Assembly (NCBI RefSeq): GCF_900089605.1
Contig: NZ_LT594324.1
Location: 5,642,001 to 5,706,000, forward strand
Reading direction: 5' to 3'
Origin: Micromonospora narathiwatensis
GTDB lineage: Bacteria; Actinomycetota; Actinomycetes; Mycobacteriales; Micromonosporaceae
Length of the DNA: 64,000 nucleotides
Shown: one piece after another, positions 1 to 64,000 of the stretch
How the letters are laid out: each line of letters starts with the position of its first letter
How positions within the stretch are numbered: position 1 is the stretch's first letter
Position numbers and translations under genes: made by a program
The notes under the pieces: model-generated
Seen by the model: only the letters and a program-made list of their open reading frames with translations
The model's database searches: none
What the model was told of the DNA's origin: nothing

Positions 1-1
1 G

Positions 2-781
2 GTCTTCGACGTGCCGGCGCTGACCAACGCCCGGCGGGTCATCGCGTTCACGGTGATCGACACCGGCATCGGCGTCTCGGACGACAAGTTTTCGCTGATC
101 TTCGAGGCGTTCCAGCAGGCCGACGGCACCACCAGCCGGCGGTACGGCGGCACGGGGCTGGGCCTGTCGATCAGCCGGGACCTGGCCCGCCTGCTCGGCG
201 GCACGATCACCGTCACGTCGGCGCCCGGGCAGGGCTCGACCTTCACTCTCTTCGTACCGGATGTGCTGGCGCCGGACGCGGTGGTGGCGCCGGCGCCGCC
301 CTCGCCGAGCCGCGCGGGCCTGCCGTCGTCGTTGCTCATGCCGCTGGAGTTGCCGCAGCCGCAGGAGACTCCGACGACCCGGCGGTTGGAGGGCGTGACG
401 GTCCTGATCGTCGATGACGACGTCCGTAACGTCTTCGCGCTGACCTCAGCGTTGGAACTTCATGGGATGACCGTGTTGTACTCGGACAACGGGGCGGACG
501 GTGTCCGCCAGCTCGCCGAGCATCCGGAGGTGGACATCGTGCTCATGGACGCGATGATGCCGGACCAGGACGGGTACGAGACGACCCGGCAGATCCGCCG
601 TAACCATCGCTTCACGGACCTGCCGATCGTCTTCCTGACCGCGAAGGCGATGCCCGGTGACCGGGAGTCGGCGATCACGGCCGGCGGCAGCGACTACATC
701 ACCAAACCGGTGGACCTGGACGAGCTGATCGAGATGATGTCGTCCTGGATCGGCCGCAGCCGAGGCGAGGAGATCTCGTGA
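2..781 (+). CDS. Hybrid sensor histidine kinase, C-terminal part (5' end outside window)
   Basis: The reading frame is open to the left edge, so the N-terminal sensor part and the H-box are missing. What is visible is the end of a HATPase_c domain, with the G1 box DTGIG and G2 box GGTGLGLS, followed by a linker rich in Pro and Ala and then a complete receiver domain. The receiver starts at VLIVDDD, has the phosphoacceptor Asp in [12 protein letters not shown] and the conserved Lys in ITKPVD. It is therefore a hybrid kinase that autophosphorylates and passes phosphate to its own receiver. It overlaps the following response regulator by 4 nt (GTGA), so the two are translationally coupled. Signal and target are unknown. 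Confidence 0.9.
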
Positions 782-1335
782 CCCAGATGGCCAAGGCGCT
801 GCTGGTGGACGACCGGCGGGAGAACCTCATGGCGCTGGAGGCGATCCTCCAGGGGCTTCCGGTGCAGTCGGTCGCGGTGGAGAGCGGCGAGGCGGCCTTG
901 AAGCAGCTCCTGGTCGACGACTTCGCGGTGATCCTGCTCGACGCTCAGATGCCCGAGATGGACGGCTTCGAGACGGCCACCCACATCAAGCGGCGGGAGC
1001 GGACCCGGCACGTACCGATCATCTTCCTCACCGCGGCGGACCGGGACGCCCAACTCGCCCTGCGCGGCTACGCGGTCGGCGCGGTCGACTACCTGACCAA
1101 GCCGTTCGACCCCTGGGTGCTGCGGGCCAAGGTGTCGGTCTTCGTGGAGCTGTGGGTGAAGACCCGCCAACTCGCCGCCCAGTCGGACCTGGTGCGGGAG
1201 CGGGACACCCAGTGGCGGGTGCTCACCGAGGCGGTGGACGAGGCGACGGCGCTGCTGCGGGCCGACGACGGTCCGGAGTCCCGGGAGCGCGCGGTGGACC
1301 TCCTGGAGCAGGCCCGCTGGGGCAACCCGGCCTGA
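778..1335 (+). CDS. Single-domain response regulator with C-terminal extension
   Basis: This 185-residue protein has a receiver domain over roughly residues 5-125: acidic pocket LLVDD, phosphoacceptor Asp in [12 protein letters not shown], and the conserved Lys in YLTKPFD. The remaining 55 residues look helical and charged and match no output domain I recognise, so it probably works through protein-protein contacts. It starts with GTG inside the stop of the hybrid kinase gene, and is presumably a phosphorelay partner of it. Such kinase/receiver pairs are common in Micromonosporaceae; the output is not apparent here. Confidence 0.88.
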
Positions 1336-1339
1336 TCTC

Positions 1340-1846
1340 TCAGTCGGCCCGGCTGCCGTGCCCGGTCGCGGCACGCCGGGCCCGCCACCGCTCGCCGAGG
1401 GCGTCGATCTCCTCCTGTACGAAGAGGAAGAAGTCCCGCATCTCGGACACCCGTTCGCCGGCCGGGGTGTCCCGCCCGAGCAGCGCGTCCACGCCGCCGT
1501 TGGCGATGTCGATGAAGTTCTTGTAGAGGCCGGTCTTGGTGATGGTGGCCTCGTACCAGGGGTTGTCCGGCATCCGGTAGCGGTCCCGCCGGGAGCCCTT
1601 GACCGGCTCGCGGACCAGCATGGCGAACTGGGTCAGATAGCGGACCGCGCCGGAGACGGCCGCGGCGCTGACCCCGAGCCGCTCGCCGATCTCGGCGGCG
1701 GTGAGCGGCTCGTCCGCGCTCATCACGGTGAACAGGACCCGGCCGGCCATCCGGGGAAAGCCGACGTCCGCGAAGGCCATCGCCATCCGCTCGACGAAGA
1801 GGTGGACCTCCTCCTCGTTCCGGGCCGGGCGGTGGTCGTCGAGCAT
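1340..1846 (-). CDS. GbsR/MarR-like transcriptional regulator
   Basis: The 168-residue product has a winged helix-turn-helix of the MarR/GbsR type around residues 45-95 (LTAAEIGERLGVSAAAVSGAVRYL), followed by a wing with basic residues and a helical C-terminus. It is transcribed divergently from an ABC exporter pair, with 96 bp between the start codons, and that gap holds a near-perfect palindrome. The arrangement is typical of a local repressor controlling its neighbouring exporter. The ligand is unknown. Confidence 0.85.
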   Translation of the reverse strand: MLDDHRPARNEEEVHLFVERMAMAFADVGFPRMAGRVLFTVMSADEPLTAAEIGERLGVSAAAVSGAVRYLTQFAMLVREPVKGSRRDRYRMPDNPWYEATITKTGLYKNFIDIANGGVDALLGRDTPAGERVSEMRDFFLFVQEEIDALGERWRARRAATGHGSRAD

Positions 1847-1906
1847 CGGTGCTGACTCCTCGCGTTAAAAAGTCGTGAAAGTGATGGTGCCTCAACCAAC
1901 ACTATC

Positions 1907-1922
1907 TTCACAAGTTTGTGAA
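1907..1922. promoter_or_regulatory. Candidate operator palindrome between regulator and ABC exporter
   Basis: Inverted repeat TTCACAA-GT-TTGTGAA, 7-bp arms, lies 21 bp before the exporter ATPase start and 61 bp from the divergent regulator start. It is A/T-rich in a high-GC context. A site for the adjacent MarR/GbsR-type protein is the simplest reading; binding is inferred. Confidence 0.6.
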
Positions 1923-1942
1923 ACGAGCGTAGCTTCCAAAAC

Positions 1943-2848
1943 ATGGAAACCCCGATTGAGGTGTCCGGCCTGGTGAAAACCTTCGGCCGGACCCGGGCAC
2001 TCGACGGACTCGACCTCACCGTCCGCGCCGGGGAGGTGCACGGCTTCCTGGGCCCCAACGGCGCCGGCAAGTCGACCACCATCCGGGTGCTGCTCGGTCT
2101 GCTGCGGCCGGACGCGGGGACCGTCCGGCTGCTCGGCGGCGACCCGTGGCGCGACGCCGTCGCCCTGCACCGCCGCCTTGCGTACGTCCCGGGCGACGTC
2201 ACCCTCTGGCCGAGCCTCACCGGTGGCGAGGTGATCGACCTGCTCGGCCGGATGCGCGGCGGGCTCGACCCGAAGCGCCGCGCCGAGCTGCTGGAGTCCT
2301 TCGAGCTGGACCCGCGCAAGAAGGGCCGGGCCTACTCGAAGGGCAACCGGCAGAAGGTCGGCCTGGTCGCCGCGCTCGCCTCCGACGTCGAGCTGCTGAT
2401 CCTCGACGAGCCGACCTCCGGGCTGGACCCGCTGATGGAGGAGGTCTTCCAGCACTGGGTGCGCCGGGCCAAGCAGGACGGCCGCACCGTGCTGCTCTCC
2501 AGCCACATCCTGGCCGAGGTGGAGGCGCTCTGCGACCGGGTGACGATCATCCGCAACGGCGTCGCCGTCGAGTCCGGCACCCTCGATGAGCTGCGTCACC
2601 TCCAGCGAACCTCGATCGAGGCCGAGATCGTCGCCCCGCTGGACGGGCTGGCCGACCTGGCCGGCGTGCACGACCTGCGGGTGGACGGCAACCGGGTGCG
2701 CTTCGACGTGGACAGCGCCGCGCTGGAGACCGCGCTGCGTCGGCTCACCGAGCTGGGCGTACGCAGCCTGGTCAGCAAGCCGCCGACGCTGGAGGAGCTG
2801 TTCCTGCGGCACTACGAGGCAGATCCGACCGAGGTGGCCGCCGCATGA
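1943..2848 (+). CDS. ABC transporter ATP-binding protein (ABC-2 exporter)
   Basis: A 301-residue nucleotide-binding subunit. Walker A is GPNGAGKST near residue 40, the Walker B/D-loop is [13 protein letters not shown], and the H-loop His follows in LLSSHIL. A less conserved C-terminal extension of about 80 residues follows, as in drug and antibiotic exporter ATPases (DrrA/CcmA-like). It overlaps the permease gene by 4 nt (ATGA), so the two form one operon. The divergent MarR/GbsR-type gene is the likely controller. Substrate cannot be read from the sequence. Confidence 0.92.
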
Positions 2849-4437
2849 GTACGTTGACGGGCACCCGCCACGTGGCCCGGCTGATCCTGCGCCGGGACCG
2901 CGTCCTGCTCCCGCTCTGGGTGCTGCTGCTCGCCGTCCTGCCGGCCACGTACGCGGCCAGCTTCTTCGAGCTGTTCCCGACCGAGGCCGAACGGGCCGCG
3001 TACGCCGCCGGCACCGCCCGCAACCCGTCGATCGTCGCGCTGCTCGGCCCGGCGTACGGCGACAGCATCGGCGCGCTCACCGCCCAGCGCAGCGGGTTCC
3101 TGCTGGTGATCATCGCGCTGGCCAGCCTGCTCACCGTCATCCGGCACACCCGGACCGAGGAGGAGGCCGGCCGGCGGGAACTGCTCGGGGCCACCGTGCT
3201 CGGCCGGCACGCCGGGCTGACCGCCGCGCTGCTCGTGACGTACGCGGCCGATCTGCTGCTCGGCCTGGTCACCGTGGCCGGGCTGGTCGCCTCCGGGCTC
3301 CCGGCGGCCGGCTCGTGCGCGTACGGCCTCGCCACCGTGCTGACCGGCATCGTCTTCGCCACCATCGGCGGGCTGGCCGCCCAGCTCACCGAGACGGCGG
3401 GCGGGGCGCGGGGGATCGGGATCGCGGTCCTCGGGGCGGCCTTCGGGCTCCGGCTCGTCGGCGACACCGCCACGCACGACTGGCCGAGCTGGCTCTCGCC
3501 GCTGGGCTGGGCGGCGCGGGTGCGCGCGTACGAGGGGGATCGCTGGTGGGTGCTGGCGCTGCCGCTGGCCGCGACGGTGCTGCTCGCCGCGGTCGCGTAC
3601 CCGGTGTCGGTGCGCCGCGACCTGGGTGCCGGCCTGCTGCCACCCCGCCTCGGGCCGGCCACCGCCGGCCGGGCCCTCTCCGGGGCGTTCGGGCTGGCCT
3701 GGCGGCTGCACCGGGGGCAGATCCTGTGGTGGTCGGTCGGCTTCGGCCTGCTCGGGCTGATCCTCGGCGGTGCGGCGCAGGCCGCCGGCCGATCCATGGA
3801 GGGCAACGCCCAGTTGGAGGAGATCATGGCCCGGATCGGCGGCGCCTCCGGCCTGGCCGACGCGTACCTCGGTGCGACGCTGAGCCTGGCCGGCCTCGCG
3901 GCGGCCGGGTACGGCGTGCAGGCCGCGCTGCGGATGCGGTCGGAGGAGACCGACGGGCGGGCCGAGCCGTTGCTGGTGACCGGTACGCACCGCTCGACCT
4001 GGCTGCTGTCCCACGTGGTGTTCGCGCTGCTCGGGCCGGTGGTGGTGCTGGCCGTGACCGGCCTCGCCATCGGCCTGACGTACGGGCTGAGCGTGCACGA
4101 CGTGCCGCGTGAGCTGCCCCGGATGGTCGGCGCCGGGCTGGCCCAGGTGCCTGCGGCCTGGGTGCTGGCCGGGCTCGCGGTGCTGCTCTACGGCCTGCTG
4201 CCCCGGCTCGCCTCGGTGGCCTGGGCGATCTTGGCGGTCTGCGTGCTGCTCGGCCAGCTCGGCGCGGTGCTGAAGCTGAGCCAGTGGCTGTTGGACGTCT
4301 CTCCGTTCACCCACACCCCGCAGGTGCTCCGGCCGCAGTGGAGTGCCACCCCGTTCTGGGTCCTGGCCGCTGTGGCCCTCGTCGCGGCGGCGGCCGGCCT
4401 GGCGGCCTTCCGCCGCCGCGACGTCCCGGTCACCTGA
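2845..4437 (+). CDS. ABC-2 type exporter permease, large
   Basis: A 530-residue integral membrane protein with about 12 predicted hydrophobic segments spread over two similar halves. One half starts near the N-terminus ([20 protein letters not shown]) and the second near residue 290 ([17 protein letters not shown]). This matches the actinobacterial fused ABC-2 permease type that pairs with a single ATPase. The start ATG overlaps the stop of the ATPase gene. Export of a hydrophobic compound is likely; the compound is unknown. Confidence 0.88.
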
Positions 4438-4451
4438 TCCGCGTTGTCGTC

Positions 4452-4490
4452 GGCCCGGTGCCGTTGATCATCATGATCGGCCGCCGGGCC
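4452..4490. terminator. Hairpin between convergent genes
   Basis: Outer arms GGCCCGG and CCGGGCC flank an inner palindrome GATCAT-C-ATGATC. It sits between the convergent permease and STAS genes and could end transcription from both sides. There is no T-run, as usual in this GC range. Confidence 0.45.
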
Positions 4491-4513
4491 GGCGGGGCGA
4501 CAGGGGGTGGGGG

Positions 4514-4846
4514 TCAGTGGGCGGTTTCGTTGCGGATCATCAGGGCCGAGCGGAGGCCGGTGATGTCCAGGACGCGGAGCAGGAAGTCGCCGACGTTGCT
4601 CAGGACCAGCAGGCTCTGCGCGTGGCTGGCCTTGCGGCTGAGCACCACCAGGGTGCCGAGGCCCTGCGAGTCGCAGAAGGTGACCCCGCCCAGGTCGAGC
4701 ACGATGCGCGGCGGAGGGTCGGCCAGCACCTCGTTGACGACGGTCGACAGTTGGGTGGCCGTAAGCATGTCGATCTCACCGGCGAGGCGAAGCACGACGT
4801 CATCGCCTGTCCGGTGTACCGTGATGGACAGTTCGGCACGATCCAC
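4514..4846 (-). CDS. STAS-domain anti-sigma factor antagonist
   Basis: The 110-residue protein is a single STAS domain. The phosphorylatable Ser is in the motif CDSQGLGTL (about residue 60), as in SpoIIAA/RsbV-type antagonists that are switched off by phosphorylation from an anti-sigma kinase. No kinase or sigma factor gene lies beside it. It therefore probably joins a partner-switching network encoded elsewhere. Confidence 0.88.
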   Translation of the reverse strand: MDRAELSITVHRTGDDVVLRLAGEIDMLTATQLSTVVNEVLADPPPRIVLDLGGVTFCDSQGLGTLVVLSRKASHAQSLLVLSNVGDFLLRVLDITGLRSALMIRNETAH

Positions 4847-4993
4847 CCGGTCAGCCTATCGCGATCTCGACCACCCGGCCCGTCGAGCCACCGCCGCCTG
4901 CCGCCCGCGCCGGTCGGGCGAGCGTGAGCCCGGTAACGCCCGAAGCGGGGTGGCTGCCGGTCACCCGTCCGACGCTGACACAATGGCCGCATC

Positions 4994-6337
4994 GTGAGCG
5001 AGACGTTTTCCGCCGGATCCGGCCGCTACCCGGCCGACGCGCCGGCCTCCGAGGCCCTGTTCGACCGCGCCAAGGCCATCGTGCCCGGCGGGGTGAATTC
5101 TCCTGTGCGCGCGTTCCGTGCCGTGGGCGGCACCCCGCGTTTCATGGTCCGGGGGGAGGGTCCCTGGCTGTTCGACGCCGACGGTCGCCGCTACGTCGAC
5201 CTGGTCTGCTCCTGGGGGCCGCTGGTCCTCGGCCACGCCCACCCGGTGGTGGTCGAGGCGCTGCGGAAGGCCGCGGCGCTCGGCACCAGCTTCGGCACTC
5301 CGACGCCGGGCGAGGTCGACCTGGCTGAGGAGATCATTGCGCGTACCCCGGTGGAGCAGGTCCGGCTGGTCAACTCGGGCACCGAGGCGACCATGTCGGC
5401 GATCCGGCTGGCCCGTGGCTTCACCGGCCGCGCCAAGATCATCAAGTTCTCCGGCTGCTACCACGGGCACTCCGACGCACTGCTCGCCGCCGCCGGCTCC
5501 GGCGTGGCCACCCTCGGCCTGCCCGACTCGCCCGGCGTGACCGGCGCCGCCGCCGGCGACACCATCGTGCTGCCGTACAACGACCTCACCGCCGTCGAGG
5601 CTGCCTTCGCCGCCGAGGGCCCGCACATCGCCGCGATCATCACCGAGGCGGCCGCCGGCAACATGGGCGTGGTCGCCCCGCGTGACGGCTTCAACCAGCA
5701 CCTCGCCCGGATCGCCCACGCGTACGGCGCGCTGCTCATCGTCGACGAGGTGATGACCGGGTTCCGGGTCTCCCGCGCCGGCTGGCACGGCCTCGACCCG
5801 TCCGACGCCGACCTGTGGACGTACGGGAAGGTCATGGGCGGTGGCCTGCCCGCCGCGGCGTTCGGCGGGCGCGCGGAGATCATGGCGAAGCTGGCCCCGG
5901 CCGGCCCGGTCTACCAGGCCGGCACCCTCTCCGGTAACCCCCTCGCGTGCGCCGCCGGCCTGGCCACGCTCCGCCTCGCCGACGACGCGCTCTACCGGAA
6001 GCTCGACGAGACGGCCGCCGTGGTGAGCAAGCTCGCCACCGACGCGCTGGCCGCCGCCGGGGTGCCGCACCGCCTGTCGTCCGCGGGCAACATGTTCTCG
6101 ATCTTCTTCACCGACGCCGACGTGGTCGACTACGACAGCGCCCGCACCCAGCAGGTGCCCGCGTTCAAGGCGTTCTTCCACGCGATGCTCGCCGCCGGGG
6201 TCTACCTGCCGCCGAGCGCGTTCGAGGCATGGTTCGTGTCGGCGGCGATCGACGACGCCGCCCTGGAGCAGATCGCCGACGCCCTGCCGGCCGCAGCGGC
6301 GGCGGCAGCGGCAGGACACGGGGGGCAGCAATCGTGA
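4994..6337 (+). CDS. hemL: Glutamate-1-semialdehyde 2,1-aminomutase
   Basis: A 447-residue fold-type I PLP enzyme that converts glutamate-1-semialdehyde to 5-aminolevulinate in the C5 haem pathway. Family signatures are clear: [10 protein letters not shown] near the N-terminus, [15 protein letters not shown], and the PLP lysine at about residue 279 in [11 protein letters not shown]. Length is normal for the family. The start is GTG. Its last codons overlap the next gene by 4 nt, so it heads an operon running into cytochrome c maturation genes, which fits a haem supply role. Confidence 0.96.
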
Positions 6338-6981
6338 GCGAGACGGTGGTCCACGTGCTGCGGCACGGCGAGGTGCACAACCCGGACGGCATCCTCTACG
6401 GCCGGCTGCCCGGTTTCCGTCTCTCCGAACTGGGCGTCCAGATGGCCAAGGCGGCCGCCCAGGCGCTCGCCGACAAGACCGTGGTGCACGTGGTCGCCAG
6501 CCCGCTGGAACGCGCGCAGCAGACCGCCGATCCGATCGCCGGGCACTTCGGCCTGCCGGTCGGGGTGGACGAGCGGCTGATCGAGAGCGCCAACTGGTTC
6601 GAGGGCAAGAAGGTCTCGCCGGGCGACGGTTCGTTCCGCGACCCGCGCAACTGGTGGGTGCTGCGCGACCCGGTCACCCCGTCCTGGGGCGAGGCGTACC
6701 GGGCGATCGCCGAGCGGATGTTCGCCGCGCTGCACGCCGCCCGGATCGCCGCCGAGGGGCGCGAGGCCGTACTCGTCTCCCACCAGCTTCCCATCTGGAC
6801 GCTGCGCCGGTACGTGGAGCGCAAGCGGCTCTGGCACGACCCGCGCCGGCGGCAGTGCGGGCTGGCGAGCCTCACCTCGTTCCACTTCGACGGCGCCAAG
6901 ATCGCCGGCATCGGCTACTCCGAGCCGGCGGCGCACTTGATCGCGATGTCGGTGACCGCGCGGACGGCCAAGGGGGCCTGA
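6334..6981 (+). CDS. Histidine phosphatase superfamily (phosphoglycerate mutase-like) protein
   Basis: 215 residues, starting with GTG that overlaps the hemL stop (GTGA). The catalytic RHG motif is at the N-terminus (VLRHGEVHN) and the second catalytic His is in VLVSHQLPI. This is the phosphoglycerate mutase/phosphatase fold. The family is broad, so the substrate is uncertain. The gene sits reproducibly between hemL and the ResA-like gene in many actinobacteria (from memory), and it shares a 1-nt overlap with the next gene here. Confidence 0.88.
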
Positions 6982-7556
6982 TGCCCAGCCGGAGGCTCGT
7001 CGCCGCCCTGCTCGCCGCCGCCACCGCCGGGGCGGTGCTGGTCGGCTGCAACTCCGGCAGCCAGGAGAACCGGTGCACGAGTGACGGCCTCATCATCACC
7101 TGCGCCCCCGACCAGCGGTCGAAGACCCCGAAGGTGAGCGGTGAGCTGCTCACCGGGGGCAGCTACGACGTCTCCCGCGACCGCGGGCAGGTGGTCGTGG
7201 TCAACTTCTGGGGTTCCTGGTGCCCGCCCTGCCGGGCCGAGGCCGACGACCTGGAGGCCACCTACCAGGCCACCAAGGCGTCCGGGGTGACCTTCCTCGG
7301 CATCAACGTGCAGGACAGCAAGGACAAGGCGATCGCCTTCGAGGAGGGCCGGGTCACCTACCCGAGCCTCTTCGACCCGGCCAGCCGGCAGGCGCTCAAC
7401 TTCGACATCCCGCCGAACACCACCCCGGCGACGGTCGTGCTCGACCGGGACGGCCGGATCGCGGTGGTGATCCGCCGAGCCGTCACCCAGGACGAGCTGC
7501 GACCGATCGTGGAGCGGATCGCCGCCGAGCAGCCGGCGCCCAACGGGTCCCGCTGA
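6981..7556 (+). CDS. resA: TlpA/ResA-like thiol-disulfide lipoprotein
   Basis: 191 residues. The N-terminus is a lipoprotein signal ending in LVGC with the lipidated Cys near residue 25. The mature part is a thioredoxin-fold domain with the redox motif WCPPC (Cys 81 and 84). A role in keeping apocytochrome c haem-binding cysteines reduced outside the membrane fits both the fold and the operon, where CcdA, ResB and CcsB follow. Start and stop codons interlock with both neighbours (TGATG). Confidence 0.9.
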   Translation: MPSRRLVAALLAAATAGAVLVGCNSGSQENRCTSDGLIITCAPDQRSKTPKVSGELLTGGSYDVSRDRGQVVVVNFWGSWCPPCRAEADDLEATYQATKASGVTFLGINVQDSKDKAIAFEEGRVTYPSLFDPASRQALNFDIPPNTTPATVVLDRDGRIAVVIRRAVTQDELRPIVERIAAEQPAPNGSR

Positions 7557-8413
7557 TGGGCGAGACGTTCCGCCAACTCGCCGAGTCCGGCCCGCTGTTG
7601 CTGGCCGTCGGCGCGGCGGCACTCGCCGGGCTGGTCAGCTTCCTCTCGCCCTGCGTCCTCCCGCTGATGCCCGGCTACCTCTCCTACGTCACCGGCCTGG
7701 CCGGCGCCGACCTCGAGGGCCGGGCCGCGAGGAAGGGCCCCCTGTTGACGCCTCCGGTGGCGGAGGGGGACGCGGCAGACACCGAGGCCGGCGCGGTCGC
7801 CGTCGCCGCGCCCCCGGCCCGGCCGCCGGCCGCGGTGAAGGGGCGGGTGCTCGCCGGCACGCTGCTCTTCATCGCCGGCTTCACCGCCGTGTTCGTCGTC
7901 ACCGCGATCGTCACCTCCTTCGTCGGCCGGCTGTTCTTCCAGTACCAACGCGCGCTGGAGATCGCCATTGGCGTGCTGATCGTGGTGCTCGGGCTCAGCT
8001 ACCTCGGGGTGATTCCCGGCCTCCAGCGCGAGTTCCGGATCCAGCGGCTGCCCGCCGCCGGCCTGCTCGGCGCCCCGGTTCTCGGCGCGGTCTTCGCGCT
8101 GAGCTGGGTGCCCTGCACCGGCCCGACGCTCGGCGCGGTGCTCGGTATGGCGGCCGCCGAGGGCAAGACCGACCGGGCGGTGCTGCTCGCCGTGGCGTAC
8201 TGCCTGGGGCTGGGGATACCGTTCATCGTCTTCGGGCTGGGCTTCCATCGCCTGCTCGGGGTGTTCCGCGCGGTCCGGCGCAACAGCCGCTGGGTCACCC
8301 GCATCGGCGGTGTCCTGCTGATCCTGATCGGCCTGGCGTTGGTCACCGGTGGTTGGCAGGACTTCGTGATCTGGCTGAAGACGCATGTGGGCCCGGGTGA
8401 GGTGAGCATCTGA
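7556..8413 (+). CDS. ccdA: Cytochrome c biogenesis protein CcdA
   Basis: A 285-residue polytopic membrane protein of the CcdA/DsbD-gamma family that carries reducing equivalents from cytoplasmic thioredoxin to extracytoplasmic thiols. The two conserved cysteines are in FLSPCVLPLMPGYLSY (first helix) and SWVPCTGPTLG. An extra loop of about 45 Ala/Pro-rich residues sits between helices 1 and 2 (about residues 48-92). It overlaps the ResA-like gene and the resB gene by single nucleotides. Confidence 0.93.
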   Translation: MGETFRQLAESGPLLLAVGAAALAGLVSFLSPCVLPLMPGYLSYVTGLAGADLEGRAARKGPLLTPPVAEGDAADTEAGAVAVAAPPARPPAAVKGRVLAGTLLFIAGFTAVFVVTAIVTSFVGRLFFQYQRALEIAIGVLIVVLGLSYLGVIPGLQREFRIQRLPAAGLLGAPVLGAVFALSWVPCTGPTLGAVLGMAAAEGKTDRAVLLAVAYCLGLGIPFIVFGLGFHRLLGVFRAVRRNSRWVTRIGGVLLILIGLALVTGGWQDFVIWLKTHVGPGEVSI

Positions 8414-10032
8414 TGACGACGGTGGACGACCGGCCGTCCGCACCGCCCGCCGGAGCGCCCCGGCGGCGGGTCAACCCGGTGCTGGCCCTGCTGCGCAACT
8501 CGTGGCGGCAGCTCACCAGCATGCGTACCGCGCTGATCCTGCTCTTCCTGCTCGCGGTGGCCGCCATCCCCGGCTCGGTGCTGCCGCAGCGCGGGGTCAA
8601 CCCGGAGAGGGTCAACCAATGGTTCCTCGACCACCCCGACCTGGCCCCCCGGCTCGATCAGCTCGGCCTGTTCGAGGTCTTCGGCTCGGTCTGGTTCTCC
8701 GCGATCTACCTGCTGCTCTTCACCTCGCTGATCGGCTGCATCCTGCCCCGGGCCCGCGACCACGTCCGCGCGCTGCGTCGCCGGCCGCCGGCCGCGCCGA
8801 AGCGGCTCGACCGGCTGCCGCAGCACGCGGTGCTGGAGGCGCCGGCCGCCGCCGACCCCGAGGCGATCGCGGCGGTGCTGCGCCGCCGCCGCTGGCGGGT
8901 CGTGGCACGCGACAACGAGGTCTCCGCCGAGAAGGGCTACCTCAAGGAGACCGGCAACCTGCTCTTCCACGTCTCGCTGGTCGCCGTCCTGCTCGGGGTC
9001 GCGGTCGGTTCGTGGTACGGCTGGCACGGCAACCGGATCCTGGTCGCGGGTGACGAGAACGCCTTCTGCAACACCCGCCAGCAGTACGCCGAGGCGTCGC
9101 TCGGCCCCCGGGTGGACAGCGCCGACCTGCCCCCGTTCTGCCTCACCCTCGACCGGTTCGAGGCGGAGTACCTCCCCTCCGGGCAGCCGTCGCGCTTCTG
9201 GGCGACGGTGACCGTGGACGAGCCGGACGGGGCGAAGCGAACCGCCGGTTTCTCGGTCAACTCGCCGCTGCGGCTCGGCTCGGCCAACGTCTACCTGCTC
9301 GGCAACGGGTACGCGCCGATCCTGAAGTACACCGACAAGTACGGCCGCAGCCAGACCAGCACGGCGCCCTTCCTGCGCACCGGCGACCCGAACGCGACCG
9401 AAGAGGGCGTCGCCGCGTTCCCGGACGCGAACCTCGACCCGAAGACCGGCCGGCGCGCCTCCGATCAGCAGGTCGCCTTCGACGGGCTCTACCTGCCCAC
9501 CGCCCCGGACAGCCCGCCGTTCGTCTCGTCGCGCTTTCCCGAGGAGCGGAACCCGGCGGTGGTGCTGGTCGCGTACCGGGGCAACCTCGGGATGGACGCC
9601 GGCATCCCCGGGTCGGTCTACAAGCTCGACCAGGGGCAGATCGCCAATGGCAAGCTGAAGCAGATCGGCAACAAGAAGCTGGGCCTGGGCGAGAAGTGGA
9701 CCCTGGACGACGGCAGCACGGTGGAGTTCCTCGGCACCAAGTCGTACATCACCATCTCGGTCCGGTACGCCCCCGGGCAGACGCTGATGCTCGGCGCCTG
9801 CGTGACGCTGCTGCTCGGCCTGATGGGTTCCCTCTTCGCCCGGCGGCGGCGGGTCTGGTTCCGGGTTTCGTACCCCGAGGGTGGATCTCCGACGGGCGGT
9901 AGTAGTTTGGTGGAGGCCGGTGGGCTGCCGCGCACCGAGCATCCGGGGTTCGCCGACGAGTTCGCGCAGCTCGTCGCCGCGGTCAGCGACGACGGGCGGG
10001 ACGACCGGCGGGCGCGAGAAGGAGACGAGTGA
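8413..10032 (+). CDS. resB: Cytochrome c biogenesis protein ResB
   Basis: A 539-residue ResB-family protein. Three N-terminal hydrophobic segments are followed by a large extracytoplasmic domain and a final transmembrane helix near residue 465 (LMLGACVTLLLGLMGSLF). ResB pairs with CcsA/CcsB to form the system II haem lyase. It is joined to ccdA by a TGATG overlap and to ccsB by overlapping stop and start codons, so all parts of system II are co-transcribed. Confidence 0.93.
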   Translation: MTTVDDRPSAPPAGAPRRRVNPVLALLRNSWRQLTSMRTALILLFLLAVAAIPGSVLPQRGVNPERVNQWFLDHPDLAPRLDQLGLFEVFGSVWFSAIYLLLFTSLIGCILPRARDHVRALRRRPPAAPKRLDRLPQHAVLEAPAAADPEAIAAVLRRRRWRVVARDNEVSAEKGYLKETGNLLFHVSLVAVLLGVAVGSWYGWHGNRILVAGDENAFCNTRQQYAEASLGPRVDSADLPPFCLTLDRFEAEYLPSGQPSRFWATVTVDEPDGAKRTAGFSVNSPLRLGSANVYLLGNGYAPILKYTDKYGRSQTSTAPFLRTGDPNATEEGVAAFPDANLDPKTGRRASDQQVAFDGLYLPTAPDSPPFVSSRFPEERNPAVVLVAYRGNLGMDAGIPGSVYKLDQGQIANGKLKQIGNKKLGLGEKWTLDDGSTVEFLGTKSYITISVRYAPGQTLMLGACVTLLLGLMGSLFARRRRVWFRVSYPEGGSPTGGSSLVEAGGLPRTEHPGFADEFAQLVAAVSDDGRDDRRAREGDE

Positions 10033-11024
10033 TGTCCGCACTCTCCGACCAGCTGGTCACGTACGCGATCCTGGCGTACCTGGTCGCGATGATCAGCCAC
10101 GCCGTCGAGTACGCGCTGGGCAACGCCCGGGCGGTGTCGGCGAAGGTCGCCGCCCCGGCCCGGGAACTGGTCGGCGCGGGCGTCGGGGGTTCCGGTGGCA
10201 CCGGTGAAACGGTGGCGGCGACTTCCGCCACCCCGGCCGAGCCCCGGCCCAGCCGCTCGGCCGCGCGGGCCGCGCTGGCCGGGCAGATCGCCGGCTGGGT
10301 CACCGCGCTCGCCGTCGTGCTGCACCTGGGCGCGGTGGTCACCCGGGGCGTGGCCGCCGAGCGGATGCCCTGGGGCAACATGTACGAGTTCGTGCTGACG
10401 GGCACCTTCATCGGGGCTGCGGCCTGGCTGGTGGTGCTCTGGAAGCAGCCGTCGCTGCGCCGGCTGGGACTCTTCCTGACCCTGGTCATGGTGCTGCTGT
10501 TGGCGTTCGCCGAGCTGAAGCTCTATGTGCAGGTCACCCCGCTGATGCCGGCCCTGCAGTCGTACTGGTTCATCATCCACGTGTCGACGATCATCTTCGC
10601 CTCCGGCATCTTCCTGCTGGGTGTGGTGCCGGCCGCCGCGTACCTGATGCGGGCCGGTTGGGAGCAGGGCCGGCGGAGCTTCCCGTACACCCTGGCCCGC
10701 CGGCTGCCGGCGGCGGCCGGCCTGGAGCGGCTGACCTTCACGCTGCACGCCTTCGCGTTCCCGATCTTCACGTTCGCGGTGATCGCCGGGGCGATCTGGG
10801 CCGAGGCGGCCTGGGGTCGGGCCTGGGGCTGGGACCCGAAGGAGACCTGGGCGTTCATCTCCTGGGTGGTGTACGCCGGCTACCTGCACGCCCGGGCCAC
10901 CCCGAGCGTGAGGCGGAACGTGGCCACCTGGATCTCGATCCTGGGCTTCCTGACCATGCTGATGAACCTGTTCGGGGTCAACTTCTTCTTCACCGGCCTG
11001 CACTCGTACGCCGGCGTCAACTGA
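10032..11024 (+). CDS. ccsB: c-type cytochrome biogenesis protein CcsB (haem lyase subunit)
   Basis: 330 residues from the ATG chosen here; a GTG one codon upstream (10029) is also possible. It is a multi-helix membrane protein with the tryptophan-rich haem-handling motif WGWDPKETWAF around residue 265 and conserved histidines in flanking helices. It forms the system II haem delivery and attachment complex with ResB. The gene ends the operon and is followed by a strong hairpin. Confidence 0.94.
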   Translation: MSALSDQLVTYAILAYLVAMISHAVEYALGNARAVSAKVAAPARELVGAGVGGSGGTGETVAATSATPAEPRPSRSAARAALAGQIAGWVTALAVVLHLGAVVTRGVAAERMPWGNMYEFVLTGTFIGAAAWLVVLWKQPSLRRLGLFLTLVMVLLLAFAELKLYVQVTPLMPALQSYWFIIHVSTIIFASGIFLLGVVPAAAYLMRAGWEQGRRSFPYTLARRLPAAAGLERLTFTLHAFAFPIFTFAVIAGAIWAEAAWGRAWGWDPKETWAFISWVVYAGYLHARATPSVRRNVATWISILGFLTMLMNLFGVNFFFTGLHSYAGVN

Positions 11025-11036
11025 TCCGTCCGCGCT

Positions 11037-11066
11037 GACCGCCGGAGCCGCGCGGCTCCGGCGGTC
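11037..11066. terminator. Perfect 13-bp stem between convergent genes
   Basis: Arms GACCGCCGGAGCC and GGCTCCGGCGGTC are fully complementary around the loop GCGC. It lies 13 nt after the ccsB stop and 9 nt before the end of the convergent small gene, so it may serve both. Confidence 0.7.
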
Positions 11067-11074
11067 GCGTCGTC

Positions 11075-11275
11075 TCAGCGGGTCGGTCGCCGGCTGCTCA
11101 GCACCCCGTCCACCCGCAGCGTGATCTGGTACGCCACCTCGGGCAGGTCGGCCAGTTCGAGGCGATCGGCCCGCAGCGCGAACTGGGCGTGCAGTTCGCG
11201 GGCCACGGCGTCCCGGATCTCGGCCTGGAGCGGGGTGAGCCCGTCCGGATCGCCCACCACGTACGCGTCGCTCAT
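11075..11275 (-). CDS. Small conserved-looking hypothetical protein
   Basis: A 66-residue acidic protein with an ATG start, no membrane segment and no motif I recognise. The central part looks helical (LQAEIRDAVARELHAQFAL). Its position opposite the ccsB terminator and its actinobacterial codon bias support a real gene. Function unknown. Confidence 0.6.
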   Translation of the reverse strand: MSDAYVVGDPDGLTPLQAEIRDAVARELHAQFALRADRLELADLPEVAYQITLRVDGVLSSRRPTR

Positions 11276-11313
11276 CCTCGTAGCATCCGCCGGGCCGCTC
11301 CGGCCCGCAAAAT

Positions 11314-11346
11314 GTAGGACTACACTTCTAAGAACTGTAGTTCTAC
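11314..11346. promoter_or_regulatory. 33-bp A/T-rich dyad upstream of the ATPase gene
   Basis: Arms GTAGGACTACA and TGTAGTTCTAC (one mismatch) flank an inner TTCT-A-AGAA. Of 16 symmetric pairs around 11330, 14 match. It ends 18 bp before the GTG of the ATPase and 38 bp from the divergent small gene, and stands out in base composition. An operator or an mRNA hairpin are both possible. Confidence 0.5.
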
Positions 11347-11364
11347 GAAATGCGGTGACCCCAG

Positions 11365-12891
11365 GTGATTCAACCGTCGAAGCCGAAGGGGATCTTCGAC
11401 CGGGACGTCGAGTGGGCGGAGCTGACGCAATTCGCCGCCGACGAGCGCCCGGGCGCGACCCTCGGCGTCGTCAGCGGCCGACGCCGTCAAGGCAAGACGT
11501 TGCTGCTCTATGAGCTGGCTCGGGCCACTGAAGGCTTCTACTTCGGAGCCACCGAGGCCACGGCGGCGGAGTCGCTGCGCCGGCTCGGCGAGGCGCTCGG
11601 CGCATACACAGGTGCGCCGGGACCGCTTCAGCTGGCCGGCTGGGGTGCGGCCGTGGATGCGTTGCTCGCTTTGGGGCGAGAGGGACCCGTGACCGTGGTC
11701 ATCGACGAGTTCCCGTATCTCGTGCGCGCGGCCCGCGACCTTCCGTCGATCATCCAGCACGCGCTCACGCCCGGACGGCCGGAGCGCACGCAGTCCCGTA
11801 CCCGTCTGCTGCTCTGCGGATCGGCCCTGTCCTTCATGGGCGGCCTGCTCGCCGGGTCCGCCCCGCTGCGTGGCCGGGCCGGCCTGGAGTTGCCGGTGCA
11901 GCCGCTGGACTATCGGGCCGCTGCGATGTTCTGGGGCATCGAGGACCCGTTGCTGGCCGTGAAGGTCTTCTCCATCGTGGGTGGGACGCCGGCCTACCGT
12001 CGCGAATACGTCCAGGACGATGCACCCGACGGTCCGGAGGACTTCGACAGATGGGTGGTGCGGGCAGTCCTCAACCCGGCGCGGCCGTTGTTCCGCGAGG
12101 CGCGTTACCTACTCGCCGAGGATCCCGATCTGCGGGACGCCGCTCTCTATCACTCCGTGCTGGCGGCGGTTGCCGAAGGCAACGCCAGCCGTGGCGGGAT
12201 CGCCGGCTACATCGGACGCAAGGCGACCGATCTGCAACATCCACTGACCGTGTTGGAGGACGCCGGCCTGCTGGTGCGGGAACCGGATCCGTTCCGGAGC
12301 GGACGCAGCAGCTACCGGATCACCGAACCGCTCATCACCTTCTACCAGGCCGTCATGCGACCTGCCTGGACCGCGCTCGAACAGCGTCGTGGCGGAGACG
12401 TTTGGCGCCGCTCGAAACGCCGCTACACCAGTGCCGTCCTCGGTCCCCGGTTCGAGGAGATCGTCCGGCAGTGGACCATCCGCTTCGCCGACCTCGACGT
12501 CTTCGACGGCGTCGTCGCGGAGGCCAGCGCCGCGACTGTGACGGACCCGTCCACCCGAACCAGCCACGAACTGGATCTCGTCGCGCTCGGTGAGCCGCCG
12601 CTCGGTGACGGGCCGCGTCCGCTGCTCGCAATCGGCGAGGTGAAGTGGGGTCGGCGGATGGGCCAGGCGGACCTGGAACGGTTGCGGCGCGTGCGAGAGT
12701 TGCTCCTGCGCCGCCCCGGATTCGACACCACCCGCACCCGCCTACTGCTGGCGAGCGCGGAGGGGTTCACCGAGGACCTGATTACGTCGGTGGCGACGCG
12801 ACCGGACGTGATCCTGGTGGATCCCGGGGTGCTCTACGGCGTCGAGGATGGCTTCTCCACTTCTCTTCCAGGGCTCGGGTGGCAGGGCTGA
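11365..12891 (+). CDS. ATPase of the DUF234-type (AAA plus nuclease-like C-terminus)
   Basis: 508 residues starting with GTG. The N-terminal half is a P-loop ATPase: Walker A GRRRQGKT near residue 35 and Walker B VTVVIDEFPYL near residue 113. A winged-helix-like middle part follows (residues 260-330). The C-terminal domain carries EVKWG, reminiscent of restriction-endonuclease-fold E-x-K motifs, as in the DUF234 family of archaeal-type ATPases. Biological role is unknown; members are often in accessory regions. The dyad directly upstream suggests regulation. Confidence 0.8.
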   Translation: MIQPSKPKGIFDRDVEWAELTQFAADERPGATLGVVSGRRRQGKTLLLYELARATEGFYFGATEATAAESLRRLGEALGAYTGAPGPLQLAGWGAAVDALLALGREGPVTVVIDEFPYLVRAARDLPSIIQHALTPGRPERTQSRTRLLLCGSALSFMGGLLAGSAPLRGRAGLELPVQPLDYRAAAMFWGIEDPLLAVKVFSIVGGTPAYRREYVQDDAPDGPEDFDRWVVRAVLNPARPLFREARYLLAEDPDLRDAALYHSVLAAVAEGNASRGGIAGYIGRKATDLQHPLTVLEDAGLLVREPDPFRSGRSSYRITEPLITFYQAVMRPAWTALEQRRGGDVWRRSKRRYTSAVLGPRFEEIVRQWTIRFADLDVFDGVVAEASAATVTDPSTRTSHELDLVALGEPPLGDGPRPLLAIGEVKWGRRMGQADLERLRRVRELLLRRPGFDTTRTRLLLASAEGFTEDLITSVATRPDVILVDPGVLYGVEDGFSTSLPGLGWQG

Positions 12892-12983
12892 CAGAGTGCT
12901 TCCGCATCGCTACCGTCCGACTCGGGCGTGTCTCGTCCGCCTTCGCGGCGGGCGCTTCCTTCTCCGATCACAGGAGTTTCCGG

Positions 12984-13785
12984 ATGGGCGAGCAGATGTC
13001 GACAGCGGCGTTGAGCCGTTCCCAGCTTCGTCGGTCGCGCGTCGCGGCCGGGTTGAGCCAGGAGGAGTACGGCCGTCGCATCCACTACTCGACGTCGCTG
13101 ATCTCGGCGTGGAGCTGGGGCACACCACGCCCGCACTCGACTACCTGAGACGGGCCGACGACGCCTTCGACACCGGCGGGCTCTTCGTCGCGCTTCGGGA
13201 GCTGGGCCGGCGGGAACGGGAACCGGTCTGGTTCCGGCCCTGGCTGGAGGCGGAGCGGGAGGCCACCCAGTTGCGTTGCTTTGGGGCGACGATGGTGCCT
13301 GGGCTGTTGCAGACGGCCGACTACGCGCGGTCGGTGTTCAGGCTCGATCCCACCCTCACTCCCGACCGGGTGGAGGAGATGGTGACGGCCCGGCTCGACC
13401 GGCAGGCCATCCTCGACCGGGAGGACCCGCCCCACCTGACCGCCGTGATCGACGAGACGGCCCTGCGTCGCTTCGGCGAGGAGGGTATGGACGTGATGGC
13501 GGGGCAGCTCCGGCACCTGTTGGCCTGCGCCCGGCGTCCGCACGTCAGCGTGCACGTGCTACCGCAGGCCGCCGGGCTGCACGCCGGCCTGCTCGGCCCG
13601 TTCATCCTCGGTTCGACGGTGACTGGACGGCCTTTCTCGACAACCAGATCGGCGGCACGGTGGTGGACGACGTCGAGGGGCTGGCGACGCTGCTCGGAAG
13701 GTGGGAGAGTCTGCGCAGCGACGCGCTGCCCCGGCAGCAGCAGTCGATCGGCCTGATCGAGGAGATCTTGAAGCCATGGACCTGA
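12984..13785 (+). pseudogene. XRE/DUF5753 regulator interrupted by two frameshifts
   Basis: Three reading frames together spell one normal Streptomyces-type regulator. Frame 1 from ATG 12984 (good AGGAG site) gives the HTH (LRRSRVAAGLSQEEYGRRI) up to ISAW. The sequence continues in another frame as ELGHTTPALDYLRRADDAF and the full DUF5753 ligand-like domain to PFILG. It then continues in the third frame as FDGDWTAFLDNQIGG to the stop at 13785. One missing base near 13112 (TGG[G]AG) and one near 13612 (GGT[T]TC) restore the frame. Both look like homopolymer losses, so real decay and sequencing error are both open. The 3' end overlaps the DUF397 gene by 10 nt. Confidence 0.8.
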
Positions 13786-13964
13786 CCGGTGCCCAGTGGC
13801 GCAAGTCCACCCGGAGTGGCAACGACAGCGGCGCGTGTGTCGAGGTCGCCGACAATCTGCCCGGCCGGGTGCACGTGCGGGATTCCAAGGACCGTGCCGG
13901 CGCGGTGCTGACCTTCTCGCCGCGCGCGTGGCGAGCCTTCGTGGAGCTGGCCCGCAGCCGCTGA
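13776..13964 (+). CDS. DUF397 domain protein
   Basis: A 62-residue DUF397 protein with the family pattern WRKSTRSGNDSGACVEVA and a C-terminal helix (WRAFVELAR). DUF397 genes nearly always follow an XRE/DUF5753 regulator gene in actinomycetes and are thought to act with it, as in the WhiJ-type systems. Here the ATG lies inside the 3' end of the frameshifted regulator. If the frameshifts are real, this is an orphaned partner. Confidence 0.88.
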   Translation: MDLTGAQWRKSTRSGNDSGACVEVADNLPGRVHVRDSKDRAGAVLTFSPRAWRAFVELARSR

Positions 13965-13977
13965 CCGCCCCAACTGA

Positions 13978-14009
13978 ACGATCGGCGGAGGCGGGGCGTA
14001 ACCGATCGT
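13978..14009. terminator. Hairpin between convergent genes
   Basis: Arms ACGATCGG and CCGATCGT, 8 bp, separated by 16 nt, lie between the DUF397 gene and the convergent MarR gene. Candidate shared terminator. Confidence 0.4.
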
Positions 14010-14015
14010 GACGGG

Positions 14016-14486
14016 TCAGGCGCCGAACCAGCCAGGGACGTCGAGGCGGAAGAAGTTCGGCAGGGCGACCGTGCGCAGGTCGTCCTCCAGCGCCGCGACC
14101 CGGTCGGTGCCGAGGGCCGCCGCCCAGCGATCCCGGAGCTGGTCGAAGATGACCGCCGAGCGGCGCAGCCCGTCCAGCCCCCGGTCGGTCAGCCGGACCA
14201 GCTTGCGGCGCGCGTCGGCCGGGTCGTCGGCGCGTTCCAGGTAGCCGAGCGTCACCAGCCGGTCGACGGTCTTGCCCGCCGCCTGCTTCGAGACGCCGAG
14301 CCGCTGGCCCAGCTCGCTGGCGGTGGTGCCGGCCACGCCGACCGCCTGGAGGACGAAGCCGTGCACCGGGCGCAGGTCGGGGTGCCCCTGGCGGGCCAGC
14401 TCGGCGTGCAGGTCGTCGATGAGCGTACGGAAGCCGGCGAGCAGGAGCAGGGGGAGTACGAAGCCGGGGCGGTCAGGCGTTGCCAT
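14016..14486 (-). CDS. MarR family transcriptional regulator
   Basis: 156 residues from ATG at 14486; a TTG three codons upstream is in frame but less likely. The MarR winged helix is clear: TASELGQRLGVSKQAAGKTVDRLVTLGYLER followed by the wing DPADARRKLVRLTDRG. It is divergent from an AhpD-like gene with 63 bp between starts, which contains tandem direct repeats. Control of the neighbouring AhpD-like gene and of itself is the likely role. No Shine-Dalgarno is visible before the ATG. Confidence 0.88.
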   Translation of the reverse strand: MATPDRPGFVLPLLLLAGFRTLIDDLHAELARQGHPDLRPVHGFVLQAVGVAGTTASELGQRLGVSKQAAGKTVDRLVTLGYLERADDPADARRKLVRLTDRGLDGLRRSAVIFDQLRDRWAAALGTDRVAALEDDLRTVALPNFFRLDVPGWFGA

Positions 14487-14493
14487 GTTCGAC

Positions 14494-14529
14494 AACCACG
14501 TTTACTATTTGGTCAACCACATTGACTAT
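14494..14529. promoter_or_regulatory. Direct repeats in the MarR/AhpD divergent promoter
   Basis: Two copies of AACCACRTTKACTAT (14494-14508 and 14515-14529) repeat at 21-bp spacing, two helical turns. They also form a dyad GTTTAC/GTCAAC. The first copy begins 8 bp from the regulator ATG. Likely MarR operator. Confidence 0.55.
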
Positions 14530-14549
14530 CGTACCCGGGAGGGCCCGGC

Positions 14550-15110
14550 ATGTCCCGACCTGTCTTCACCGCACACACCCTCGACACCGCGCCCGCCGCC
14601 GCCCGCGCCACCATGGCGGGCGTCCACCGCAACCTCGGCCACCTACCCGCCGCCGTCGCCCTGATGGCCGAGTCCCCGGAGCTGCTCAAGGGCTTCCTCA
14701 CCGCCAACGCCGTCTTCGAGGCCAGCGACCTCGACCCGATCGCCCGCGAGGTGGTGGTGTTCACCGTCGCCACCCGCAACGAGTGCCACCTCTGCGTGGC
14801 CATGCACACCGCCGCGCTCACCCGCCAGGGCGCCGACCCGGAGTTGATCGACGCCCTGCGGGCCGGCGCGGAACTGCCCGACCCGCGACTGGAGGCGCTG
14901 CGCCGGTTCACCCGCGCCGTGCTCGATCACCGGGGCGCGGTCCCGGACGACGGGCTGGACGCCTTCCTCGCCGCAGGCTGGCAGCCCCGGCACGCGTTGG
15001 ACGTGGTACTCGGCGTCGGGACGTACACCATCTCGACCTTCGCCAACCGGCTCACCGCCGCGCCGCTCGATCCGCCCCTGGCCGCGTACGCCTGGGAGCC
15101 GGCCGCCTGA
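14550..15110 (+). CDS. AhpD-like / carboxymuconolactone decarboxylase family protein
   Basis: 186 residues with the AhpD-type redox motif ECHLCVAMH around residue 92, in the usual helical context. Such proteins act as alkylhydroperoxidase-like peroxidatic or thiol-relay enzymes. The start ATG has a GGGAGGG ribosome site. With the divergent MarR regulator it probably forms a stress-inducible pair; the inducing compound is unknown. Confidence 0.86.
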   Translation: MSRPVFTAHTLDTAPAAARATMAGVHRNLGHLPAAVALMAESPELLKGFLTANAVFEASDLDPIAREVVVFTVATRNECHLCVAMHTAALTRQGADPELIDALRAGAELPDPRLEALRRFTRAVLDHRGAVPDDGLDAFLAAGWQPRHALDVVLGVGTYTISTFANRLTAAPLDPPLAAYAWEPAA

Positions 15111-15133
15111 CCGGCGCGGCCCGGCGGGCGGGG

Positions 15134-16006
15134 TCAGCCGCGAAGGAACGGCAGCAGCAGGGCGGCCAGCTCCGCTGGGCGTTCCTCGAACAGCCAGTGA
15201 CCGCAGTTGTCGACCACCTCGCCGGTGACCGTGCCGGCGTACCGGCGCACCTGGTCGGCGACCTGGGGGCCGAGGCTGGCCTGGGCGCCGACGGCGAGCA
15301 CCGGCATGGGCAGCCGGGTCGACCGGTACGCCGCGTTGTCCGCGACGTCCTGACCGAACGCCCGGAAGTAGCCGAAACTGGCCCGCAGGTGCGCCTCGTC
15401 GCGCAGGTGCCGGGCGTACTCCTCGATGTCGTCCGGGCCGAGGCTGCCCTTGTTGACCATGATCGAGTCGCTGAAGCGGTCCACCCAGAGGGCCTCCCGG
15501 CCGACGACGAGTTGCTCCGGCAGGCCGTTGGGAACGGTGAAGAAGCCGAAGTTCCACACGGCCGGGCCGGCGGCGGTCAGCGCCGGGATGGTGTAGATGC
15601 TCTCGTCGGGGATCGGCGCCTCGGTGAGCACCAGCCGGGCGACCGAGTCCGGGTGGGCGGCGGCGTAGGCGTACGCGACCATGGTGCCGAGGTCGTGGCC
15701 GACCAGTCGGATCTCCCCGGCCAGGCCGAGTCCGGTGAGCAGCCCGTGCAACTCGGCGGCGACCGTCTTCTTGTCGTACCCGCCGGGCGGGGCGTCGCTG
15801 TCCCCGAAGCCGCGCAGGTCGGGGGCGACCACCTCGTACGACTCCGCCAGCTCCGGCAGCAGGTGCCGCCACATCCGCCAGCACTGCGGGTAGCCGTGGA
15901 GCAGCACCACCGTGGGTCCCCGGCCACCCCGGACGTAGTTCCACGTCACGTCGCCGACCCGGGCCCGCTGCTCGGTGAATCCCGTTGGCATCCGTCCGTC
16001 GCCCAT
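15134..16006 (-). CDS. Alpha/beta hydrolase, epoxide hydrolase/haloalkane dehalogenase-like
   Basis: A 290-residue alpha/beta hydrolase. The oxyanion motif is HGYPQ (residues 37-41). The nucleophile is an Asp in GHDLG (about residue 105), which places it with epoxide hydrolases and dehalogenases rather than serine esterases. The catalytic His is in NCGHWLFEE near the C-terminus. It has a full cap domain. ATG 15991 five codons in is an alternative start. Substrate unknown. Confidence 0.87.
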   Translation of the reverse strand: MGDGRMPTGFTEQRARVGDVTWNYVRGGRGPTVVLLHGYPQCWRMWRHLLPELAESYEVVAPDLRGFGDSDAPPGGYDKKTVAAELHGLLTGLGLAGEIRLVGHDLGTMVAYAYAAAHPDSVARLVLTEAPIPDESIYTIPALTAAGPAVWNFGFFTVPNGLPEQLVVGREALWVDRFSDSIMVNKGSLGPDDIEEYARHLRDEAHLRASFGYFRAFGQDVADNAAYRSTRLPMPVLAVGAQASLGPQVADQVRRYAGTVTGEVVDNCGHWLFEERPAELAALLLPFLRG

Positions 16007-16182
16007 GTCGCCCTCCGCCCTGGTCCGGCCGCTCGACTACCCCGCCGGCCGTCGCCCATGCCGGTGCTGCTCGGCGTCGAGAGGGCCCCCGCTCAGCCGG
16101 GGGTGTTGCGGGAGAGCCGTTCCGGTCACGTCACACCAACCCGGCGTGGGCGGGGTGGTGGGCGGTGCGGGAGGATGGCGGC

Positions 16183-17643
16183 ATGGCGGCTCGTGGCTTT
16201 CCGTACCCCGATCTGAAGGACTTCCTCGCGGCGCTGGAGCGCGCGGGCGAGCTGCGGCGGGTCAGCGTCCCGGTCGACCCGACGCTGGAGATCAGCGAGA
16301 TCGTGACCCGGACGGTACGGGACGGCGGCCCGGCACTGCTCTTCGAGCGGCCGACCCGGGGCGAGATGCCGCTGGCGATCAACCTGTTCGGCACCGAGAA
16401 GCGGATGGCGATGGCGCTCGGCGTCGAGTCACTCGACGAGATCGGCGAGCGGATCGGTGGGCTGATCAAGCCGGAGTTGCCGGTCGGCTGGTCCGGCATC
16501 CGCGAGGGCCTGGGCAAGGTGATGCAGCTCAAGTCGGTCCCGCCGCGCAAGGTGAAGACCGCACCCTGCCAGCAGGTGGTCTACCGGGGTGACGACGTCG
16601 ACCTGAGCCGGCTGCCCGGGCTCCAGGTCTGGCCGGGCGACGGCGGCGTCTTCCACAACTTCGGGCTGACCCACACCAAGCACCCGGAGACCGGCAAGCG
16701 CAACCTCGGCCTCTACCGCCTCCAGCAGCACAGCCGGAACACGCTGGGCATGCACTGGCAGATCCACAAGGACTCCACCGCGCACCACGCCGTCGCCGAG
16801 CGGCTCGGCCAGCGGCTCCCGGTCGCCATCGCGATCGGCTGCGACCCGGTCGTCTCGTACGCCGCCACCGCGCCGCTCCCGAGTGACATCGACGAATACC
16901 TGTTCGCCGGGTTCCTGCGCGGCGAGCGGGTGGAGATGGTCGACTGCCTGACCGTGCCGTTGCAGGTGCCGGCGCACGCGCAGGTGGTGCTGGAGGGCTA
17001 TCTGGAGCCCGGGGAGCGGTTGCCCGAGGGGCCGTTCGGCGACCACACCGGCTTCTACACGCCGGTCGAGCCGTTCCCGGTGCTGCACGTCGAGACGATG
17101 ACCATGCAGCGCGACCCGGTCTACCACTCGATCGTCACCTCCAAGCCCCCGCAGGAGGACCACGGCCTCGGCAAGGCCACCGAGCGGATCTTCCAGCCGC
17201 TGCTCAAGCTGATGATCCCGGACATCGTCGACTACGACCTGCCGGCCGCCGGGGTTTTCCACAACTGCGCGATCGTGTCGATCCGCAAGCGCTACCCGAA
17301 GCACGCGCAGAAGGTGATGAACGCGATCTGGGGCGCGCACCTGATGTCGCTGACCAAGTTGATCGTGGTCGTCGACGAGGACTGCGATGTGCACGACTAC
17401 GCCGAGGTCGCCTTCCGCGCCTTCGGCAACGTCGACTACGCGCGCGACCTGCTGGTCACCGAGGGGCCGGTGGACCACCTCGACCACTCGTCGTACCAGC
17501 AGTTCTGGGGCGGAAAGGCGGGCATCGACGCCACCCGCAAGCTGCCCGCCGAGGGCTACACCCGGGGCTGGCCCGAGGAGATGACCATGAGCCCCGAGGT
17601 GGTCTCCCTGGTCGACAAACGCTGGAAGGAGTACGGGATCTGA
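16183..17643 (+). CDS. UbiD family menaquinone biosynthesis decarboxylase
   Basis: 486 residues from ATG 16183, which has GGGAGG upstream. It is a full-length UbiD-family prenyl-FMN decarboxylase; conserved blocks include GVFHNFGLTHTKHPETGKRN and EGPFGDHTGFYTPVEPFPV. In Streptomyces the same gene (SCO4490 family) sits with an UbiA-like prenyltransferase and an UbiX-like gene and acts late in futalosine-pathway menaquinone synthesis. Its stop overlaps the mqnP start (TGATG). The cofactor would be supplied by the UbiX-like protein encoded at 19776. Confidence 0.92.
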   Translation: MAARGFPYPDLKDFLAALERAGELRRVSVPVDPTLEISEIVTRTVRDGGPALLFERPTRGEMPLAINLFGTEKRMAMALGVESLDEIGERIGGLIKPELPVGWSGIREGLGKVMQLKSVPPRKVKTAPCQQVVYRGDDVDLSRLPGLQVWPGDGGVFHNFGLTHTKHPETGKRNLGLYRLQQHSRNTLGMHWQIHKDSTAHHAVAERLGQRLPVAIAIGCDPVVSYAATAPLPSDIDEYLFAGFLRGERVEMVDCLTVPLQVPAHAQVVLEGYLEPGERLPEGPFGDHTGFYTPVEPFPVLHVETMTMQRDPVYHSIVTSKPPQEDHGLGKATERIFQPLLKLMIPDIVDYDLPAAGVFHNCAIVSIRKRYPKHAQKVMNAIWGAHLMSLTKLIVVVDEDCDVHDYAEVAFRAFGNVDYARDLLVTEGPVDHLDHSSYQQFWGGKAGIDATRKLPAEGYTRGWPEEMTMSPEVVSLVDKRWKEYGI

Positions 17644-18617
17644 TGGCCGACGAGGGCACCCCCCGCGATCTTGCAGTTTCGGTCGCCGATTCGTCCCCTT
17701 CCGCCGGCACTGCCGGGTCAGGAAGTGCAAGATCACGCGGGCGGGTAGGGGCGTTTCTGCGGCTGGTGGCGATCGAGCACTCGGTTTTTGCGTTGCCGTT
17801 CGCGTACCTGTCGGCGCTGACCGCGATGCAGGTGCACGGCGGGCACGTTCGGTGGGGCGAGCTGCTGCTGATCACCGTGGCGATGGTCGGGGCGCGCACG
17901 TTCGCCATGGCCGCCAACCGGATCCTCGACCGGCGGATCGACGCGCGGAACCCGCGTACCGCCAACCGGGAACTGGTCACCGGGGCGGTGAGCCTGCGGA
18001 CGGCCTGGACCGGCGCGGCGGTCGCCCTGGTGGTCTTCCTCGCCGCCGCCGCCCTGCTCAACCCGCTCTGCCTGGTGCTCGCGCCGCTCGCCGTGGTGCC
18101 GCTGGTCGTCTACCCGTACGGCAAGCGGTTCACCAACTGGCCGCACGCGATCCTGGCCATCGCCCAGGCGGTCGGGCCGGTCGGCGCGTGGCTGGCGGTC
18201 ACCGGCACCCTCGCCGGCTCCTGGCCGGCGTGGCTGCTCGGCGCGGCCGTCGGTCTGTGGATCGGCGGCTTCGACCTGATCTACGCCTGCCAGGACGCCG
18301 ACGTCGACCGGCGGATCGGCGTGCACAGCGTCCCCGCCCGCTACGGGCTGCGCTTCGCGCTGCACGCCTCCACCGTGGCGCACGTGGTGACCTTCGCGCT
18401 GTTTCTCTGGTTCGGCGTGCTGGTCGGTTTCGGCTGGCTCTGGTGGATCGGGCTGGCGCTCACCGCGCTCGCCTTCGGCTACCAGCACCTGGTGGTCAGC
18501 CCGACCGACCTGAGCAAGGTCAACCGGGCGTTCTTCACCGCCAACGGGTTCGTCGGCATCGCGCTGTTCGTCTTCGCCGTGCTCGACCTGGTGATCCGCC
18601 TCGGCCTGCGCGGCTGA
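17643..18617 (+). CDS. mqnP: UbiA-like prenyltransferase of menaquinone synthesis
   Basis: 324 residues. The two Asp-rich motifs of UbiA enzymes are present: NRILDRRIDARN and QDADVDRRIG, each followed by several membrane helices. It should prenylate the aromatic futalosine-pathway intermediate in the membrane. The gene starts inside the UbiD stop. The first 33 or so residues are low-complexity and unlike the family, and that part of the DNA carries a repeat-like inverted element (17663-17740). The family core begins only at VGAFLRLVAIEHSVF. Confidence 0.9.
   Translation: MADEGTPRDLAVSVADSSPSAGTAGSGSARSRGRVGAFLRLVAIEHSVFALPFAYLSALTAMQVHGGHVRWGELLLITVAMVGARTFAMAANRILDRRIDARNPRTANRELVTGAVSLRTAWTGAAVALVVFLAAAALLNPLCLVLAPLAVVPLVVYPYGKRFTNWPHAILAIAQAVGPVGAWLAVTGTLAGSWPAWLLGAAVGLWIGGFDLIYACQDADVDRRIGVHSVPARYGLRFALHASTVAHVVTFALFLWFGVLVGFGWLWWIGLALTALAFGYQHLVVSPTDLSKVNRAFFTANGFVGIALFVFAVLDLVIRLGLRG
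17663..17740. repeat. REP/MITE-like inverted element inside mqnP
   Basis: Arms CCGCGATCTTGCA (17663-17675) and TGCAAGATCACGCGG (17726-17740) are complementary apart from a 2-nt bulge. They bound a 50-nt centre. The frame stays open and the element encodes part of a non-conserved N-terminus. I recall TGCAAGATC-type palindromes as dispersed repeats in this family, but copy number was not checked. Confidence 0.5.
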
Positions 18618-18641
18618 GCGGGTGCCGGCGCGGCAGCGGGC

Positions 18642-19607
18642 TCAGCCGCCGGAGCCGGCCGGGTAGCGGGCGCTTTCCAGGGTCCAGTCGACGGTGCCGC
18701 GGACGGCGTTGGCCACCCCGTCGAGATGGGCGGTGACCGACTCGTCCAGCGCCGGCCCGAAGGACGGCACGGCGGCGCGCAGCGCCAGGAAGCGCCCCAT
18801 CTCCGTACGCCAGCGCGCCGCGACCAGGTCCACCGCGGTGGCCACCGGCACACCCCGTTCGGCGGCCACCGCCAGCACCAGGTTGTGGCCGCCGGCGGTG
18901 GCCCGATCCCGGTCCAGCGAGGCGATGTCGTTGAACCAGGAGAGCAGGTCGTTGCCGAGGTCGGCGAGCCGGCGCAGCGCGGGGTGGTGGTGGACCGCGT
19001 CGGGCAGCGGCCGGCCGGTCGCGAACTCGATCAGCGGGTACGACACGTACGCCGCCGAGGTGGCCCGGCGCAGCTTGACGTACTCGTCTACCCCGGGCGG
19101 CCGGCCGGCGGTCCTGGCGACCGCCTCCCGCCACGCGCCGTCGAGATGGTGGGCGACGGCGTCGGCGAAGCGGAGCCGCCAGCGGGCCGGCATCCGGCGC
19201 CGGGGCTCCCGCCACGCCTCCACGAGCAGCCGGCGCAACGGGCCGGTGAGGCCGGGATGGCGGGCACGGGAGCCCTGCCGGAGCAGGGTGAGCGCGCCGT
19301 CCCGCAGCGCCCGGATCCGCGCCGGGTCCGGCTGGCCCGGCCCGTCGCAGATGTCGTCCACCAGGAAGAACCAGGTGAACAGGGCGGTCAGTACGCGCAG
19401 GTCGGGCTCGTCGGCGTCCGGGTGGAGCCGGCTGGCGTACCGGGCGAAGCCGGCGCGGGCCAGCCGCTCCCGGGCGACGGCGTCCGGCGGCAGCCCGAGG
19501 CGGTCGAGCTGACCGGTCAGCCACTCCTGCACCGGCTCGGCGTACGGGGAGAGCCGGGGCGCGATCGGGCAGGCGGACCGTAGGAACCGGAGCACGGTTT
19601 CCGTCAT
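18642..19607 (-). CDS. Class I terpene synthase family protein
   Basis: 321 residues from ATG 19607. The first metal-binding motif is DDICD (residues 84-88) and the second is NDLLSWFND (219-227), an NSE-type triad with Asp in the last position. Length and motif spacing match bacterial sesquiterpene/diterpene cyclases that ionise a prenyl diphosphate. The gene lies on the opposite strand between mqnP and the UbiX-like gene, so it is probably separately transcribed. Product unknown. Confidence 0.87.
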   Translation of the reverse strand: MTETVLRFLRSACPIAPRLSPYAEPVQEWLTGQLDRLGLPPDAVARERLARAGFARYASRLHPDADEPDLRVLTALFTWFFLVDDICDGPGQPDPARIRALRDGALTLLRQGSRARHPGLTGPLRRLLVEAWREPRRRMPARWRLRFADAVAHHLDGAWREAVARTAGRPPGVDEYVKLRRATSAAYVSYPLIEFATGRPLPDAVHHHPALRRLADLGNDLLSWFNDIASLDRDRATAGGHNLVLAVAAERGVPVATAVDLVAARWRTEMGRFLALRAAVPSFGPALDESVTAHLDGVANAVRGTVDWTLESARYPAGSGG

Positions 19608-19775
19608 CACCGATTCCTCGCGTCGACCTCTTGCGCCGACGGAAGCATGGCAGGTTGGTGGGATTCCCACGTGGCCGGCGGACAACGTGCTCGACGTGGG
19701 ACAAGCGGGGCACTCCGGACGGGCGCTCCGGGGGTGCCCGCCCGGCGCTCCGGCCGACCAGGCACGCTTGACGGT

Positions 19776-20420
19776 ATGCGCGAACCATGGGTGGTGGGCG
19801 TCTCCGGGGCATCCGGCACGCCGTACCCGGCCGCCGTCGTCCGTGGCCTGCTCGACGCCGGTGAGGCGGTGGACCTGATCGTCTCCCGGGCCGCCCGGCT
19901 GACCATCCTGGACGAGACCGGACGCCCCTTCCGGGACGCGCACTGGGCCGACGACCTGGCCGCCTGGCTGGGCCGCGACCTCGCCGACGCGGACCTGCGG
20001 TTCTGGCCGGCCGGAGACCTGGCCGCCGGGCCGAGCAGCGGCTCCTACCGGGTACGCGGAATGGCCGTCGTCCCGGCCAGCACGGCGGCCTGCGCCGGTA
20101 TCGCGATCGGGCTCTCCAAGGACCTGTTGCAGCGCGCCGCCGAGGTGAACCTCAAGGAACGGCGACCGGTGGTCGTGGTGCCACGGGAGACCCCGGTGAC
20201 CCGCAGCCACCTGGAACACCTCATCACGCTGCACGACGCCGGTGCCGTCGTGCTGCCGGCCAGCCCCGGCTTCTACGGAGCCGGCGCGGCGGCCTCCGCC
20301 CAGCAGCTGGTCGACTTCGTGGCCGGCAAGGTGCTGGACGCGCTCGGTGTGCCGCACACGCTCTTCCGGCGCTGGTCGGGCGAACTGGCGGCGGCCCGAC
20401 GGGACGCGGACCGCACCTGA
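19776..20420 (+). CDS. UbiX-like flavin prenyltransferase
   Basis: 214 residues from ATG 19776. The N-terminal Rossmann-like GVSGASGTPY and the later VVVPRETPVTRSHLEHL and ASPGFYG blocks are UbiX hallmarks. UbiX prenylates FMN to make the cofactor of UbiD enzymes, so it should serve the UbiD-like decarboxylase at 16183. The terpene synthase gene separates it from the rest of the menaquinone operon. Confidence 0.92.
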   Translation: MREPWVVGVSGASGTPYPAAVVRGLLDAGEAVDLIVSRAARLTILDETGRPFRDAHWADDLAAWLGRDLADADLRFWPAGDLAAGPSSGSYRVRGMAVVPASTAACAGIAIGLSKDLLQRAAEVNLKERRPVVVVPRETPVTRSHLEHLITLHDAGAVVLPASPGFYGAGAAASAQQLVDFVAGKVLDALGVPHTLFRRWSGELAAARRDADRT

Positions 20421-20450
20421 CGTCCGGTCCGCGTGCCGATCGGCACCGGG

Positions 20451-20717
20451 TCAGTACATGCCGGCGTTCGCCGGTCCGGGGCCGGTCGAGGCGGTCGGGC
20501 CCGCATTGCGTGGCCTGCCCATGTCCTCCGCCTCGTCCAGCATGCCCTCCCCCTCAAGCAGGGCTCGCACCTCGGATTCCCGAAAACGGCGATGCCCGCC
20601 TGGAGTCCGGATGCTGCCTATCCGGCCGGCCGCTGCCCATCTGGTCACGGTCTTCGGGTCAACCCGAAACAGTGCAGCGACCTCACCCGGTGTCAGCAGG
20701 CGATCTCCAGTGTCCAC
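20451..20717 (-). CDS. bldC: BldC-like MerR-type developmental regulator
   Basis: 88 residues from GTG 20717, placed 4 nt after a strong GAGGAGGGG ribosome site. The DNA-binding core LLTPGEVAALFRVDPKTVTRWAAAGRIGSIRTPGGHRRFRE closely matches Streptomyces BldC, a small regulator that delays entry into development and binds DNA as asymmetric head-to-tail oligomers. The C-terminal tail is longer than in Streptomyces and rich in Gly and Pro. A long 270-bp leader separates it from the divergent AsnC gene. Confidence 0.88.
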   Translation of the reverse strand: MDTGDRLLTPGEVAALFRVDPKTVTRWAAAGRIGSIRTPGGHRRFRESEVRALLEGEGMLDEAEDMGRPRNAGPTASTGPGPANAGMY

Positions 20718-20951
20718 AGCCCCCTCCTCGCGTCGACGAAGCCCCCGGCTGAACACACTGCCCCCGGCCGGTGCGAGCCCAGAGCCGTCATGAGGGACGT
20801 ATGGCAATTACAGCACCGGGGATCTGGCCTGTCCGCCCAAACGCGAAAAACGCACGGAAGTGAGAAGTTAGTAAATGGTACCGGCCGAGAGTTGCCCTGA
20901 CCGCTGGTTTGTGAACCGATACATGACGTCACGTTCAACTGTTGCCGACCG

Positions 20952-20968
20952 TCGGGCGTTACGCCCGA
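20952..20968. promoter_or_regulatory. Palindrome upstream of the AsnC-type regulator
   Basis: TCGGGCGT-T-ACGCCCGA, perfect 8-bp arms, ends 19 bp before the GTG of the AsnC-family gene. Candidate autoregulatory operator, or a 5' hairpin. Confidence 0.45.
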
Positions 20969-20987
20969 ACGGATAGGGTGACACTCC

Positions 20988-21446
20988 GTGGACGCGATCG
21001 ACCTGAGCCTCGTGGAGTTGCTGCGCGGGAACGCCCGCCTGTCGTACGCCGAACTGGCCCGCCAGGTCGGCCTCTCCGCCCCGGCCGTGCACGAGCGGGT
21101 CGGCAAGCTGGAGGCGAGCGGGGTCATCCGGGCGTACCGGGCCGAGGTGGAGCCGGAGGCGATCGGGCTCCGGGTCACCGCGCTGATCGGCATCGTGGAG
21201 GACTCCAACGCCGACACCGACGACGTGCTGGAGGCGTTCCGGCAGATGCCCGAGATCGAGTCCTGCTACTTCATGGCGGGGGTCGAATCGTTCCTGCTCA
21301 AGGCGCGGGTCGGCACCATCGCCGAGCTGGAGCAGCTGATCGTACGGCTGAACCGGACGCCGGGGGTGGCCTCCACCCGTACCGGCATCGCGCTGTCGAC
21401 CAAGTGGGAGAACCGGCCCCAGCCGGTCGAGCCGCCCGCCTCCTGA
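20988..21446 (+). CDS. Lrp/AsnC family transcriptional regulator
   Basis: 152 residues. The N-terminal HTH ([25 protein letters not shown]) is followed by the RAM ligand-binding domain. The gene begins with GTG and lies 59 bp upstream of a cysteine-metabolism gene on the same strand. Amino-acid dependent control of that gene, probably by cysteine, is a reasonable inference. Confidence 0.9.
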
Positions 21447-21505
21447 CCGGCGGTGCCGCCGGGCCGGCCGGGACGCGAGCCGACCTCGCTTGTAACGTTG
21501 CCGGC

Positions 21506-22597
21506 GTGACTCAACTCGACCGGTGCGACGAGGCCAGCCGGGCCTGGGTGACCGAGGCGATCGCCACGGTCGAGGCGGACGCCAACCGTTCCGCCGACAC
21601 CCACCTGCTGCCCTTCCCGCTGCCCCGGGAATGGGGAATCGACCTCTACCTCAAGGACGAGTCGGTGCACCCCACCGGCTCGCTCAAGCACCGGCTGGCC
21701 CGCTCGCTCTTCCTGTACGGGCTCTGCAACGGCTGGATCGGCCCGGCGACCACGATCGTCGAGGCGTCGTCCGGCTCGACCGCGGTCTCCGAGGCGTACT
21801 TCGCCCGGATGCTGGGGCTGCCGTTCATCGCGGTGATGCCCGCCGCCACCTCGCCCGAGAAGATCGCCCAGATCGAGTTCCAGGGCGGGCGCTGCCACCT
21901 GGTCGACGATCCGGCCAGGGTGGTGATCGAGGCCCGCTGGCTCGCCGAGGACACCGGTGGGCACTACATGGACCAGTTCACGTACGCCGAGCGGGCCACC
22001 GACTGGCGGGGCAACAACAACATCGCCGAGTCGATCTACGCGCAGCTCGCGTTGGAGCGGCACCCCGTACCGGCGTGGGTCGTGGTGGGCGCCGGGACCG
22101 GCGGCACCAGCGCCACCATCGGCCGGTACGCCCGCTACCGCCGGCTGCCCACCAAGCTCTGCGTGGTCGACCCGGACAACTCCGCCTTCTACCCGGCCTG
22201 GCAGGCCGGCGACTGGTCGCTGCGGACCGACCGGGGCTCCCGGATCGAGGGGATCGGCCGCCCCTGCGTCGAGCCGTCCTTCCTTCCCTCGGTGGTGGAC
22301 CGGATGGTCCAGGTGCCGGACGCCGCGTCGCTGGCCGCCATGCGGGCCGGCTCGGCGGTGCTCGGCCGCCGGGTGGGCGGCTCCACCGGCACCAACCTGT
22401 GGGGGGCGTTCGGGCTGATCGCGGAGCTGCTCGCCGCCGGGCGGACCGGGTCGGTGGTCACCCTGATCTGCGACGCCGGTGACCGCTACGCGCACACGTA
22501 CTACGCCGACGAGTGGGTGGCTGCCCAGGGCCTCGACCTCGCCCCCCACCTGGCCACCATCGACAACTTCCTCACCACCGGCACCTGGCCCGCCTGA
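21506..22597 (+). CDS. cds1: PLP-dependent cysteine synthase-like protein, probable L-cysteine desulfhydrase
   Basis: 363 residues, GTG start. A fold-type II PLP enzyme: the PLP lysine is in PTGSLKHR (about residue 60), followed by the substrate loop [13 protein letters not shown] and the phosphate-binding [14 protein letters not shown]. Overall it resembles the actinobacterial Cds1 group, which breaks cysteine down to pyruvate, ammonia and sulfide, rather than CysK or CysM. The AsnC-type gene just upstream fits this. A cysteine synthase activity cannot be ruled out from sequence. Confidence 0.8.
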
Positions 22598-22616
22598 TCG
22601 GGCGCGCGGCGCAGGG

Positions 22617-23246
22617 TCAGCGCGGGTCGATCCGCTCGGCCAGGCCCGGGTAGCGCACCACGAAACCGTCCGGGTCGATGTCCAGGTCGGCCGTGAAGGT
22701 GTCGCTGGCGAAGCGGACCCGGCCCGGCCCGAGCGAGGTGTAGACCTGATCGGTCGGCAACACGGCCAGGCCGGGCAGCAGCACCCAGGCCACGGTGACC
22801 TGCCGGGCGTGATCCGCCGGGGTCCGGCCAAGCCCGATCCGGCGTACCGGAAGGGTGTTGAACAGCGGCGAACCGCTCAGGTCGACGTCGAGCGCGGCGG
22901 CCAGCCGGTCCGGCTCGTCGGTGCCCGGCAGCCCGGCCGGCGGATGGCCGGCGGCCCGCAACGCCGCGTCCAGGTCACCCTCCTCGCCGGTGCGCACCCG
23001 CCAGCCGTCCCCGGCGCGTTCCAGGCGTACGTTCCGTGCCCAGCCGGCCCCCGTGGCCTCGACCTCAAGTGAGCTGGTGCACCAGTCCGCGCCGACGGTG
23101 AGCTGGTATCGGCAGGTGTACGGGATGGGGTCCACGGCGAGCACCACGCCCCGCGCGAGAAGACCCTCCCGATCGTCGAAGACGGCGTGCTCGGATCCGG
23201 CGGTGTCGGTCCGGGACCAGAAGAGCGACTTCGGCATGGTCGGCAT
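22617..23246 (-). CDS. Putative glycolipid-binding (DUF1089-type) protein
   Basis: 209 residues from ATG 23246, with another ATG three codons in. The pattern LFWSRTDTAGSEHAVF near the N-terminus, then alternating strands and YTSLGPGRVRF towards the end, resembles the putative glycolipid-binding family. There is no signal peptide or membrane segment. Function is not established in the family. It stands alone between convergent cds1 and the helicase. Confidence 0.7.
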   Translation of the reverse strand: MPTMPKSLFWSRTDTAGSEHAVFDDREGLLARGVVLAVDPIPYTCRYQLTVGADWCTSSLEVEATGAGWARNVRLERAGDGWRVRTGEEGDLDAALRAAGHPPAGLPGTDEPDRLAAALDVDLSGSPLFNTLPVRRIGLGRTPADHARQVTVAWVLLPGLAVLPTDQVYTSLGPGRVRFASDTFTADLDIDPDGFVVRYPGLAERIDPR

Positions 23247-23365
23247 GAGGCGGACGTTACGCCCTTGGCCAGGCACCGGCACGGGATGCGGGAACGCCGC
23301 CGCCGAGTGGCTCGGCGACGGCGTCCGTCAGCTTCTCCGCAATCTCAGGCGGAAGCGGGCACCGG

Positions 23366-25267
23366 TCAGTGGGTGCGCGCCGCCGGGCGACCGCCGAAGC
23401 TGCGCCGGTCGTCGCGGGGCCGGTCGTCGCGGGGCCGGTCGTCCCGGGCCCGGTCGTCCCGGGCCCGGTCGTCCCGGGCCCGCCCGTCGGCGCGGAACCC
23501 GGCCCGGCGATCCGTCGGCCGAAGGTCGCCACCGCGGTCACCGAAGCGCCGGTCACCCCGGCCGTCCCGGTCGCCGAAGCGCCGCCCGCCCTGCGAGCGG
23601 TCCTCGTACCGCTGCTCGCCGCGCTCGCCGTAGCCCCGAGCGTCGCGGTCGCCGTAACCCCGGGTGTCGCGGTCGCCGTAGCTCCGGGCGCCGCTGGGCC
23701 GGTCCCCGGGCCGGCGCTCGCCACCCCGGTCCCCGACCTGCTCGCGTCGATCCCCGAAGGGGCGGCCCGAACGCCGTTCGTCCCGGTCAACGGAGACCCG
23801 GTCGCCGAACCGGCGCTCGCCATACCCACCCCGGTCGAACGAGCCCCGCTCGCCCCGCGAGCCGCGCTCGAACGATCCGCGTTCGCCCCGGTCGAACGAT
23901 CCGCGCCCGCTTCGCTCGAACGATCCACGGTCGCCGCGGTCGAACGATCCGCGCTCGCGGCCGAAGCGGCGCGGGCCGGACGGGCGGTCGCCCTGACGGC
24001 GCGGCTCAGGCTCGGCCCGGACCGGTACGCCGCTGGGCTCGCGGGCACCGGTCAGCTCGGCCAGCGCCGGGTCACCCGCGCGGACGCGGGTCTGGGCCGG
24101 CTCGACGCCCGCCTTCTCCAGCATGGCGAGGGTCGTGCGGCGCTGCTTCGGCAGCACCAGGGTCGCCACCGCGCCCGACTCTCCCGCCCGGGCGGTACGC
24201 CCCGCCCGGTGCAGGTAGTCCTTCGGGTCCTTCGGCGGGTCCACGTGCAGGACCAGCGACACCCCGTCGACGTGGATGCCCCGGGCCGCCACGTCGGTGG
24301 CGACCAGCACCTTCATCCGCCCCTCGCGGAACTCGGCCAGGGTCCGGGTACGCATCCGCTGGGTCTTGCCGCCGTGCAGGCCGCCCGCGCGTACGCCGAC
24401 CGCGGCGAGCTGCTCGACCAGCCGGTCGACGCCGAGCTGGGTACGCGCGAAGAGCATGGTGCGCCCGTCGCGGGCCGCGATGGACGCCGCGACGGCGAAC
24501 TTGTCGTGCGGCGGGATCAGCAGCAGGTGGTGGTCCATGGTGGACACGGCGGCGGTCGGTGGCGCGGTGGAGTGGGTGACCGGGTCGGTCATGAACCGGG
24601 TGACCAGGGTGTCCACGTCGTTGTCCAGGGTGGCCGAGAACAGCAGCCGCTGGGCGTCCGCCGGCGTCTTCGCCAGCAGCTCGGTGACCTCGGGCAGGAA
24701 GCCCATGTCGGCCATCTGGTCGGCCTCGTCGAGCACGGTGACCTCGACGTCGTCCAGCTTGCAGACGCCGCGCTCGATGAGGTCGCCGAGCCGCCCCGGG
24801 GTGGCCACGACGATCTCCACGCCCCGGCGCAGCGCGTCGATCTGCCGGTCGTACGGCACGCCGCCGACGGCGGTCTTGAGGAAGATGCCGACGGCCTTGC
24901 CGAGCGGCGCCAGCGCGTCGTTGACCTGCATGGCCAGTTCACGGGTGGGCACCAGGACCAGGGCACGCGGGTGCAGCGGGCGGGCCCGGTTACGGTCGGC
25001 GAGCCGGGCGATCACCGGCAGGCCGAAGGCGAGCGTCTTGCCCGAGCCGGTCTGGCCCCGGCCCAGGACGTCGTGTCCGGCGAGGGCGTCCGGCAGGGTG
25101 GCCCGCTGGATCTCGAACGGGGTGGTGATGCCCTGTCGGGCGAGCGCGTCGACCAGCCGCCGGGGCAGGCCCAGCGCGGCGAAGTCGGGGGTCTCGGTGG
25201 CCGGAAGCTCCGGCGTCGGGGCCTGGTCGGCGGACGGGGACGTGCCGGGGGCAGCAGAAATGGACAA
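23366..25267 (-). CDS. DEAD-box RNA helicase with RDDR/RG-rich tail
   Basis: 633 residues from TTG 25267, preceded by GAAAGG. The helicase core covers about residues 25-400: Q motif TPFEIQRATLPDAL, motif I GQTGSGKT, motif II DEAD, motif III SAT, motif VI HRAGRTARAG. The last 220 residues are a disordered tail of Arg, Asp and Gly, with FDRG/FERG repeats and RDDR repeats. Such tails bind RNA non-specifically and promote condensate formation in known helicases. Roles in RNA unwinding during cold or ribosome assembly are typical. The start is moderately certain. Confidence 0.9.
   Translation of the reverse strand: MSISAAPGTSPSADQAPTPELPATETPDFAALGLPRRLVDALARQGITTPFEIQRATLPDALAGHDVLGRGQTGSGKTLAFGLPVIARLADRNRARPLHPRALVLVPTRELAMQVNDALAPLGKAVGIFLKTAVGGVPYDRQIDALRRGVEIVVATPGRLGDLIERGVCKLDDVEVTVLDEADQMADMGFLPEVTELLAKTPADAQRLLFSATLDNDVDTLVTRFMTDPVTHSTAPPTAAVSTMDHHLLLIPPHDKFAVAASIAARDGRTMLFARTQLGVDRLVEQLAAVGVRAGGLHGGKTQRMRTRTLAEFREGRMKVLVATDVAARGIHVDGVSLVLHVDPPKDPKDYLHRAGRTARAGESGAVATLVLPKQRRTTLAMLEKAGVEPAQTRVRAGDPALAELTGAREPSGVPVRAEPEPRRQGDRPSGPRRFGRERGSFDRGDRGSFERSGRGSFDRGERGSFERGSRGERGSFDRGGYGERRFGDRVSVDRDERRSGRPFGDRREQVGDRGGERRPGDRPSGARSYGDRDTRGYGDRDARGYGERGEQRYEDRSQGGRRFGDRDGRGDRRFGDRGGDLRPTDRRAGFRADGRARDDRARDDRARDDRPRDDRPRDDRRSFGGRPAARTH
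23406..23480 (-). repeat. Five 15-bp tandem units in the helicase tail
   Basis: Units begin at 23406, 23421, 23436, 23451 and 23466 and encode the repeated RDDRA/RDDRP pentapeptide. Two unit variants occur (CGCGGGGC and CCCGGGCC endings), suggesting slippage amplification. Confidence 0.75.
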
Positions 25268-25452
25268 GAAATGCCTTTCGAGCGGGGCGCATCTTCGCGA
25301 TGGCCCGCCGCAGCGCTGAACGCCGCCGAATCGCCCGCAAGATCGCCCATGGGCGCGCGATCGGCGCGCCGGGTCAGTGATCTCCACAAGTGTACGGCGG
25401 GTCGGCGCGGTCGCCACCGCACCGAGACACCGTAGTGGGCGGGCTCACCCCG

Positions 25453-26859
25453 TCAGTTGCCCGCCGCGCCGTCGGTCAACCCGCTCAACGCGTCGTTGGC
25501 CAGGAACACCACCAGCAGGCTGATCGCGATCAGCAGACCCAGCGAGGCAGCCAGCACGATCACCACCTTGGTGTTGCTGGACCGGGCCGCCGGAGCGTCC
25601 TCGGCCCAGCCCTGGGCCAGGATGTGCCCGGTCAGGGAGCCGGAATTCTCCTCCAGATCGCTCTGCGGGAACGCGACGGTGGTGAAGCCTGCTCCGCCGC
25701 TGCCTCCGTACGCCGTACCGGCCAGGTCGGGACCGCCCTGGTGGGCCGGCCCGGGGGCGGCCGCGGACCCGCTGACCGGGTACGCGGGCCCACTGGGCCG
25801 GCCGGTCGGACCGTTCCGCTGATCGGTCGGGTTGGTCGGCGGCGGCCAGGTGGGCAGCGCGGGTGCGGGCACCACCGGCGCCGGGGTAGCCGTCACCGGC
25901 GGCGTGGCGACCGGTGCGGCCGCCGGCGGGGCGACCGGTGCCGGCACTGGCGGCGCGGACACCGAAGCGCCGGCCCGGGCGGCCGGCATGGTCGGCGGCG
26001 CGGAGACCGAAGCGCTGGCGCGGGCGGCCAGACCGATCGGGGGCGCGGAGACCGGCACGCTGGCCCGGGCCGTCGGAGCGATCGAAGGCGCGGAGACCGA
26101 GGCGCTGGCCCGGGCCGGCATGGCCGGCGGCGCGCCGGCGGGCCCGCCCGCCGGGGCGGCGAGGGGTGCCGGCCCGCCGGTCGGGGCAGCCGTGGCGGGC
26201 GGCGGCGGGAACGGCGGAGCCGGCATGGGGCCGGGTGGCGGCGGAGGCGGTGGCACCGGTGGGCCAGACGGGGGCACCGGCGGCCCGGGCAGCGGCGGCA
26301 CCGGCCCCGGCGGAGTCGGCCCGGGCGGCGGTGTGGGCAGCGGCGGCACCGGCCGGAACGGCGGCTCCGGCTCCGGCACGGGCGGCGACGGCGACGGCGG
26401 GGTGGGGCCCGGTACGGGCGTCGGCGCCGGCTCGGGTTCCGGTGCGGGCGGCGTCGGCGGCTGTGCCGGCTCCGGTGGCTGCGCCGGCTCGGGCGGCTCG
26501 GGGTTGACCGGACCCGCGCGGTAGACCTTGGCACCGCCGGCCTTCGCCACCGTCGCGGCGGCGACCTCGTCCGGCGACATCCGGTTCAGGCCGGGCACGG
26601 CGGCGCTGGCCCGGGCCTGCCCCGCCTCGGCCCGCGGTGCCGCCTGCGCCGGTGCACCCGCCCGGTACGTGGTGGCGGCGGCCGGCGTGCCCGGCAGGGC
26701 GTCAGCCGGCGACGGTACGGCCGCACCGGTGACGCTGACGCGTGCCCGGGCGACGGCGGCCGGGGCGGCCTCGCCCGGCTGCTCGCCGGCAGCCGGTCCG
26801 GCCGGCTCGGGCGTGGATCCGGGGTGGACCGTCTCCGCCGGAACCTCTTGCTCGCCCAT
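25453..26859 (-). CDS. Proline/alanine-rich protein with C-terminal membrane anchor
   Basis: 468 residues from ATG 26859, which has GGAGGGGGG upstream. There is no signal peptide. About 130 residues of Ala/Pro-rich sequence lead into a long proline-rich tract (residues 130-240), then four 15-residue repeats containing ARASASVSAPP. A single membrane helix lies near the end (VVIVLAASLGLLIAISLLVV, about residues 430-450). The bulk should therefore be cytoplasmic and disordered with a tail anchor. I do not recognise a family. It lies 112 bp downstream of the NlpC/P60 gene on the same strand, so the two could be co-transcribed. Confidence 0.75.
   Translation of the reverse strand: MGEQEVPAETVHPGSTPEPAGPAAGEQPGEAAPAAVARARVSVTGAAVPSPADALPGTPAAATTYRAGAPAQAAPRAEAGQARASAAVPGLNRMSPDEVAAATVAKAGGAKVYRAGPVNPEPPEPAQPPEPAQPPTPPAPEPEPAPTPVPGPTPPSPSPPVPEPEPPFRPVPPLPTPPPGPTPPGPVPPLPGPPVPPSGPPVPPPPPPPGPMPAPPFPPPPATAAPTGGPAPLAAPAGGPAGAPPAMPARASASVSAPSIAPTARASVPVSAPPIGLAARASASVSAPPTMPAARAGASVSAPPVPAPVAPPAAAPVATPPVTATPAPVVPAPALPTWPPPTNPTDQRNGPTGRPSGPAYPVSGSAAAPGPAHQGGPDLAGTAYGGSGGAGFTTVAFPQSDLEENSGSLTGHILAQGWAEDAPAARSSNTKVVIVLAASLGLLIAISLLVVFLANDALSGLTDGAAGN
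25953..26132 (-). repeat. Four 45-bp tandem repeats coding 15-residue units
   Basis: Copies of GCGCGGAGACC-type sequence recur every 45 bp at 25953, 25998, 26043 and 26088, encoding the ARASASVSAPP unit of the proline-rich protein. Confidence 0.7.
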
Positions 26860-26971
26860 GCTCCCCCCTCCGCGCCCGCGTTCGACCCCGGACCGTAGCG
26901 TTGGCCTGGAGTGCCTGGGTCTCACCGTGCCACATTCCGGCCCGGCAGCACAGTCGGAGTGGACGGTTGGG

Positions 26972-28531
26972 TCAGCTACCGGTGCTCGGGCTGGACGACG
27001 CCGTGCTGGCCGCGGTGCTCGACGGGTCGGCGGCGCTCGCCGTCGCCTCCGGCTCCGTGTCCGTCGCGTCGCTCGGCGTGGAGCTCGGCGAGTCGGACGG
27101 GTGCGACGTCGGCGACCCCGTGGGCGACTCGCTCGGCGAGTTCGACGGGCTGGGGCTCGGACTCGGCGTGGTGGGTTGCGGCGTGGGCGAATGGGTCGGC
27201 TTCGGGGTGGCCGGTCGCGTCGGCGTCGGCGTGGGGGTGGGCGTGGGCGTGGGGGTCGGCTTGGGCGTCGCGGTCGTCCCGGTCGGGGCCGGCGTCGGGG
27301 TGGCCGGGGCGGGCACCGCGCCGATCACCCGGGTGGCGGCGTAGAGCCGGGTCCAGCGGACCACGGAGATCTTGACCACGTCGCCGGTGCGCGGCGCCTC
27401 GACCATCTTGCCGTTGCCGATGTACATGGCGACGTGGTGGATGCTCGTCCAACTGCTCCCCGAGGCGAAGAAGAGCAGGTCGCCAGGGAGCAGCGCGTTC
27501 GGGTCCACGGTGCGGGAACGGGTGGCGTAGTACTGGTCGCGGGAGACCCGGGGCAGGCCGCGGTAGCCGGCCGCCCGGTACGAGGCGAGGACCAGGCCGG
27601 AGCAGTCGAAGCGGTCCGGACCCTCCGCCGCCCACAGGTACGGGTCGCCGAGTTGGGCGAGGGCGTACCGCACGGCGGCCAGTGCCTGTGGGTCGGCGAC
27701 CAGCCCGCTGACGCTCTGGTTGAAGACGTACGAGGTGCCGACCTGCTGTTCGGCGGCGTCCTGGCGCTTCTCGATCTCAAGCAGCAGTGCGGCGTTGTCC
27801 TGGCGCAGCTTGAGCAGCGTGGCTTCCTGCCGGTGCAGCTCCGCCTCGATCTGCGCGTACCTGTCGGCCTTCTCCTCGGCGCCCTGCTTGACCGCGGCGT
27901 GTGCCTCGCGGGCCGACTTCTCGTTGGCGGTGGCCCGGGTGACCTCGCCGGCGACCGCGGTGGTGGCCCCGTCGGCCTTGTCGCCGCGGGTGAGCCGCTG
28001 GAGGTCGCTGAAGCTACGCAGGTCGGGGCCGAACGGCAGGGGTGGCACTGCGGCGGCGGCCTTGACCGCGTCGGCGGCGGCGTTGCGGGCGCTCTCCTGG
28101 GCCCGGTCCAGCGCCTCTTCGGCCTCCTGGAGCGTGGTGGCGGCGAGGGCCACCTCGGTCTCGGCCGCGTCCCGGGCCTTCTTGGCCTCGATCAGGTCGT
28201 CGCCGAGCTGGGCGACCTGCGCGTCGACCTGGTTGATCTGCGCGATGAGCGGCCCGTCGGCCGGGTTGGTGACGCCCGTGATGACACCGGGTGCCCCGGG
28301 GGTCTGACCGGGCACCCCGGGAACCGCGCCGGGGAACTGCAACGCCCCGGTGTAGGTGGGGCGGGAGCCGGAGTGCGGGATCGTGTCGGGCAGCGGGTCG
28401 GCCCAGACCGGGGTGGCGAGCGCCGCGGCCGCCACCGCGCCGAGCAGGGCGGACCAGAGCCTCGGACGCAGCACCGGGGAGATCAACGGGAACCTGCGTC
28501 GCTGTCGTCGGCCCCGCCTGCTGTCGACCAT
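26972..28531 (-). CDS. Secreted NlpC/P60 peptidoglycan endopeptidase (RipA-like)
   Basis: 519 residues. An N-terminal basic/hydrophobic signal (to about residue 45) is followed by two coiled-coil stretches (residues 90-150 and 195-265). The NlpC/P60 domain covers about residues 285-395, with catalytic Cys in DRFDCSGL and His in SIHHVAMYIGNG. A long Thr/Pro/Ser tail with repeated PT dipeptides follows. The architecture matches actinobacterial RipA/RipC cell-wall hydrolases that cut the peptide stem during division. The coiled coil is usually the regulatory part. It is divergent from mqnE with a 245-bp gap. Confidence 0.92.
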   Translation of the reverse strand: MVDSRRGRRQRRRFPLISPVLRPRLWSALLGAVAAAALATPVWADPLPDTIPHSGSRPTYTGALQFPGAVPGVPGQTPGAPGVITGVTNPADGPLIAQINQVDAQVAQLGDDLIEAKKARDAAETEVALAATTLQEAEEALDRAQESARNAAADAVKAAAAVPPLPFGPDLRSFSDLQRLTRGDKADGATTAVAGEVTRATANEKSAREAHAAVKQGAEEKADRYAQIEAELHRQEATLLKLRQDNAALLLEIEKRQDAAEQQVGTSYVFNQSVSGLVADPQALAAVRYALAQLGDPYLWAAEGPDRFDCSGLVLASYRAAGYRGLPRVSRDQYYATRSRTVDPNALLPGDLLFFASGSSWTSIHHVAMYIGNGKMVEAPRTGDVVKISVVRWTRLYAATRVIGAVPAPATPTPAPTGTTATPKPTPTPTPTPTPTPTRPATPKPTHSPTPQPTTPSPSPSPSNSPSESPTGSPTSHPSDSPSSTPSDATDTEPEATASAADPSSTAASTASSSPSTGS

Positions 28532-28776
28532 TCCGCTCCCCGTCCGGTTTGGTGTGTTCCGCGTCGGATGGACGCGGGTAAACCGGGACGGCGCCGATGT
28601 GTTCGTTCCGCCCCCATCCTGTCTTACCTCACCAGCGCACCTATGTCGATGCGCGGAGGGTGACGGCCGGACGGGCGTCCGGTGAATTTCGTCGCCGCGG
28701 TCGACCGGGTCGCCGGTTCGTCGGCCCTGCGACGTACGCTCGACCCGGATCGCAGGTGGAAGGGACGTGGCTTTCG

Positions 28777-29946
28777 ATGGACGCCGGACTCAAGCGTGAG
28801 CTCGAAGCGAAGGTCTACGCGGGGGAGCGGCTCACCCGCGAGGACGGCATCGCCCTCTACGAGTGCGACGACCTCGCCTGGCTGGGGCGGCTGGCCCACC
28901 ACAAGCGCACCGAGTCGAACGGCGACCGGGTGATGTTCAACGTCAACCGGCACCTCAACCTGACCAACGTCTGCTCCGCGTCGTGCGCGTACTGCTCGTT
29001 CCAGCGTAAGCCGGGCGAGAAGGACGCCTACACGATGCGTATCGACGAGGCGGTCCGCAAGGCCAAGGAGATGGAGGACGAGCAGCTCACCGAGCTGCAC
29101 ATCGTCAACGGCCTGCACCCGACCCTGCCCTGGCGCTACTACCCCAAGGTGCTGCGCGAGCTGAAGGCGGCACTGCCGAAGGTCAACCTCAAGGCGTTCA
29201 CCGCGACCGAGGTGCAGTGGTTCGAGAAGATCAGCGGCCTGAGCGCCGACGAGATCCTCGACGAGCTGATGGACGCCGGCCTGGAGTCGCTGACCGGCGG
29301 CGGCGCGGAGATCTTCGACTGGGAGGTCCGGCAGCACATCGTCGACCACGCCTGTCACTGGGAGGACTGGTCGCGGATCCACCGGCTGGCCCACTCGAAG
29401 GGCATGAAGACCCCGTCGACCATGCTCTACGGCCACATCGAGGAGCCCCGGCACCGGGTCGACCACGTGCTGCGGCTGCGCGAGCTGCAGGACGAGACGG
29501 GCGGCTTCCAGGTCTTCATTCCGCTGCGCTACCAGCACGACTTCGTCGACTCGGCGGACGGCAAGGTCCGTAACCGGATCCAGGCCCGGACCACCATGGC
29601 CTCGCCGGCCGAGTCGCTGAAGACCTTCGCCGTCTCCCGGCTGCTCTTCGACAACGTCCCGCACGTGAAGTGTTTCTGGGTGATGCACGGCCTCTCGGTG
29701 GCCCAGCTGTCGCTGAACTTCGGCGTGGACGATCTGGACGGTTCCGTCGTGGAATACAAGATCACCCACGACGCCGACTCGTACGGCACGCCGAACACCA
29801 TGCACCGCGACGACCTGCTGCACCTGATCTGGGATGCCGGCTTCCGCCCGGTCGAGCGGAACACCCGCTACGAGACCGTCCGCGAGTACGACGCGGCTCC
29901 GTCGCTCGCCGAGCGCCGGGCCGAGCCGCAGCGGGTCTGGGCCTGA
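28777..29946 (+). CDS. mqnE: Aminofutalosine synthase
   Basis: 389 residues from ATG 28777. A radical SAM enzyme with the cluster motif CSASCAYC (CX3CX2C) near residue 70 and the flanking FNVNRHLNLTNVC typical of MqnE. It joins the enolpyruvyl benzoate made by MqnA to SAM, giving aminofutalosine. Together with mqnA at 61972 and the UbiD/UbiA/UbiX-like genes at 16-20 kb, it shows that the organism makes menaquinone by the futalosine route. mqnB, mqnC and mqnD are not in the window. Confidence 0.94.
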   Translation: MDAGLKRELEAKVYAGERLTREDGIALYECDDLAWLGRLAHHKRTESNGDRVMFNVNRHLNLTNVCSASCAYCSFQRKPGEKDAYTMRIDEAVRKAKEMEDEQLTELHIVNGLHPTLPWRYYPKVLRELKAALPKVNLKAFTATEVQWFEKISGLSADEILDELMDAGLESLTGGGAEIFDWEVRQHIVDHACHWEDWSRIHRLAHSKGMKTPSTMLYGHIEEPRHRVDHVLRLRELQDETGGFQVFIPLRYQHDFVDSADGKVRNRIQARTTMASPAESLKTFAVSRLLFDNVPHVKCFWVMHGLSVAQLSLNFGVDDLDGSVVEYKITHDADSYGTPNTMHRDDLLHLIWDAGFRPVERNTRYETVREYDAAPSLAERRAEPQRVWA

Positions 29947-30366
29947 CCGCGGCTGAGCGCGCCCTCGGCGGCCGGAGTCGGTGACGACCCGCCGCCGTTC
30001 GAGCCGTCGCGGCGCGTCAGGACTGCCCGGGAGTCACCCGACCATCGCTACCGTCCGTGTCGGCGAACCGCCGCATGGCGGCCCGGGAGATTGATGGTCG
30101 GGAACGGCTGCGCGGCCCCTCGGCCGGGCTGAGTTCCCGGGCGATATATGCCCGCAAACCGCCATCAATCGCTGTCCACTCCCCCTGTTGGAAGTGCCTT
30201 GTATCCGAACGGCGGATGGCTGTGAATCCGCTGTTCACGTTCCGGATGTCCGGCGTAAGCGATTGGCTGCTGACTGAGTCATTGTCCCTCCTGAGCCTGT
30301 CCCCACCAGCCAAATGTGGGCCGGGTCCGGGCGCGGTTTCGTGCCCGGGTCGAGGGAGGGATCAAG
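29947..30366. other. 420-bp intergenic region with inverted repeats
   Basis: No convincing gene. It has nested inverted repeats: GATTGATGG (30089-30097) with CCATCAATC (30162-30170), enclosing CGGGAAC/GTTCCCG and CGGGC/GCCCG arms around the A/T-rich GATATAT. Further down is the first copy of the shared ATGTCYGGCGTAAG motif. A 136-codon open frame across it lacks a good ribosome site and normal codon use. Confidence 0.6.
30233..30265 (+). promoter_or_regulatory. Shared pst-locus motif, copy A (PHO-box-like)
   Basis: Reads GTTCACGTTCC, GGATGTCCGGC, GTAAGCGATTG as three 11-nt units, 101 bp before the GTG of the following gene. TTCAC-N16-GTAAG is identical to copy B. The first unit resembles the PhoP repeat GTTCACC. 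PhoP binding or use as a specialised promoter is inferred. Confidence 0.5.
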
Positions 30367-30876
30367 GTGCAGCGTCCACGCTTCGTGTTCCTCGCCGCGC
30401 CAGCGACACAGGCGCAGGTCGCACCCGAGAGGGAACGCATCCTCTGGATGCTCGTATCGCCCAATAATCGGCAACTCGGCCGAAGCGCCTCCTATCACGA
30501 CGCCTACGCCGACAGTCGCCAGGCGGTCCTCGATCTTCAGCAGAATCTGGATCGCGTTATTCGGCTGGAAAGCCTGGTCGAAATGACCGGACAGTGGATC
30601 TGGCGGCTGAATCTCGACGGCCATGCCGTCGCCGCCTCCAGCCGTTCCTACTTCCGGGCGCGGGAGTGCGCGTACAACCTGGAACGGTTCCTGGAGGCGG
30701 TACCGCAGGCGGACCTCGTCGTCGGCGTCCGCGCTGCCAGACGGGGACGTCAGCGGCCGACAGAAACGGAAGACGTCGCCGCGATCCACCCAACCCGCTC
30801 GCTGGCCACCGGCCTGACGCCATCGTCGTTCGGTGAGGCGTACCGGCCCCGGTTCCGAATGCCGGGTGAGCTGTGA
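30367..30876 (+). CDS. Hypothetical protein with two YegP/DUF1508-like repeats
   Basis: 169 residues from GTG 30367, 4 nt after GAGGGAGGGAT. Two related halves are visible: ERILWMLVSPNNRQLGRSASYHDAYADS (about residues 24-51) and GQWIWRLNLDGHAVAASSRSYFRARECAYNL (about 74-104). Both resemble the YegP/DUF1508 pattern of W-x-W-x-L, then VA-SS-Y, then A-C-x-x-x-L. No signal or membrane segment. The family link is by eye and uncertain. It carries copy A of the motif found before pstC, so it may be a cytoplasmic member of the same regulon. Confidence 0.7.
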   Translation: MQRPRFVFLAAPATQAQVAPERERILWMLVSPNNRQLGRSASYHDAYADSRQAVLDLQQNLDRVIRLESLVEMTGQWIWRLNLDGHAVAASSRSYFRARECAYNLERFLEAVPQADLVVGVRAARRGRQRPTETEDVAAIHPTRSLATGLTPSSFGEAYRPRFRMPGEL

Positions 30877-31201
30877 AAGACCGGCGGCCGGCAATCGGCA
30901 TCGGCCGGTCGACGAAGAGCGCGCGGACGGACGTACCGAAATGGACAGGGCGCGACGAATTGAGCCGCCGACGTGAGTCGGTGACCCGATCGGGACGGCG
31001 GACATCCGGAATTCACCGGTCACATGTCTGGCGTAAGTATTCGCCTGTCCGCGACGTCACCGCTCCCGCCGAGCGTGGGCCGTGCGACGAACGGGGCCGC
31101 GGCACCGGTCGAGTCGGCTCAGGAAAGGTGGCATTCCAGGTGTGCAGCACGGTCAGGCGCGGTCTCGTGCCTGTCACCCGTCATCCCGTGGTGGGCCGCT
31201 G
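30877..31201. other. Intergenic region upstream of pstC
   Basis: 325 bp without a convincing gene; short open frames here have poor codon bias. It contains copy B of the shared motif at 31011-31043 and should carry the pstC promoter. Confidence 0.6.
31011..31043 (+). promoter_or_regulatory. Shared pst-locus motif, copy B (PHO-box-like)
   Basis: Reads ATTCACCGGTC, ACATGTCTGGC, GTAAGTATTCG, 158 bp before pstC. It shares TTCAC-N16-GTAAG with copy A and TCTGGC-n-TAAGT-n-TT with copy D. It is placed to control the pstCA-pstS unit. Confidence 0.55.
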
Positions 31202-32233
31202 ATGGTCACGACAACGATCCCCGGCGCTCCCGCCGGGGAGTCCGCCGACGTACCGCGCCGGACGACGTCCCGGATCGGCCCCTCCGACCATGCCTTCCGT
31301 CTGGTCGCGCGGGCCGGTGGCGCCGCCGTGCTGGTCATCATGTTGCTGGTCGGTGGCTTCCTGCTCTACCGCGGTTGGGCGGCGCTTCAGGTCGCCGGCT
31401 GGTCGTTCTTCACGACCCAGGCGTGGGACCCGGATTCCAACAACTTCGGTGTGGCGGCGCTGCTCGTCGGGACGGTGGCGATCGCCATCGTCGCGGTGTC
31501 CTTCGCGGTGCCGCTCGCCACCGGCACCGCTCTCTACATCTCCGAGTACGCCCCGCGCCGGTTTCAGCGCACGCTCGTCTCGCTGGTGGATCTGATGGCC
31601 GCCGTCCCGAGCGTGGTGTACGGCCTCTTCGGCTTCTATCTGCTCTCGGGCAAGGTCATCTACCTGTCCAAGTGGCTCTCCACCTGGCTCGGCTGGATCC
31701 CCATCTTCCGGGTCGTCGAAGGTGGACAACCGGTGGACCCGCGTGACCCGCTCGCCACGATGTCGGTCTACAGCTCGTCGACGTTCATTGCCGGGATGGT
31801 CGTGGCGATGATGGTCACGCCGATCATGTCCTCGGTGATGCGCGAGGTCTTCTCCCAGGCACCGGTCGGGGAGCGCGAGGGCGCGTACGGCCTGGGTGCC
31901 ACCAAGTGGGGGATGATCCGGACCGTGGTGCTGCCCTTCGGGCGGGGCGGCATGATCGGCGGCACGATGCTCGGTCTGGGCCGAGCCCTCGGGGAGACGA
32001 TCGCCGTTTACATGATCATCACTCCGCTCTTCGAGATCAACTGGCACATCCTCCAGAACGGCGGCATCTCCGTCTCCGCCCTCATCGCCCAGCGCTACAG
32101 CGAGTCCAGCGATTTCGGGCTCTCCGCGCTGATGGCGGCCGGTCTCGCCCTGTTCCTCATGACGCTGGTCATCAACTTCATCGCATCAGCGATCATCGCC
32201 CGAAGCCGATCCGGCGCCGAGAGTGAGGCCTGA
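31202..32233 (+). CDS. pstC: Phosphate-type ABC transporter permease PstC
   Basis: 343 residues from ATG 31202. After a cytoplasmic N-terminus it has about six membrane helices and the permease EAA-type loop REGAYGLGATKWGMIRTVVLP, followed by GLGRALGETIAVYMI. These match PstC. It imports phosphate with PstA and PstB. pstA follows with 4 nt between the pstC stop and the chosen pstA ATG. The DNA-level order pstC-pstA-pstS is unusual, as pstS usually comes first. Confidence 0.92.
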   Translation: MVTTTIPGAPAGESADVPRRTTSRIGPSDHAFRLVARAGGAAVLVIMLLVGGFLLYRGWAALQVAGWSFFTTQAWDPDSNNFGVAALLVGTVAIAIVAVSFAVPLATGTALYISEYAPRRFQRTLVSLVDLMAAVPSVVYGLFGFYLLSGKVIYLSKWLSTWLGWIPIFRVVEGGQPVDPRDPLATMSVYSSSTFIAGMVVAMMVTPIMSSVMREVFSQAPVGEREGAYGLGATKWGMIRTVVLPFGRGGMIGGTMLGLGRALGETIAVYMIITPLFEINWHILQNGGISVSALIAQRYSESSDFGLSALMAAGLALFLMTLVINFIASAIIARSRSGAESEA

Positions 32234-32237
32234 CCCG

Positions 32238-33638
32238 ATGGCCGGATTGACACCCGCTGAGACCTCGACCGCGTACGCCGAAGACGCCGTCGCGCAGCGG
32301 ACAGACGAGGTCGACCCGACTTCACGACGGGCGCGTCACGCCGCGGAACCCGACGACGATGCGGCGCGGCGGCCGACCACCACCATTCCGGCTCCGCCGG
32401 CCGAGTCGGACGTACCCGCGCGGCCGAGGGCGATCGGCGGCACCGGCGAGGGTGGGGCCTTTCCCGTCCTCGCCGCGGCGGCCGCCGCGGTGGGCTTCAC
32501 GGCACTGCTCTTCTACCAGCTCGCGCCGCTCAGCGGCGCCCTCGGGCTCGTCGTCGTCGGCTACCTGAGCTTTCTGGTCTTCTACACGGTGCTCGTCTCG
32601 TACGAGAATCCCGGCCCGGCGGTGCGTGCCAAGGTGGCCTCGGTGATCGTGCCGAGCCTCGGCTTCGTGCTGCTCGCCGCGCTGGTCCTCGTCGTCGGCT
32701 ACGTGCTGATCCGGGGCTGGGAGTCGCTGAAACACCTGAACTTCGTCACCCAGGACATGTCCTTCGCCGGACCACTGGACCCGCTCACGGTGGGCGGGAT
32801 CGTGCACGCGGCGATCGGCACCCTGGAACAGATAGCGATCTGCCTCGCCATCACCATTCCCGCCGGGATCATCTGCGCGGTCTTCCTCAGCGAGTTCCCC
32901 GGTACGTTCAGCCGCTTCGTCCGGACCATCGTCGAGGCGATGACCGCTCTGCCGTCGATCGTCGCCGGCCTCTTCGTCTACCTCTCCTACATTCTCATCT
33001 GGGGCCACTGGGTCGAGACGCACCTTTCGGAGCGCTGGCAGTGGCTCGCGCCGGGCAAGTCCGGCTTCGCCGCGTCGCTGGCGCTGAGCATCATGACCCT
33101 GCCGATCATCGTGCGCGCGGCCGACGTGGTGCTGCGCCTCGTCCCCGGACACCTGCGGGAGGCCTCCTACGCCCTCGGCGCGTCGCACTGGCGCACGGTG
33201 TGGCAGGTGGTCCTGCCGACGGCCCGGTCCGGCCTGGCCACCGCGGTGATCCTCGGCACCGCCCGCGGCATCGGCGAGACGTCCCCGGTTCTGCTCACCG
33301 CGGGCTTCGCGGCCAGCGTCAACCTCAATCCGTTCAGCGGACCGCAGGTCTCCCTGCCGCTGTTCACCTTCGACTCGGTGAAGTCGCCGGAACCGTCGAT
33401 GGTGGCTCGTGGCTTCGGTGCCGGCGCGGCGTTGATGCTGCTCGTCCTGCTGCTCTTCGTCCTGGCGCGGGTGCTCGGTGGCCGCGGTGCCGGCAATCTC
33501 AGCAAGCGTCAACTCCGGCGACGAATGGTCGCCTCCTATCGGGACGCGCGGCGGTTCGCCGAACGCAGCCGCTCGCGCTCCGTCGTACCCGACTCAGCAC
33601 CCGCACCCGGGGGCGACAGTGAGGAACGTCATGTTTAG
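32238..33638 (+). CDS. pstA: Phosphate-type ABC transporter permease PstA
   Basis: 466 residues from ATG 32238; an in-frame GTG at 32223 overlaps pstC. The C-terminal 300 residues are a normal PstA with LREASYALGASHWRTVWQVVLPTA and GIGETSPVLLTAGFA. About 75 extra Ala/Pro/Arg-rich residues and two extra hydrophobic segments precede this core, so it is longer than the usual 280-300 residues. It overlaps the pstS start by 8 nt. Confidence 0.9.
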   Translation: MAGLTPAETSTAYAEDAVAQRTDEVDPTSRRARHAAEPDDDAARRPTTTIPAPPAESDVPARPRAIGGTGEGGAFPVLAAAAAAVGFTALLFYQLAPLSGALGLVVVGYLSFLVFYTVLVSYENPGPAVRAKVASVIVPSLGFVLLAALVLVVGYVLIRGWESLKHLNFVTQDMSFAGPLDPLTVGGIVHAAIGTLEQIAICLAITIPAGIICAVFLSEFPGTFSRFVRTIVEAMTALPSIVAGLFVYLSYILIWGHWVETHLSERWQWLAPGKSGFAASLALSIMTLPIIVRAADVVLRLVPGHLREASYALGASHWRTVWQVVLPTARSGLATAVILGTARGIGETSPVLLTAGFAASVNLNPFSGPQVSLPLFTFDSVKSPEPSMVARGFGAGAALMLLVLLLFVLARVLGGRGAGNLSKRQLRRRMVASYRDARRFAERSRSRSVVPDSAPAPGGDSEERHV

Positions 33639-35349
33639 GAAATTGATGCCGGGTGGCCCGAGCGGGCCACGTCGACTTGCGTCCGCCGCGCTCGCGCTGG
33701 GGATCGCGGGGGCGGTCGTCGTGCTTCCGGGCACGGCCGCCAGCGCCGCCACGTACGTCCCGGTCAGCGGCGCCGGCTCCACCTGGAGCGCGAACGCGCT
33801 GCGCCAGTGGGCGGCCAACGTCAAGAAGAACGGCATGACGATCAACTTCGCCGCCACCGGCTCCACCGATGGACGGACCCAGTTCGCCAACGGCACCGTC
33901 GACTTCGGCGTCTCGGAGATCCCGTACGGGCTGTACGACTCGAACTTCGGTCGGGCGGCCGACCAGCCGCCCGCGCGCAAGTTCGCCTACATGCCGATCG
34001 TGGCCGGCGGCACGTCGTTCATGTACAACCTCAACATCGGCGGGCGGCGGGTCACCAACCTGCGGCTCTCGGGCGAGAACGTCGCGAAGGTCTTCACCGG
34101 CGCCATCAAGTACTGGAACGACCCGGCGATCAAGGCGGACAACCCGTCGCTGACCCTGCCCGCGCGGCGGATCGTTCCCGTGGTCCGCTCCGACGGCTCG
34201 GGCACCACGGCGCAGTTCACGCTCTGGCTGAGCAAGCAGTATCCGGACATCTGGAACGCCTACTGCGCCCGCAACGGCAAGCGCACCCCGTGTGGGCTCA
34301 CGTCGTACTACCCGTACAAGCCCAGTGAGGGGTTCGTCGCCAAGTCCGGCTCGGAGAACGTCTCCGGCTTCGTCCGCCAGCCGCAGGGCGAGGGCGCGAT
34401 CACCTACGTCGAGTACTCGTACCCGGAGAAGGCCGGCTTCCCGGTGGTCAAGTTGCTCAACTCGGCCGGCTACTACGTTGCTCCGACGGCAGAGAACGTC
34501 GCCGTGGCGCTGACCAAGGCCGAGATCGAGGAGCACAACACCGACCCGGCGGTCTACCTGACCCAGAAGCTCGACAACGTCTACCGGAACCCGGACAAGC
34601 GGGCGTATCCCCTGTCCTCGTACTCCTACATCATCGTGCCGGTCGCGGAGGAGTACGGGCTGAAGCAACCCGACAAGGGGTACACGCTCGGGAAGTTCGG
34701 CTACTACCTGCTCTGCGAGGGGCAGAACCAGGCCAAGTCGCTCGGCTACTCGCCGTTGCCGAAGAACCTGGTCGAGGCCGGCCTCAAGCAGGTCGAGCGA
34801 ATCCCCAACATGGCGCGCGAGCCGAACAAGATCGCCAACTGTCGGAACCCCACGTTCTCCGGCGACGGCACGAACACGCTGGCCAACAACGCGCCGTACC
34901 CGCCGGAGTGTGATCGCAAGGGCGGCCCGGCCCAGTGCACCACCGGCACCGGTGGAGCGCCGCAGGACACCCCGTCGAACAACAACGGGGGTTCGACCGG
35001 CGGGAACAACCCCGGTGGCTCGGGCGGACCGAACCCCACGGCCGGGCCGAACGCGACCGCCGGCCCGAACGCCAGTGCCGGGCCGAACGCCGCGCCGAGT
35101 GCCGGGGCGGTTGACCCGCTCACGGGCGACCCGGTCGCCGGTGGCTCCGACCCAGGCGCAGGCGCGGGCACAGGCGGGGATTTCGTCGCCGGCATCCCGG
35201 TCGCCCTCGACGCCGACGGTGGGTGGCGCCTGTCGCACACCCTGATGCTGCTCGCCGGAGTGCTGTTCGTCGGCCTGATGATCGGACCACCGCTACTCGC
35301 CCGGTCGCTGCAGCGCCGTGGCCGCAACAATTCGTGGAGCGGGTCGTGA
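33631..35349 (+). CDS. pstS: PstS-family phosphate-binding protein with C-terminal membrane anchor
   Basis: 572 residues. A signal peptide ends near ASA (residue 40). The phosphate-binding domain covers about 42-420 and has SGAGSTWSANALRQW, FAATGSTDGRTQF and the phosphate-site SDGSGTTAQFT, as well as KYWNDPAIK. A 110-residue Gly/Asn/Pro linker follows and then a membrane helix (LMLLAGVLFVGLMIGPPLL) with an Arg-rich end. Typical actinobacterial PstS is a lipoprotein; here the anchor is at the other end, on a long flexible linker. The stop overlaps the next start by 4 nt (GTGA). Confidence 0.87.
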   Translation: MFRKLMPGGPSGPRRLASAALALGIAGAVVVLPGTAASAATYVPVSGAGSTWSANALRQWAANVKKNGMTINFAATGSTDGRTQFANGTVDFGVSEIPYGLYDSNFGRAADQPPARKFAYMPIVAGGTSFMYNLNIGGRRVTNLRLSGENVAKVFTGAIKYWNDPAIKADNPSLTLPARRIVPVVRSDGSGTTAQFTLWLSKQYPDIWNAYCARNGKRTPCGLTSYYPYKPSEGFVAKSGSENVSGFVRQPQGEGAITYVEYSYPEKAGFPVVKLLNSAGYYVAPTAENVAVALTKAEIEEHNTDPAVYLTQKLDNVYRNPDKRAYPLSSYSYIIVPVAEEYGLKQPDKGYTLGKFGYYLLCEGQNQAKSLGYSPLPKNLVEAGLKQVERIPNMAREPNKIANCRNPTFSGDGTNTLANNAPYPPECDRKGGPAQCTTGTGGAPQDTPSNNNGGSTGGNNPGGSGGPNPTAGPNATAGPNASAGPNAAPSAGAVDPLTGDPVAGGSDPGAGAGTGGDFVAGIPVALDADGGWRLSHTLMLLAGVLFVGLMIGPPLLARSLQRRGRNNSWSGS

Positions 35350-37940
35350 GCCGGGCGATGAGCCATGGCCGACGGCGGGGCGTGGCCGCGGCAGCGGTTC
35401 TCGTCGGGGCGGCCGCGCTGCTGACCGTCGGCCCGCCGGTCTCACCGGCGAGAGCGGTCGACGAGGTGACCGACTCCGCGGTCACGGTCAGCGGGCGCAT
35501 GGGCCAGCTGGGCGACGACTGGAGCGACCTCAAGGTCACCGTCTCCCAGACGAAGAACCTGACCAACCAGTCGGTCACCGTGACCTGGACCGGCGCCCCC
35601 AAGACCAAGTTCTACGCCAAGGATCCCAACGCGAACTACCTGCAGGTCATGCAGTGCTGGGGCCCGGATCCCGACGCGCCCGACTTTCGAGAGACCTGCG
35701 AGTGGGGCGTCGGTCGGTACAAGAAAAACGGTGACAAGACCGAGGTCGAACCCCCCGAGCAGCGTTCTCCGGTGCCGGCGGACCCGTTGGAGGACGGGCT
35801 GCTCCGGACGGGCGCGAGGCTCATCCCGTTCCGGTCCGCGCTGGACGGCTCTCGAACTCCGGATGGCAGCCCGGAAGACCCGTTCCCCGCCGAAGGACTG
35901 CCGCCGGACAGCCCGCTGAAGCCGGCCGAGGTGCTCTCGAACTACTTTGGCATTTACACCAGCAACGAGATTCCTTTTGCCGTGACGACCGGTGACGGTT
36001 CCGGTCGGGCGGTCTTCGAGGTTCGTAACGCGGTCCGCGACCCGCACCTGGGCTGCGGCGTCCGCACGGGCGGCGCCAGCGGCGCTCCCCGCCGATGCTG
36101 GCTGGTCATCGTCCCCCGCGGCGAGCGAGAGGTCGACGGGACGCACCAGGAGATCGTTACGTACCGGGGGGCGCTCACGCCGTCGATCTTCGCCGACCGG
36201 CTGGTCGTGCCGTTGGACTTCACCCCGGTGGACGCCGGGTGCCCCCTGGACCGGGAGGAACGGGGGACGGTCGGCACGGAGATGATCGCCGAGGCCGTGC
36301 TCGCCTGGCAGCCCGCGCTCTGCGCCAACAACGGGCCGGTCTTCGCCTATTCGACGACGGGCGACGAGGAGGCGGTGCGGCAGGTGCTGGACGCGTCGAA
36401 CGACGGTCCGGGCCTGGCCTTCACCTCCGATCCGGTGGTTCCCGAGGAGGGGCAGCCGCCCGTCGTGCAGACACCGGTCGCCGTCTCCTCGGTGGTCATC
36501 GCGTTCAACATCGACCTCCGCCTCGCGGGCACCGTGCCGCCGGAGATGGAGCCGCTACGCCGCACCCTGGTACGCAACCTCAAGCTCACTCCCCGGCTGC
36601 TCGCGAAGCTGCTCACCCAGTCGTACGTCCGGGACGTGCCGGACGGGAACCAGAAGAACTATGTGGCGGACAACCCGCGAAGTCTCGGGGTGGACCCGGA
36701 GTTTCTGGCGCTGAACCCGGACTTTGCCTACATCGACAACGGGTTCGCTCCCGACGGCATCGTCGTCCCGTACGGCAATTTTGCGGCGGCCCGCGAGGTG
36801 TGGCGGTGGGTCCTCGCCGATCCGTCGGCGCGTGACTGGCTGAACGGCAAGCCTGACGGGCTCGGTGGTGGGCCCCACGGCAAGGGCATGGAGGTCAACC
36901 CGAACTACCGGTTCGTGTCCGCCGGTGCCCAGGACTACTTCCCGCGTACGGACCCTTCCTGCATCAATCCGGAGGAGCGGCCGGATCTGGAGGAGTGGCA
37001 GCAGGAACCGTCGCCGGGCCGGTGCACACTCGACCTTTTCCCGTACGCGCCGAGCCTCGGCGAGTCCGCGTACCAGACGCTGCGCGCCGACACCAAGCAG
37101 GCATCCAACTGGCAGCCGTCCTTTGACCGGAGCATTCCTGGCAAGTACGGCAAGGAGCCACCCAAGCAGGTGGGTCAGCGTTTCGCACTCTCCATCACCG
37201 ACTCGGCGTCGGCCGCCCGCTACGGTCTCCACACCGCGCAGCTCTGCAAGGCGGTGACCGACGCCGACGGCAACATGGCCGCCTCGGACTGCCGCACCGC
37301 CGACACGACGGGCATGCTCGCCGGAGCCGACGCGATGGTGCCGAGCAAGGTGCCCGGGGTCCGCACGATCGACCCACTGCGTGCGGTCGCCACTCCGAAG
37401 GCGTACCCGCTGACCATGGTCACCTACGCGGCGGCCACTCTCGGTGCGCCCGCCGAGGCGCGGCGCGACTACGCGTCGCTGCTGCGGTACGTCGCCGGCA
37501 ACGGACAGCAGCCGGGACAGCAGCCCGGCCAGTTGCCGGAGGGCTACGCGCCGCTGCCGCAGGCGATGCGGGCACAGACGTTGACCGTCGCGGACACGCT
37601 TGAGCGCTACCAGCCGCCGTCGCCGTCGCCCACGCCGACTCCGAATCAGCCCCCGGCGACCACCGCCCCCGCGGCGAGCGAGGCACCAACGTCGACCCCT
37701 ACTGACACGGCCTCTGAAGTACCGAATCAGGGCGTCCCCCCGACCCCGGCACCCCCGGCCCCCTCGCAGTCGCCTCCCGTGGGCAAGCCGATCGCGCAAC
37801 TGACTCCCGGCAGCCCACTGGGCCAGGTCCGCTGGGTCGTCGTGGCCCTACTCGTGGTCGGAGTGCTGGGCGGCATGGCCGGGCCGGTTCTCCTGATGGT
37901 GTCCCGACGCCTTCGATCGAACTCCGGCGGGCCGGCATGA
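35346..37940 (+). CDS. Large secreted, C-terminally anchored PstS-like protein
   Basis: 864 residues from GTG 35346 (ATG 35358 is an alternative). It has a signal peptide to about residue 37, a long extracellular part with several Cys pairs, a Pro/Ser/Thr linker (about 740-815), and a final membrane helix (VVVALLVVGVLGGMAGPVLLMV). Distant PstS-like stretches are visible: GLAFTSDPV, then TPVAVSSVVIAFNIDLRL, then LKLTPRLLAKLLTQSY, which mirror the hinge and helix region of PstS. I infer a diverged binding protein with large insertions. Coupled to pstS by overlap. Confidence 0.75.
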   Translation: MSRAMSHGRRRGVAAAAVLVGAAALLTVGPPVSPARAVDEVTDSAVTVSGRMGQLGDDWSDLKVTVSQTKNLTNQSVTVTWTGAPKTKFYAKDPNANYLQVMQCWGPDPDAPDFRETCEWGVGRYKKNGDKTEVEPPEQRSPVPADPLEDGLLRTGARLIPFRSALDGSRTPDGSPEDPFPAEGLPPDSPLKPAEVLSNYFGIYTSNEIPFAVTTGDGSGRAVFEVRNAVRDPHLGCGVRTGGASGAPRRCWLVIVPRGEREVDGTHQEIVTYRGALTPSIFADRLVVPLDFTPVDAGCPLDREERGTVGTEMIAEAVLAWQPALCANNGPVFAYSTTGDEEAVRQVLDASNDGPGLAFTSDPVVPEEGQPPVVQTPVAVSSVVIAFNIDLRLAGTVPPEMEPLRRTLVRNLKLTPRLLAKLLTQSYVRDVPDGNQKNYVADNPRSLGVDPEFLALNPDFAYIDNGFAPDGIVVPYGNFAAAREVWRWVLADPSARDWLNGKPDGLGGGPHGKGMEVNPNYRFVSAGAQDYFPRTDPSCINPEERPDLEEWQQEPSPGRCTLDLFPYAPSLGESAYQTLRADTKQASNWQPSFDRSIPGKYGKEPPKQVGQRFALSITDSASAARYGLHTAQLCKAVTDADGNMAASDCRTADTTGMLAGADAMVPSKVPGVRTIDPLRAVATPKAYPLTMVTYAAATLGAPAEARRDYASLLRYVAGNGQQPGQQPGQLPEGYAPLPQAMRAQTLTVADTLERYQPPSPSPTPTPNQPPATTAPAASEAPTSTPTDTASEVPNQGVPPTPAPPAPSQSPPVGKPIAQLTPGSPLGQVRWVVVALLVVGVLGGMAGPVLLMVSRRLRSNSGGPA

Positions 37941-37975
37941 CGGCGAACGAAGGAATGGCAAGAGATTGGCACCCG

Positions 37976-38008
37976 GTGACTGAGCCGTTCATCTGGCCTA
38001 AGTGTTGC
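37976..38008 (+). promoter_or_regulatory. Shared pst-locus motif, copy D (divergent)
   Basis: Contains GTTCATCTGGC (37987-37997) then CTAAGTGTTGC, 130 bp before the next start. It matches copy B over TCTGGC-n-TAAGT-n-TT but lacks the TTCAC unit at the same offset. Its GTTCAT unit alone fits a PhoP half-site. Confidence 0.4.
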
Positions 38009-38138
38009 CGAAAGGAACCGCTCTCAACGTTTGCGCAACCTAGGTTTCGGTCTTTGGTTTCGGGCCGGGAAAGTTAGCACAACTCATTTTCATCGTGAAA
38101 TGAGCCGCATTTCCTTCTCTCTCGGAAAGGGAGATCGC

Positions 38139-39275
38139 ATGAGGGTCAACACCTTCGGCAAGGTGATGGTGGCGGGCGTGGCCGTCGCCGCCGTCGCCGT
38201 CTGGGGTAGCCCCGCGTCGGCGGACCCGGCGCCGGCGACGGACTACCGGACGCTTGCCGGCGCCGGCTCGGACACCACCCAGGACGTGATGAACGGTCTG
38301 GCGGAGACGATCCGAGTCAACGGCAACAAGGTCATCGCCTCCTGGGACGCCCGGGGCACCGCGCAGATCAAGACCAAGGCGACCAACTGCCAGTTCACCC
38401 GGCCCAACGGGTCCGGCGCGGGCCGCCAGGCCCTGCGTGCGGCCAAGGGCGAGGACCTCGGCGGCACCCACGGTGGGCCGGGTAAGTACCTCGGCTCCGA
38501 CGTCGTGGGCTGCGTCGACTTCGCCCGCTCGTCGGCGTACTCCAGCACCACGCCGGGCACCAGCGGCAACCTCACCTACATCCCGTTCGGTGTGGACGCC
38601 GTGGCGCTGGCCATCAACAGCAACAGCGACCTGCCGCGCAACAACTCGTTCGCCCGGGTGCAGCGCGTCTACAAGTGCTTCGACAAGAACATCAGCGGCC
38701 TGCCGGTACAGCCGCTGATCCCGCAGGCGGGCTCCGGCACCCGTCAGTTCTGGCTGCAGCAGATGGAGATCACCGAGCAGGAGATCTCCCTGGGCGACCT
38801 GCCCTGTCTGACCGTTGCTGGCGTTCCGAACCCGCAGGAGCACGACGGCACGGTCCTCCAGGGGCACAACGACTGGGTCGTGCCGTTCGCGGCGGGGCAG
38901 TTCCTCGCGCAGGGCAACAACGCGACGATCCAGACCGCCACCGGTCTGGTGGTGGAGGACCGGCGTGGCCCGGCACTGCTGACCGGCATGAACCTGCCCG
39001 GTCAGGCCGTCCAGCAGCCGATCGCGAGCGGTGTGCTCAACGCCAACTTCCCGCTCAACCGGGACGTCTACAACGTGGTCCCGACCGCTGACCTCACCAA
39101 CCCGCTGATCAACCAGGTGTTCGTCGGCGACAACGCACTCGCCTGCACGCAGACGGTGACCGTCGGCAGCAGCCAGCGCAACGTGGTGCAGCTGTTCGGC
39201 TTCGGGCAGCGCTCGGCGAGCCCGGACCTGTTCCACCAGAAGTGCGGCGCCACCGCCCTGAAGTCCAACTCGTAA
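38139..39275 (+). CDS. Secreted periplasmic-binding-protein-like protein
   Basis: 378 residues from ATG 38139 (GAAAGGGAG upstream). A signal peptide ends near ASA at residue 28. The mature protein begins DYRTLAGAGSDTTQDVMNGLAE and later has PQAGSGTRQFWLQQ, both matching the phosphate-loop positions of PstS-type type II binding proteins. Six or more Cys residues are present and no anchor is visible, so it may be released or held by other proteins. It opens the second transcription unit of the locus, behind copy D of the shared motif. Confidence 0.8.
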   Translation: MRVNTFGKVMVAGVAVAAVAVWGSPASADPAPATDYRTLAGAGSDTTQDVMNGLAETIRVNGNKVIASWDARGTAQIKTKATNCQFTRPNGSGAGRQALRAAKGEDLGGTHGGPGKYLGSDVVGCVDFARSSAYSSTTPGTSGNLTYIPFGVDAVALAINSNSDLPRNNSFARVQRVYKCFDKNISGLPVQPLIPQAGSGTRQFWLQQMEITEQEISLGDLPCLTVAGVPNPQEHDGTVLQGHNDWVVPFAAGQFLAQGNNATIQTATGLVVEDRRGPALLTGMNLPGQAVQQPIASGVLNANFPLNRDVYNVVPTADLTNPLINQVFVGDNALACTQTVTVGSSQRNVVQLFGFGQRSASPDLFHQKCGATALKSNS

Positions 39276-39390
39276 CAGCAGAACACGAAGCGGCGGCTGG
39301 GCGTCCCACAGCGGGCGCCCGGCTCCGCGGTTACGTCGGCGGTCGCCGCGCCATCAGCGCGGGCGGGCCGCTCACCGGAGGAAGGTTGCG

Positions 39391-40257
39391 ATGAGAACGC
39401 GGGAATGGCCAGCCAGGCGCGTACGCGCCGGGGCGGCGGCCGGGCTGAGCCTGGTGTTGGCCGGCGGCGTCTCCGCCGTCAGCGCCGCGCCGGCGCTTGC
39501 CGCGCCGCTCGGCACCGTCGCCATCTCGTCGCAGAGCGGCGACGTCACGAGCAACCCGATCTTCGCCAAGGCGACCACCTCGGCCCCGTGCCCCGCCGGC
39601 TACGGGGAGAACGCGTCGCTGCGGGTCGGCCCGCCGAACGGACCGTTCACCAACCTCGCCAAGCCGCTCACCGACGGCGGCTACGACAAGGCGAAGGTGA
39701 CCTTCTCCCCCAACCGCTCCTACCAGCTGGCGCTCGGAAGCAACCCGGCCGACGGTGTCTGGTGGATCGTCGTCGAATGCTTCAGCGCCACTGCGGGTCG
39801 CCACCCGGAGCGGTTCGTCACGCCGATCACCGTCTCCGGCACCGGCTGGCGGGTCGGGGCGTCAGGGCAGCCGGCGCAGCCCGGGTCGCCGGATGAGTCG
39901 GCCACTCAGACGCCCACGCCCTCCGCGTCGCCGACGGCCACCGTCGACCCGACCCCGGCCGGCTCGGCAGAACCGAATCCCGCGACGTCGATGGCCGAGC
40001 CCACCCCCGCCGCCCACCGCCTGCCGGCGAGTGGAGCCAGCCTCGTCATCGCCGCCATCGTCACCGGCGGGGTCCTGCTCGCCGGCTCCCTGGTCAGCCT
40101 GCTCGTCGTACGCCGCCGTCGAGTGGCACCGGCGCTGCCGAAGGTGGCGTGGCCCGAGGAGTCGGTGACCGAGCCGCCGACCGAGCCGCCCTCCGACAGC
40201 GCGAAGACCGCAAGTTCCAGCAGTCGTACCACTACGCCGACGGCGAAAAGGAAGTAG
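39391..40257 (+). CDS. Surface protein: novel N-terminal domain plus LPASG-type anchor
   Basis: 288 residues. Signal peptide to about residue 37, then a 120-residue domain shared with the genes at 40261 and 44314: LGTVAISSQSGDVTSNPIF, CPAGYGENASLRVGP, GPFTNL, NPADGVWWIVVECFS. Two invariant Cys probably form a disulfide. A Pro/Thr/Ser linker leads to LPASG (residues 211-215), a hydrophobic helix and an RRRR stop, then a 45-residue tail. That tail is long for a sortase signal, so plain membrane anchoring is also possible. The domain is not one I know. Confidence 0.78.
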   Translation: MRTREWPARRVRAGAAAGLSLVLAGGVSAVSAAPALAAPLGTVAISSQSGDVTSNPIFAKATTSAPCPAGYGENASLRVGPPNGPFTNLAKPLTDGGYDKAKVTFSPNRSYQLALGSNPADGVWWIVVECFSATAGRHPERFVTPITVSGTGWRVGASGQPAQPGSPDESATQTPTPSASPTATVDPTPAGSAEPNPATSMAEPTPAAHRLPASGASLVIAAIVTGGVLLAGSLVSLLVVRRRRVAPALPKVAWPEESVTEPPTEPPSDSAKTASSSSRTTTPTAKRK

Positions 40258-40260
40258 TCG

Positions 40261-42123
40261 ATGTCCCTGTCTGTCTCCCGGCGTGGCCGGATCGCTGCTG
40301 CACTCTCGGCGGCCACACTTCTCGGCGGCATGCTCGTGGGGCTGGTCGCCACGCCCGCTTACGCCGCCGACCTGGGCACCGTCAACCTCTCGCAGTCCCG
40401 TGGCACCGTCACCGCAAATCCGATGTTCGAGACCGCGATCACCTCCAAGCCGTGTCCGAAGCCGTACGGCGAGGAGGCCGCGCTCCGGATCGGTCCGGGC
40501 GTGCCGACGGGCCCGTTCACCAACCTGACCCCGTCGCTGGGCGGCGGCGGGTACGACGAGGCCCCGGTGACGGCCAACCCGAACCGGTCGATGCAGACCG
40601 CGCTCGGGGAGAAGCCGGCCGACGGCACCTACTGGGTGGTGGTCGAGTGCTTCAGCCTGCTGGCGGGCCGGAACCCCGATCGGTTCGTCACCCCGATCAA
40701 GGTCACCGGCGAGAACTGGGAGGTGGTGAGCTCGAACACGCAGACCACCACCACGCTCGCCGTCAGCCCGGCCGATTCGGCCGTGCAGGGCAGTGCGGTG
40801 ACCCTGACCGCAACGATCGACCCGCCCGCGGCGACCGGCTCGATCCAGTTCCGCGACGGGGAAACGGCGCTCGGCGCTCCGGTCACCGTCTCCGGCGGCA
40901 CTGCCACGCTCACCACCCGCGACCTGTCGGTGGGCCTGCGTGCCCTGAGCGCGGTCTTCAATCCGACCGGCAACTTCGACGCGTCGATCTCATCGGCGGC
41001 GTCGTATCGGATCACCGCTCCCGGGGCTCAGGACGTCACGATCGAGCTTGAGGCGACCCCGGCCAGCCCGCAGCCGCAGAAGACCCCCGTCACGCTGACC
41101 GCGAGGGTGACTCCGGCGACCACCGGACACGTCCAGTTCCGCAGGGGCACGGATCCCATCGCCTCGATCGAGGTCAGTGCTGATGGCACGGCCACCACGA
41201 CGGTGAACACCGCGAGCGCGCCGCTGCTGGTCGGGGCGCACACCTTTACCGCCGAGTTCATTCCGACGAACCCGGACGAGTTCAACGGCGCACAGTCCGC
41301 ACCGGTCCAGTACGAGATCACCGGGGACGGCGTCGCGCAGACCACCACGAAGCTCGAGGTGTCGCCGGCCGGTCCGAAGCCGCAGGGTACGGCCGTCACG
41401 CTCACCGCGACCGTGCAGCCGGCCGCGGCGGCGGGCAAGGTGCAGTTCAACGACGGGAGCACCGCACTGGGCGAGGCCGTCACCGTCCAGAACGGCACCG
41501 CGACCACGACCGTCACGACCCTTCCCGTCGGCGTTCACTCGCTCACCGCGGTATTCACGCCGAGCGACGCGACTCAGTTCAGCAACTCGACCTCCCAGAC
41601 CGTCCAGTACGAGATCACCGCGCCGGCCACCGACAGCGATCTGACGGTGACCGACGAGGACGGCAAGAAGCTCGGCGCGAACCCGACGTTGTACCCGGGG
41701 CAGACCGTGCAGATCGAGGCCCGAGGGTTCACCGGCGACGAGCCGGTCGTGCTGCAACTCGACGGCACCACGGTGCAAACCGTGCCGGCTGAGAACGGCG
41801 TGGTCGGACTGACCTTCACGCTGGGCGAAGACAGCCGGGTCGGGGCGCATCAACTCGTGTTCTCCGGCACCGCCCACACGGTGACCTTCGACTTCACCGT
41901 CGCCGCCAAGGACGACGACCCGGCCGATGGCGACGACAACAACAGCGACGGTGACGGCGGCAACGGCGGTACTGGCGGCGGCAGCCTGCCGAAGACGGGT
42001 GTCGACGTCGTGACGATGCTCGGGGCCGGCCTGATGCTGGTCGGCGGCGGTGCGGGTGTGCTGGTGATGACCCGGCGGCGGCCACGGTTCGCGCCGGTGA
42101 TCTGGCCGGACGAGCAGCGGTAG
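40261..42123 (+). CDS. LPKTG surface protein with novel N-domain and Ig-like repeats
   Basis: 620 residues from ATG 40261, 3 nt after the previous stop. It has a signal peptide (to about residue 36), then the shared N-domain (37-155) with PCPKPYGEEAALRIGP and VVECFSLLAG. Three bacterial Ig-like repeats of about 95 residues follow, each starting TTT.L.VSPA...QGTAVTLTATV, then a fourth beta-rich module. An Asp/Gly linker ends in LPKTG (576-580), a membrane helix and RRRPR. This is a standard sortase substrate layout. The repeats should act as a stalk that carries the N-domain off the surface. Confidence 0.87.
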   Translation: MSLSVSRRGRIAAALSAATLLGGMLVGLVATPAYAADLGTVNLSQSRGTVTANPMFETAITSKPCPKPYGEEAALRIGPGVPTGPFTNLTPSLGGGGYDEAPVTANPNRSMQTALGEKPADGTYWVVVECFSLLAGRNPDRFVTPIKVTGENWEVVSSNTQTTTTLAVSPADSAVQGSAVTLTATIDPPAATGSIQFRDGETALGAPVTVSGGTATLTTRDLSVGLRALSAVFNPTGNFDASISSAASYRITAPGAQDVTIELEATPASPQPQKTPVTLTARVTPATTGHVQFRRGTDPIASIEVSADGTATTTVNTASAPLLVGAHTFTAEFIPTNPDEFNGAQSAPVQYEITGDGVAQTTTKLEVSPAGPKPQGTAVTLTATVQPAAAAGKVQFNDGSTALGEAVTVQNGTATTTVTTLPVGVHSLTAVFTPSDATQFSNSTSQTVQYEITAPATDSDLTVTDEDGKKLGANPTLYPGQTVQIEARGFTGDEPVVLQLDGTTVQTVPAENGVVGLTFTLGEDSRVGAHQLVFSGTAHTVTFDFTVAAKDDDPADGDDNNSDGDGGNGGTGGGSLPKTGVDVVTMLGAGLMLVGGGAGVLVMTRRRPRFAPVIWPDEQR

Positions 42124-42178
42124 GACCGCGCGACAGCGTGGCAATGGGGCGGAATCAGGGCAAGGGAGAAGCACGACG

Positions 42179-43168
42179 ATGACGGTGACGACAAGTCGCC
42201 CGCCGGCGGCACCGCCGCCGGCCCCGGCAGCGACCGCGCCGGCGCCGCCCCCGGCGGCGGCGAGCCGCCCGCTGCCCGCGGTGACGGCGAGCCCTCCGGA
42301 GTCGGGTGCTTCGAGCCCCGCACACCTGGCGTTTCACCTCTCCGGGGCCGGGCTCACGATCCTCGCCGTCGTGCTGCTCGCCTTCGTCGCCCACCTCACG
42401 GTCGTCTCCCAACTGCGCTACGCGCGGTCTCAGCAGACGGCGTACGCCGACTTCCGCTACGAACTGGCCAACGCCACCGCGCCGGTCGGTCAGACCGACG
42501 AGAACGGGAAGCTGGTGCCGCCCGGGAGCGCCGTCGCCGTGCTGCGGATCCCGGCCATCGACCTGCGGACCGTCGTCTTCGAGGGGACCCGGGGCGACGT
42601 GCTGGAGTCGGGCCCTGGGCACCGCCGTGACACCGTGCTGCCCGGCCAGGCGGGCACGAGCATCGTCATGGGCCGCAAGTTCCTCTACGGCGGACCCTTC
42701 GGCGCGCTCGACGTCCTGACGACGGGCGACGAGATCACCGCGATCACCGGGCAGGGCGAGCACAAGTACCGCGTCATCGCCCTGCGCCGGGCGGGCGAGG
42801 AGGCGCCGCCACCGTCGGAGACGGCACCCGGTCGACTGGTTTTGATCACCGCGGACGGGCCGGTCTACGCACCGGAGGACCTGCTCTACGTCTACGCCGA
42901 ACTGACCTCGGACGCGCAACCCGCGGCACGCCGCGCGTTCGGCGCCGCGTCACTGCCGGCCAGCGAGCGACCGATGGCGGCCGACCAGAACGCCTGGATG
43001 TCCGTCGTGCTCTGGGGCCAGGCCCTGCTGCTCGCCGTGGCGGCGGTGACCTGGGTCCGGGTCCGGCGCGGGCGTTGGCCGGCCTGGATCGTCGGCCTAC
43101 CGGTCTGCGGTGCGCTCGGCCTCACGCTCGCCGACCAGGTCGCCCGCCTACTGCCCAACCTGATGTGA
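42179..43168 (+). CDS. Sortase-fold membrane protein lacking the catalytic triad
   Basis: 329 residues. A Pro/Ala-rich cytoplasmic start, one membrane helix (about 55-75), an extracellular sortase-like domain (about 110-245) and two C-terminal helices. Sortase landmarks are present: LRIPAIDLRTVVFEGT, GPGHRRDTVLPGQAG, YGGPFGALDVLTTGDEI. However, the usual AGHR is MGRK (Arg 166 in place of His), the usual TLTTC is VLITA (Ala 225 in place of Cys), and no Arg lies in the following strand (EDLLYVYAEL). It should be inactive as a transpeptidase. It sits between a sortase substrate and pstB in one operon. Confidence 0.82.
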   Translation: MTVTTSRPPAAPPPAPAATAPAPPPAAASRPLPAVTASPPESGASSPAHLAFHLSGAGLTILAVVLLAFVAHLTVVSQLRYARSQQTAYADFRYELANATAPVGQTDENGKLVPPGSAVAVLRIPAIDLRTVVFEGTRGDVLESGPGHRRDTVLPGQAGTSIVMGRKFLYGGPFGALDVLTTGDEITAITGQGEHKYRVIALRRAGEEAPPPSETAPGRLVLITADGPVYAPEDLLYVYAELTSDAQPAARRAFGAASLPASERPMAADQNAWMSVVLWGQALLLAVAAVTWVRVRRGRWPAWIVGLPVCGALGLTLADQVARLLPNLM

Positions 43169-43193
43169 ACAACGTGGAAGCTGTGAGGACAAG

Positions 43194-44171
43194 GTGACGC
43201 ACCCGATCGACGACATCGTGGCTCGGCGGGATGCCGCGCAGGACCCGCCCGCCGGGACACCGCTGGGCGGGGAGACACCGACCCTGGTGGACATCCCGCA
43301 GGCCGAGCTGGCCGCCCCCCACCGAGCCGGCGACGGCCTGGCCAGCACCGAGGTGATGCACCGGGGGAGTGCGCGGGTGGGGGCCGCGACGGACTCGCTC
43401 GCGATGCTGGAGGCCCGCTCAATCTCGGCCTGGTTCGGTGACCGCAAGGTGCTCGACCGGGTCTCCCTGACGATGCCGGCCGGCCAGGTGACCGCGCTCA
43501 TCGGGCCGTCCGGCTGCGGTAAGTCCACCTTCCTGCGGATTCTCAACCGGATGCACGAGTTGGTGCCCAGTGCCGCGCTCGCCGGCGAGGTGTTGCTGGA
43601 CGGGCGGGACATCTACGACTCCTCGCGCCGGGTCACCGACGCGCGCCGGCAAATCGGCATGGTTTTCCAGAAGCCCAACCCGTTTCCGGCGATGTCCATC
43701 TACGACAACGTCATTTCCGGGCTGCGGCTGACCGGGATCCGCGCGGGCCGGCGGGAACTGGACGACCTGGTCGAGGAATGCCTGATAAAGGCGGGTCTCT
43801 GGAAGGAGGTCCGCGACCGGTTGCGCCAACCGGGCGGAGCGCTCTCCGGTGGACAGCAACAGCGCCTGTGCATCGCCCGATCGCTCGCCGTACGCCCCCG
43901 GGTGCTGCTCATGGACGAACCCTGTTCGGCCCTGGACCCCACCTCGACGCGGCGGATCGAGGAGACGATTGCGGAACTGGTCACCGAGGTGACCATTGTC
44001 ATCGTCACCCACAACATGCAGCAGGCGGCGCGCGTATCCGACGAGTGCGCTTTCTTTCTCGCCAGCCAGGGCACGCCGGGATCGATTGTCGAGTACGGGC
44101 CGACGTCCGCCATGTTCGAAAACCCGCAGGATTCCCGGACGTACGACTACGTGCATGGGCGGTTCGGCTGA
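43194..44171 (+). CDS. pstB: Phosphate-type ABC transporter ATP-binding protein PstB
   Basis: 325 residues from GTG 43194. Walker A GPSGCGKST, Q-loop VFQKPNPFP, signature LSGGQQQR, Walker B VLLMDEPCSALDP and H-loop THNMQQ are all PstB-like; the QKPNPFP stretch is diagnostic. About 70 residues precede the usual start and have no known domain. ATG 43404 would give a normal-length protein but lies far from the upstream gene. It is separated from pstCA by 9.5 kb of surface-protein genes. Confidence 0.9.
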   Translation: MTHPIDDIVARRDAAQDPPAGTPLGGETPTLVDIPQAELAAPHRAGDGLASTEVMHRGSARVGAATDSLAMLEARSISAWFGDRKVLDRVSLTMPAGQVTALIGPSGCGKSTFLRILNRMHELVPSAALAGEVLLDGRDIYDSSRRVTDARRQIGMVFQKPNPFPAMSIYDNVISGLRLTGIRAGRRELDDLVEECLIKAGLWKEVRDRLRQPGGALSGGQQQRLCIARSLAVRPRVLLMDEPCSALDPTSTRRIEETIAELVTEVTIVIVTHNMQQAARVSDECAFFLASQGTPGSIVEYGPTSAMFENPQDSRTYDYVHGRFG

Positions 44172-44187
44172 TGCCACCGCACCCAGA

Positions 44188-44220
44188 GTTTCCCTTTCGC
44201 ATGTCCGGCGTAGGGATTGA
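44188..44220 (+). promoter_or_regulatory. Shared pst-locus motif, copy C (PHO-box-like)
   Basis: Reads GTTTCCCTTTC, GCATGTCCGGC, GTAGGGATTGA, 93 bp before the next start. ATGTCCGGCGTA is identical to copy A over 12 bases. Confidence 0.5.
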
Positions 44221-44313
44221 ACTGCCGTCAACGTCACAGCAGATCGAAAACCTAATCGTCGGCCGGCTCATCTGATCCGGTCCGTCACCACCCTCAATGA
44301 GAGGAAGTGATCC

Positions 44314-45510
44314 ATGAGTAAGCGTCTGCTTGCTCGTGCGGCCGCCCTGACGACGGGTGCCGCCCTTGCAGCCGGTGCGCTCGTGGCGGTCGCCTCCCCG
44401 GCGCTCGCCGCGCCGCTCGGCACCGTCAACCTGTCGAAGACCAGCGGCCTGGTCACCGACAACCCGATGTTCGGAACCGCCACCACCTCCGCGCCGTGCC
44501 CGGCGACGTACGGCGAGGAGGCCGCGCTGCGGATCGGTCCGGCGGAGACCGGGCCGTTCACCAACCTCACCCCGTCGCTCGGTGGCGGTGGGTACGACCA
44601 GGCGCCGGTGGTGGCCAACCCGAACCGGTCCTTCCAGACCGCGCTCGGCTCGGCGCCGGCCAACGGCCGTTGGTGGATCGTCGTGGAGTGCTTCAGCCTG
44701 CTCAACGGCCGGCACCCCGACCGGTTCGTGACGGAGATCGTGGTCAGCGGCAACCAGTGGAAGGTGCCGGTGGTCGAGGCCACCACCACCAGCCTCGCCG
44801 TCACCCCGGCCGGCCCGGTCGCGGCCGGCACCCCGGTGACCCTCACCGCGACGGTGGCCCCGAGCGGTGCCGCCGGCACGGTCGAGTTCCTCCGCGGCAC
44901 CAACTCGCTCGGCACCGCCGCCGTCAGCGGTGGCGCCGCCACCCTGACCACCAGCACCATCCCCGCGGGCTCCTGGTCGCTGACCGCCCGGTTCACGCCG
45001 GCCGACCCCAGCTCGTTCGGGGCGTCGACGTCCTCCGCCGTCTCGCTCGCCGTCAGCGGCCCGGCCGGTGGCGTCAGCAAGGCCCAGACCATCACCGCCG
45101 ACGTCGACCCGGGTGCCTTCACGCTGGACATCGCGCAGCCTCCGTCGGTCGCGCTGGCCGGCGGCCAGGTTGGCGGCACCGCCACCGGTGCGCTCAAGCA
45201 GGCCACCGTCACCGACCTGCGGGGCACCAACGTCGGCTGGGACGTGACCGGTCAGCTGACCGACTTCACCGGTGCCGGCAACATCCCGGCCGGGAACCTC
45301 AGCTGGACCCCGTCGGCCGCCAAGGCCAGCGGCTCCGGCGCGGTCACCGCGGGCACCGCGGCGAACCTGGGCGACACCCGTACGCTCTGCACCTCGGCCG
45401 CGGGCAGCAGCGCCGGCAAGTTCACCTGCGACGCCGGTCTGAGCCTGTCGATCCCGGACAGCGTCCCGCCGGGCGCCTACACCGCCACCCTCACGCTGAC
45501 CCTGGCCTGA
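44314..45510 (+). CDS. Secreted protein: novel N-domain, Ig-like domain, WxL-like C-domain
   Basis: 398 residues from ATG 44314. Signal peptide to about residue 33, then the shared N-domain (TSAPCPATYGEEAALRIGP, VVECFSLLNGRHPDRF), one Ig-like module (about 158-250), and a C-terminal region (255-398). That region resembles WxL domains of Firmicutes: ITADVDPGAFTLDI at its start, GWDVTGQLTDF in the middle, and PGAYTATLTLTLA at the very end. The second Trp of the WxL signature is replaced. WxL domains bind peptidoglycan non-covalently. No anchor follows. The DUF916 gene downstream supports this reading. Confidence 0.78.
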   Translation: MSKRLLARAAALTTGAALAAGALVAVASPALAAPLGTVNLSKTSGLVTDNPMFGTATTSAPCPATYGEEAALRIGPAETGPFTNLTPSLGGGGYDQAPVVANPNRSFQTALGSAPANGRWWIVVECFSLLNGRHPDRFVTEIVVSGNQWKVPVVEATTTSLAVTPAGPVAAGTPVTLTATVAPSGAAGTVEFLRGTNSLGTAAVSGGAATLTTSTIPAGSWSLTARFTPADPSSFGASTSSAVSLAVSGPAGGVSKAQTITADVDPGAFTLDIAQPPSVALAGGQVGGTATGALKQATVTDLRGTNVGWDVTGQLTDFTGAGNIPAGNLSWTPSAAKASGSGAVTAGTAANLGDTRTLCTSAAGSSAGKFTCDAGLSLSIPDSVPPGAYTATLTLTLA

Positions 45511-45546
45511 CCAGAGCGTCGGTGACCAACGGGTGACAACAGCGCA

Positions 45547-45587
45547 AGCGGATGTACCGCGGACAGCCGGTCCGTGGTGCATCCGCT
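45547..45587 (+). terminator. 18-bp stem-loop after the WxL-like gene
   Basis: Arms GCGGATGTACCGCGGAC and GTCCGTGGTGCATCCGC (plus one outer A-T pair) pair fully with two G-U pairs around AGCCG. It starts 36 nt after the stop and ends 36 nt before the DUF916 start. It may attenuate or stabilise rather than terminate, because the next gene is on the same strand. Confidence 0.6.
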
Positions 45588-45623
45588 GCGTGTCCTATCC
45601 GGAACCCCTCTCGGAGTCGTACC

Positions 45624-46748
45624 ATGCGCCATCGTGATCTCTTCCGTACCGGGGTCGTGCTGCTGGCCGTCGTAGCCCTCACCCTTCCCGGCGTCGCCGC
45701 TCCGGCCGTCGCCGGACCGGGTGCGGCGCGCGCCGCCGCGGCGCGGCCTGTCGCGTTCCAGCCGTCGGCCACGCTCACGGCGCGCGAAGAACCCCGTTGG
45801 AGCGTGCAGCCGTCGAGCCGGAAGGGGCCGACCGGCAAGAACCACTTCGTGTACGACCTCTCGCCCGGCGAGCAGATCATCGACTACGTCGGCATCAGCA
45901 ACCTCGGCAAGGAACCGCTCACGCTCGACACCTATGCCACCGACGCGTTCAACACCGAGGACGGTGCCTTCGCCCTCCTCCCCACCGGCCAGGATCCCCG
46001 GGGCGTCGGCGCCTGGATCAGGTTGCCGCAGCGGTCGTACACGGTCGCGCCGGGGAAACGGCTGGACGTGCCGTTCACGCTGCAGGTTCCGGCGAACGCC
46101 GAGCCGGGAGACCACCCCGGAGCCGTGGTTACCGCGATGTCGGTGACGGCGACCGGCAAGGAAGGGCAGCAGGTGACCATCGAGCGGCGCATCGGCGCCC
46201 GGGTCTACCTGCGGGTCAGCGGGCCGGTGGAGCCCTCCGTGCAGATCACCGGGATGGAGCTGCGGTACGACAATCCGGTCGTCCCGTTCCCCGGTGGAGA
46301 TCTGACCGTCACCTATCGGGTGGCGAACCTCGGCAACGTCCGGGTCGCCGGCAAGGCGCGGATCCAGGTCAAGGGCCCACTCGGCATCCGGCTCGGCCAC
46401 AGCGAGATGATCGACATTCCGGAGTTGCTCCCTGACTCCGAGGTCAGGCTCACCAGCACGATTCACGGCGTCTTCCCGGCCGGTCCGATCTCCGCCTCCC
46501 TGGCGGTCAACCCGGAGACCGTGGACAAGAAGGAGGCGGTACCGACCGCCAGACGGGCGGCCTCGACATCGGCGGCGCCCTGGGGGTTGCTGATCTTCCT
46601 TGGTGTCCTGGTCGCGGCCGTGGTCCTGGTGTTCGTCCTGAGACGGCGGCGTCGCCGGCTGCTGGCGGAGATCGCTGGCGGCGACGGAGGTGTTCCGGAC
46701 CCGGCGGGCGGAGACCCGACGCCGCTGGCCGCCGGACGACCGGCGTGA
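45624..46748 (+). CDS. DUF916 (WxL-interacting) membrane protein
   Basis: 374 residues from ATG 45624. Signal peptide to about residue 40, then a DUF916/WxLIP-like domain (about 50-185): WSVQPSS, FVYDLSPGEQIIDYVGISNLGKEPLTLDTYATDAF, AVVTAMSV. A second beta-rich domain follows (190-310, position of DUF3324), then a membrane helix (about 321-340) and RRRRRR. In Firmicutes such proteins are encoded with WxL proteins and LPxTG proteins and bind WxL partners at the wall. The same trio occurs here (44314, 45624, 46850). Confidence 0.85.
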   Translation: MRHRDLFRTGVVLLAVVALTLPGVAAPAVAGPGAARAAAARPVAFQPSATLTAREEPRWSVQPSSRKGPTGKNHFVYDLSPGEQIIDYVGISNLGKEPLTLDTYATDAFNTEDGAFALLPTGQDPRGVGAWIRLPQRSYTVAPGKRLDVPFTLQVPANAEPGDHPGAVVTAMSVTATGKEGQQVTIERRIGARVYLRVSGPVEPSVQITGMELRYDNPVVPFPGGDLTVTYRVANLGNVRVAGKARIQVKGPLGIRLGHSEMIDIPELLPDSEVRLTSTIHGVFPAGPISASLAVNPETVDKKEAVPTARRAASTSAAPWGLLIFLGVLVAAVVLVFVLRRRRRRLLAEIAGGDGGVPDPAGGDPTPLAAGRPA

Positions 46749-46849
46749 GCGGATAGATCGTTGCCGCCGGAGGCGGTCGACCGCCACGCGGGAGCTCCCC
46801 TGGCGCCGTCGCGCCGCAGTTGTCACCCAGGATTGAGAGAGACGTTGTG

Positions 46850-47281
46850 ATGAGTAGGACCCGGATCTGCCGTCGCCCGGCGGCGGTCGCCTCGGTGGCC
46901 GGCGTGATGATCGCTCTCTGGGCGACGGGCGCCCGGGCCGCAGTCGATCGGCCGCCGAACGCGGCTGCGGCGACCGTGGTCGCGATGACGTCCACGTCAC
47001 AGCCGGGTCCATCGTCGCAGGGTCAGGGAGGCGAGCAGGGAGGGAGCATGCAGATCACCGTCTCGATCGCCCCCAGGCCGACCCCCTCGGGCACGACCGG
47101 CCCGACCGCCTCGCCCACGGCGACGGGCGCCCCGTCGCCCACCCGGACGTCGCCCGGGGGCACCTTGCCGCGTACGGGTGTCGCGATCGGTGCCCTGGTG
47201 ATCGCCGGAACGGCACTGGTCGGCGGCGGCGCCGTACTGCGGATGTCGGCGCGGCGGCGACGGGACCTCCGGTCTCGCTGA
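46850..47281 (+). CDS. Small LPRTG surface protein
   Basis: 143 residues from ATG 46850 (GTG 46847 is in frame). A signal peptide (to about residue 31), a short Ser/Thr/Pro/Gly-rich stalk, then LPRTG (106-110), a membrane helix and RRRRR. This is a minimal sortase substrate. WxL operons in Firmicutes commonly carry a small LPxTG protein of this kind. Confidence 0.82.
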   Translation: MSRTRICRRPAAVASVAGVMIALWATGARAAVDRPPNAAAATVVAMTSTSQPGPSSQGQGGEQGGSMQITVSIAPRPTPSGTTGPTASPTATGAPSPTRTSPGGTLPRTGVAIGALVIAGTALVGGGAVLRMSARRRRDLRSR

Positions 47282-47395
47282 GCCAACCGGGCCGGGCGCG
47301 GGCGTTTCGTCCCGGGTGAGAGGTCTCGCGCGCCGCCTGGGCTCGGCGTACGCCGTTCGCCGTCGCCACGTTGGCTCGCGTACCCTCGTACCGTC

Positions 47396-47818
47396 ATGAG
47401 TGAGCAGCAGAGCACCTTCCCCCGGCGGGACGCCGAGGGGCGCATCCGCACCCTGGGCGACCTGCTCGGGGTGAGTCTCGCCGGCCTGGTGATCGGAGTG
47501 CTGGCGCTGGTGCTCTTCGAGTGGGCGTTCGCCACGATGGGGGCCGGCGCTTTCGGGCGTACCAATGGCTGGCTGGCGGTGATCCTGCCGGTGTGGCTGT
47601 TCTGGGACGACTTCCGGGCCTGGGAGTTCGGCGCCGCCCGGGTGGTGGCGGCGCTGGCCGGCGTCGCGGTCGGGATCTTCGCGGGTCTGTTGGCGGCCGG
47701 CCTGGCCGCGGGGCTGCCGCCGCTGGTCTCCGGCGGGCTGGCCGCGGCGGTGTTCACCGTGGTCTACGCGGTGATCTGGTTTCCTGGTGTGCACTGGCTG
47801 GCCCGGCGTACGAGCTGA
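47396..47818 (+). CDS. Four-helix membrane protein, unknown function
   Basis: 140 residues, ATG start. Four predicted membrane helices (LAGLVIGVLALVLFEWAF, WLAVILPVWLFW, VVAALAGVAVGIFAGLLAAG, GLAAAVFTVVYAVIWF). No known domain recognised. It is followed 36 bp later by another small membrane protein gene. Confidence 0.75.
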   Translation: MSEQQSTFPRRDAEGRIRTLGDLLGVSLAGLVIGVLALVLFEWAFATMGAGAFGRTNGWLAVILPVWLFWDDFRAWEFGAARVVAALAGVAVGIFAGLLAAGLAAGLPPLVSGGLAAAVFTVVYAVIWFPGVHWLARRTS

Positions 47819-47854
47819 GCCCGCGCCAGCGGTGACGGAGAACGGAGTACGAGG

Positions 47855-48133
47855 GTGAGCGCGGCGGTCAAGTACACGCTGGGCCGGATCGGGCTGTTCG
47901 TCGGCGTGCTGGCGGCCCTCTGGTTCGTCGAGATGAGCATGTTCCTGCGGCTGATGCTGGCACTGATCTCCTCCGCCGCGCTCTCGTTCTTCCTGCTGCG
48001 CGGCTGGCGGGACGAGATGGCCGGGGAGATGGCCGAGGCGTCGGACCGGCGCCGCGCCGAGAAGGAGCGGCTGCGCTCCGCGCTCGCCGGGGACGACCAG
48101 CCCGAGCCGGCGGACCAGCGCCGCGAGGAGTAG
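47855..48133 (+). CDS. DUF4229-like small membrane protein
   Basis: 92 residues, GTG start. Two membrane helices at the N-terminus (YTLGRIGLFVGVLAALWFV, LMLALISSAALSFFLL), then a charged helical tail (residues 50-92). It matches the pattern of the actinobacterial DUF4229 family. Function unknown. Confidence 0.75.
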   Translation: MSAAVKYTLGRIGLFVGVLAALWFVEMSMFLRLMLALISSAALSFFLLRGWRDEMAGEMAEASDRRRAEKERLRSALAGDDQPEPADQRREE

Positions 48134-48262
48134 TCCGGGCGGCCCGGCACCGACGGTCCGGGCCCTGGCCGCGCTCCGGGAAAGCCGGCGGCCAGGAGAG
48201 AGCCGGTCGCCACGAGAAAACGGGGCAGCGCGGGCGGCCGGGTGCCGCTAGGGTCGGCCGCC

Positions 48263-48748
48263 GTGAGTTTCCTGAACACGATCAACGGATGGCGGACGAA
48301 GGCGTTCGTCTGGATCGGTCTGCCGGTCATCGCCGTCGCCGGACTGATGGCGGGTGCCACCGATCTCGTTCCCGCCTGGCAGGCGAAGAGCGGTGGCGGC
48401 ACGCTGGGCACCTTCACCGCCGTGCACGAGGAGTGCGGCCGGCGCAACTGTGAATGGCGCGGTACCTTCGTCGCCGACGAGGGCGACGCCCGGCGCGTCG
48501 ACGTGATCCTCTACGACGCGCCCGACGGGGTGACCCCGGGCGCGACCGCCCCGGCCCGCGACACGGGCGCCCGCGCGGGTGTCTTCTCCACCGCCGGCGG
48601 GTCGACGTACCTGCTGGTGACCGGGCTCACCCTGGCCGGCGTGGCGGCCGTGGTGGCCTGGGTGGTGATCATCGTGCGGGCGATCCGGCGCCGCCGTGAG
48701 GTGGCCCGACCGGCGACCCCGCCCGCCTCGTTCGCCCCGTCGGCGTAA
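48263..48748 (+). CDS. Two-helix membrane protein with extracellular Cys pair
   Basis: 161 residues from GTG 48263; GTG 48242 is also in frame. One membrane helix near the start (WIGLPVIAVAGLMAG), a 75-residue outside loop with ECGRRNCEW, and a second helix (LLVTGLTLAGVAAVVAWVVIIV). The Cys pair could form a disulfide. Unknown function. Confidence 0.7.
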   Translation: MSFLNTINGWRTKAFVWIGLPVIAVAGLMAGATDLVPAWQAKSGGGTLGTFTAVHEECGRRNCEWRGTFVADEGDARRVDVILYDAPDGVTPGATAPARDTGARAGVFSTAGGSTYLLVTGLTLAGVAAVVAWVVIIVRAIRRRREVARPATPPASFAPSA

Positions 48749-48834
48749 CCGCCCGGGCCGGGGGACAAACCGCCCGGCCGGGGTGACCGCCTCGGTCGGC
48801 TTCGGCAGCGCGACGGCCGACCACCGGGCCGACA

Positions 48835-48879
48835 AACGGGCCCGGCACCGTCCCGAGAGGGGACCGTGCCGGGCCCGTT
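48835..48879. terminator. Strong bidirectional hairpin
   Basis: 20-nt arms AACGGGCCCGGCACCGTCCC and GGGACCGTGCCGGGCCCGTT with a single mismatch around GAGAG, between convergent genes ending at 48748 and 48883. A-rich and T-ended flanks on each side suit termination both ways. Confidence 0.75.
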
Positions 48880-48882
48880 CCG

Positions 48883-50223
48883 TCACCAGTTGGTCGAGCC
48901 GGGCACGACCGGCCAGGCGTGGTTCGTCGGCTTGATCAGGTACGCGATGCCGCCCGAGCCGCCGGCCACCGTGCCGTTCGCCCGGTACCGCTTGGTCCGC
49001 AGCCAGATCTGCTCGAACTGCTCCCGCTTGTAGACGTTGCGCACGGCGGCGTCGGACGACGAGGCGGGGTCGTTGATGATCACGTCACCGTCGGCGGTGA
49101 AGCCGACCACCACGAACAGGTGGCCGGAGGTGCCGTAGTTCGCCCCGTCCAGCTCGCTGGCGAGGAAGGACTGCGAGGTGACGACCGGGATGCCGGCCTT
49201 GATGAAGCGCTCCACCTCGTCGAGCGAGTGCATCCGGGTGACCCGCGCGTCCAGGCCGGGGAAGGTGGCCGCGTACGCGGTGTTGAACGGCCAGTTGCCG
49301 GCGCCCTCGTACTCGTAGTCGTAGGTCATTCGGGCCGCGTGGTCGACGGTGGGGTCGGCGTAGCTCGGGTCGACCCAGGCGGTGTCCTCGGCCGACGGCT
49401 TGCGGCCCCAGTACTCGACCACCATCTCGGTGGAGGTCGGCGAGCACCACGCCTCGCCGCCGCCGTCGTACTCGGGGTACTCCCCGATGTGGATGTTCTG
49501 CGAGTAGCGCGGGACGGGCAGCTCGATGCCCCAGGCGATCCCGCCCCTGCTCGGCGTGACGGTGAAGCGGTCCGGCACGTTCGAACTCATCGCGCCCAGC
49601 ATCCAGACCCGCGGCGCGGCGGCCTGTCCCGGCGCCCGGTAGAGGGTCAGCCGGAGCTGGTACGACCGCAGCAGCACGCCCTTCGCGGCGTTGTCGATGG
49701 AGAAGGTGTCGGTCCAGATGGTCGACCAGGGGTCGCCCTGGCCGTCCAGGGTGGCCCGCTTGATGTCCTGGTCCCCGGAGGCCCAGCGGCCCATCACGTA
49801 CCAGGGGGTCTGCTGGCCGGTGTTGTACGTGCCGTGCAGCTCGACCTGGATCCAGGTGCCGGCCGGGGTCTCCGCGTTCCACGAGGCGACCAGTTCGGTG
49901 GCGTCGAAGCCGACGGCCCGCTCCGGGGAGGTCCAGCTGGCGTACTCCCAGGTGCGGGTGGTGCCGCCGTGCTTGTCGGTGAACTCGGTGGTGCCGACCG
50001 CCTGGTCGATGGTGATCCCGGTGCGGTGCCCTGGGATGGCCCGCGTCCCCTGGTGGGTGCCGGTACGCCAGTCGGGGTACTTCGACCACTCCTGGAAGGT
50101 GATCTGTTCGTCGTGCGGACCGGCGGGAAGGTTGTTGCCCGCGTGGGCGGGCGTGGTGGTGCCGAGGAGGGCGAGCGCGGTCACGCCGGCGAGGGCGACC
50201 GCGCGCAACGGTTTCGTGATCAT
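48883..50223 (-). CDS. Secreted C39-like (papain-fold) peptidase
   Basis: 446 residues from ATG 50223 with GGGAG upstream. Signal peptide to about residue 29 (ends AHA). The first 200 mature residues form a beta-rich region; the peptidase domain begins near residue 225. Catalytic Cys is in GEAWCSPTSTEMVVEYW, His in GTSGHLFVVVGF, and the Asp in VIINDPAS. This matches the C39-like PF13529-type family of secreted proteins. Substrate unknown. It is divergent from an M14 carboxypeptidase gene, and both are secreted hydrolases. Confidence 0.87.
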   Translation of the reverse strand: MITKPLRAVALAGVTALALLGTTTPAHAGNNLPAGPHDEQITFQEWSKYPDWRTGTHQGTRAIPGHRTGITIDQAVGTTEFTDKHGGTTRTWEYASWTSPERAVGFDATELVASWNAETPAGTWIQVELHGTYNTGQQTPWYVMGRWASGDQDIKRATLDGQGDPWSTIWTDTFSIDNAAKGVLLRSYQLRLTLYRAPGQAAAPRVWMLGAMSSNVPDRFTVTPSRGGIAWGIELPVPRYSQNIHIGEYPEYDGGGEAWCSPTSTEMVVEYWGRKPSAEDTAWVDPSYADPTVDHAARMTYDYEYEGAGNWPFNTAYAATFPGLDARVTRMHSLDEVERFIKAGIPVVTSQSFLASELDGANYGTSGHLFVVVGFTADGDVIINDPASSSDAAVRNVYKREQFEQIWLRTKRYRANGTVAGGSGGIAYLIKPTNHAWPVVPGSTNW

Positions 50224-50429
50224 GGCAGCTCCCACGAGAGAACGGCATCGTTGCCGTTCACTGTCGCGCCTGGCGGGAACTTTCGCCAGAGGTCGACGCA
50301 TGGAAAATCTTTGCCGGCGAGAGGATCCGGTCGGGATGGCGGTACATAGTGACGGATGTTGATATGACCATGTGACTCCTGGTGAAGTGTGCGGACGCGG
50401 GATCTCCCCGTACCCCGAGGAGGTTGTCC

Positions 50430-51743
50430 ATGGCCCTCCGCACCTCACCGCTCCGCCGCCGGCTGGCGCTCGCCGCCGCCGTCGGCCTGACCCTCGTCAC
50501 CGCCCTGACCGGGCCGGCCTCCGCACGGCCGGCCCCGGACCGGTCCGCCGAGCCCGCCGCCGTCGGCTACCGGGTGCTCGGCCCGCGCACGCTCGCCGAC
50601 CGGAACGCGGTCGCCCGCACCGGCGCGGCGATCGACTACTCCGAGCACGGTGTCCTGTACGTCACCGCCACCCGGACCGAAGCCGCCGCGATCAGCCGGC
50701 TCGGCTTCCGGCTGGAGGAAGACGTCACCCCGGCCCCCGCCGGCGACTTCGGCAGCTACGGCTTCCCGTCCGCCGACTCCGACTACCACGACTACGCCGA
50801 GCTGACCGCGGTGGTGAACAAGGTGGTCGCCGACCATCCGGCCATCGCCCGCAAGCTCAGCATCGGCACCTCGTACCAGGGGCGGGACCTGATGGCGATC
50901 AAGATCTCCGACAACGTCGGCACCGACGAGAACGAACCGGAGATCCTCTTCAACGCCCAGCAGCACGCCCGCGAGCACCTGACCGTCGAGATGGCGATCT
51001 ACCTGCTGAACCTCTTCACCGACAACTACGGCACCGACTCCCGGATCACCAACATCGTCAACTCCCGGGAGATCTGGATCATCCCCACGGTCAACCCGGA
51101 CGGCAGCGAGTACGACATCGCCACCGGCTCGTACCGCTCCTGGCGGAAGAACCGGCAGCCCAACAGCGGCTCGTCCAACGTGGGCACCGACCTGAACCGC
51201 AACTGGGGCTACCAGTGGGGCTGCTGCGGCGGCTCGTCCGGCTCCACCTCGTCGGAGACCTACCGTGGCCCGTCCGCGTTCTCCGCCCCCGAGACGCAGG
51301 CGCTGCGCAACTTCGTCAACAGCCGGGTCGTCGGCGGGGTGCAGCAGATCAAGGCCAACATCGACTTCCACACCTACTCCCAGCTGGTGCTCTGGCCGTT
51401 CGGATACACCACGGCGGACACCCCCAGCGGGATGAGCGCCGACCAGTACAACACCTTCGCCACCATCGGCCGGCAGATGGCAGCCACCAACGGCTACACC
51501 CCGGAGCAGTCCAGCGACCTCTACATCGCCGACGGCACCAGCATCGACTGGATGTGGGGCAGCCACCGCATCTGGGCGTACACCTTCGAGATGTACCCGG
51601 GGTCGGCGTCCGGTGGCGGCTTCTACCCGCCGGACGAGGTGATCCCCGCGCAGACCGCCCGCAACAAGGAGGCGGTCCTGCTGCTCTCCGAGTACGCCGA
51701 CTGCCCGTACCGGGCGATCGGCAAGCAGAGCACGTACTGCTGA
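50430..51743 (+). CDS. Secreted M14 zinc carboxypeptidase
   Basis: 437 residues from ATG 50430, preceded by GAGGAGG. Signal peptide to about residue 33, a propeptide of about 80 residues, then the M14 domain. Zinc ligands are in QHAREHLT and in the later DFHTYSQ; the catalytic Glu is in [19 protein letters not shown] is the classic M14A signature. A short Cys-containing tail ends the protein. Extracellular peptide degradation is the likely role. Confidence 0.93.
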
Positions 51744-51762
51744 CCGCACCGTCGTGATTCCC

Positions 51763-51799
51763 GGGTGGGGCCCCGATCCACCCCCGCGGGGCCCCACCC
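51763..51799 (+). terminator. Perfect 13-bp hairpin after the carboxypeptidase gene
   Basis: Arms GGGTGGGGCCCCG and CGGGGCCCCACCC around an 11-nt loop, 20 nt after the stop and just upstream of the riboswitch. Confidence 0.75.
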
Positions 51800-51825
51800 A
51801 CCCCTCCCGTCCGGACGATCTCCGC

Positions 51826-51965
51826 TGGTCGTGCGCTACCGTGCTACCGACCAGCCCGCAGCGAAGCCGGTGCGAAACCGGTGCTGTCCCGCAACTGTGA
51901 TGCCCCGAACCGGCGTCGGCCCACCGCCGCTGCCGATCGGGGACGAGCCAGGTCGCCTGCGGCAC
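51826..51965 (+). promoter_or_regulatory. Cobalamin riboswitch
   Basis: The B12-box core is clear: AGCCGGTGCGAAACCGG, then GCTGTCCCGCAACTGTGA, and downstream GAGCCAGGTCGCCTGC. These match the conserved cobalamin riboswitch elements in order and spacing. It precedes btuF by about 100 nt. B12 binding should lower expression of the transporter. Confidence 0.92.
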
Positions 51966-52022
51966 GGTCGCGACACGCGCTCTCGAGGAAGGGCGCCTCG
52001 CGGACGGGTACGCCAGGCGTTC

Positions 52023-52058
52023 CCTGTCGGCGAAGCACCACGCTCCTCGACCGACAGG
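52023..52058 (+). promoter_or_regulatory. Hairpin covering the btuF ribosome site
   Basis: CCTGTCGG (52023-52030) pairs with CCGACAGG (52051-52058); the second arm includes the first bases of AGGAGG, the btuF ribosome-binding site. It is the likely translational expression platform of the riboswitch. Confidence 0.65.
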
Positions 52059-52065
52059 AGGACTG

Positions 52066-53001
52066 ATGTCCAGACGTACCCCCCGGCTCTTCGCCGCCGC
52101 CCTCGCGGTCGGCGCTCTCCTCCTCGGTGGCTGCGCCGAGAAGACCTCGACCGACAGCCCCGCCGCCGGCACCAGCTCCGCCGCGGCCTTCCCGGTCACC
52201 GTCGGCAAGCTGACCCTCGACAAGCGCCCGGAGAAGATCGTCTCGCTGTCGCCGACCGCGACCGAGATGCTCTTCGCGATCGGCGCCGGCAAGCAGGTCA
52301 CCGCCGTCGACGACCAGTCGAACTACCCGCCGGAGGCGCCGAAGAGCGACCTCTCCGGTTTCCAGCCGAACGCCGAGGCGATCGCCGGCAAGAGCCCCGA
52401 CCTGGTGGTGCTCGCCAACGACCTCAACAAGATCGTCGACCAGCTCACCACGCTGAAGATCCCGGTGCTGCTCGCCCCGGCCGCGGCCACGATCGACGAC
52501 ACGTACCAGCAGATCACCGACCTGGGCGCGCTGACCGGCCACCCGGGCGAGGCGGCCGACCTCACCAGGAAGATGAAGGACGACGTCGCCACGCTCACCG
52601 GCAGCCTGCCGAAGCGGGCGGAGAAGCTCACCTACTACCACGAGCTGGGCCCGGAGCTGTACACCGCGACCAGCAAGACGTTCATCGGCTCGATCTACGC
52701 CCTCGCCGGCCTGGAGAACATCGCCGACCCGTCGGACGCCGACGGCAAGAACGGCGGCTACCCGCAGCTCTCCCAGGAGGTCATCGTCAAGGCGAACCCG
52801 GACTTCGTCTTCCTCTCCGACACCAAGTGCTGCCAGCAGACGGCCGAGACGGTCAAGGCCCGCAGCGGGTGGGCCGGCGTCACCGCGGTGAAGAACAACC
52901 AGATCGTCGCCCTCGACGACGACATCGCCTCGCGTTGGGGCCCGCGCGTGGTCGACCTGCTCCGGACGATCGTCGACGCCACCGCCAAGGTCCCGGCGTG
53001 A
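52066..53001 (+). CDS. btuF: Cobalamin-type ABC transporter substrate-binding lipoprotein
   Basis: 311 residues from ATG 52066. Lipoprotein signal with lipobox LLGGC (Cys near residue 24). Class III binding-protein fold with RPEKIVSLSPTATEMLFAIGAG and a C-terminal SRWGPRVVDLL. The riboswitch directly upstream identifies the ligand as a corrinoid rather than iron-siderophore. It is the first gene of a three-gene importer operon. Confidence 0.9.
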   Translation: MSRRTPRLFAAALAVGALLLGGCAEKTSTDSPAAGTSSAAAFPVTVGKLTLDKRPEKIVSLSPTATEMLFAIGAGKQVTAVDDQSNYPPEAPKSDLSGFQPNAEAIAGKSPDLVVLANDLNKIVDQLTTLKIPVLLAPAAATIDDTYQQITDLGALTGHPGEAADLTRKMKDDVATLTGSLPKRAEKLTYYHELGPELYTATSKTFIGSIYALAGLENIADPSDADGKNGGYPQLSQEVIVKANPDFVFLSDTKCCQQTAETVKARSGWAGVTAVKNNQIVALDDDIASRWGPRVVDLLRTIVDATAKVPA

Positions 53002-53008
53002 CCTGCCG

Positions 53009-54247
53009 GTGAGCGTGCGACCAGCGGAACCCGCCGGCCCGGCCGGGACGCCCCACGCGTCCCGGCCGGCCGGCCCGCCCGCGTCCCGATCCGCGAGCGG
53101 CCCCTCCCGGGCCACGGGCTCGGGGCCGGCCGGCGCCGGCCGCCCCGGAACGCCCCGGGCGGGACGCGTGGGCACCGGCGTCGGGCGGCGGGGTACGCCG
53201 GCCCGGCCGGCCGGGCTACGGAAGCGCTGGCTGATCGCCGGGATCGGTGCCGTGCTGGTCGCCCTGGTCGCCGGGGTGTCCCTCGGCCCGGTCAGCCTGC
53301 CGCCCGGCAGCGTCGCCGCCGAGCTGCTCAACCTGCTGCCCGGAGTGCACCTGGACAGCGGGCTGAGCGAGCGGGAGATCGCCATCGTCACCGAGCTGCG
53401 GCTGCCCCGGGTCGTGCTCGGCCTGCTCGTCGGCGGGCTGCTCGCCCTGGCCGGCGGCTGCTACCAGGGCGTCTTCCGCAACCCGCTGGCCGACCCGTAC
53501 CTGCTGGGCGTGGCGGCCGGCGCGGGGCTCGCGGTGACCGCCGCGATCGCGCTCGGAGTCGGGACGGGCGGTGCGGTGAGCGGCATGCCGCTGACCATCC
53601 CGCTCGCCGCGTTCGGCGGATCCCTCGGCGCGGTCGCCCTGACGTACCTGCTCGGTGCGGCCGGCGGACGCGACCGGTCCCCCGCCACGCTGATCCTGGC
53701 CGGGGTGGCGGTCTCGGCGTTCCTCGCCGCCGGGCAGACGTACCTGATGCAACAGCACGCCGAAAGCCTCCAGCAGGTCTACTCCTGGCTGCTCGGCCGG
53801 CTGGCCACCGCCGGCTGGCACGACGTCCGGCTGGTCCTGCCGTACTTCCTGCTCACCGCGGTCGTGGTGCTGCTGCACCGGCGCGAGCTGGACGTGCTCA
53901 GCGTCGGCGACGACGAGGCCACCAGCCTCGGGCTGCACCCGCAGCGCTCCCGCTACCTGCTGATCGCCGCCGCCTCGCTGGGCACCGCCGCCGCGGTCTC
54001 CGCCTCGGGCCTGATCGGCTTCGTCGGCATCATCGTGCCGCACACCGTACGGATGCTCGCCGGGTCCAGCTACCGGGTGATCCTGCCGCTGTCGATGCTC
54101 TTCGGCGGGGCGTTCCTGGCGCTGACCGACGTGGTCGCCCGGACCGCGGCGGCCCCCGCCGAGATCCCGATCGGTGTGGTCACGGCGCTGCTCGGCGGCC
54201 CGTTCTTCGTCCTGGTCCTGCGCACCGCCCGCCGGGTTTTCACGTGA
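53009..54247 (+). CDS. btuC: FecCD-type permease, cobalamin importer
   Basis: 412 residues, GTG start 8 nt after btuF. About 70 Pro/Gly/Arg-rich cytoplasmic residues precede a normal BtuC/FecCD permease of about 9-10 helices, with EREIAIVTELRLPRVVLGLLVGG and GLIGFVGIIVPHTVRMLAG. The start of the conserved part is near residue 70, so a downstream start is possible. It overlaps btuD by 4 nt. Confidence 0.9.
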   Translation: MSVRPAEPAGPAGTPHASRPAGPPASRSASGPSRATGSGPAGAGRPGTPRAGRVGTGVGRRGTPARPAGLRKRWLIAGIGAVLVALVAGVSLGPVSLPPGSVAAELLNLLPGVHLDSGLSEREIAIVTELRLPRVVLGLLVGGLLALAGGCYQGVFRNPLADPYLLGVAAGAGLAVTAAIALGVGTGGAVSGMPLTIPLAAFGGSLGAVALTYLLGAAGGRDRSPATLILAGVAVSAFLAAGQTYLMQQHAESLQQVYSWLLGRLATAGWHDVRLVLPYFLLTAVVVLLHRRELDVLSVGDDEATSLGLHPQRSRYLLIAAASLGTAAAVSASGLIGFVGIIVPHTVRMLAGSSYRVILPLSMLFGGAFLALTDVVARTAAAPAEIPIGVVTALLGGPFFVLVLRTARRVFT

Positions 54248-55041
54248 GCGCGAGGAGTGAGCCGGCGGTGGAGGTTCGGGGTCTGCGCGTCGAGCTGGGC
54301 GGCGCGTCGATCCTGGCCGGCGTGGACCTGACCGTCGCCGTCGGCGAGTGGGTCACCGTGATCGGCCCGAACGGCGCCGGCAAGTCGACGCTGCTGCGCG
54401 CCGTCGGCGGGCTGCTGGCCGCGCCGGGCGCGGTCTCCCTCTTCGGTACGCCGATCCAGGCGTTCCGCCGCCGCGACCGGGCCCGGGTCGTCGCCACCGT
54501 CGCCCAGTCCCCGGTGATACCGGCCGGCATGTCGGTGTTCGACTACGTGCTGCTCGGGCGTACCCCGTACGTCCCGGCGTTGGGCCGGGAGTCGGCCGCC
54601 GACCTGGCCGCCGTGCACGAGGTGCTGGACCGGCTCGACCTCGGCGCGTTCGGGCACCGGGAGCTGGCCACCCTCTCCGGTGGGGAGCGGCAGCGGGTGT
54701 TCCTGGCCCGTGCCCTGGCCCAGGGCGCCACCCTGCTGCTGCTCGACGAGCCGACCAGCGCGCTGGACATCGGCCACCAGCAGGAGGTGCTGGAACTGGT
54801 CGACCAGCTCCGCCGCGAGCACGACCTGACCGTGCTCGCCACCATGCACGACCTCTCCATCGCCGGCGAGTACGCCGACCGCCTGGTGCTGCTCGCCGAC
54901 GGCCGGGTGGCCGCCGCCGGCCCCGCGCGCGAGGTGCTCACCGAGGACCTGCTCGCCACCCACTACCGCGCCCACGTCCGGGTCATCCACACCGACCACG
55001 GCCCCCTCATAGTCCCCGTCCGCCCCGGTGAAAGGTCCTGA
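54244..55041 (+). CDS. btuD: ATP-binding protein of the cobalamin importer
   Basis: 265 residues, GTG start overlapping the permease stop. Walker [10 protein letters not shown], signature LSGGERQR, Walker B LLLLDEPTSALDI, H-loop TMHDLS. Matches BtuD/FecE ATPases and completes btuFCD behind the riboswitch. Confidence 0.92.
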   Translation: MSARSEPAVEVRGLRVELGGASILAGVDLTVAVGEWVTVIGPNGAGKSTLLRAVGGLLAAPGAVSLFGTPIQAFRRRDRARVVATVAQSPVIPAGMSVFDYVLLGRTPYVPALGRESAADLAAVHEVLDRLDLGAFGHRELATLSGGERQRVFLARALAQGATLLLLDEPTSALDIGHQQEVLELVDQLRREHDLTVLATMHDLSIAGEYADRLVLLADGRVAAAGPAREVLTEDLLATHYRAHVRVIHTDHGPLIVPVRPGERS

Positions 55042-55079
55042 CGCCTCCCGTGGCGGGCCGACCCCCTGGCAACCGTGCG

Positions 55080-55859
55080 CTAGGCGGTGGCCCGGCGGAC
55101 GGGGCGGGGGGCGAGGGTGGAGAAGAGGGCGCCCTGGGGATCGCGGAGGGCGGTGAGCCGGCCCTTCGGGGTGTCCCGGGGCGGGACCAGGACGGTGGCG
55201 CCCAGCTCGGCGGCGCGAGTCGCGGTGGCGTCCGCGTCCGCCACCGCGAACCACACCGTCCAGTACGCGGGCAGATCGGCCGGCAGCTCCGCCAGCGGCG
55301 GCGTCATCCCGCCGACGATCAGCGCGCCGCACCGCCATCCGGTGTACGGGCCCGGCTCACCCGGCTGCTCCTCCGCGTGCCAGCCGAAGACCAACGCGTA
55401 GAAGTCCCGGGCCCGCTCGGGGTCCGGGGTGACCAGCTCGTTCCAGCACATCGACCCGGGCGCGTTGAACAGCTCCGCGCCGCGCATCGCCATCGGCTGC
55501 CAGACGCTGAACACCGCCCCGGCCGGGTCGGAGAGGACCGCCATCCGGCCCTGGTCGAAGACCTCGAACGGGGGCACCACCACCTGACCGCCGGCCGCCT
55601 CGACCCGGGTGGCCACCAGGTCGGCGTCGTCGGTCGCCACGTACGTCGACCAGATCGGCACCTGGTCCGGGGCGGCCGGCGGGCCCACTCCGGCCACGGC
55701 CCTGCCGTCCTTCTGGAAGACGGTGTAGCCGCCGGCCGCGGGCTCCGGGGAGACCCGCCCGGTCCAGCCGAACAGTTCCGCGTAGAACCGTTTCGCGTCG
55801 TCCAGCCCCGGGGTCGCCAGGTCGGTCCAGCAGGGCGTACCGGGCTCCACGACGCTCAC
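55080..55859 (-). CDS. VOC family protein, two glyoxalase-like domains
   Basis: 259 residues from GTG 55859 (AGAGGGGG upstream). Two tandem vicinal-oxygen-chelate modules: residues 1-125 (PCWTDLATPGLDDAKRFYAELFGW) and 130-250 (MCWNELVTPDPERARDFYALVFGW). Each has the repeated YGPP/VPP-type beta pattern. Functions in the superfamily range from antibiotic binding to dioxygenase; nothing here decides. Confidence 0.87.
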   Translation of the reverse strand: MSVVEPGTPCWTDLATPGLDDAKRFYAELFGWTGRVSPEPAAGGYTVFQKDGRAVAGVGPPAAPDQVPIWSTYVATDDADLVATRVEAAGGQVVVPPFEVFDQGRMAVLSDPAGAVFSVWQPMAMRGAELFNAPGSMCWNELVTPDPERARDFYALVFGWHAEEQPGEPGPYTGWRCGALIVGGMTPPLAELPADLPAYWTVWFAVADADATATRAAELGATVLVPPRDTPKGRLTALRDPQGALFSTLAPRPVRRATA

Positions 55860-55954
55860 GGTGACCCCCTCTCGCCGGGGGCGGCCCCGCTGGCACGCCC
55901 TGCCGGCATCGTGGCACCGTCGGGTCCCCCACCGGGCCGGAATCGGGCAAGACG

Positions 55955-56695
55955 TCAGGTGAAGCGGCGTCCCTCGTCCCGCCGGTACGCCCACGCGGCG
56001 ACCGCCGCCAGCACCACGACCCAGACGCCGAGCATGACCATGGAGACCGGGTCGGGCCGCCAGTCGGTGGTGGCCGCCCACACCACCTCCACCGCGCCCC
56101 GGGTGGGCAGGTAGGGGGCGATCGCCTTGATGAAGCCGGGCGCGTTGTCGGGGCCGCCGGAGAGCAGGCCACCGCCGAAGGCGAGCGGGAAGAAGACGAG
56201 CTGGGCGACCACGATCGCCGCCTTGCTCGGCAGCGAATAGCCGATGGCCAGCCCGAGCAGCGTGAACGGCACCGCGATCACCGCGATCGCGCCGGCGCCG
56301 AGCAGGAACTGCATCGGGGTCACCCGGGCGGCGGTGGCCACCGCGGCGATCACCACCACCGGGATCATGGACAGGTAGGTGAGCGCCAGGCCGGCCAGGA
56401 TCCGGCCGGCGAGCCGGGGCGCCGGCCCCGCGGGCAGGGTCCGGGTGTACGGGTCCCAGGGCTTGTCGCGGTCCTCGGCGACGCCGATGCCGTACTGGAA
56501 GATGTTGGCGCTCATCACGGCGAAGGTGACCATGGCGGCGGTGGCGTAGGTGGCGCCGGCCGCGTCGTGCCCGGCGAAGGGCACCACGAAGAAGAGCATC
56601 GCGGCGGCCGGGAAGAACGCGCTGCCGAAGATCGCGACCGGGATCCGGACGGTCTCCAGCAGTTGGTAGCGGGCGTGGACCAGGGCGAGCGGCAC
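55955..56695 (-). CDS. ABC-2 type transporter permease
   Basis: 246 residues from GTG 56695. Six membrane helices in the ABC-2/DrrB pattern, including FGSAFFPAAAMLFFVVPF and FPLAFGGGLLSGG near the conserved C-terminal part. It follows the ATPase gene by 8 nt and forms a two-gene exporter operon with it. Substrate unknown. Confidence 0.87.
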   Translation of the reverse strand: MPLALVHARYQLLETVRIPVAIFGSAFFPAAAMLFFVVPFAGHDAAGATYATAAMVTFAVMSANIFQYGIGVAEDRDKPWDPYTRTLPAGPAPRLAGRILAGLALTYLSMIPVVVIAAVATAARVTPMQFLLGAGAIAVIAVPFTLLGLAIGYSLPSKAAIVVAQLVFFPLAFGGGLLSGGPDNAPGFIKAIAPYLPTRGAVEVVWAATTDWRPDPVSMVMLGVWVVVLAAVAAWAYRRDEGRRFT

Positions 56696-56703
56696 GAGGT
56701 CTC

Positions 56704-57591
<888 letters not shown>

Positions 57592-57722
57592 CGGGTCTCC
57601 TTCGCGGGTCGCGGTCCCGGGCGGGTCTGTCGTCACCCTGTCTATCGTGCCCGTGCCAATCCGCCGTCTCACCGACTGACACCCGCCGCCGCAGCGTGCG
57701 CGGTGGGGGAAAAGGGGCGGAC

Positions 57723-59762
57723 TCAGCCGGCCAGGGGGCCGGGCAGCGGATCCCGGTGCAGCACCGAGAGCCGGGAGACCGCCCGGGTCAGGACCACGTA
57801 GAGGCGGTGCAGGCCGCGCGGCTCGGCGGCCACGATCGCGGCCGGCTCGACGACCACCACGTGGTCGTACTCCAGGCCCTTGACCAGGGTCGCCGGGACG
57901 ACGGTGACGCGTGCCGCGGCCTCGACGTCGTCGGCGGTCGCGGTCTCGACGCCGGCGGCGTCGAGCGCCGCGCGGAGCCGGTCGACCGCGTCGTCGGCGG
58001 CGATCACGCCGACCGAGCCGTCGTGCGCGAGCGCCGCGCGCACCTCGGCCACCGTCGCCGCCGTCAACTCCTCGACGGTACGCACGTCCAGCGTCCCGTC
58101 GCGGCGCAGCGACTCGGCCGGGGGTACGTCGACGGCGAGTGCGGGCAGCAGCCGGTTGGCGAACGCGACCACCGCCGCGGGCACCCGGAAGCCGACGCTC
58201 AGCGGCACCACGGTCGCGCCCGGCTTGCCCAGGTGGGCCAGGGACTCCCGCCAGTCGGTGGCCGCCCACGGCGCGGTGCCCTGGGCCAGGTCGCCGAGCA
58301 GGGTGATCGAGCCGTGCTCGCTGCGGCGGGCGATGGCCCGGCACTGCATCGGGGAGAGGTCCTGCGCCTCGTCGACCACCACGTGCCCGAAGCCGCCGGG
58401 CCGCTCGATCAGCCCGGCCGCCTCGTCGATCAGCACGGCGTCCGCGGCGGTCCACCGCGTCGCCTTCGGGGTACGCCCCACCTTGCCCGAGCGCAGCAGC
58501 TCCTGCTCCTCGGTGGTGAGCAGCCCGTCGGCGGCGCCGGCGAGCGCGTCGGCGTCGGTGAGCAGCGTGTGCAGCAGCCCTTCCGGGGTGAGCGCCGGCC
58601 AGACCGCGTCGAGGAAGGCGGTGACCGGCTTGGCCTTGCCCATCCGGCGCAGCCAGGCGTCACTGGGCGACTCCGCCCGGCGGGCCTCGGACTGTCGTTG
58701 CAGCAGCCCCACCGCCCGGGCCCGGACGCGCTCCCGGCCGGTGGCGTACGGCAGCCCCTCGCGGCGGGTCTCGTCGACCACCCGGTGCAGCGGATCGAGG
58801 CCGATCCGCCAGCGGAACGAGCCGTCCGACACCATGATCGGCTCGGTGGGCGTACCGATGTGGGCGTCGACGGCGCGGCGCAGCACCTCGGCCATCCGGA
58901 CGTCGTGCTTCAGGGCGGCGACGGCCGAGTCTTCGGCCGCGCGTACCGGCACCCGGGCGACCAGGTCCTCCACCGTGGCCTGCTCGACCTCGACCTCACC
59001 GAGCGCCGGCAGCACCGCGGCGATGTACGACAGGAACGCCCGGTTCGGTCCGACGATCAGCACCCCCGACCGGCGCAGCCGTTCCCGGTGCAGGTAGAGC
59101 AGGTACGCGGCGCGGTGCAGCCCGACCGCGGTCTTGCCGGTGCCTGGCGCGCCCTGCACGCAGATCGAGTCGGCCAGGTCGGCCCGGACCAGCTCGTCCT
59201 GTTCGGGCTGGATGGTGGCGACGATGTCCCGCATCGGGCCGACGCGGGGGCGCTCGATCTCGGCGGTGAGGATCCGGCTGGCCGTGCCCAGTTCCTCGCC
59301 CCGGTCCAGGTGCTCGTCCTCGAAGCTGGTCAGCAGGCCGGAGCTGAACCCGAACCGGCGCCGGACGGCGACCCCCTGCGGGTCGCGGGCGCTGGCCCGG
59401 TAGAACGACCGGGAGACCGGGGCCCGCCAGTCCAGCACCAGCGGCTCGCCGAGGTCGTCGGTGACGTGCCGGCGCCCGACGTGGTATTCGCGCCCGGCGT
59501 GATCCGGATCGGCCTCCCCGAAGTCGAGCCGGCCGAAGAAGAGCGGGGTGGTCGGGTCGTCGGCCAGTTCCTTGACCCGCCGGGCCATGTGCCGGCCCAG
59601 CTGTTCGGCGGTGTACGCGTCACCGGCGACCTTGTCGCCGGTGGCGAAGAGTGCCTCGGCGCGCTCGCGCATCCGGCGCAGCGCGGCACGGGAGGTGTCC
59701 AGGTGCGCGCGCTCGGCGGCGAGCGCGGCGTCCAGGGTCTGTTCTTGGGCGTGCAGGGTCAT
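57723..59762 (-). CDS. HelD/HelR-like superfamily 1 helicase
   Basis: 679 residues from ATG 59762, which has AGGAG seven bases upstream. An N-terminal coiled coil (residues 5-45) is followed by a split SF1 ATPase core: Walker A GAPGTGKTAVGLHR near residue 205 and Walker B VVVDEAQDLSPMQ. Motifs near the end (GLEYDHVVVVEP, LYVVLTRAVSRL) are UvrD-like. This layout is that of HelD proteins, which rescue stalled RNA polymerase; actinobacterial HelR relatives protect against rifampicin. No canonical rifampicin-associated element was seen upstream, so induction by the drug is not supported. Confidence 0.83.
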   Translation of the reverse strand: MTLHAQEQTLDAALAAERAHLDTSRAALRRMRERAEALFATGDKVAGDAYTAEQLGRHMARRVKELADDPTTPLFFGRLDFGEADPDHAGREYHVGRRHVTDDLGEPLVLDWRAPVSRSFYRASARDPQGVAVRRRFGFSSGLLTSFEDEHLDRGEELGTASRILTAEIERPRVGPMRDIVATIQPEQDELVRADLADSICVQGAPGTGKTAVGLHRAAYLLYLHRERLRRSGVLIVGPNRAFLSYIAAVLPALGEVEVEQATVEDLVARVPVRAAEDSAVAALKHDVRMAEVLRRAVDAHIGTPTEPIMVSDGSFRWRIGLDPLHRVVDETRREGLPYATGRERVRARAVGLLQRQSEARRAESPSDAWLRRMGKAKPVTAFLDAVWPALTPEGLLHTLLTDADALAGAADGLLTTEEQELLRSGKVGRTPKATRWTAADAVLIDEAAGLIERPGGFGHVVVDEAQDLSPMQCRAIARRSEHGSITLLGDLAQGTAPWAATDWRESLAHLGKPGATVVPLSVGFRVPAAVVAFANRLLPALAVDVPPAESLRRDGTLDVRTVEELTAATVAEVRAALAHDGSVGVIAADDAVDRLRAALDAAGVETATADDVEAAARVTVVPATLVKGLEYDHVVVVEPAAIVAAEPRGLHRLYVVLTRAVSRLSVLHRDPLPGPLAG

Positions 59763-59971
59763 CCACGTACTCCTCGTCACGGGGAAAAACGCTGCCGCTC
59801 GCGTTTCCGACGTCGGTCGGCGCGGGGACGTCCTGTGCGGTGCTACTCACCACGGCCGTCGGGCGGGACAGAGCAGCCTACTCCGGCCGGTACGAAGAGC
59901 AACCGGTTTTCCCCGGGCCGGGTGGCCCTCGTCGCTGGTCCAGCCCGGTCGCGGGGCGGGATCATGGGGGC

Positions 59972-60556
59972 ATGACCGAGGAGCGTCCCGAGCCGCGCCG
60001 GGTGACCATCAGCGACCCGCAGGTGATGCGGGCGCTGGCCCACCCGGCCCGACTAGCGATCATGGAACATCTCAGCGGGCTGGAGGGTGGCGCGACCGCC
60101 ACCGAGTGCGCCGAGATCGCCGGCCTCTCGCCGAGCGCGACCAGCTACCACCTGCGGGCGCTGGCGAGGTACGGGCTGATCGAGGAGGCCCCGAGCCGGG
60201 GTGACGCCCGGGAGCGGGTCTGGCAGGCGTTCAGCCCGTCGTACTACGTCGAGTCGGGGCAGGACGCCGATTCCGACGCGCGGGCCGCCGAGTTGGCGCT
60301 GGTCGAGGCGCACCTGGCCCGGGACAACCAGCGCACCCGGGACTGGATCCGCAGGGCGCCGGAGCAGCCGGCCGAGTGGTATCACGCCGCCTGGTTCAGC
60401 GACACCATGCTGCTGCTCACCGCCGAGGAGTTGGCCGGCCTCAACGAGGCGATCCAGCAGTTGATGAGCCCCTACCTGCGCCGATACCGGAGGACCGATC
60501 CGCCGGAGGGCGCCCGGTCCGTCGCCGTGCAGTACCGGGCGATGCCCCTGGACTGA
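59972..60556 (+). CDS. ArsR-type winged-helix regulator
   Basis: 194 residues from ATG 59972. The HTH covers about residues 15-80 (VMRALAHPARLAIMEHLSG, TATECAEIAGLSPSATSYHLRALARYGLIEE). The remaining part is helical with several Trp and may bind a ligand. It sits 44 bp before an MFS transporter gene with a 50-bp dyad between and into that gene; control of the transporter is likely. Confidence 0.87.
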   Translation: MTEERPEPRRVTISDPQVMRALAHPARLAIMEHLSGLEGGATATECAEIAGLSPSATSYHLRALARYGLIEEAPSRGDARERVWQAFSPSYYVESGQDADSDARAAELALVEAHLARDNQRTRDWIRRAPEQPAEWYHAAWFSDTMLLLTAEELAGLNEAIQQLMSPYLRRYRRTDPPEGARSVAVQYRAMPLD

Positions 60557-60570
60557 ATTCGGGGTTGAGC

Positions 60571-60620
60571 GTACCAGGTGTGAAGGATTATTTTCGAAGT
60601 ATGTCCTTCACACCTGGTAC
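60571..60620. promoter_or_regulatory. 50-bp dyad spanning the MFS start codon
   Basis: Perfect 17-bp arms GTACCAGGTGTGAAGGA (60571-60587) and TCCTTCACACCTGGTAC (60604-60620) with TTCGAA exactly at the centre. The start codon ATG 60601-60603 lies in the loop and the AAGGA ribosome site is in the left arm. It could be two ArsR half-sites or an RNA hairpin that hides the ribosome site. Confidence 0.75.
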
Positions 60621-61938
60621 GTCGCGCTGGTCGGACGTCTGGCTCGCCACCGCCGCCCGGGGCGTCTCCAGCTGCGGGGACTTCCTCGCCGCGAGCGCCC
60701 TGACGCTGGCCCTGCAGTCCGCCGGGGCGGGCGGTCTCGCCGTCTCCGGGCTGCTGCTCGCCGCCACCCTGCCGCTGGTGGTGCTCGCCCCGCTGACCGG
60801 CCGGCTCGCCGACCGGGTGGACAGCCGGCTGCTGCTGGTGGTCGCCGGGTTCGCCCAGGCCGGGATCTGCCTCGCCCTCGCGTACGCCGGGCATCCGGCG
60901 CTGGTCATCGCCCTGGTGGCGCTGCTCGCGGCCGGGCTCGCGCTGACCCAGCCGGTGCTCTCCGCGCTGGTGCCGGTCATGGTCCGGGCCGAGGACCTGC
61001 CCCGGGCGGGCGCGCTCGTCCAGACCGCCGGCACCCTCGGCGCGCTCGCCGGCCCGGCGCTGGCCGGGCTGCTGGTCGGGGGATTCGGTGCCCGGGTGCC
61101 GCTGCTCGTCGACGCCGCCAGCTATCTCGCGCTGGTCGCGGCCGGGCTGCTCATCCGTACCCGCCGAGGTGGCCGGCGGTCCGGGCCGGCGGCCGGCGGC
61201 GCGGCCACCCCGCCGCCGACCTGGCGGCTGCGACGCGACCCGCTGCTGGTCGTCATGGTCGGCAGCCTCGCCGCGGTGATCGCCGCGGTCGGCGCGATCA
61301 ACGTGATCGAGGTCTTCTTCATCCGGGAGACCCTGGGCAGCTCCACCACGGTGTACGGCCTGGTGACCGGCTCCTGGACGCTGGGCATCGTGATCGGCGG
61401 CTGGATCTTCGCCCGGATGGCCCGGCGCCTCGCCGACGACGGCGCGCTGCTCGGGGCCGGGCTGGCCCTGCTCGGCGGCTGCTGCCTGGCCGTCCTGGCC
61501 TCGGCGGCGGTGCCGGCCGCCTGGCTGCTCGTGCCGATCTGGCTGGCCGGCGGGGTGGGCAACGGCGGTGACAACGTCTTCAACAACCTGCTGCTGGCCC
61601 GGCGGGTCCCCGACGCGGCCCGGGGCCGGGCCTTCGCGGTCTTCGGGGCCGCGGTCCAGGGCGCCGGGATGGCCGGCTACCTGGCCGGTGGCCTGCTGCT
61701 GGAGGTGGCCGCGCCGCGACCGCTGGTCGCCGGCTGCGGGGTGGTCGGGGTGCTGGTGGTGATCGCGGTGGCACTGCCGGTCCGCCGGGCGGTACGCGCC
61801 GAGCGCGCGACGGCGGCTCTCCCCGTGCCGGCGGGCCCGGTGGGCGGGGGCGGCGGACCCGAGCCGGCCACCTCCGGTCGGGACCGGGTAGCCGCGGAGC
61901 GCGGTGCGGAGTTGGCCACTCAACTGCCCACCCGGTGA
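60601..61938 (+). CDS. MFS transporter
   Basis: 445 residues from ATG 60601. Twelve predicted helices; the MFS loop signature is GRLADRVDSRLLLV near residue 62, and a long Gly/Pro/Arg loop divides the two halves near residue 190. It resembles exporters of the MFS_3/EntS type. The C-terminal 45 residues are polar. It follows an ArsR-type regulator gene and its start lies in a long dyad. Substrate unknown. Confidence 0.88.
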   Translation: MSFTPGTSRWSDVWLATAARGVSSCGDFLAASALTLALQSAGAGGLAVSGLLLAATLPLVVLAPLTGRLADRVDSRLLLVVAGFAQAGICLALAYAGHPALVIALVALLAAGLALTQPVLSALVPVMVRAEDLPRAGALVQTAGTLGALAGPALAGLLVGGFGARVPLLVDAASYLALVAAGLLIRTRRGGRRSGPAAGGAATPPPTWRLRRDPLLVVMVGSLAAVIAAVGAINVIEVFFIRETLGSSTTVYGLVTGSWTLGIVIGGWIFARMARRLADDGALLGAGLALLGGCCLAVLASAAVPAAWLLVPIWLAGGVGNGGDNVFNNLLLARRVPDAARGRAFAVFGAAVQGAGMAGYLAGGLLLEVAAPRPLVAGCGVVGVLVVIAVALPVRRAVRAERATAALPVPAGPVGGGGGPEPATSGRDRVAAERGAELATQLPTR

Positions 61939-61962
61939 GCCGGCCCGGCGGCGCGGGGTTAA

Positions 61963-62823
<861 letters not shown>

Positions 62824-63026
62824 TTCGCCTCGACTCGGCCGCTTGGCTACTGCCGGGTTACCTGCCGCACGGTGGCAACGCTGCCGAAAAGCCGACAGGT
62901 TTCCCAGTTCTCCTGTTTGCGACCATTTGTCAACCCCGCCCGTAGCATGGCTGCGGCTAAGCTGAACCCAGCGAAGATCCCCGATGTGATGCTTGCTGAG
63001 ATCTGAATGAGGGGTGACCACGGGGG

Positions 63027-63902
63027 ATGTTGAAAGGTGCACATTTTCGGGTGCTTGGCGCCACACAGGTGGTTGGCCCGAATGGTGCGGCGAGAAGGCC
63101 ACCCGGGGCGATGGTCCGTGAGCTGCTTCGCGCGCTCGTGATCAACGTGGGTCGGACGGTACCTCTGGACCATCTCATTGACCTGCTTTGGAGCGCGCCG
63201 CCAAGCTCCGCTAGGGCCAACTTGAGAAGTTACGCCACATCGCTGCGCAGGTTCGTTTCGTCAGTTGACAAAGGTCTGGCCGGAGGGCTGGTGAGCAGTC
63301 ATCGCGGCGCTGCTGGCTATGGCCTGATGGCGCCGGTGGAAAAACTGGACTTGCTTTCCTTTAGGCGAGCGGCCCGGGAGGGGCGTGTTCAGTTGCGGCT
63401 TGGCGCAATTCAGCAGGCGGCAGCTGCCTTCTCTGGTGCTCTCGACCTCTGGCCCGGGTCCGCGACCCTGGAGCCGGGTCTACCTGGTGGTCGCCTCGTC
63501 GCCGCGTTAGCCGATCTTGAGGACCAGCGCGCGGCGGTCGTGGAAGACCTGGCTCGGGTACGGCTGGCACTCGGCGAAGCGGGATGCGTGGTGGTGGACA
63601 TGGCGGAGCACACGCTGTGGCACCCGCTGCGGGAGCCTGGATGGGAAGTCCTCATGCAGGCGCGTTATCTCTGCAACGACACCCCGGGCGCGCTGGCTGC
63701 ATTCGAGCGATTGCGGCGGATCCTTCGTGCCGAGTTGGGCATCGACCCTCATCCGTCGGTACAGCGGCTGCGCCTGGCGATCCTTCGCGGCGAGTCGATC
63801 TCGTCGTTTGTCACGTCCAGCTCGGGTTCGATCGCCCGGCCCCCTGACGTCGCTACCGAAGGTCGCGATATGCGGACCACATGCGGGCTCGATGGAGGCT
63901 GA
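63027..63902 (+). CDS. SARP/AfsR-type regulator with BTAD domain
   Basis: 291 residues from ATG 63027 (GGGGG just upstream). The N-terminal winged helix covers about residues 8-95 (FRVLGATQVVGPNG, LLRALVINVGRTVPLDHLIDLLW). The BTAD helical domain follows, about 110-255 (LDLLSFRRAAREGR, LGIDPHPSVQRLRLAIL). SARP proteins activate antibiotic gene clusters. The BTAD part is somewhat compact. Third-position GC is visibly lower than in neighbouring genes, suggesting transfer. Confidence 0.87.
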   Translation: MLKGAHFRVLGATQVVGPNGAARRPPGAMVRELLRALVINVGRTVPLDHLIDLLWSAPPSSARANLRSYATSLRRFVSSVDKGLAGGLVSSHRGAAGYGLMAPVEKLDLLSFRRAAREGRVQLRLGAIQQAAAAFSGALDLWPGSATLEPGLPGGRLVAALADLEDQRAAVVEDLARVRLALGEAGCVVVDMAEHTLWHPLREPGWEVLMQARYLCNDTPGALAAFERLRRILRAELGIDPHPSVQRLRLAILRGESISSFVTSSSGSIARPPDVATEGRDMRTTCGLDGG

Positions 63903-63970
63903 AAGCCATGCTCGGTGGATGCGGCGGACGGGCCGCAGCCACCGGTCTCACCCGCTACGAAGGAGGGCAT

Positions 63971-64000
63971 GTGAGAGCGACATCAATGGTACACAGAATT
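63971..64000 (+). CDS. Start of an unknown gene, truncated by window edge
   Basis: GTG 63971 follows AAGGAGG at ideal spacing and reads VRATSMVHRI to the edge. The same frame is open from ATG 63908. Too short to identify. It follows the SARP gene and may be in the same cluster. Confidence 0.4.
   Translation, partial: MRATSMVHRI

Follow-up and report, generated by a model that had tools for sequence, protein, structure and literature searches.

A gene cassette of the soil actinomycete Micromonospora narathiwatensis joins the Pst genes of a phosphate-type importer to a sortase-like protein that lacks its catalytic residues, here called a pseudosortase, and to further PstS-type binding proteins, and this core recurs as one conserved unit. 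With moderate confidence, and on the basis of sequence comparison, we propose that it specifies a second importer of Pst type, dedicated to the cell surface and equipped with non-catalytic docking subunits. Sequence and fold comparison show the gene set with its order and conservation, the PstS fold, the missing catalytic residues, the retained contacts of the tethered PstS and a shared private DNA element. Our literature search found no description of a conserved bacterial gene set comprising Pst, a pseudosortase and extra surface binding proteins.

Organization of the locus

The window is the whole stretch of DNA analysed, 64,000 nucleotides in length. An earlier note on it had placed pstC, pstA, an anchored pstS and pstB in one locus with surface genes, and all of these are present in the order given there. 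The boundaries of the cassette correspond to an empty site in relatives. Its features, in window coordinates, are:

30229..30274, + strand, putative regulatory element copy 1, 5′ of the YegP-like gene (core ATGTCCGGCGTAAG, 30246-30259)
30367..30876, + strand, YegP-like small protein, 169 aa (homologues recur with the system)
31007..31052, + strand, putative regulatory element copy 2, 5′ of pstC (core 31024-31037)
31202..32233, + strand, pstC permease (TIGR02138)
32223..33638, + strand, pstA permease (TIGR00974)
33631..35349, + strand, PstS with C-terminal transmembrane tether (TIGR00975; hydrophobic 534-561)
35358..37940, + strand, large PstS-fold protein, with N-terminal domain and C-terminal hydrophobic helix
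38139..39275, + strand, secreted PstS-like binding protein (PBP_like_2, PF12849)
39391..40257, + strand, surface protein with shared head domain, LPASG and TM (hydrophobic 211-241)
40261..42123, + strand, surface protein with shared head, three Ig-like domains and LPKTG (Big_3_5, three stretches)
42179..43168, + strand, pseudosortase with a hydrophobic segment at each end (PF04203; catalytic columns)
43194..44171, + strand, pstB ATPase (TIGR00972)
44184..44229, + strand, putative regulatory element copy 3, 5′ of the WxL-like gene (core 44201-44214)
44314..45510, + strand, WxL-like surface protein with shared head, one Ig-like domain and a degenerate WxL domain
45624..46748, + strand, DUF916 / WxL-interacting protein, hydrophobic helix at the C-terminus (PF06030)
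46850..47281, + strand, small LPRTG protein (LPRTG sorting signal)

The 169-aa small protein, which we take to resemble YegP/DUF1508, has no Pfam match; its homologues occur in 17 of 96 system locus entries and in none of 16 control loci.

Conservation of the core

Gene order is conserved: pstC precedes pstA in 44/44 loci, pstA precedes pstS in 55/56 and pstS precedes the large-protein gene in 63/64, each counted over loci with both genes and with gene calls that use profiles built from these same loci. The pseudosortase gene is followed within 300 bp by pstB in 77 of 86 loci, and pstB is present in 85 of the 86; the remaining locus, L042, has no pstB in its piece, although its contig carries one at the opposite end (L156). 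Eighty loci are the best 80 of 183, chosen by similarity to the query, and many are from Streptomyces; one (L057) was left out as lying on the same contig as L037. The expectation that the pst, sortase-like and binding-protein genes form a single conserved unit was borne out. In all the neighbourhoods that were read, close pseudosortases and full-length versions of the large PstS-fold protein are encoded next to pst genes. Across 396 sampled genomes, the seven with a full-length match to the large protein are the same seven with a pseudosortase match of at least 250 bits, in neighbouring places, and six of these seven loci were read. An accident of one genome is rejected, as the core turns up again in numerous loci and also among genomes sampled independently.

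In 42 loci the piece of DNA read has fewer than the six core genes; 37 of these pieces stop no more than 1,500 bases upstream of the first such gene, and the remainder of L037 lies on another contig (L183). Three others with an incomplete core (L074, L079 and L124) extend a further 2.3-3.2 kb, in a region occupied by surface genes elsewhere. In L125, the 9.8 kb before the pseudosortase hold PstS-like, WxL-type and DUF916 genes, with pstC, pstA, PstS and the large protein absent from the piece; this locus is either a real exception or a longer module.

A sortase fold without catalytic residues

The sortase-like protein scores 47.4 bits against PF04203 (cut-off 26.6) and 68.9 against the class E NCBIfam model, below its cut-off of 160. 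The domain recognized in the earlier note is present; what that note did not include is that the protein appears to be a pseudoenzyme, with catalytic His and Cys both absent. Both are missing in 86/86 system loci, in nine further loci and in 120/120 listed of 1443 database proteins (partly the same genes as the loci), and every pseudosortase checked has Arg or Lys at the His position and no Cys. Both residues are present in 13/13 control sortases (one control locus, L049, is a short piece of 3,457 bases) and in eleven outside sortase relatives, which were hand-picked from the next-best matches, one of them being in two open frames and one locus, L166, a piece of 5,365 bases. An active sortase is rejected on these absences in the loci and the database proteins. 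Public databases name the named matches listed ‘sortase’, ‘sortase A’, ‘class E sortase’, ‘LPXTG-site transpeptidase (sortase) family protein’ and similar, a naming contradicted by the residues in their sequences. Literature searches for inactive sortases brought up, among the papers listed, work on sortases in general or two pilus papers.

An optional surface module and a private element

The WxL and DUF916 genes are less tightly bound to the system. The DUF916 protein of the earlier note holds, with PF06030 just above cut-off (28.2 versus 27.3). Its WxL-like protein stands as a gene, whereas the domain lies below the Pfam cut-off (PF13731, 17.4 bits versus 25) and the second W-x-L motif is missing from the C-terminus. 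In the family, PF13731 matches at E<=0.01 in 15 of 37 rows, which include Ig-type proteins without a WxL domain, the first W-x-L is found in 9/37, and a W-x-L near the C-terminus in 1/37. PF06030 matches at E<=0.01 in 22 of 25 DUF916 family rows. The heads of the LPASG and WxL-like proteins share 67% identity over 124 aa. LPKTG and LPRTG sorting signals are present in the cassette with the Pfam anchor profile under its cut-off; the anchor profile is likewise below cut-off in the LPASG protein, as is Gram_pos_anchor in the LPRTG protein. LPxTG/LAxTG-type substrates occur in 29/86 loci and DUF916 in 37/86, so that coupling through them is not universal. The WxL profile is positive in 69/86 loci, an upper bound because Ig-type proteins are also caught.

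These counts bear on a serious, though lesser, possibility, that only the pst genes, PstS-type proteins and pseudosortase constitute the system and that the WxL/DUF916/LPxTG genes are unrelated surface cargo gathering there. DUF916 is found in 11 of the 44 loci with all six core genes. A survey of the 396 genomes, in which no more than three candidates were scored for each, gave 19 DUF916 places with E < 1e-60; 3 belong to system loci and 16 lie outside pst loci by coordinates, one of them in this genome (L170); L170 and L171 hold WxL+DUF916 pairs without pst. On this neighbourhood test, the earlier note's inclusion of WxL/DUF916 in a combined system fared badly. Against the cargo reading, DUF916 or WxL-type genes adjoin the core in many genera, and in this genome pst and the WxL/DUF916 genes have a private DNA element in common, as judged from its sequence. 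The element has three exact matches in the 6.6-Mb genome, before the YegP-like gene, pstC and the WxL-like gene, and elsewhere it is matched nowhere exactly and at three places with a single mismatch. Scored by a matrix built from other sites, copy 1 scores 21.4 bits (best unrelated window place, 2.5) and copy 2 scores 26.7 bits. Copies 1 and 2 are retained in genome G005 (L183) with 1 mismatch each; sites related to copy 3 precede a WxL-type gene in L037, L058, L059, L060, L061 and L080, and in G005, as here, the element stands 5′ of both pstC and the WxL-like gene.

The PHO box is given in PMC7866108 as two 11-nt repeat units. Simple PhoP regulon membership of the window cassette is rejected, the repeat before its pstC being no better than chance. 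Scored with what we take to be the PHO-box consensus, that repeat reaches 9.1, matched by 25% of 40 shuffles, and the repeat upstream of the canonical pst genes reaches 12.1, matched by 0/40. Among 29 system upstreams scanned, the best repeats of L063, L116, L122, L123 and L126 were matched by 0/40 shuffles and those of L068 and L078 by 1/40. A known RNA element at the conserved sites is rejected, as nothing in 28000-50000 reaches the Rfam gathering score. A scan of 29900-47400 gave 0 sigma-70-type promoters, a count that carries no information because shuffles give 0.5.

Binding proteins and the ligand

The four transporter subunits all exceed the cut-offs of their NCBIfam phosphate equivalogs: PstC (TIGR02138, 248.1 versus 196.45), PstA (TIGR00974, 201.3 versus 193.45), PstS (TIGR00975, 214.6 versus 205) and PstB (TIGR00972, 346 versus 343.2). 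Aligned to the E. coli proteins, the window PstC retains the GRALGET stretch (9k3s_B) and PstA the AR..GET stretch. Taking Arg135, Thr10, Phe11, Asp56 and Ser139 as the E. coli PstS contact numbering, the tethered PstS seems to keep most of its phosphate-contact columns, with Arg at 135 in 61 of the 64 ungapped of 66 rows and Thr/Ser at 10 in 63/63. The Phe11 column is Trp in 63/63 rows, and Asp56 is Glu in 55/64 and Asp in 9, changes that may alter affinity or specificity. Three loci (L039, L040 and L042) have a PstS with His at the Arg135 column and Ala at the Ser139 column.

The two extra binding proteins of the earlier note are not equally clear. The second, secreted one has a PF12849 match (32.7 bits, cut-off 27) and no C-terminal anchor in a hydrophobicity scan; its family consensus keeps GSDTT and GSGTR but around Asp56 reads DFaRSS, which brings in an additional Arg. 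The first, the large protein (35358-37940), is matched by neither Pfam nor NCBIfam, and its PstS fold was recognized by profile and structure comparison, in which the VIA-align rows barely cover residues 1-298. Judged by eye in the alignments, the large PstS fold seems to be without phosphate contacts.

Hence the architecture might be as we propose and the ligand another phosphorylated compound or oxyanion (a phosphate ester, wall-polymer fragment or polyphosphate piece), with the three PstS-type proteins holding different things. We judge this doubtful. The PstS substitutions, the three His/Ala loci, the extra Arg of the secreted family and the seemingly site-less large protein all lend it some weight, as does a canonical pstSCAB elsewhere in the same genome, which would make a phosphate role of the cassette partly redundant; the equivalog scores and the mostly kept contact columns speak for phosphate. 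In a PstB tree, the 93 system proteins split from ten other PstBs, of which only L154 and L155 were read as canonical pst loci, with support of 1.0, and 0.90 on the corresponding branch after rerooting.

Proposed mechanism

In our preferred reading, of a second Pst-type importer with docking subunits, PstCAB would be the ATP-driven channel and the PstS tethered by its membrane helix the receptor; what it delivers is most probably inorganic phosphate. The large PstS-fold protein, the secreted PstS-like protein with its altered pocket and the membrane-anchored pseudosortase may surround PstS as a fixed extracellular assembly, in which the pseudosortase and the large protein would act as docking subunits that keep binding proteins beside the channel. 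In some species, wall-bound WxL/DUF916/LPxTG proteins might also be docked near the channel, and ligand caught in the wall would be handed inward. Transport, phosphate as the ligand, the protein contacts and what the pseudosortase binds are all points that we infer.

Pst complexes also signal, and the locus might sense rather than transport, with the Pst complex, pseudosortase and surface proteins forming a phosphate or wall-stress sensor. A second Pst beside the canonical one, a non-catalytic sortase and a PstS fold seemingly without a site would suit such a role; we consider it improbable, as no kinase, response regulator or PhoU was recognized among the cassette genes (in this genome PhoU is encoded once, at 4.85 Mb), both permeases retain their GET stretches and PstB is above cut-off. 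The PF04203 score and the public names would suggest a normal sortase/LPxTG surface locus in which the sortase is active and pst was inserted by accident; this is hardly credible given both catalytic residues absent in every locus and pstB in nearly all.

Tentatively, and short of an even expectation, the cassette may represent a new ABC importer complex of Actinomycetota, in which a catalysis-stripped sortase fold is a permanent Pst docking subunit and, with a site-stripped PstS fold, lets wall-bound proteins pass ligand directly to the channel. With a family of pseudosortases permanently associated with a phosphate-type importer, the sortase fold would have acquired a new use and, if true, the system would offer a testable case of a wall-trapped nutrient reaching a membrane transporter in thick-walled bacteria. 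It can be sought by its diagnostic features: a GSTW...SEIPY PstS, a sortase with Arg for His and Ala for Cys, and the large PstS-fold protein.

Comparison with known systems

The cassette resembles PstSCAB in its four subunits above the phosphate equivalog cut-offs, its GET stretches and, as it seems, most PstS contact columns. It differs in that PstS is held by a hydrophobic helix at its C-terminus and lacks a cysteine in its N-terminal region, in that the genes are interleaved and the unit also encodes a pseudosortase and two further PstS-type proteins, and in that it has no phoU and no PHO-box-like repeat beyond chance before the window's operon. Class E and D sortases (PF04203, NF033747, NF033746) share with the cassette protein a domain above the Pfam cut-off, and the C-terminal tails of related sortases from outside the system are hydrophobic in a similar way, whereas the pseudosortase has Arg/Lys for His and no Cys, falls under the class E cut-off and is accompanied by pstB in 85/86 loci. 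For the WxL/DUF916 (WxLIP)/LPxTG clusters of Firmicutes, the words ‘sortase’ and ‘phosphate’ each occur 0 times in the main text of PMC10599100. As in these clusters, DUF916, WxL-like and LPxTG proteins are encoded side by side, but here the WxL domain is below cut-off with degenerate motifs, and the module is optional and tied to a Pst importer.

Gene content of the cassette

The genome holding the window comprises 6.61 Mb in a single contig, on which the window spans C1:5642001-5706000. The earlier note had placed pst genes together with a sortase-like gene, WxL-like and DUF916 genes, sorting-signal genes and two extra binding proteins in one locus, and all of these are present at 30233–47281.

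Genes of the cassette in order, with copies of a 14-mer element
30246, element before the small gene
30367–30876, +, small gene, YegP-like
31024, element before pstC
+, pstC
+, pstA
+, PstS with a C-terminal hydrophobic helix
35358–37940, +, large protein containing a PstS fold
+, secreted PstS-like protein
+, two surface proteins (LPASG, LPKTG)
42179–43168, +, sortase-like protein (pseudosortase)
+, pstB
44201, element before the WxL-like gene
44314–45510, +, WxL-like protein
45624–46748, +, DUF916 protein
+, small LPRTG protein

The large protein matches no Pfam or NCBIfam family. One head domain (52–67% identity) recurs in the surface proteins at 39391, 40261 and 44314, each time mounted on a different anchor. 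Just downstream of the cassette lies a divergent pair, a C39-type peptidase (48883–50448, −) and an M14 carboxypeptidase (50382–51743, +); in the mechanical ORF list the two frames overlap.

A conserved pst and pseudosortase core

Close homologues occur in other families of the order (genomes G033, G025 (twice), G040 and G029), and their loci contain pstC, pstA, tethered PstS, the large protein and pstB; the G040 locus is split between both ends of a single contig. We examined 86 loci, comprising the window, six from a genome search and 79 from a contig scan for relatives in which the best 80 of 183 were retained. These hold pstB (85), secreted PstS-like protein (75), large protein (73), PstS (64), pstA (56), pstC (44) and DUF916 (37). 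Gene order is nearly invariant where both neighbours are present, with pstC before pstA in 44/44 cases, pstA before pstS in 55/56 and pstS before the large protein in 63/64. All six core genes (pstC, pstA, PstS, large protein, pseudosortase and pstB) occur together in 44 loci; every one of these has the secreted PstS-like protein, 35 have a WxL/Ig-type protein and 11 have DUF916. For 37 of the 42 loci lacking the full core, available DNA stops no more than 1,500 bases from the first core gene found. One of the five exceptions, from Planotetraspora thailandica (L125, 1–10000), has a pseudosortase–pstB pair preceded by 9.8 kb of PstS-like, WxL-type and DUF916 genes, with no pstC, pstA, PstS or large protein within the available DNA. 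The same profiles found none of these four genes in fourteen control loci around other sortases, one of which (L047) gave two weak ABC matches.

As an independent test, the large-protein profile was run on 396 genomes sampled from the phylum. It matched in 27, seven at full length (E 1e-136 or better) and 20 partially (E 1e-26 to 1e-10). The six full-length matches outside the window's genome all lie with pstC, pstA, tethered PstS and pseudosortase, and five with pstB; in the sixth (L145), the sequence starts 105 bases before the pseudosortase frame. Among four partial matches examined, three (L151–L153) represent a divergent core and the fourth (L155) an ordinary pst locus. The pseudosortase profile reached at least 250 bits in those same seven genomes, at neighbouring places; below that, its matches run through L151–L153 into ordinary sortases, with 202/396 genomes matching at E 1e-15. 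At the sequence level, the gene composition and conservation of the system are solid.

In G025 two diverged copies of the system (L039, L040) lie about 90 kb apart, with His and Ala at the PstS Arg135 and Ser139 columns. The G033 locus (L038, contig C41) has a second pstS-like gene nearby (19202–19999) and, about 20 kb away on the common contig, a pstB of canonical score (C41:22654).

Loss of sortase catalytic residues

The catalytic His column holds Arg in 85 of the 86 loci and Lys in one, and no locus has Cys at either candidate column; both catalytic residues are present in 13/13 control sortases. Arg without Cys is also found in all of the 120 database proteins listed of 1443, whose genes overlap in part with the 86 loci, and Arg or Lys without Cys in the columns compared in nine further loci, including L151–L153. 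Eleven outside relatives (L163–L169, L172–L175), picked from the next-best profile matches, retain the catalytic His and Cys, split over two open frames in L174; the surrounding DNA examined, only 5.4 kb for L166, contains no pstC, pstA, PstS or large protein. Catalytic-residue loss and pst-locus location coincide without exception among the loci examined, and the system's sortase is, on firm grounds, predicted to be dead. These eleven active-looking enzymes outside pst loci have a C-terminal tail similar to that of the pseudosortase, and seven adjoin, on the opposite strand, a weakly PstB-like ABC ATPase frame (40–53 bits).

Clean borders and an empty site

The cassette borders are clean. Tracing the upstream gene (28777–29940) downstream in ten genus members showed nine without the system, where the next recognised neighbour is the window-47396 gene, save for a relative of the small gene lying between in one (L178). 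Seven of these nine show a gap of 29–51 bases, L176 one of 759 and L178 one of 989. In the tenth member, G005, the small gene, pstC, pstA and pstS occupy the corresponding site. Of 24 relatives in the genus, G005 alone carries a close sortase-like homologue (77%); in the others, matches are weak (E 5e-10 or worse) or absent. The L178 gene (G013:C1:4626500-4642000, at 1717–2706) is an open homologue of the small gene, 63% identical and the sole cassette gene retained; it could be what is left of a lost cassette, or the seed, the first gene present.

The WxL/DUF916 module and a private DNA element

The earlier note took the pst and surface genes as a combined system. The core of pst genes, pseudosortase and binding proteins does recur in many of the 86 loci and in the 396-genome sample; the WxL/DUF916 module is optional. 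The check that the note proposed, whether surface-gene homologues usually occur without pst, went against the WxL/DUF916 part: the DUF916 profile matches in 66/396 genomes, and 3 of 19 places with E below 1e-60 lie within system loci by coordinates (at most three candidates scored per genome). WxL and DUF916 pairs without pst occur in L171 (G012) and in the window's own genome, where L170 (G000:C1:5914000-5932000, at 6599–9786) holds a second such pair. The WxL-like domain itself is a weak match with degenerate motifs, and a pattern search detected LPxTG/LAxTG-type signals in 29/86 loci.

Within the window's genome, the 14-mer ATGTCYGGCGTARG occurs without mismatch just three times, each time inside the cassette, and at three further places with one base changed; because the motif was chosen within the window, its rarity elsewhere and its conservation are the informative features. 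Seven sites preceding WxL-type genes, one of them from the window and six from L037, L059, L060, L061 and L080, were used to build a weight matrix. It scored the other two window sites at 26.7 and 21.4 bits, versus 2.5 for the next window place, and found a site in L058, outside the training set, at 56.8. In G005 the WxL copy is exact, and the small-gene and pstC copies each differ at one position. No high-scoring site precedes pstC in L058, L059, L060, L061 or L080, some of which have little upstream DNA, and the nine empty-site stretches contain, at up to one mismatch, a sole match, in L185 and distant from the site. This shared element is the best evidence that the pst and WxL/DUF916 genes may form a single regulon in the window's genome.

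Comparison with known systems

Full-text searches, with subscription journals mostly outside their scope, returned no joint account of a WxL domain with a phosphate ABC transporter, nor of such a transporter with a sortase in Micromonospora; in this sense the system is undescribed. Judged by titles and abstract openings, none of the papers retrieved on PstS, PstB and sortase concerns such a locus, and the word 'sortase' has no occurrence in the main text of PMC7866108. We slightly favour a joint reading in which the assembly would import phosphate, the pseudosortase would dock partners and the wall proteins would feed the channel.

The window's genome also has a canonical pstSCAB (L154), preceded by a strong PhoP-type repeat (12.1, reached by 0/40 shuffles). 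Upstream of the cassette pstC there is no such repeat beyond chance (9.1, reached by 25% of 40 shuffles); among 29 system upstreams tested, five (L063, L116, L122, L123 and L126) have scores reached by no shuffle. The genome's one phoU lies outside the cassette. Its canonical PstB scores 379.9 bits and the cassette copy 346.6, and a tree sets 93 system PstBs apart from ten others.
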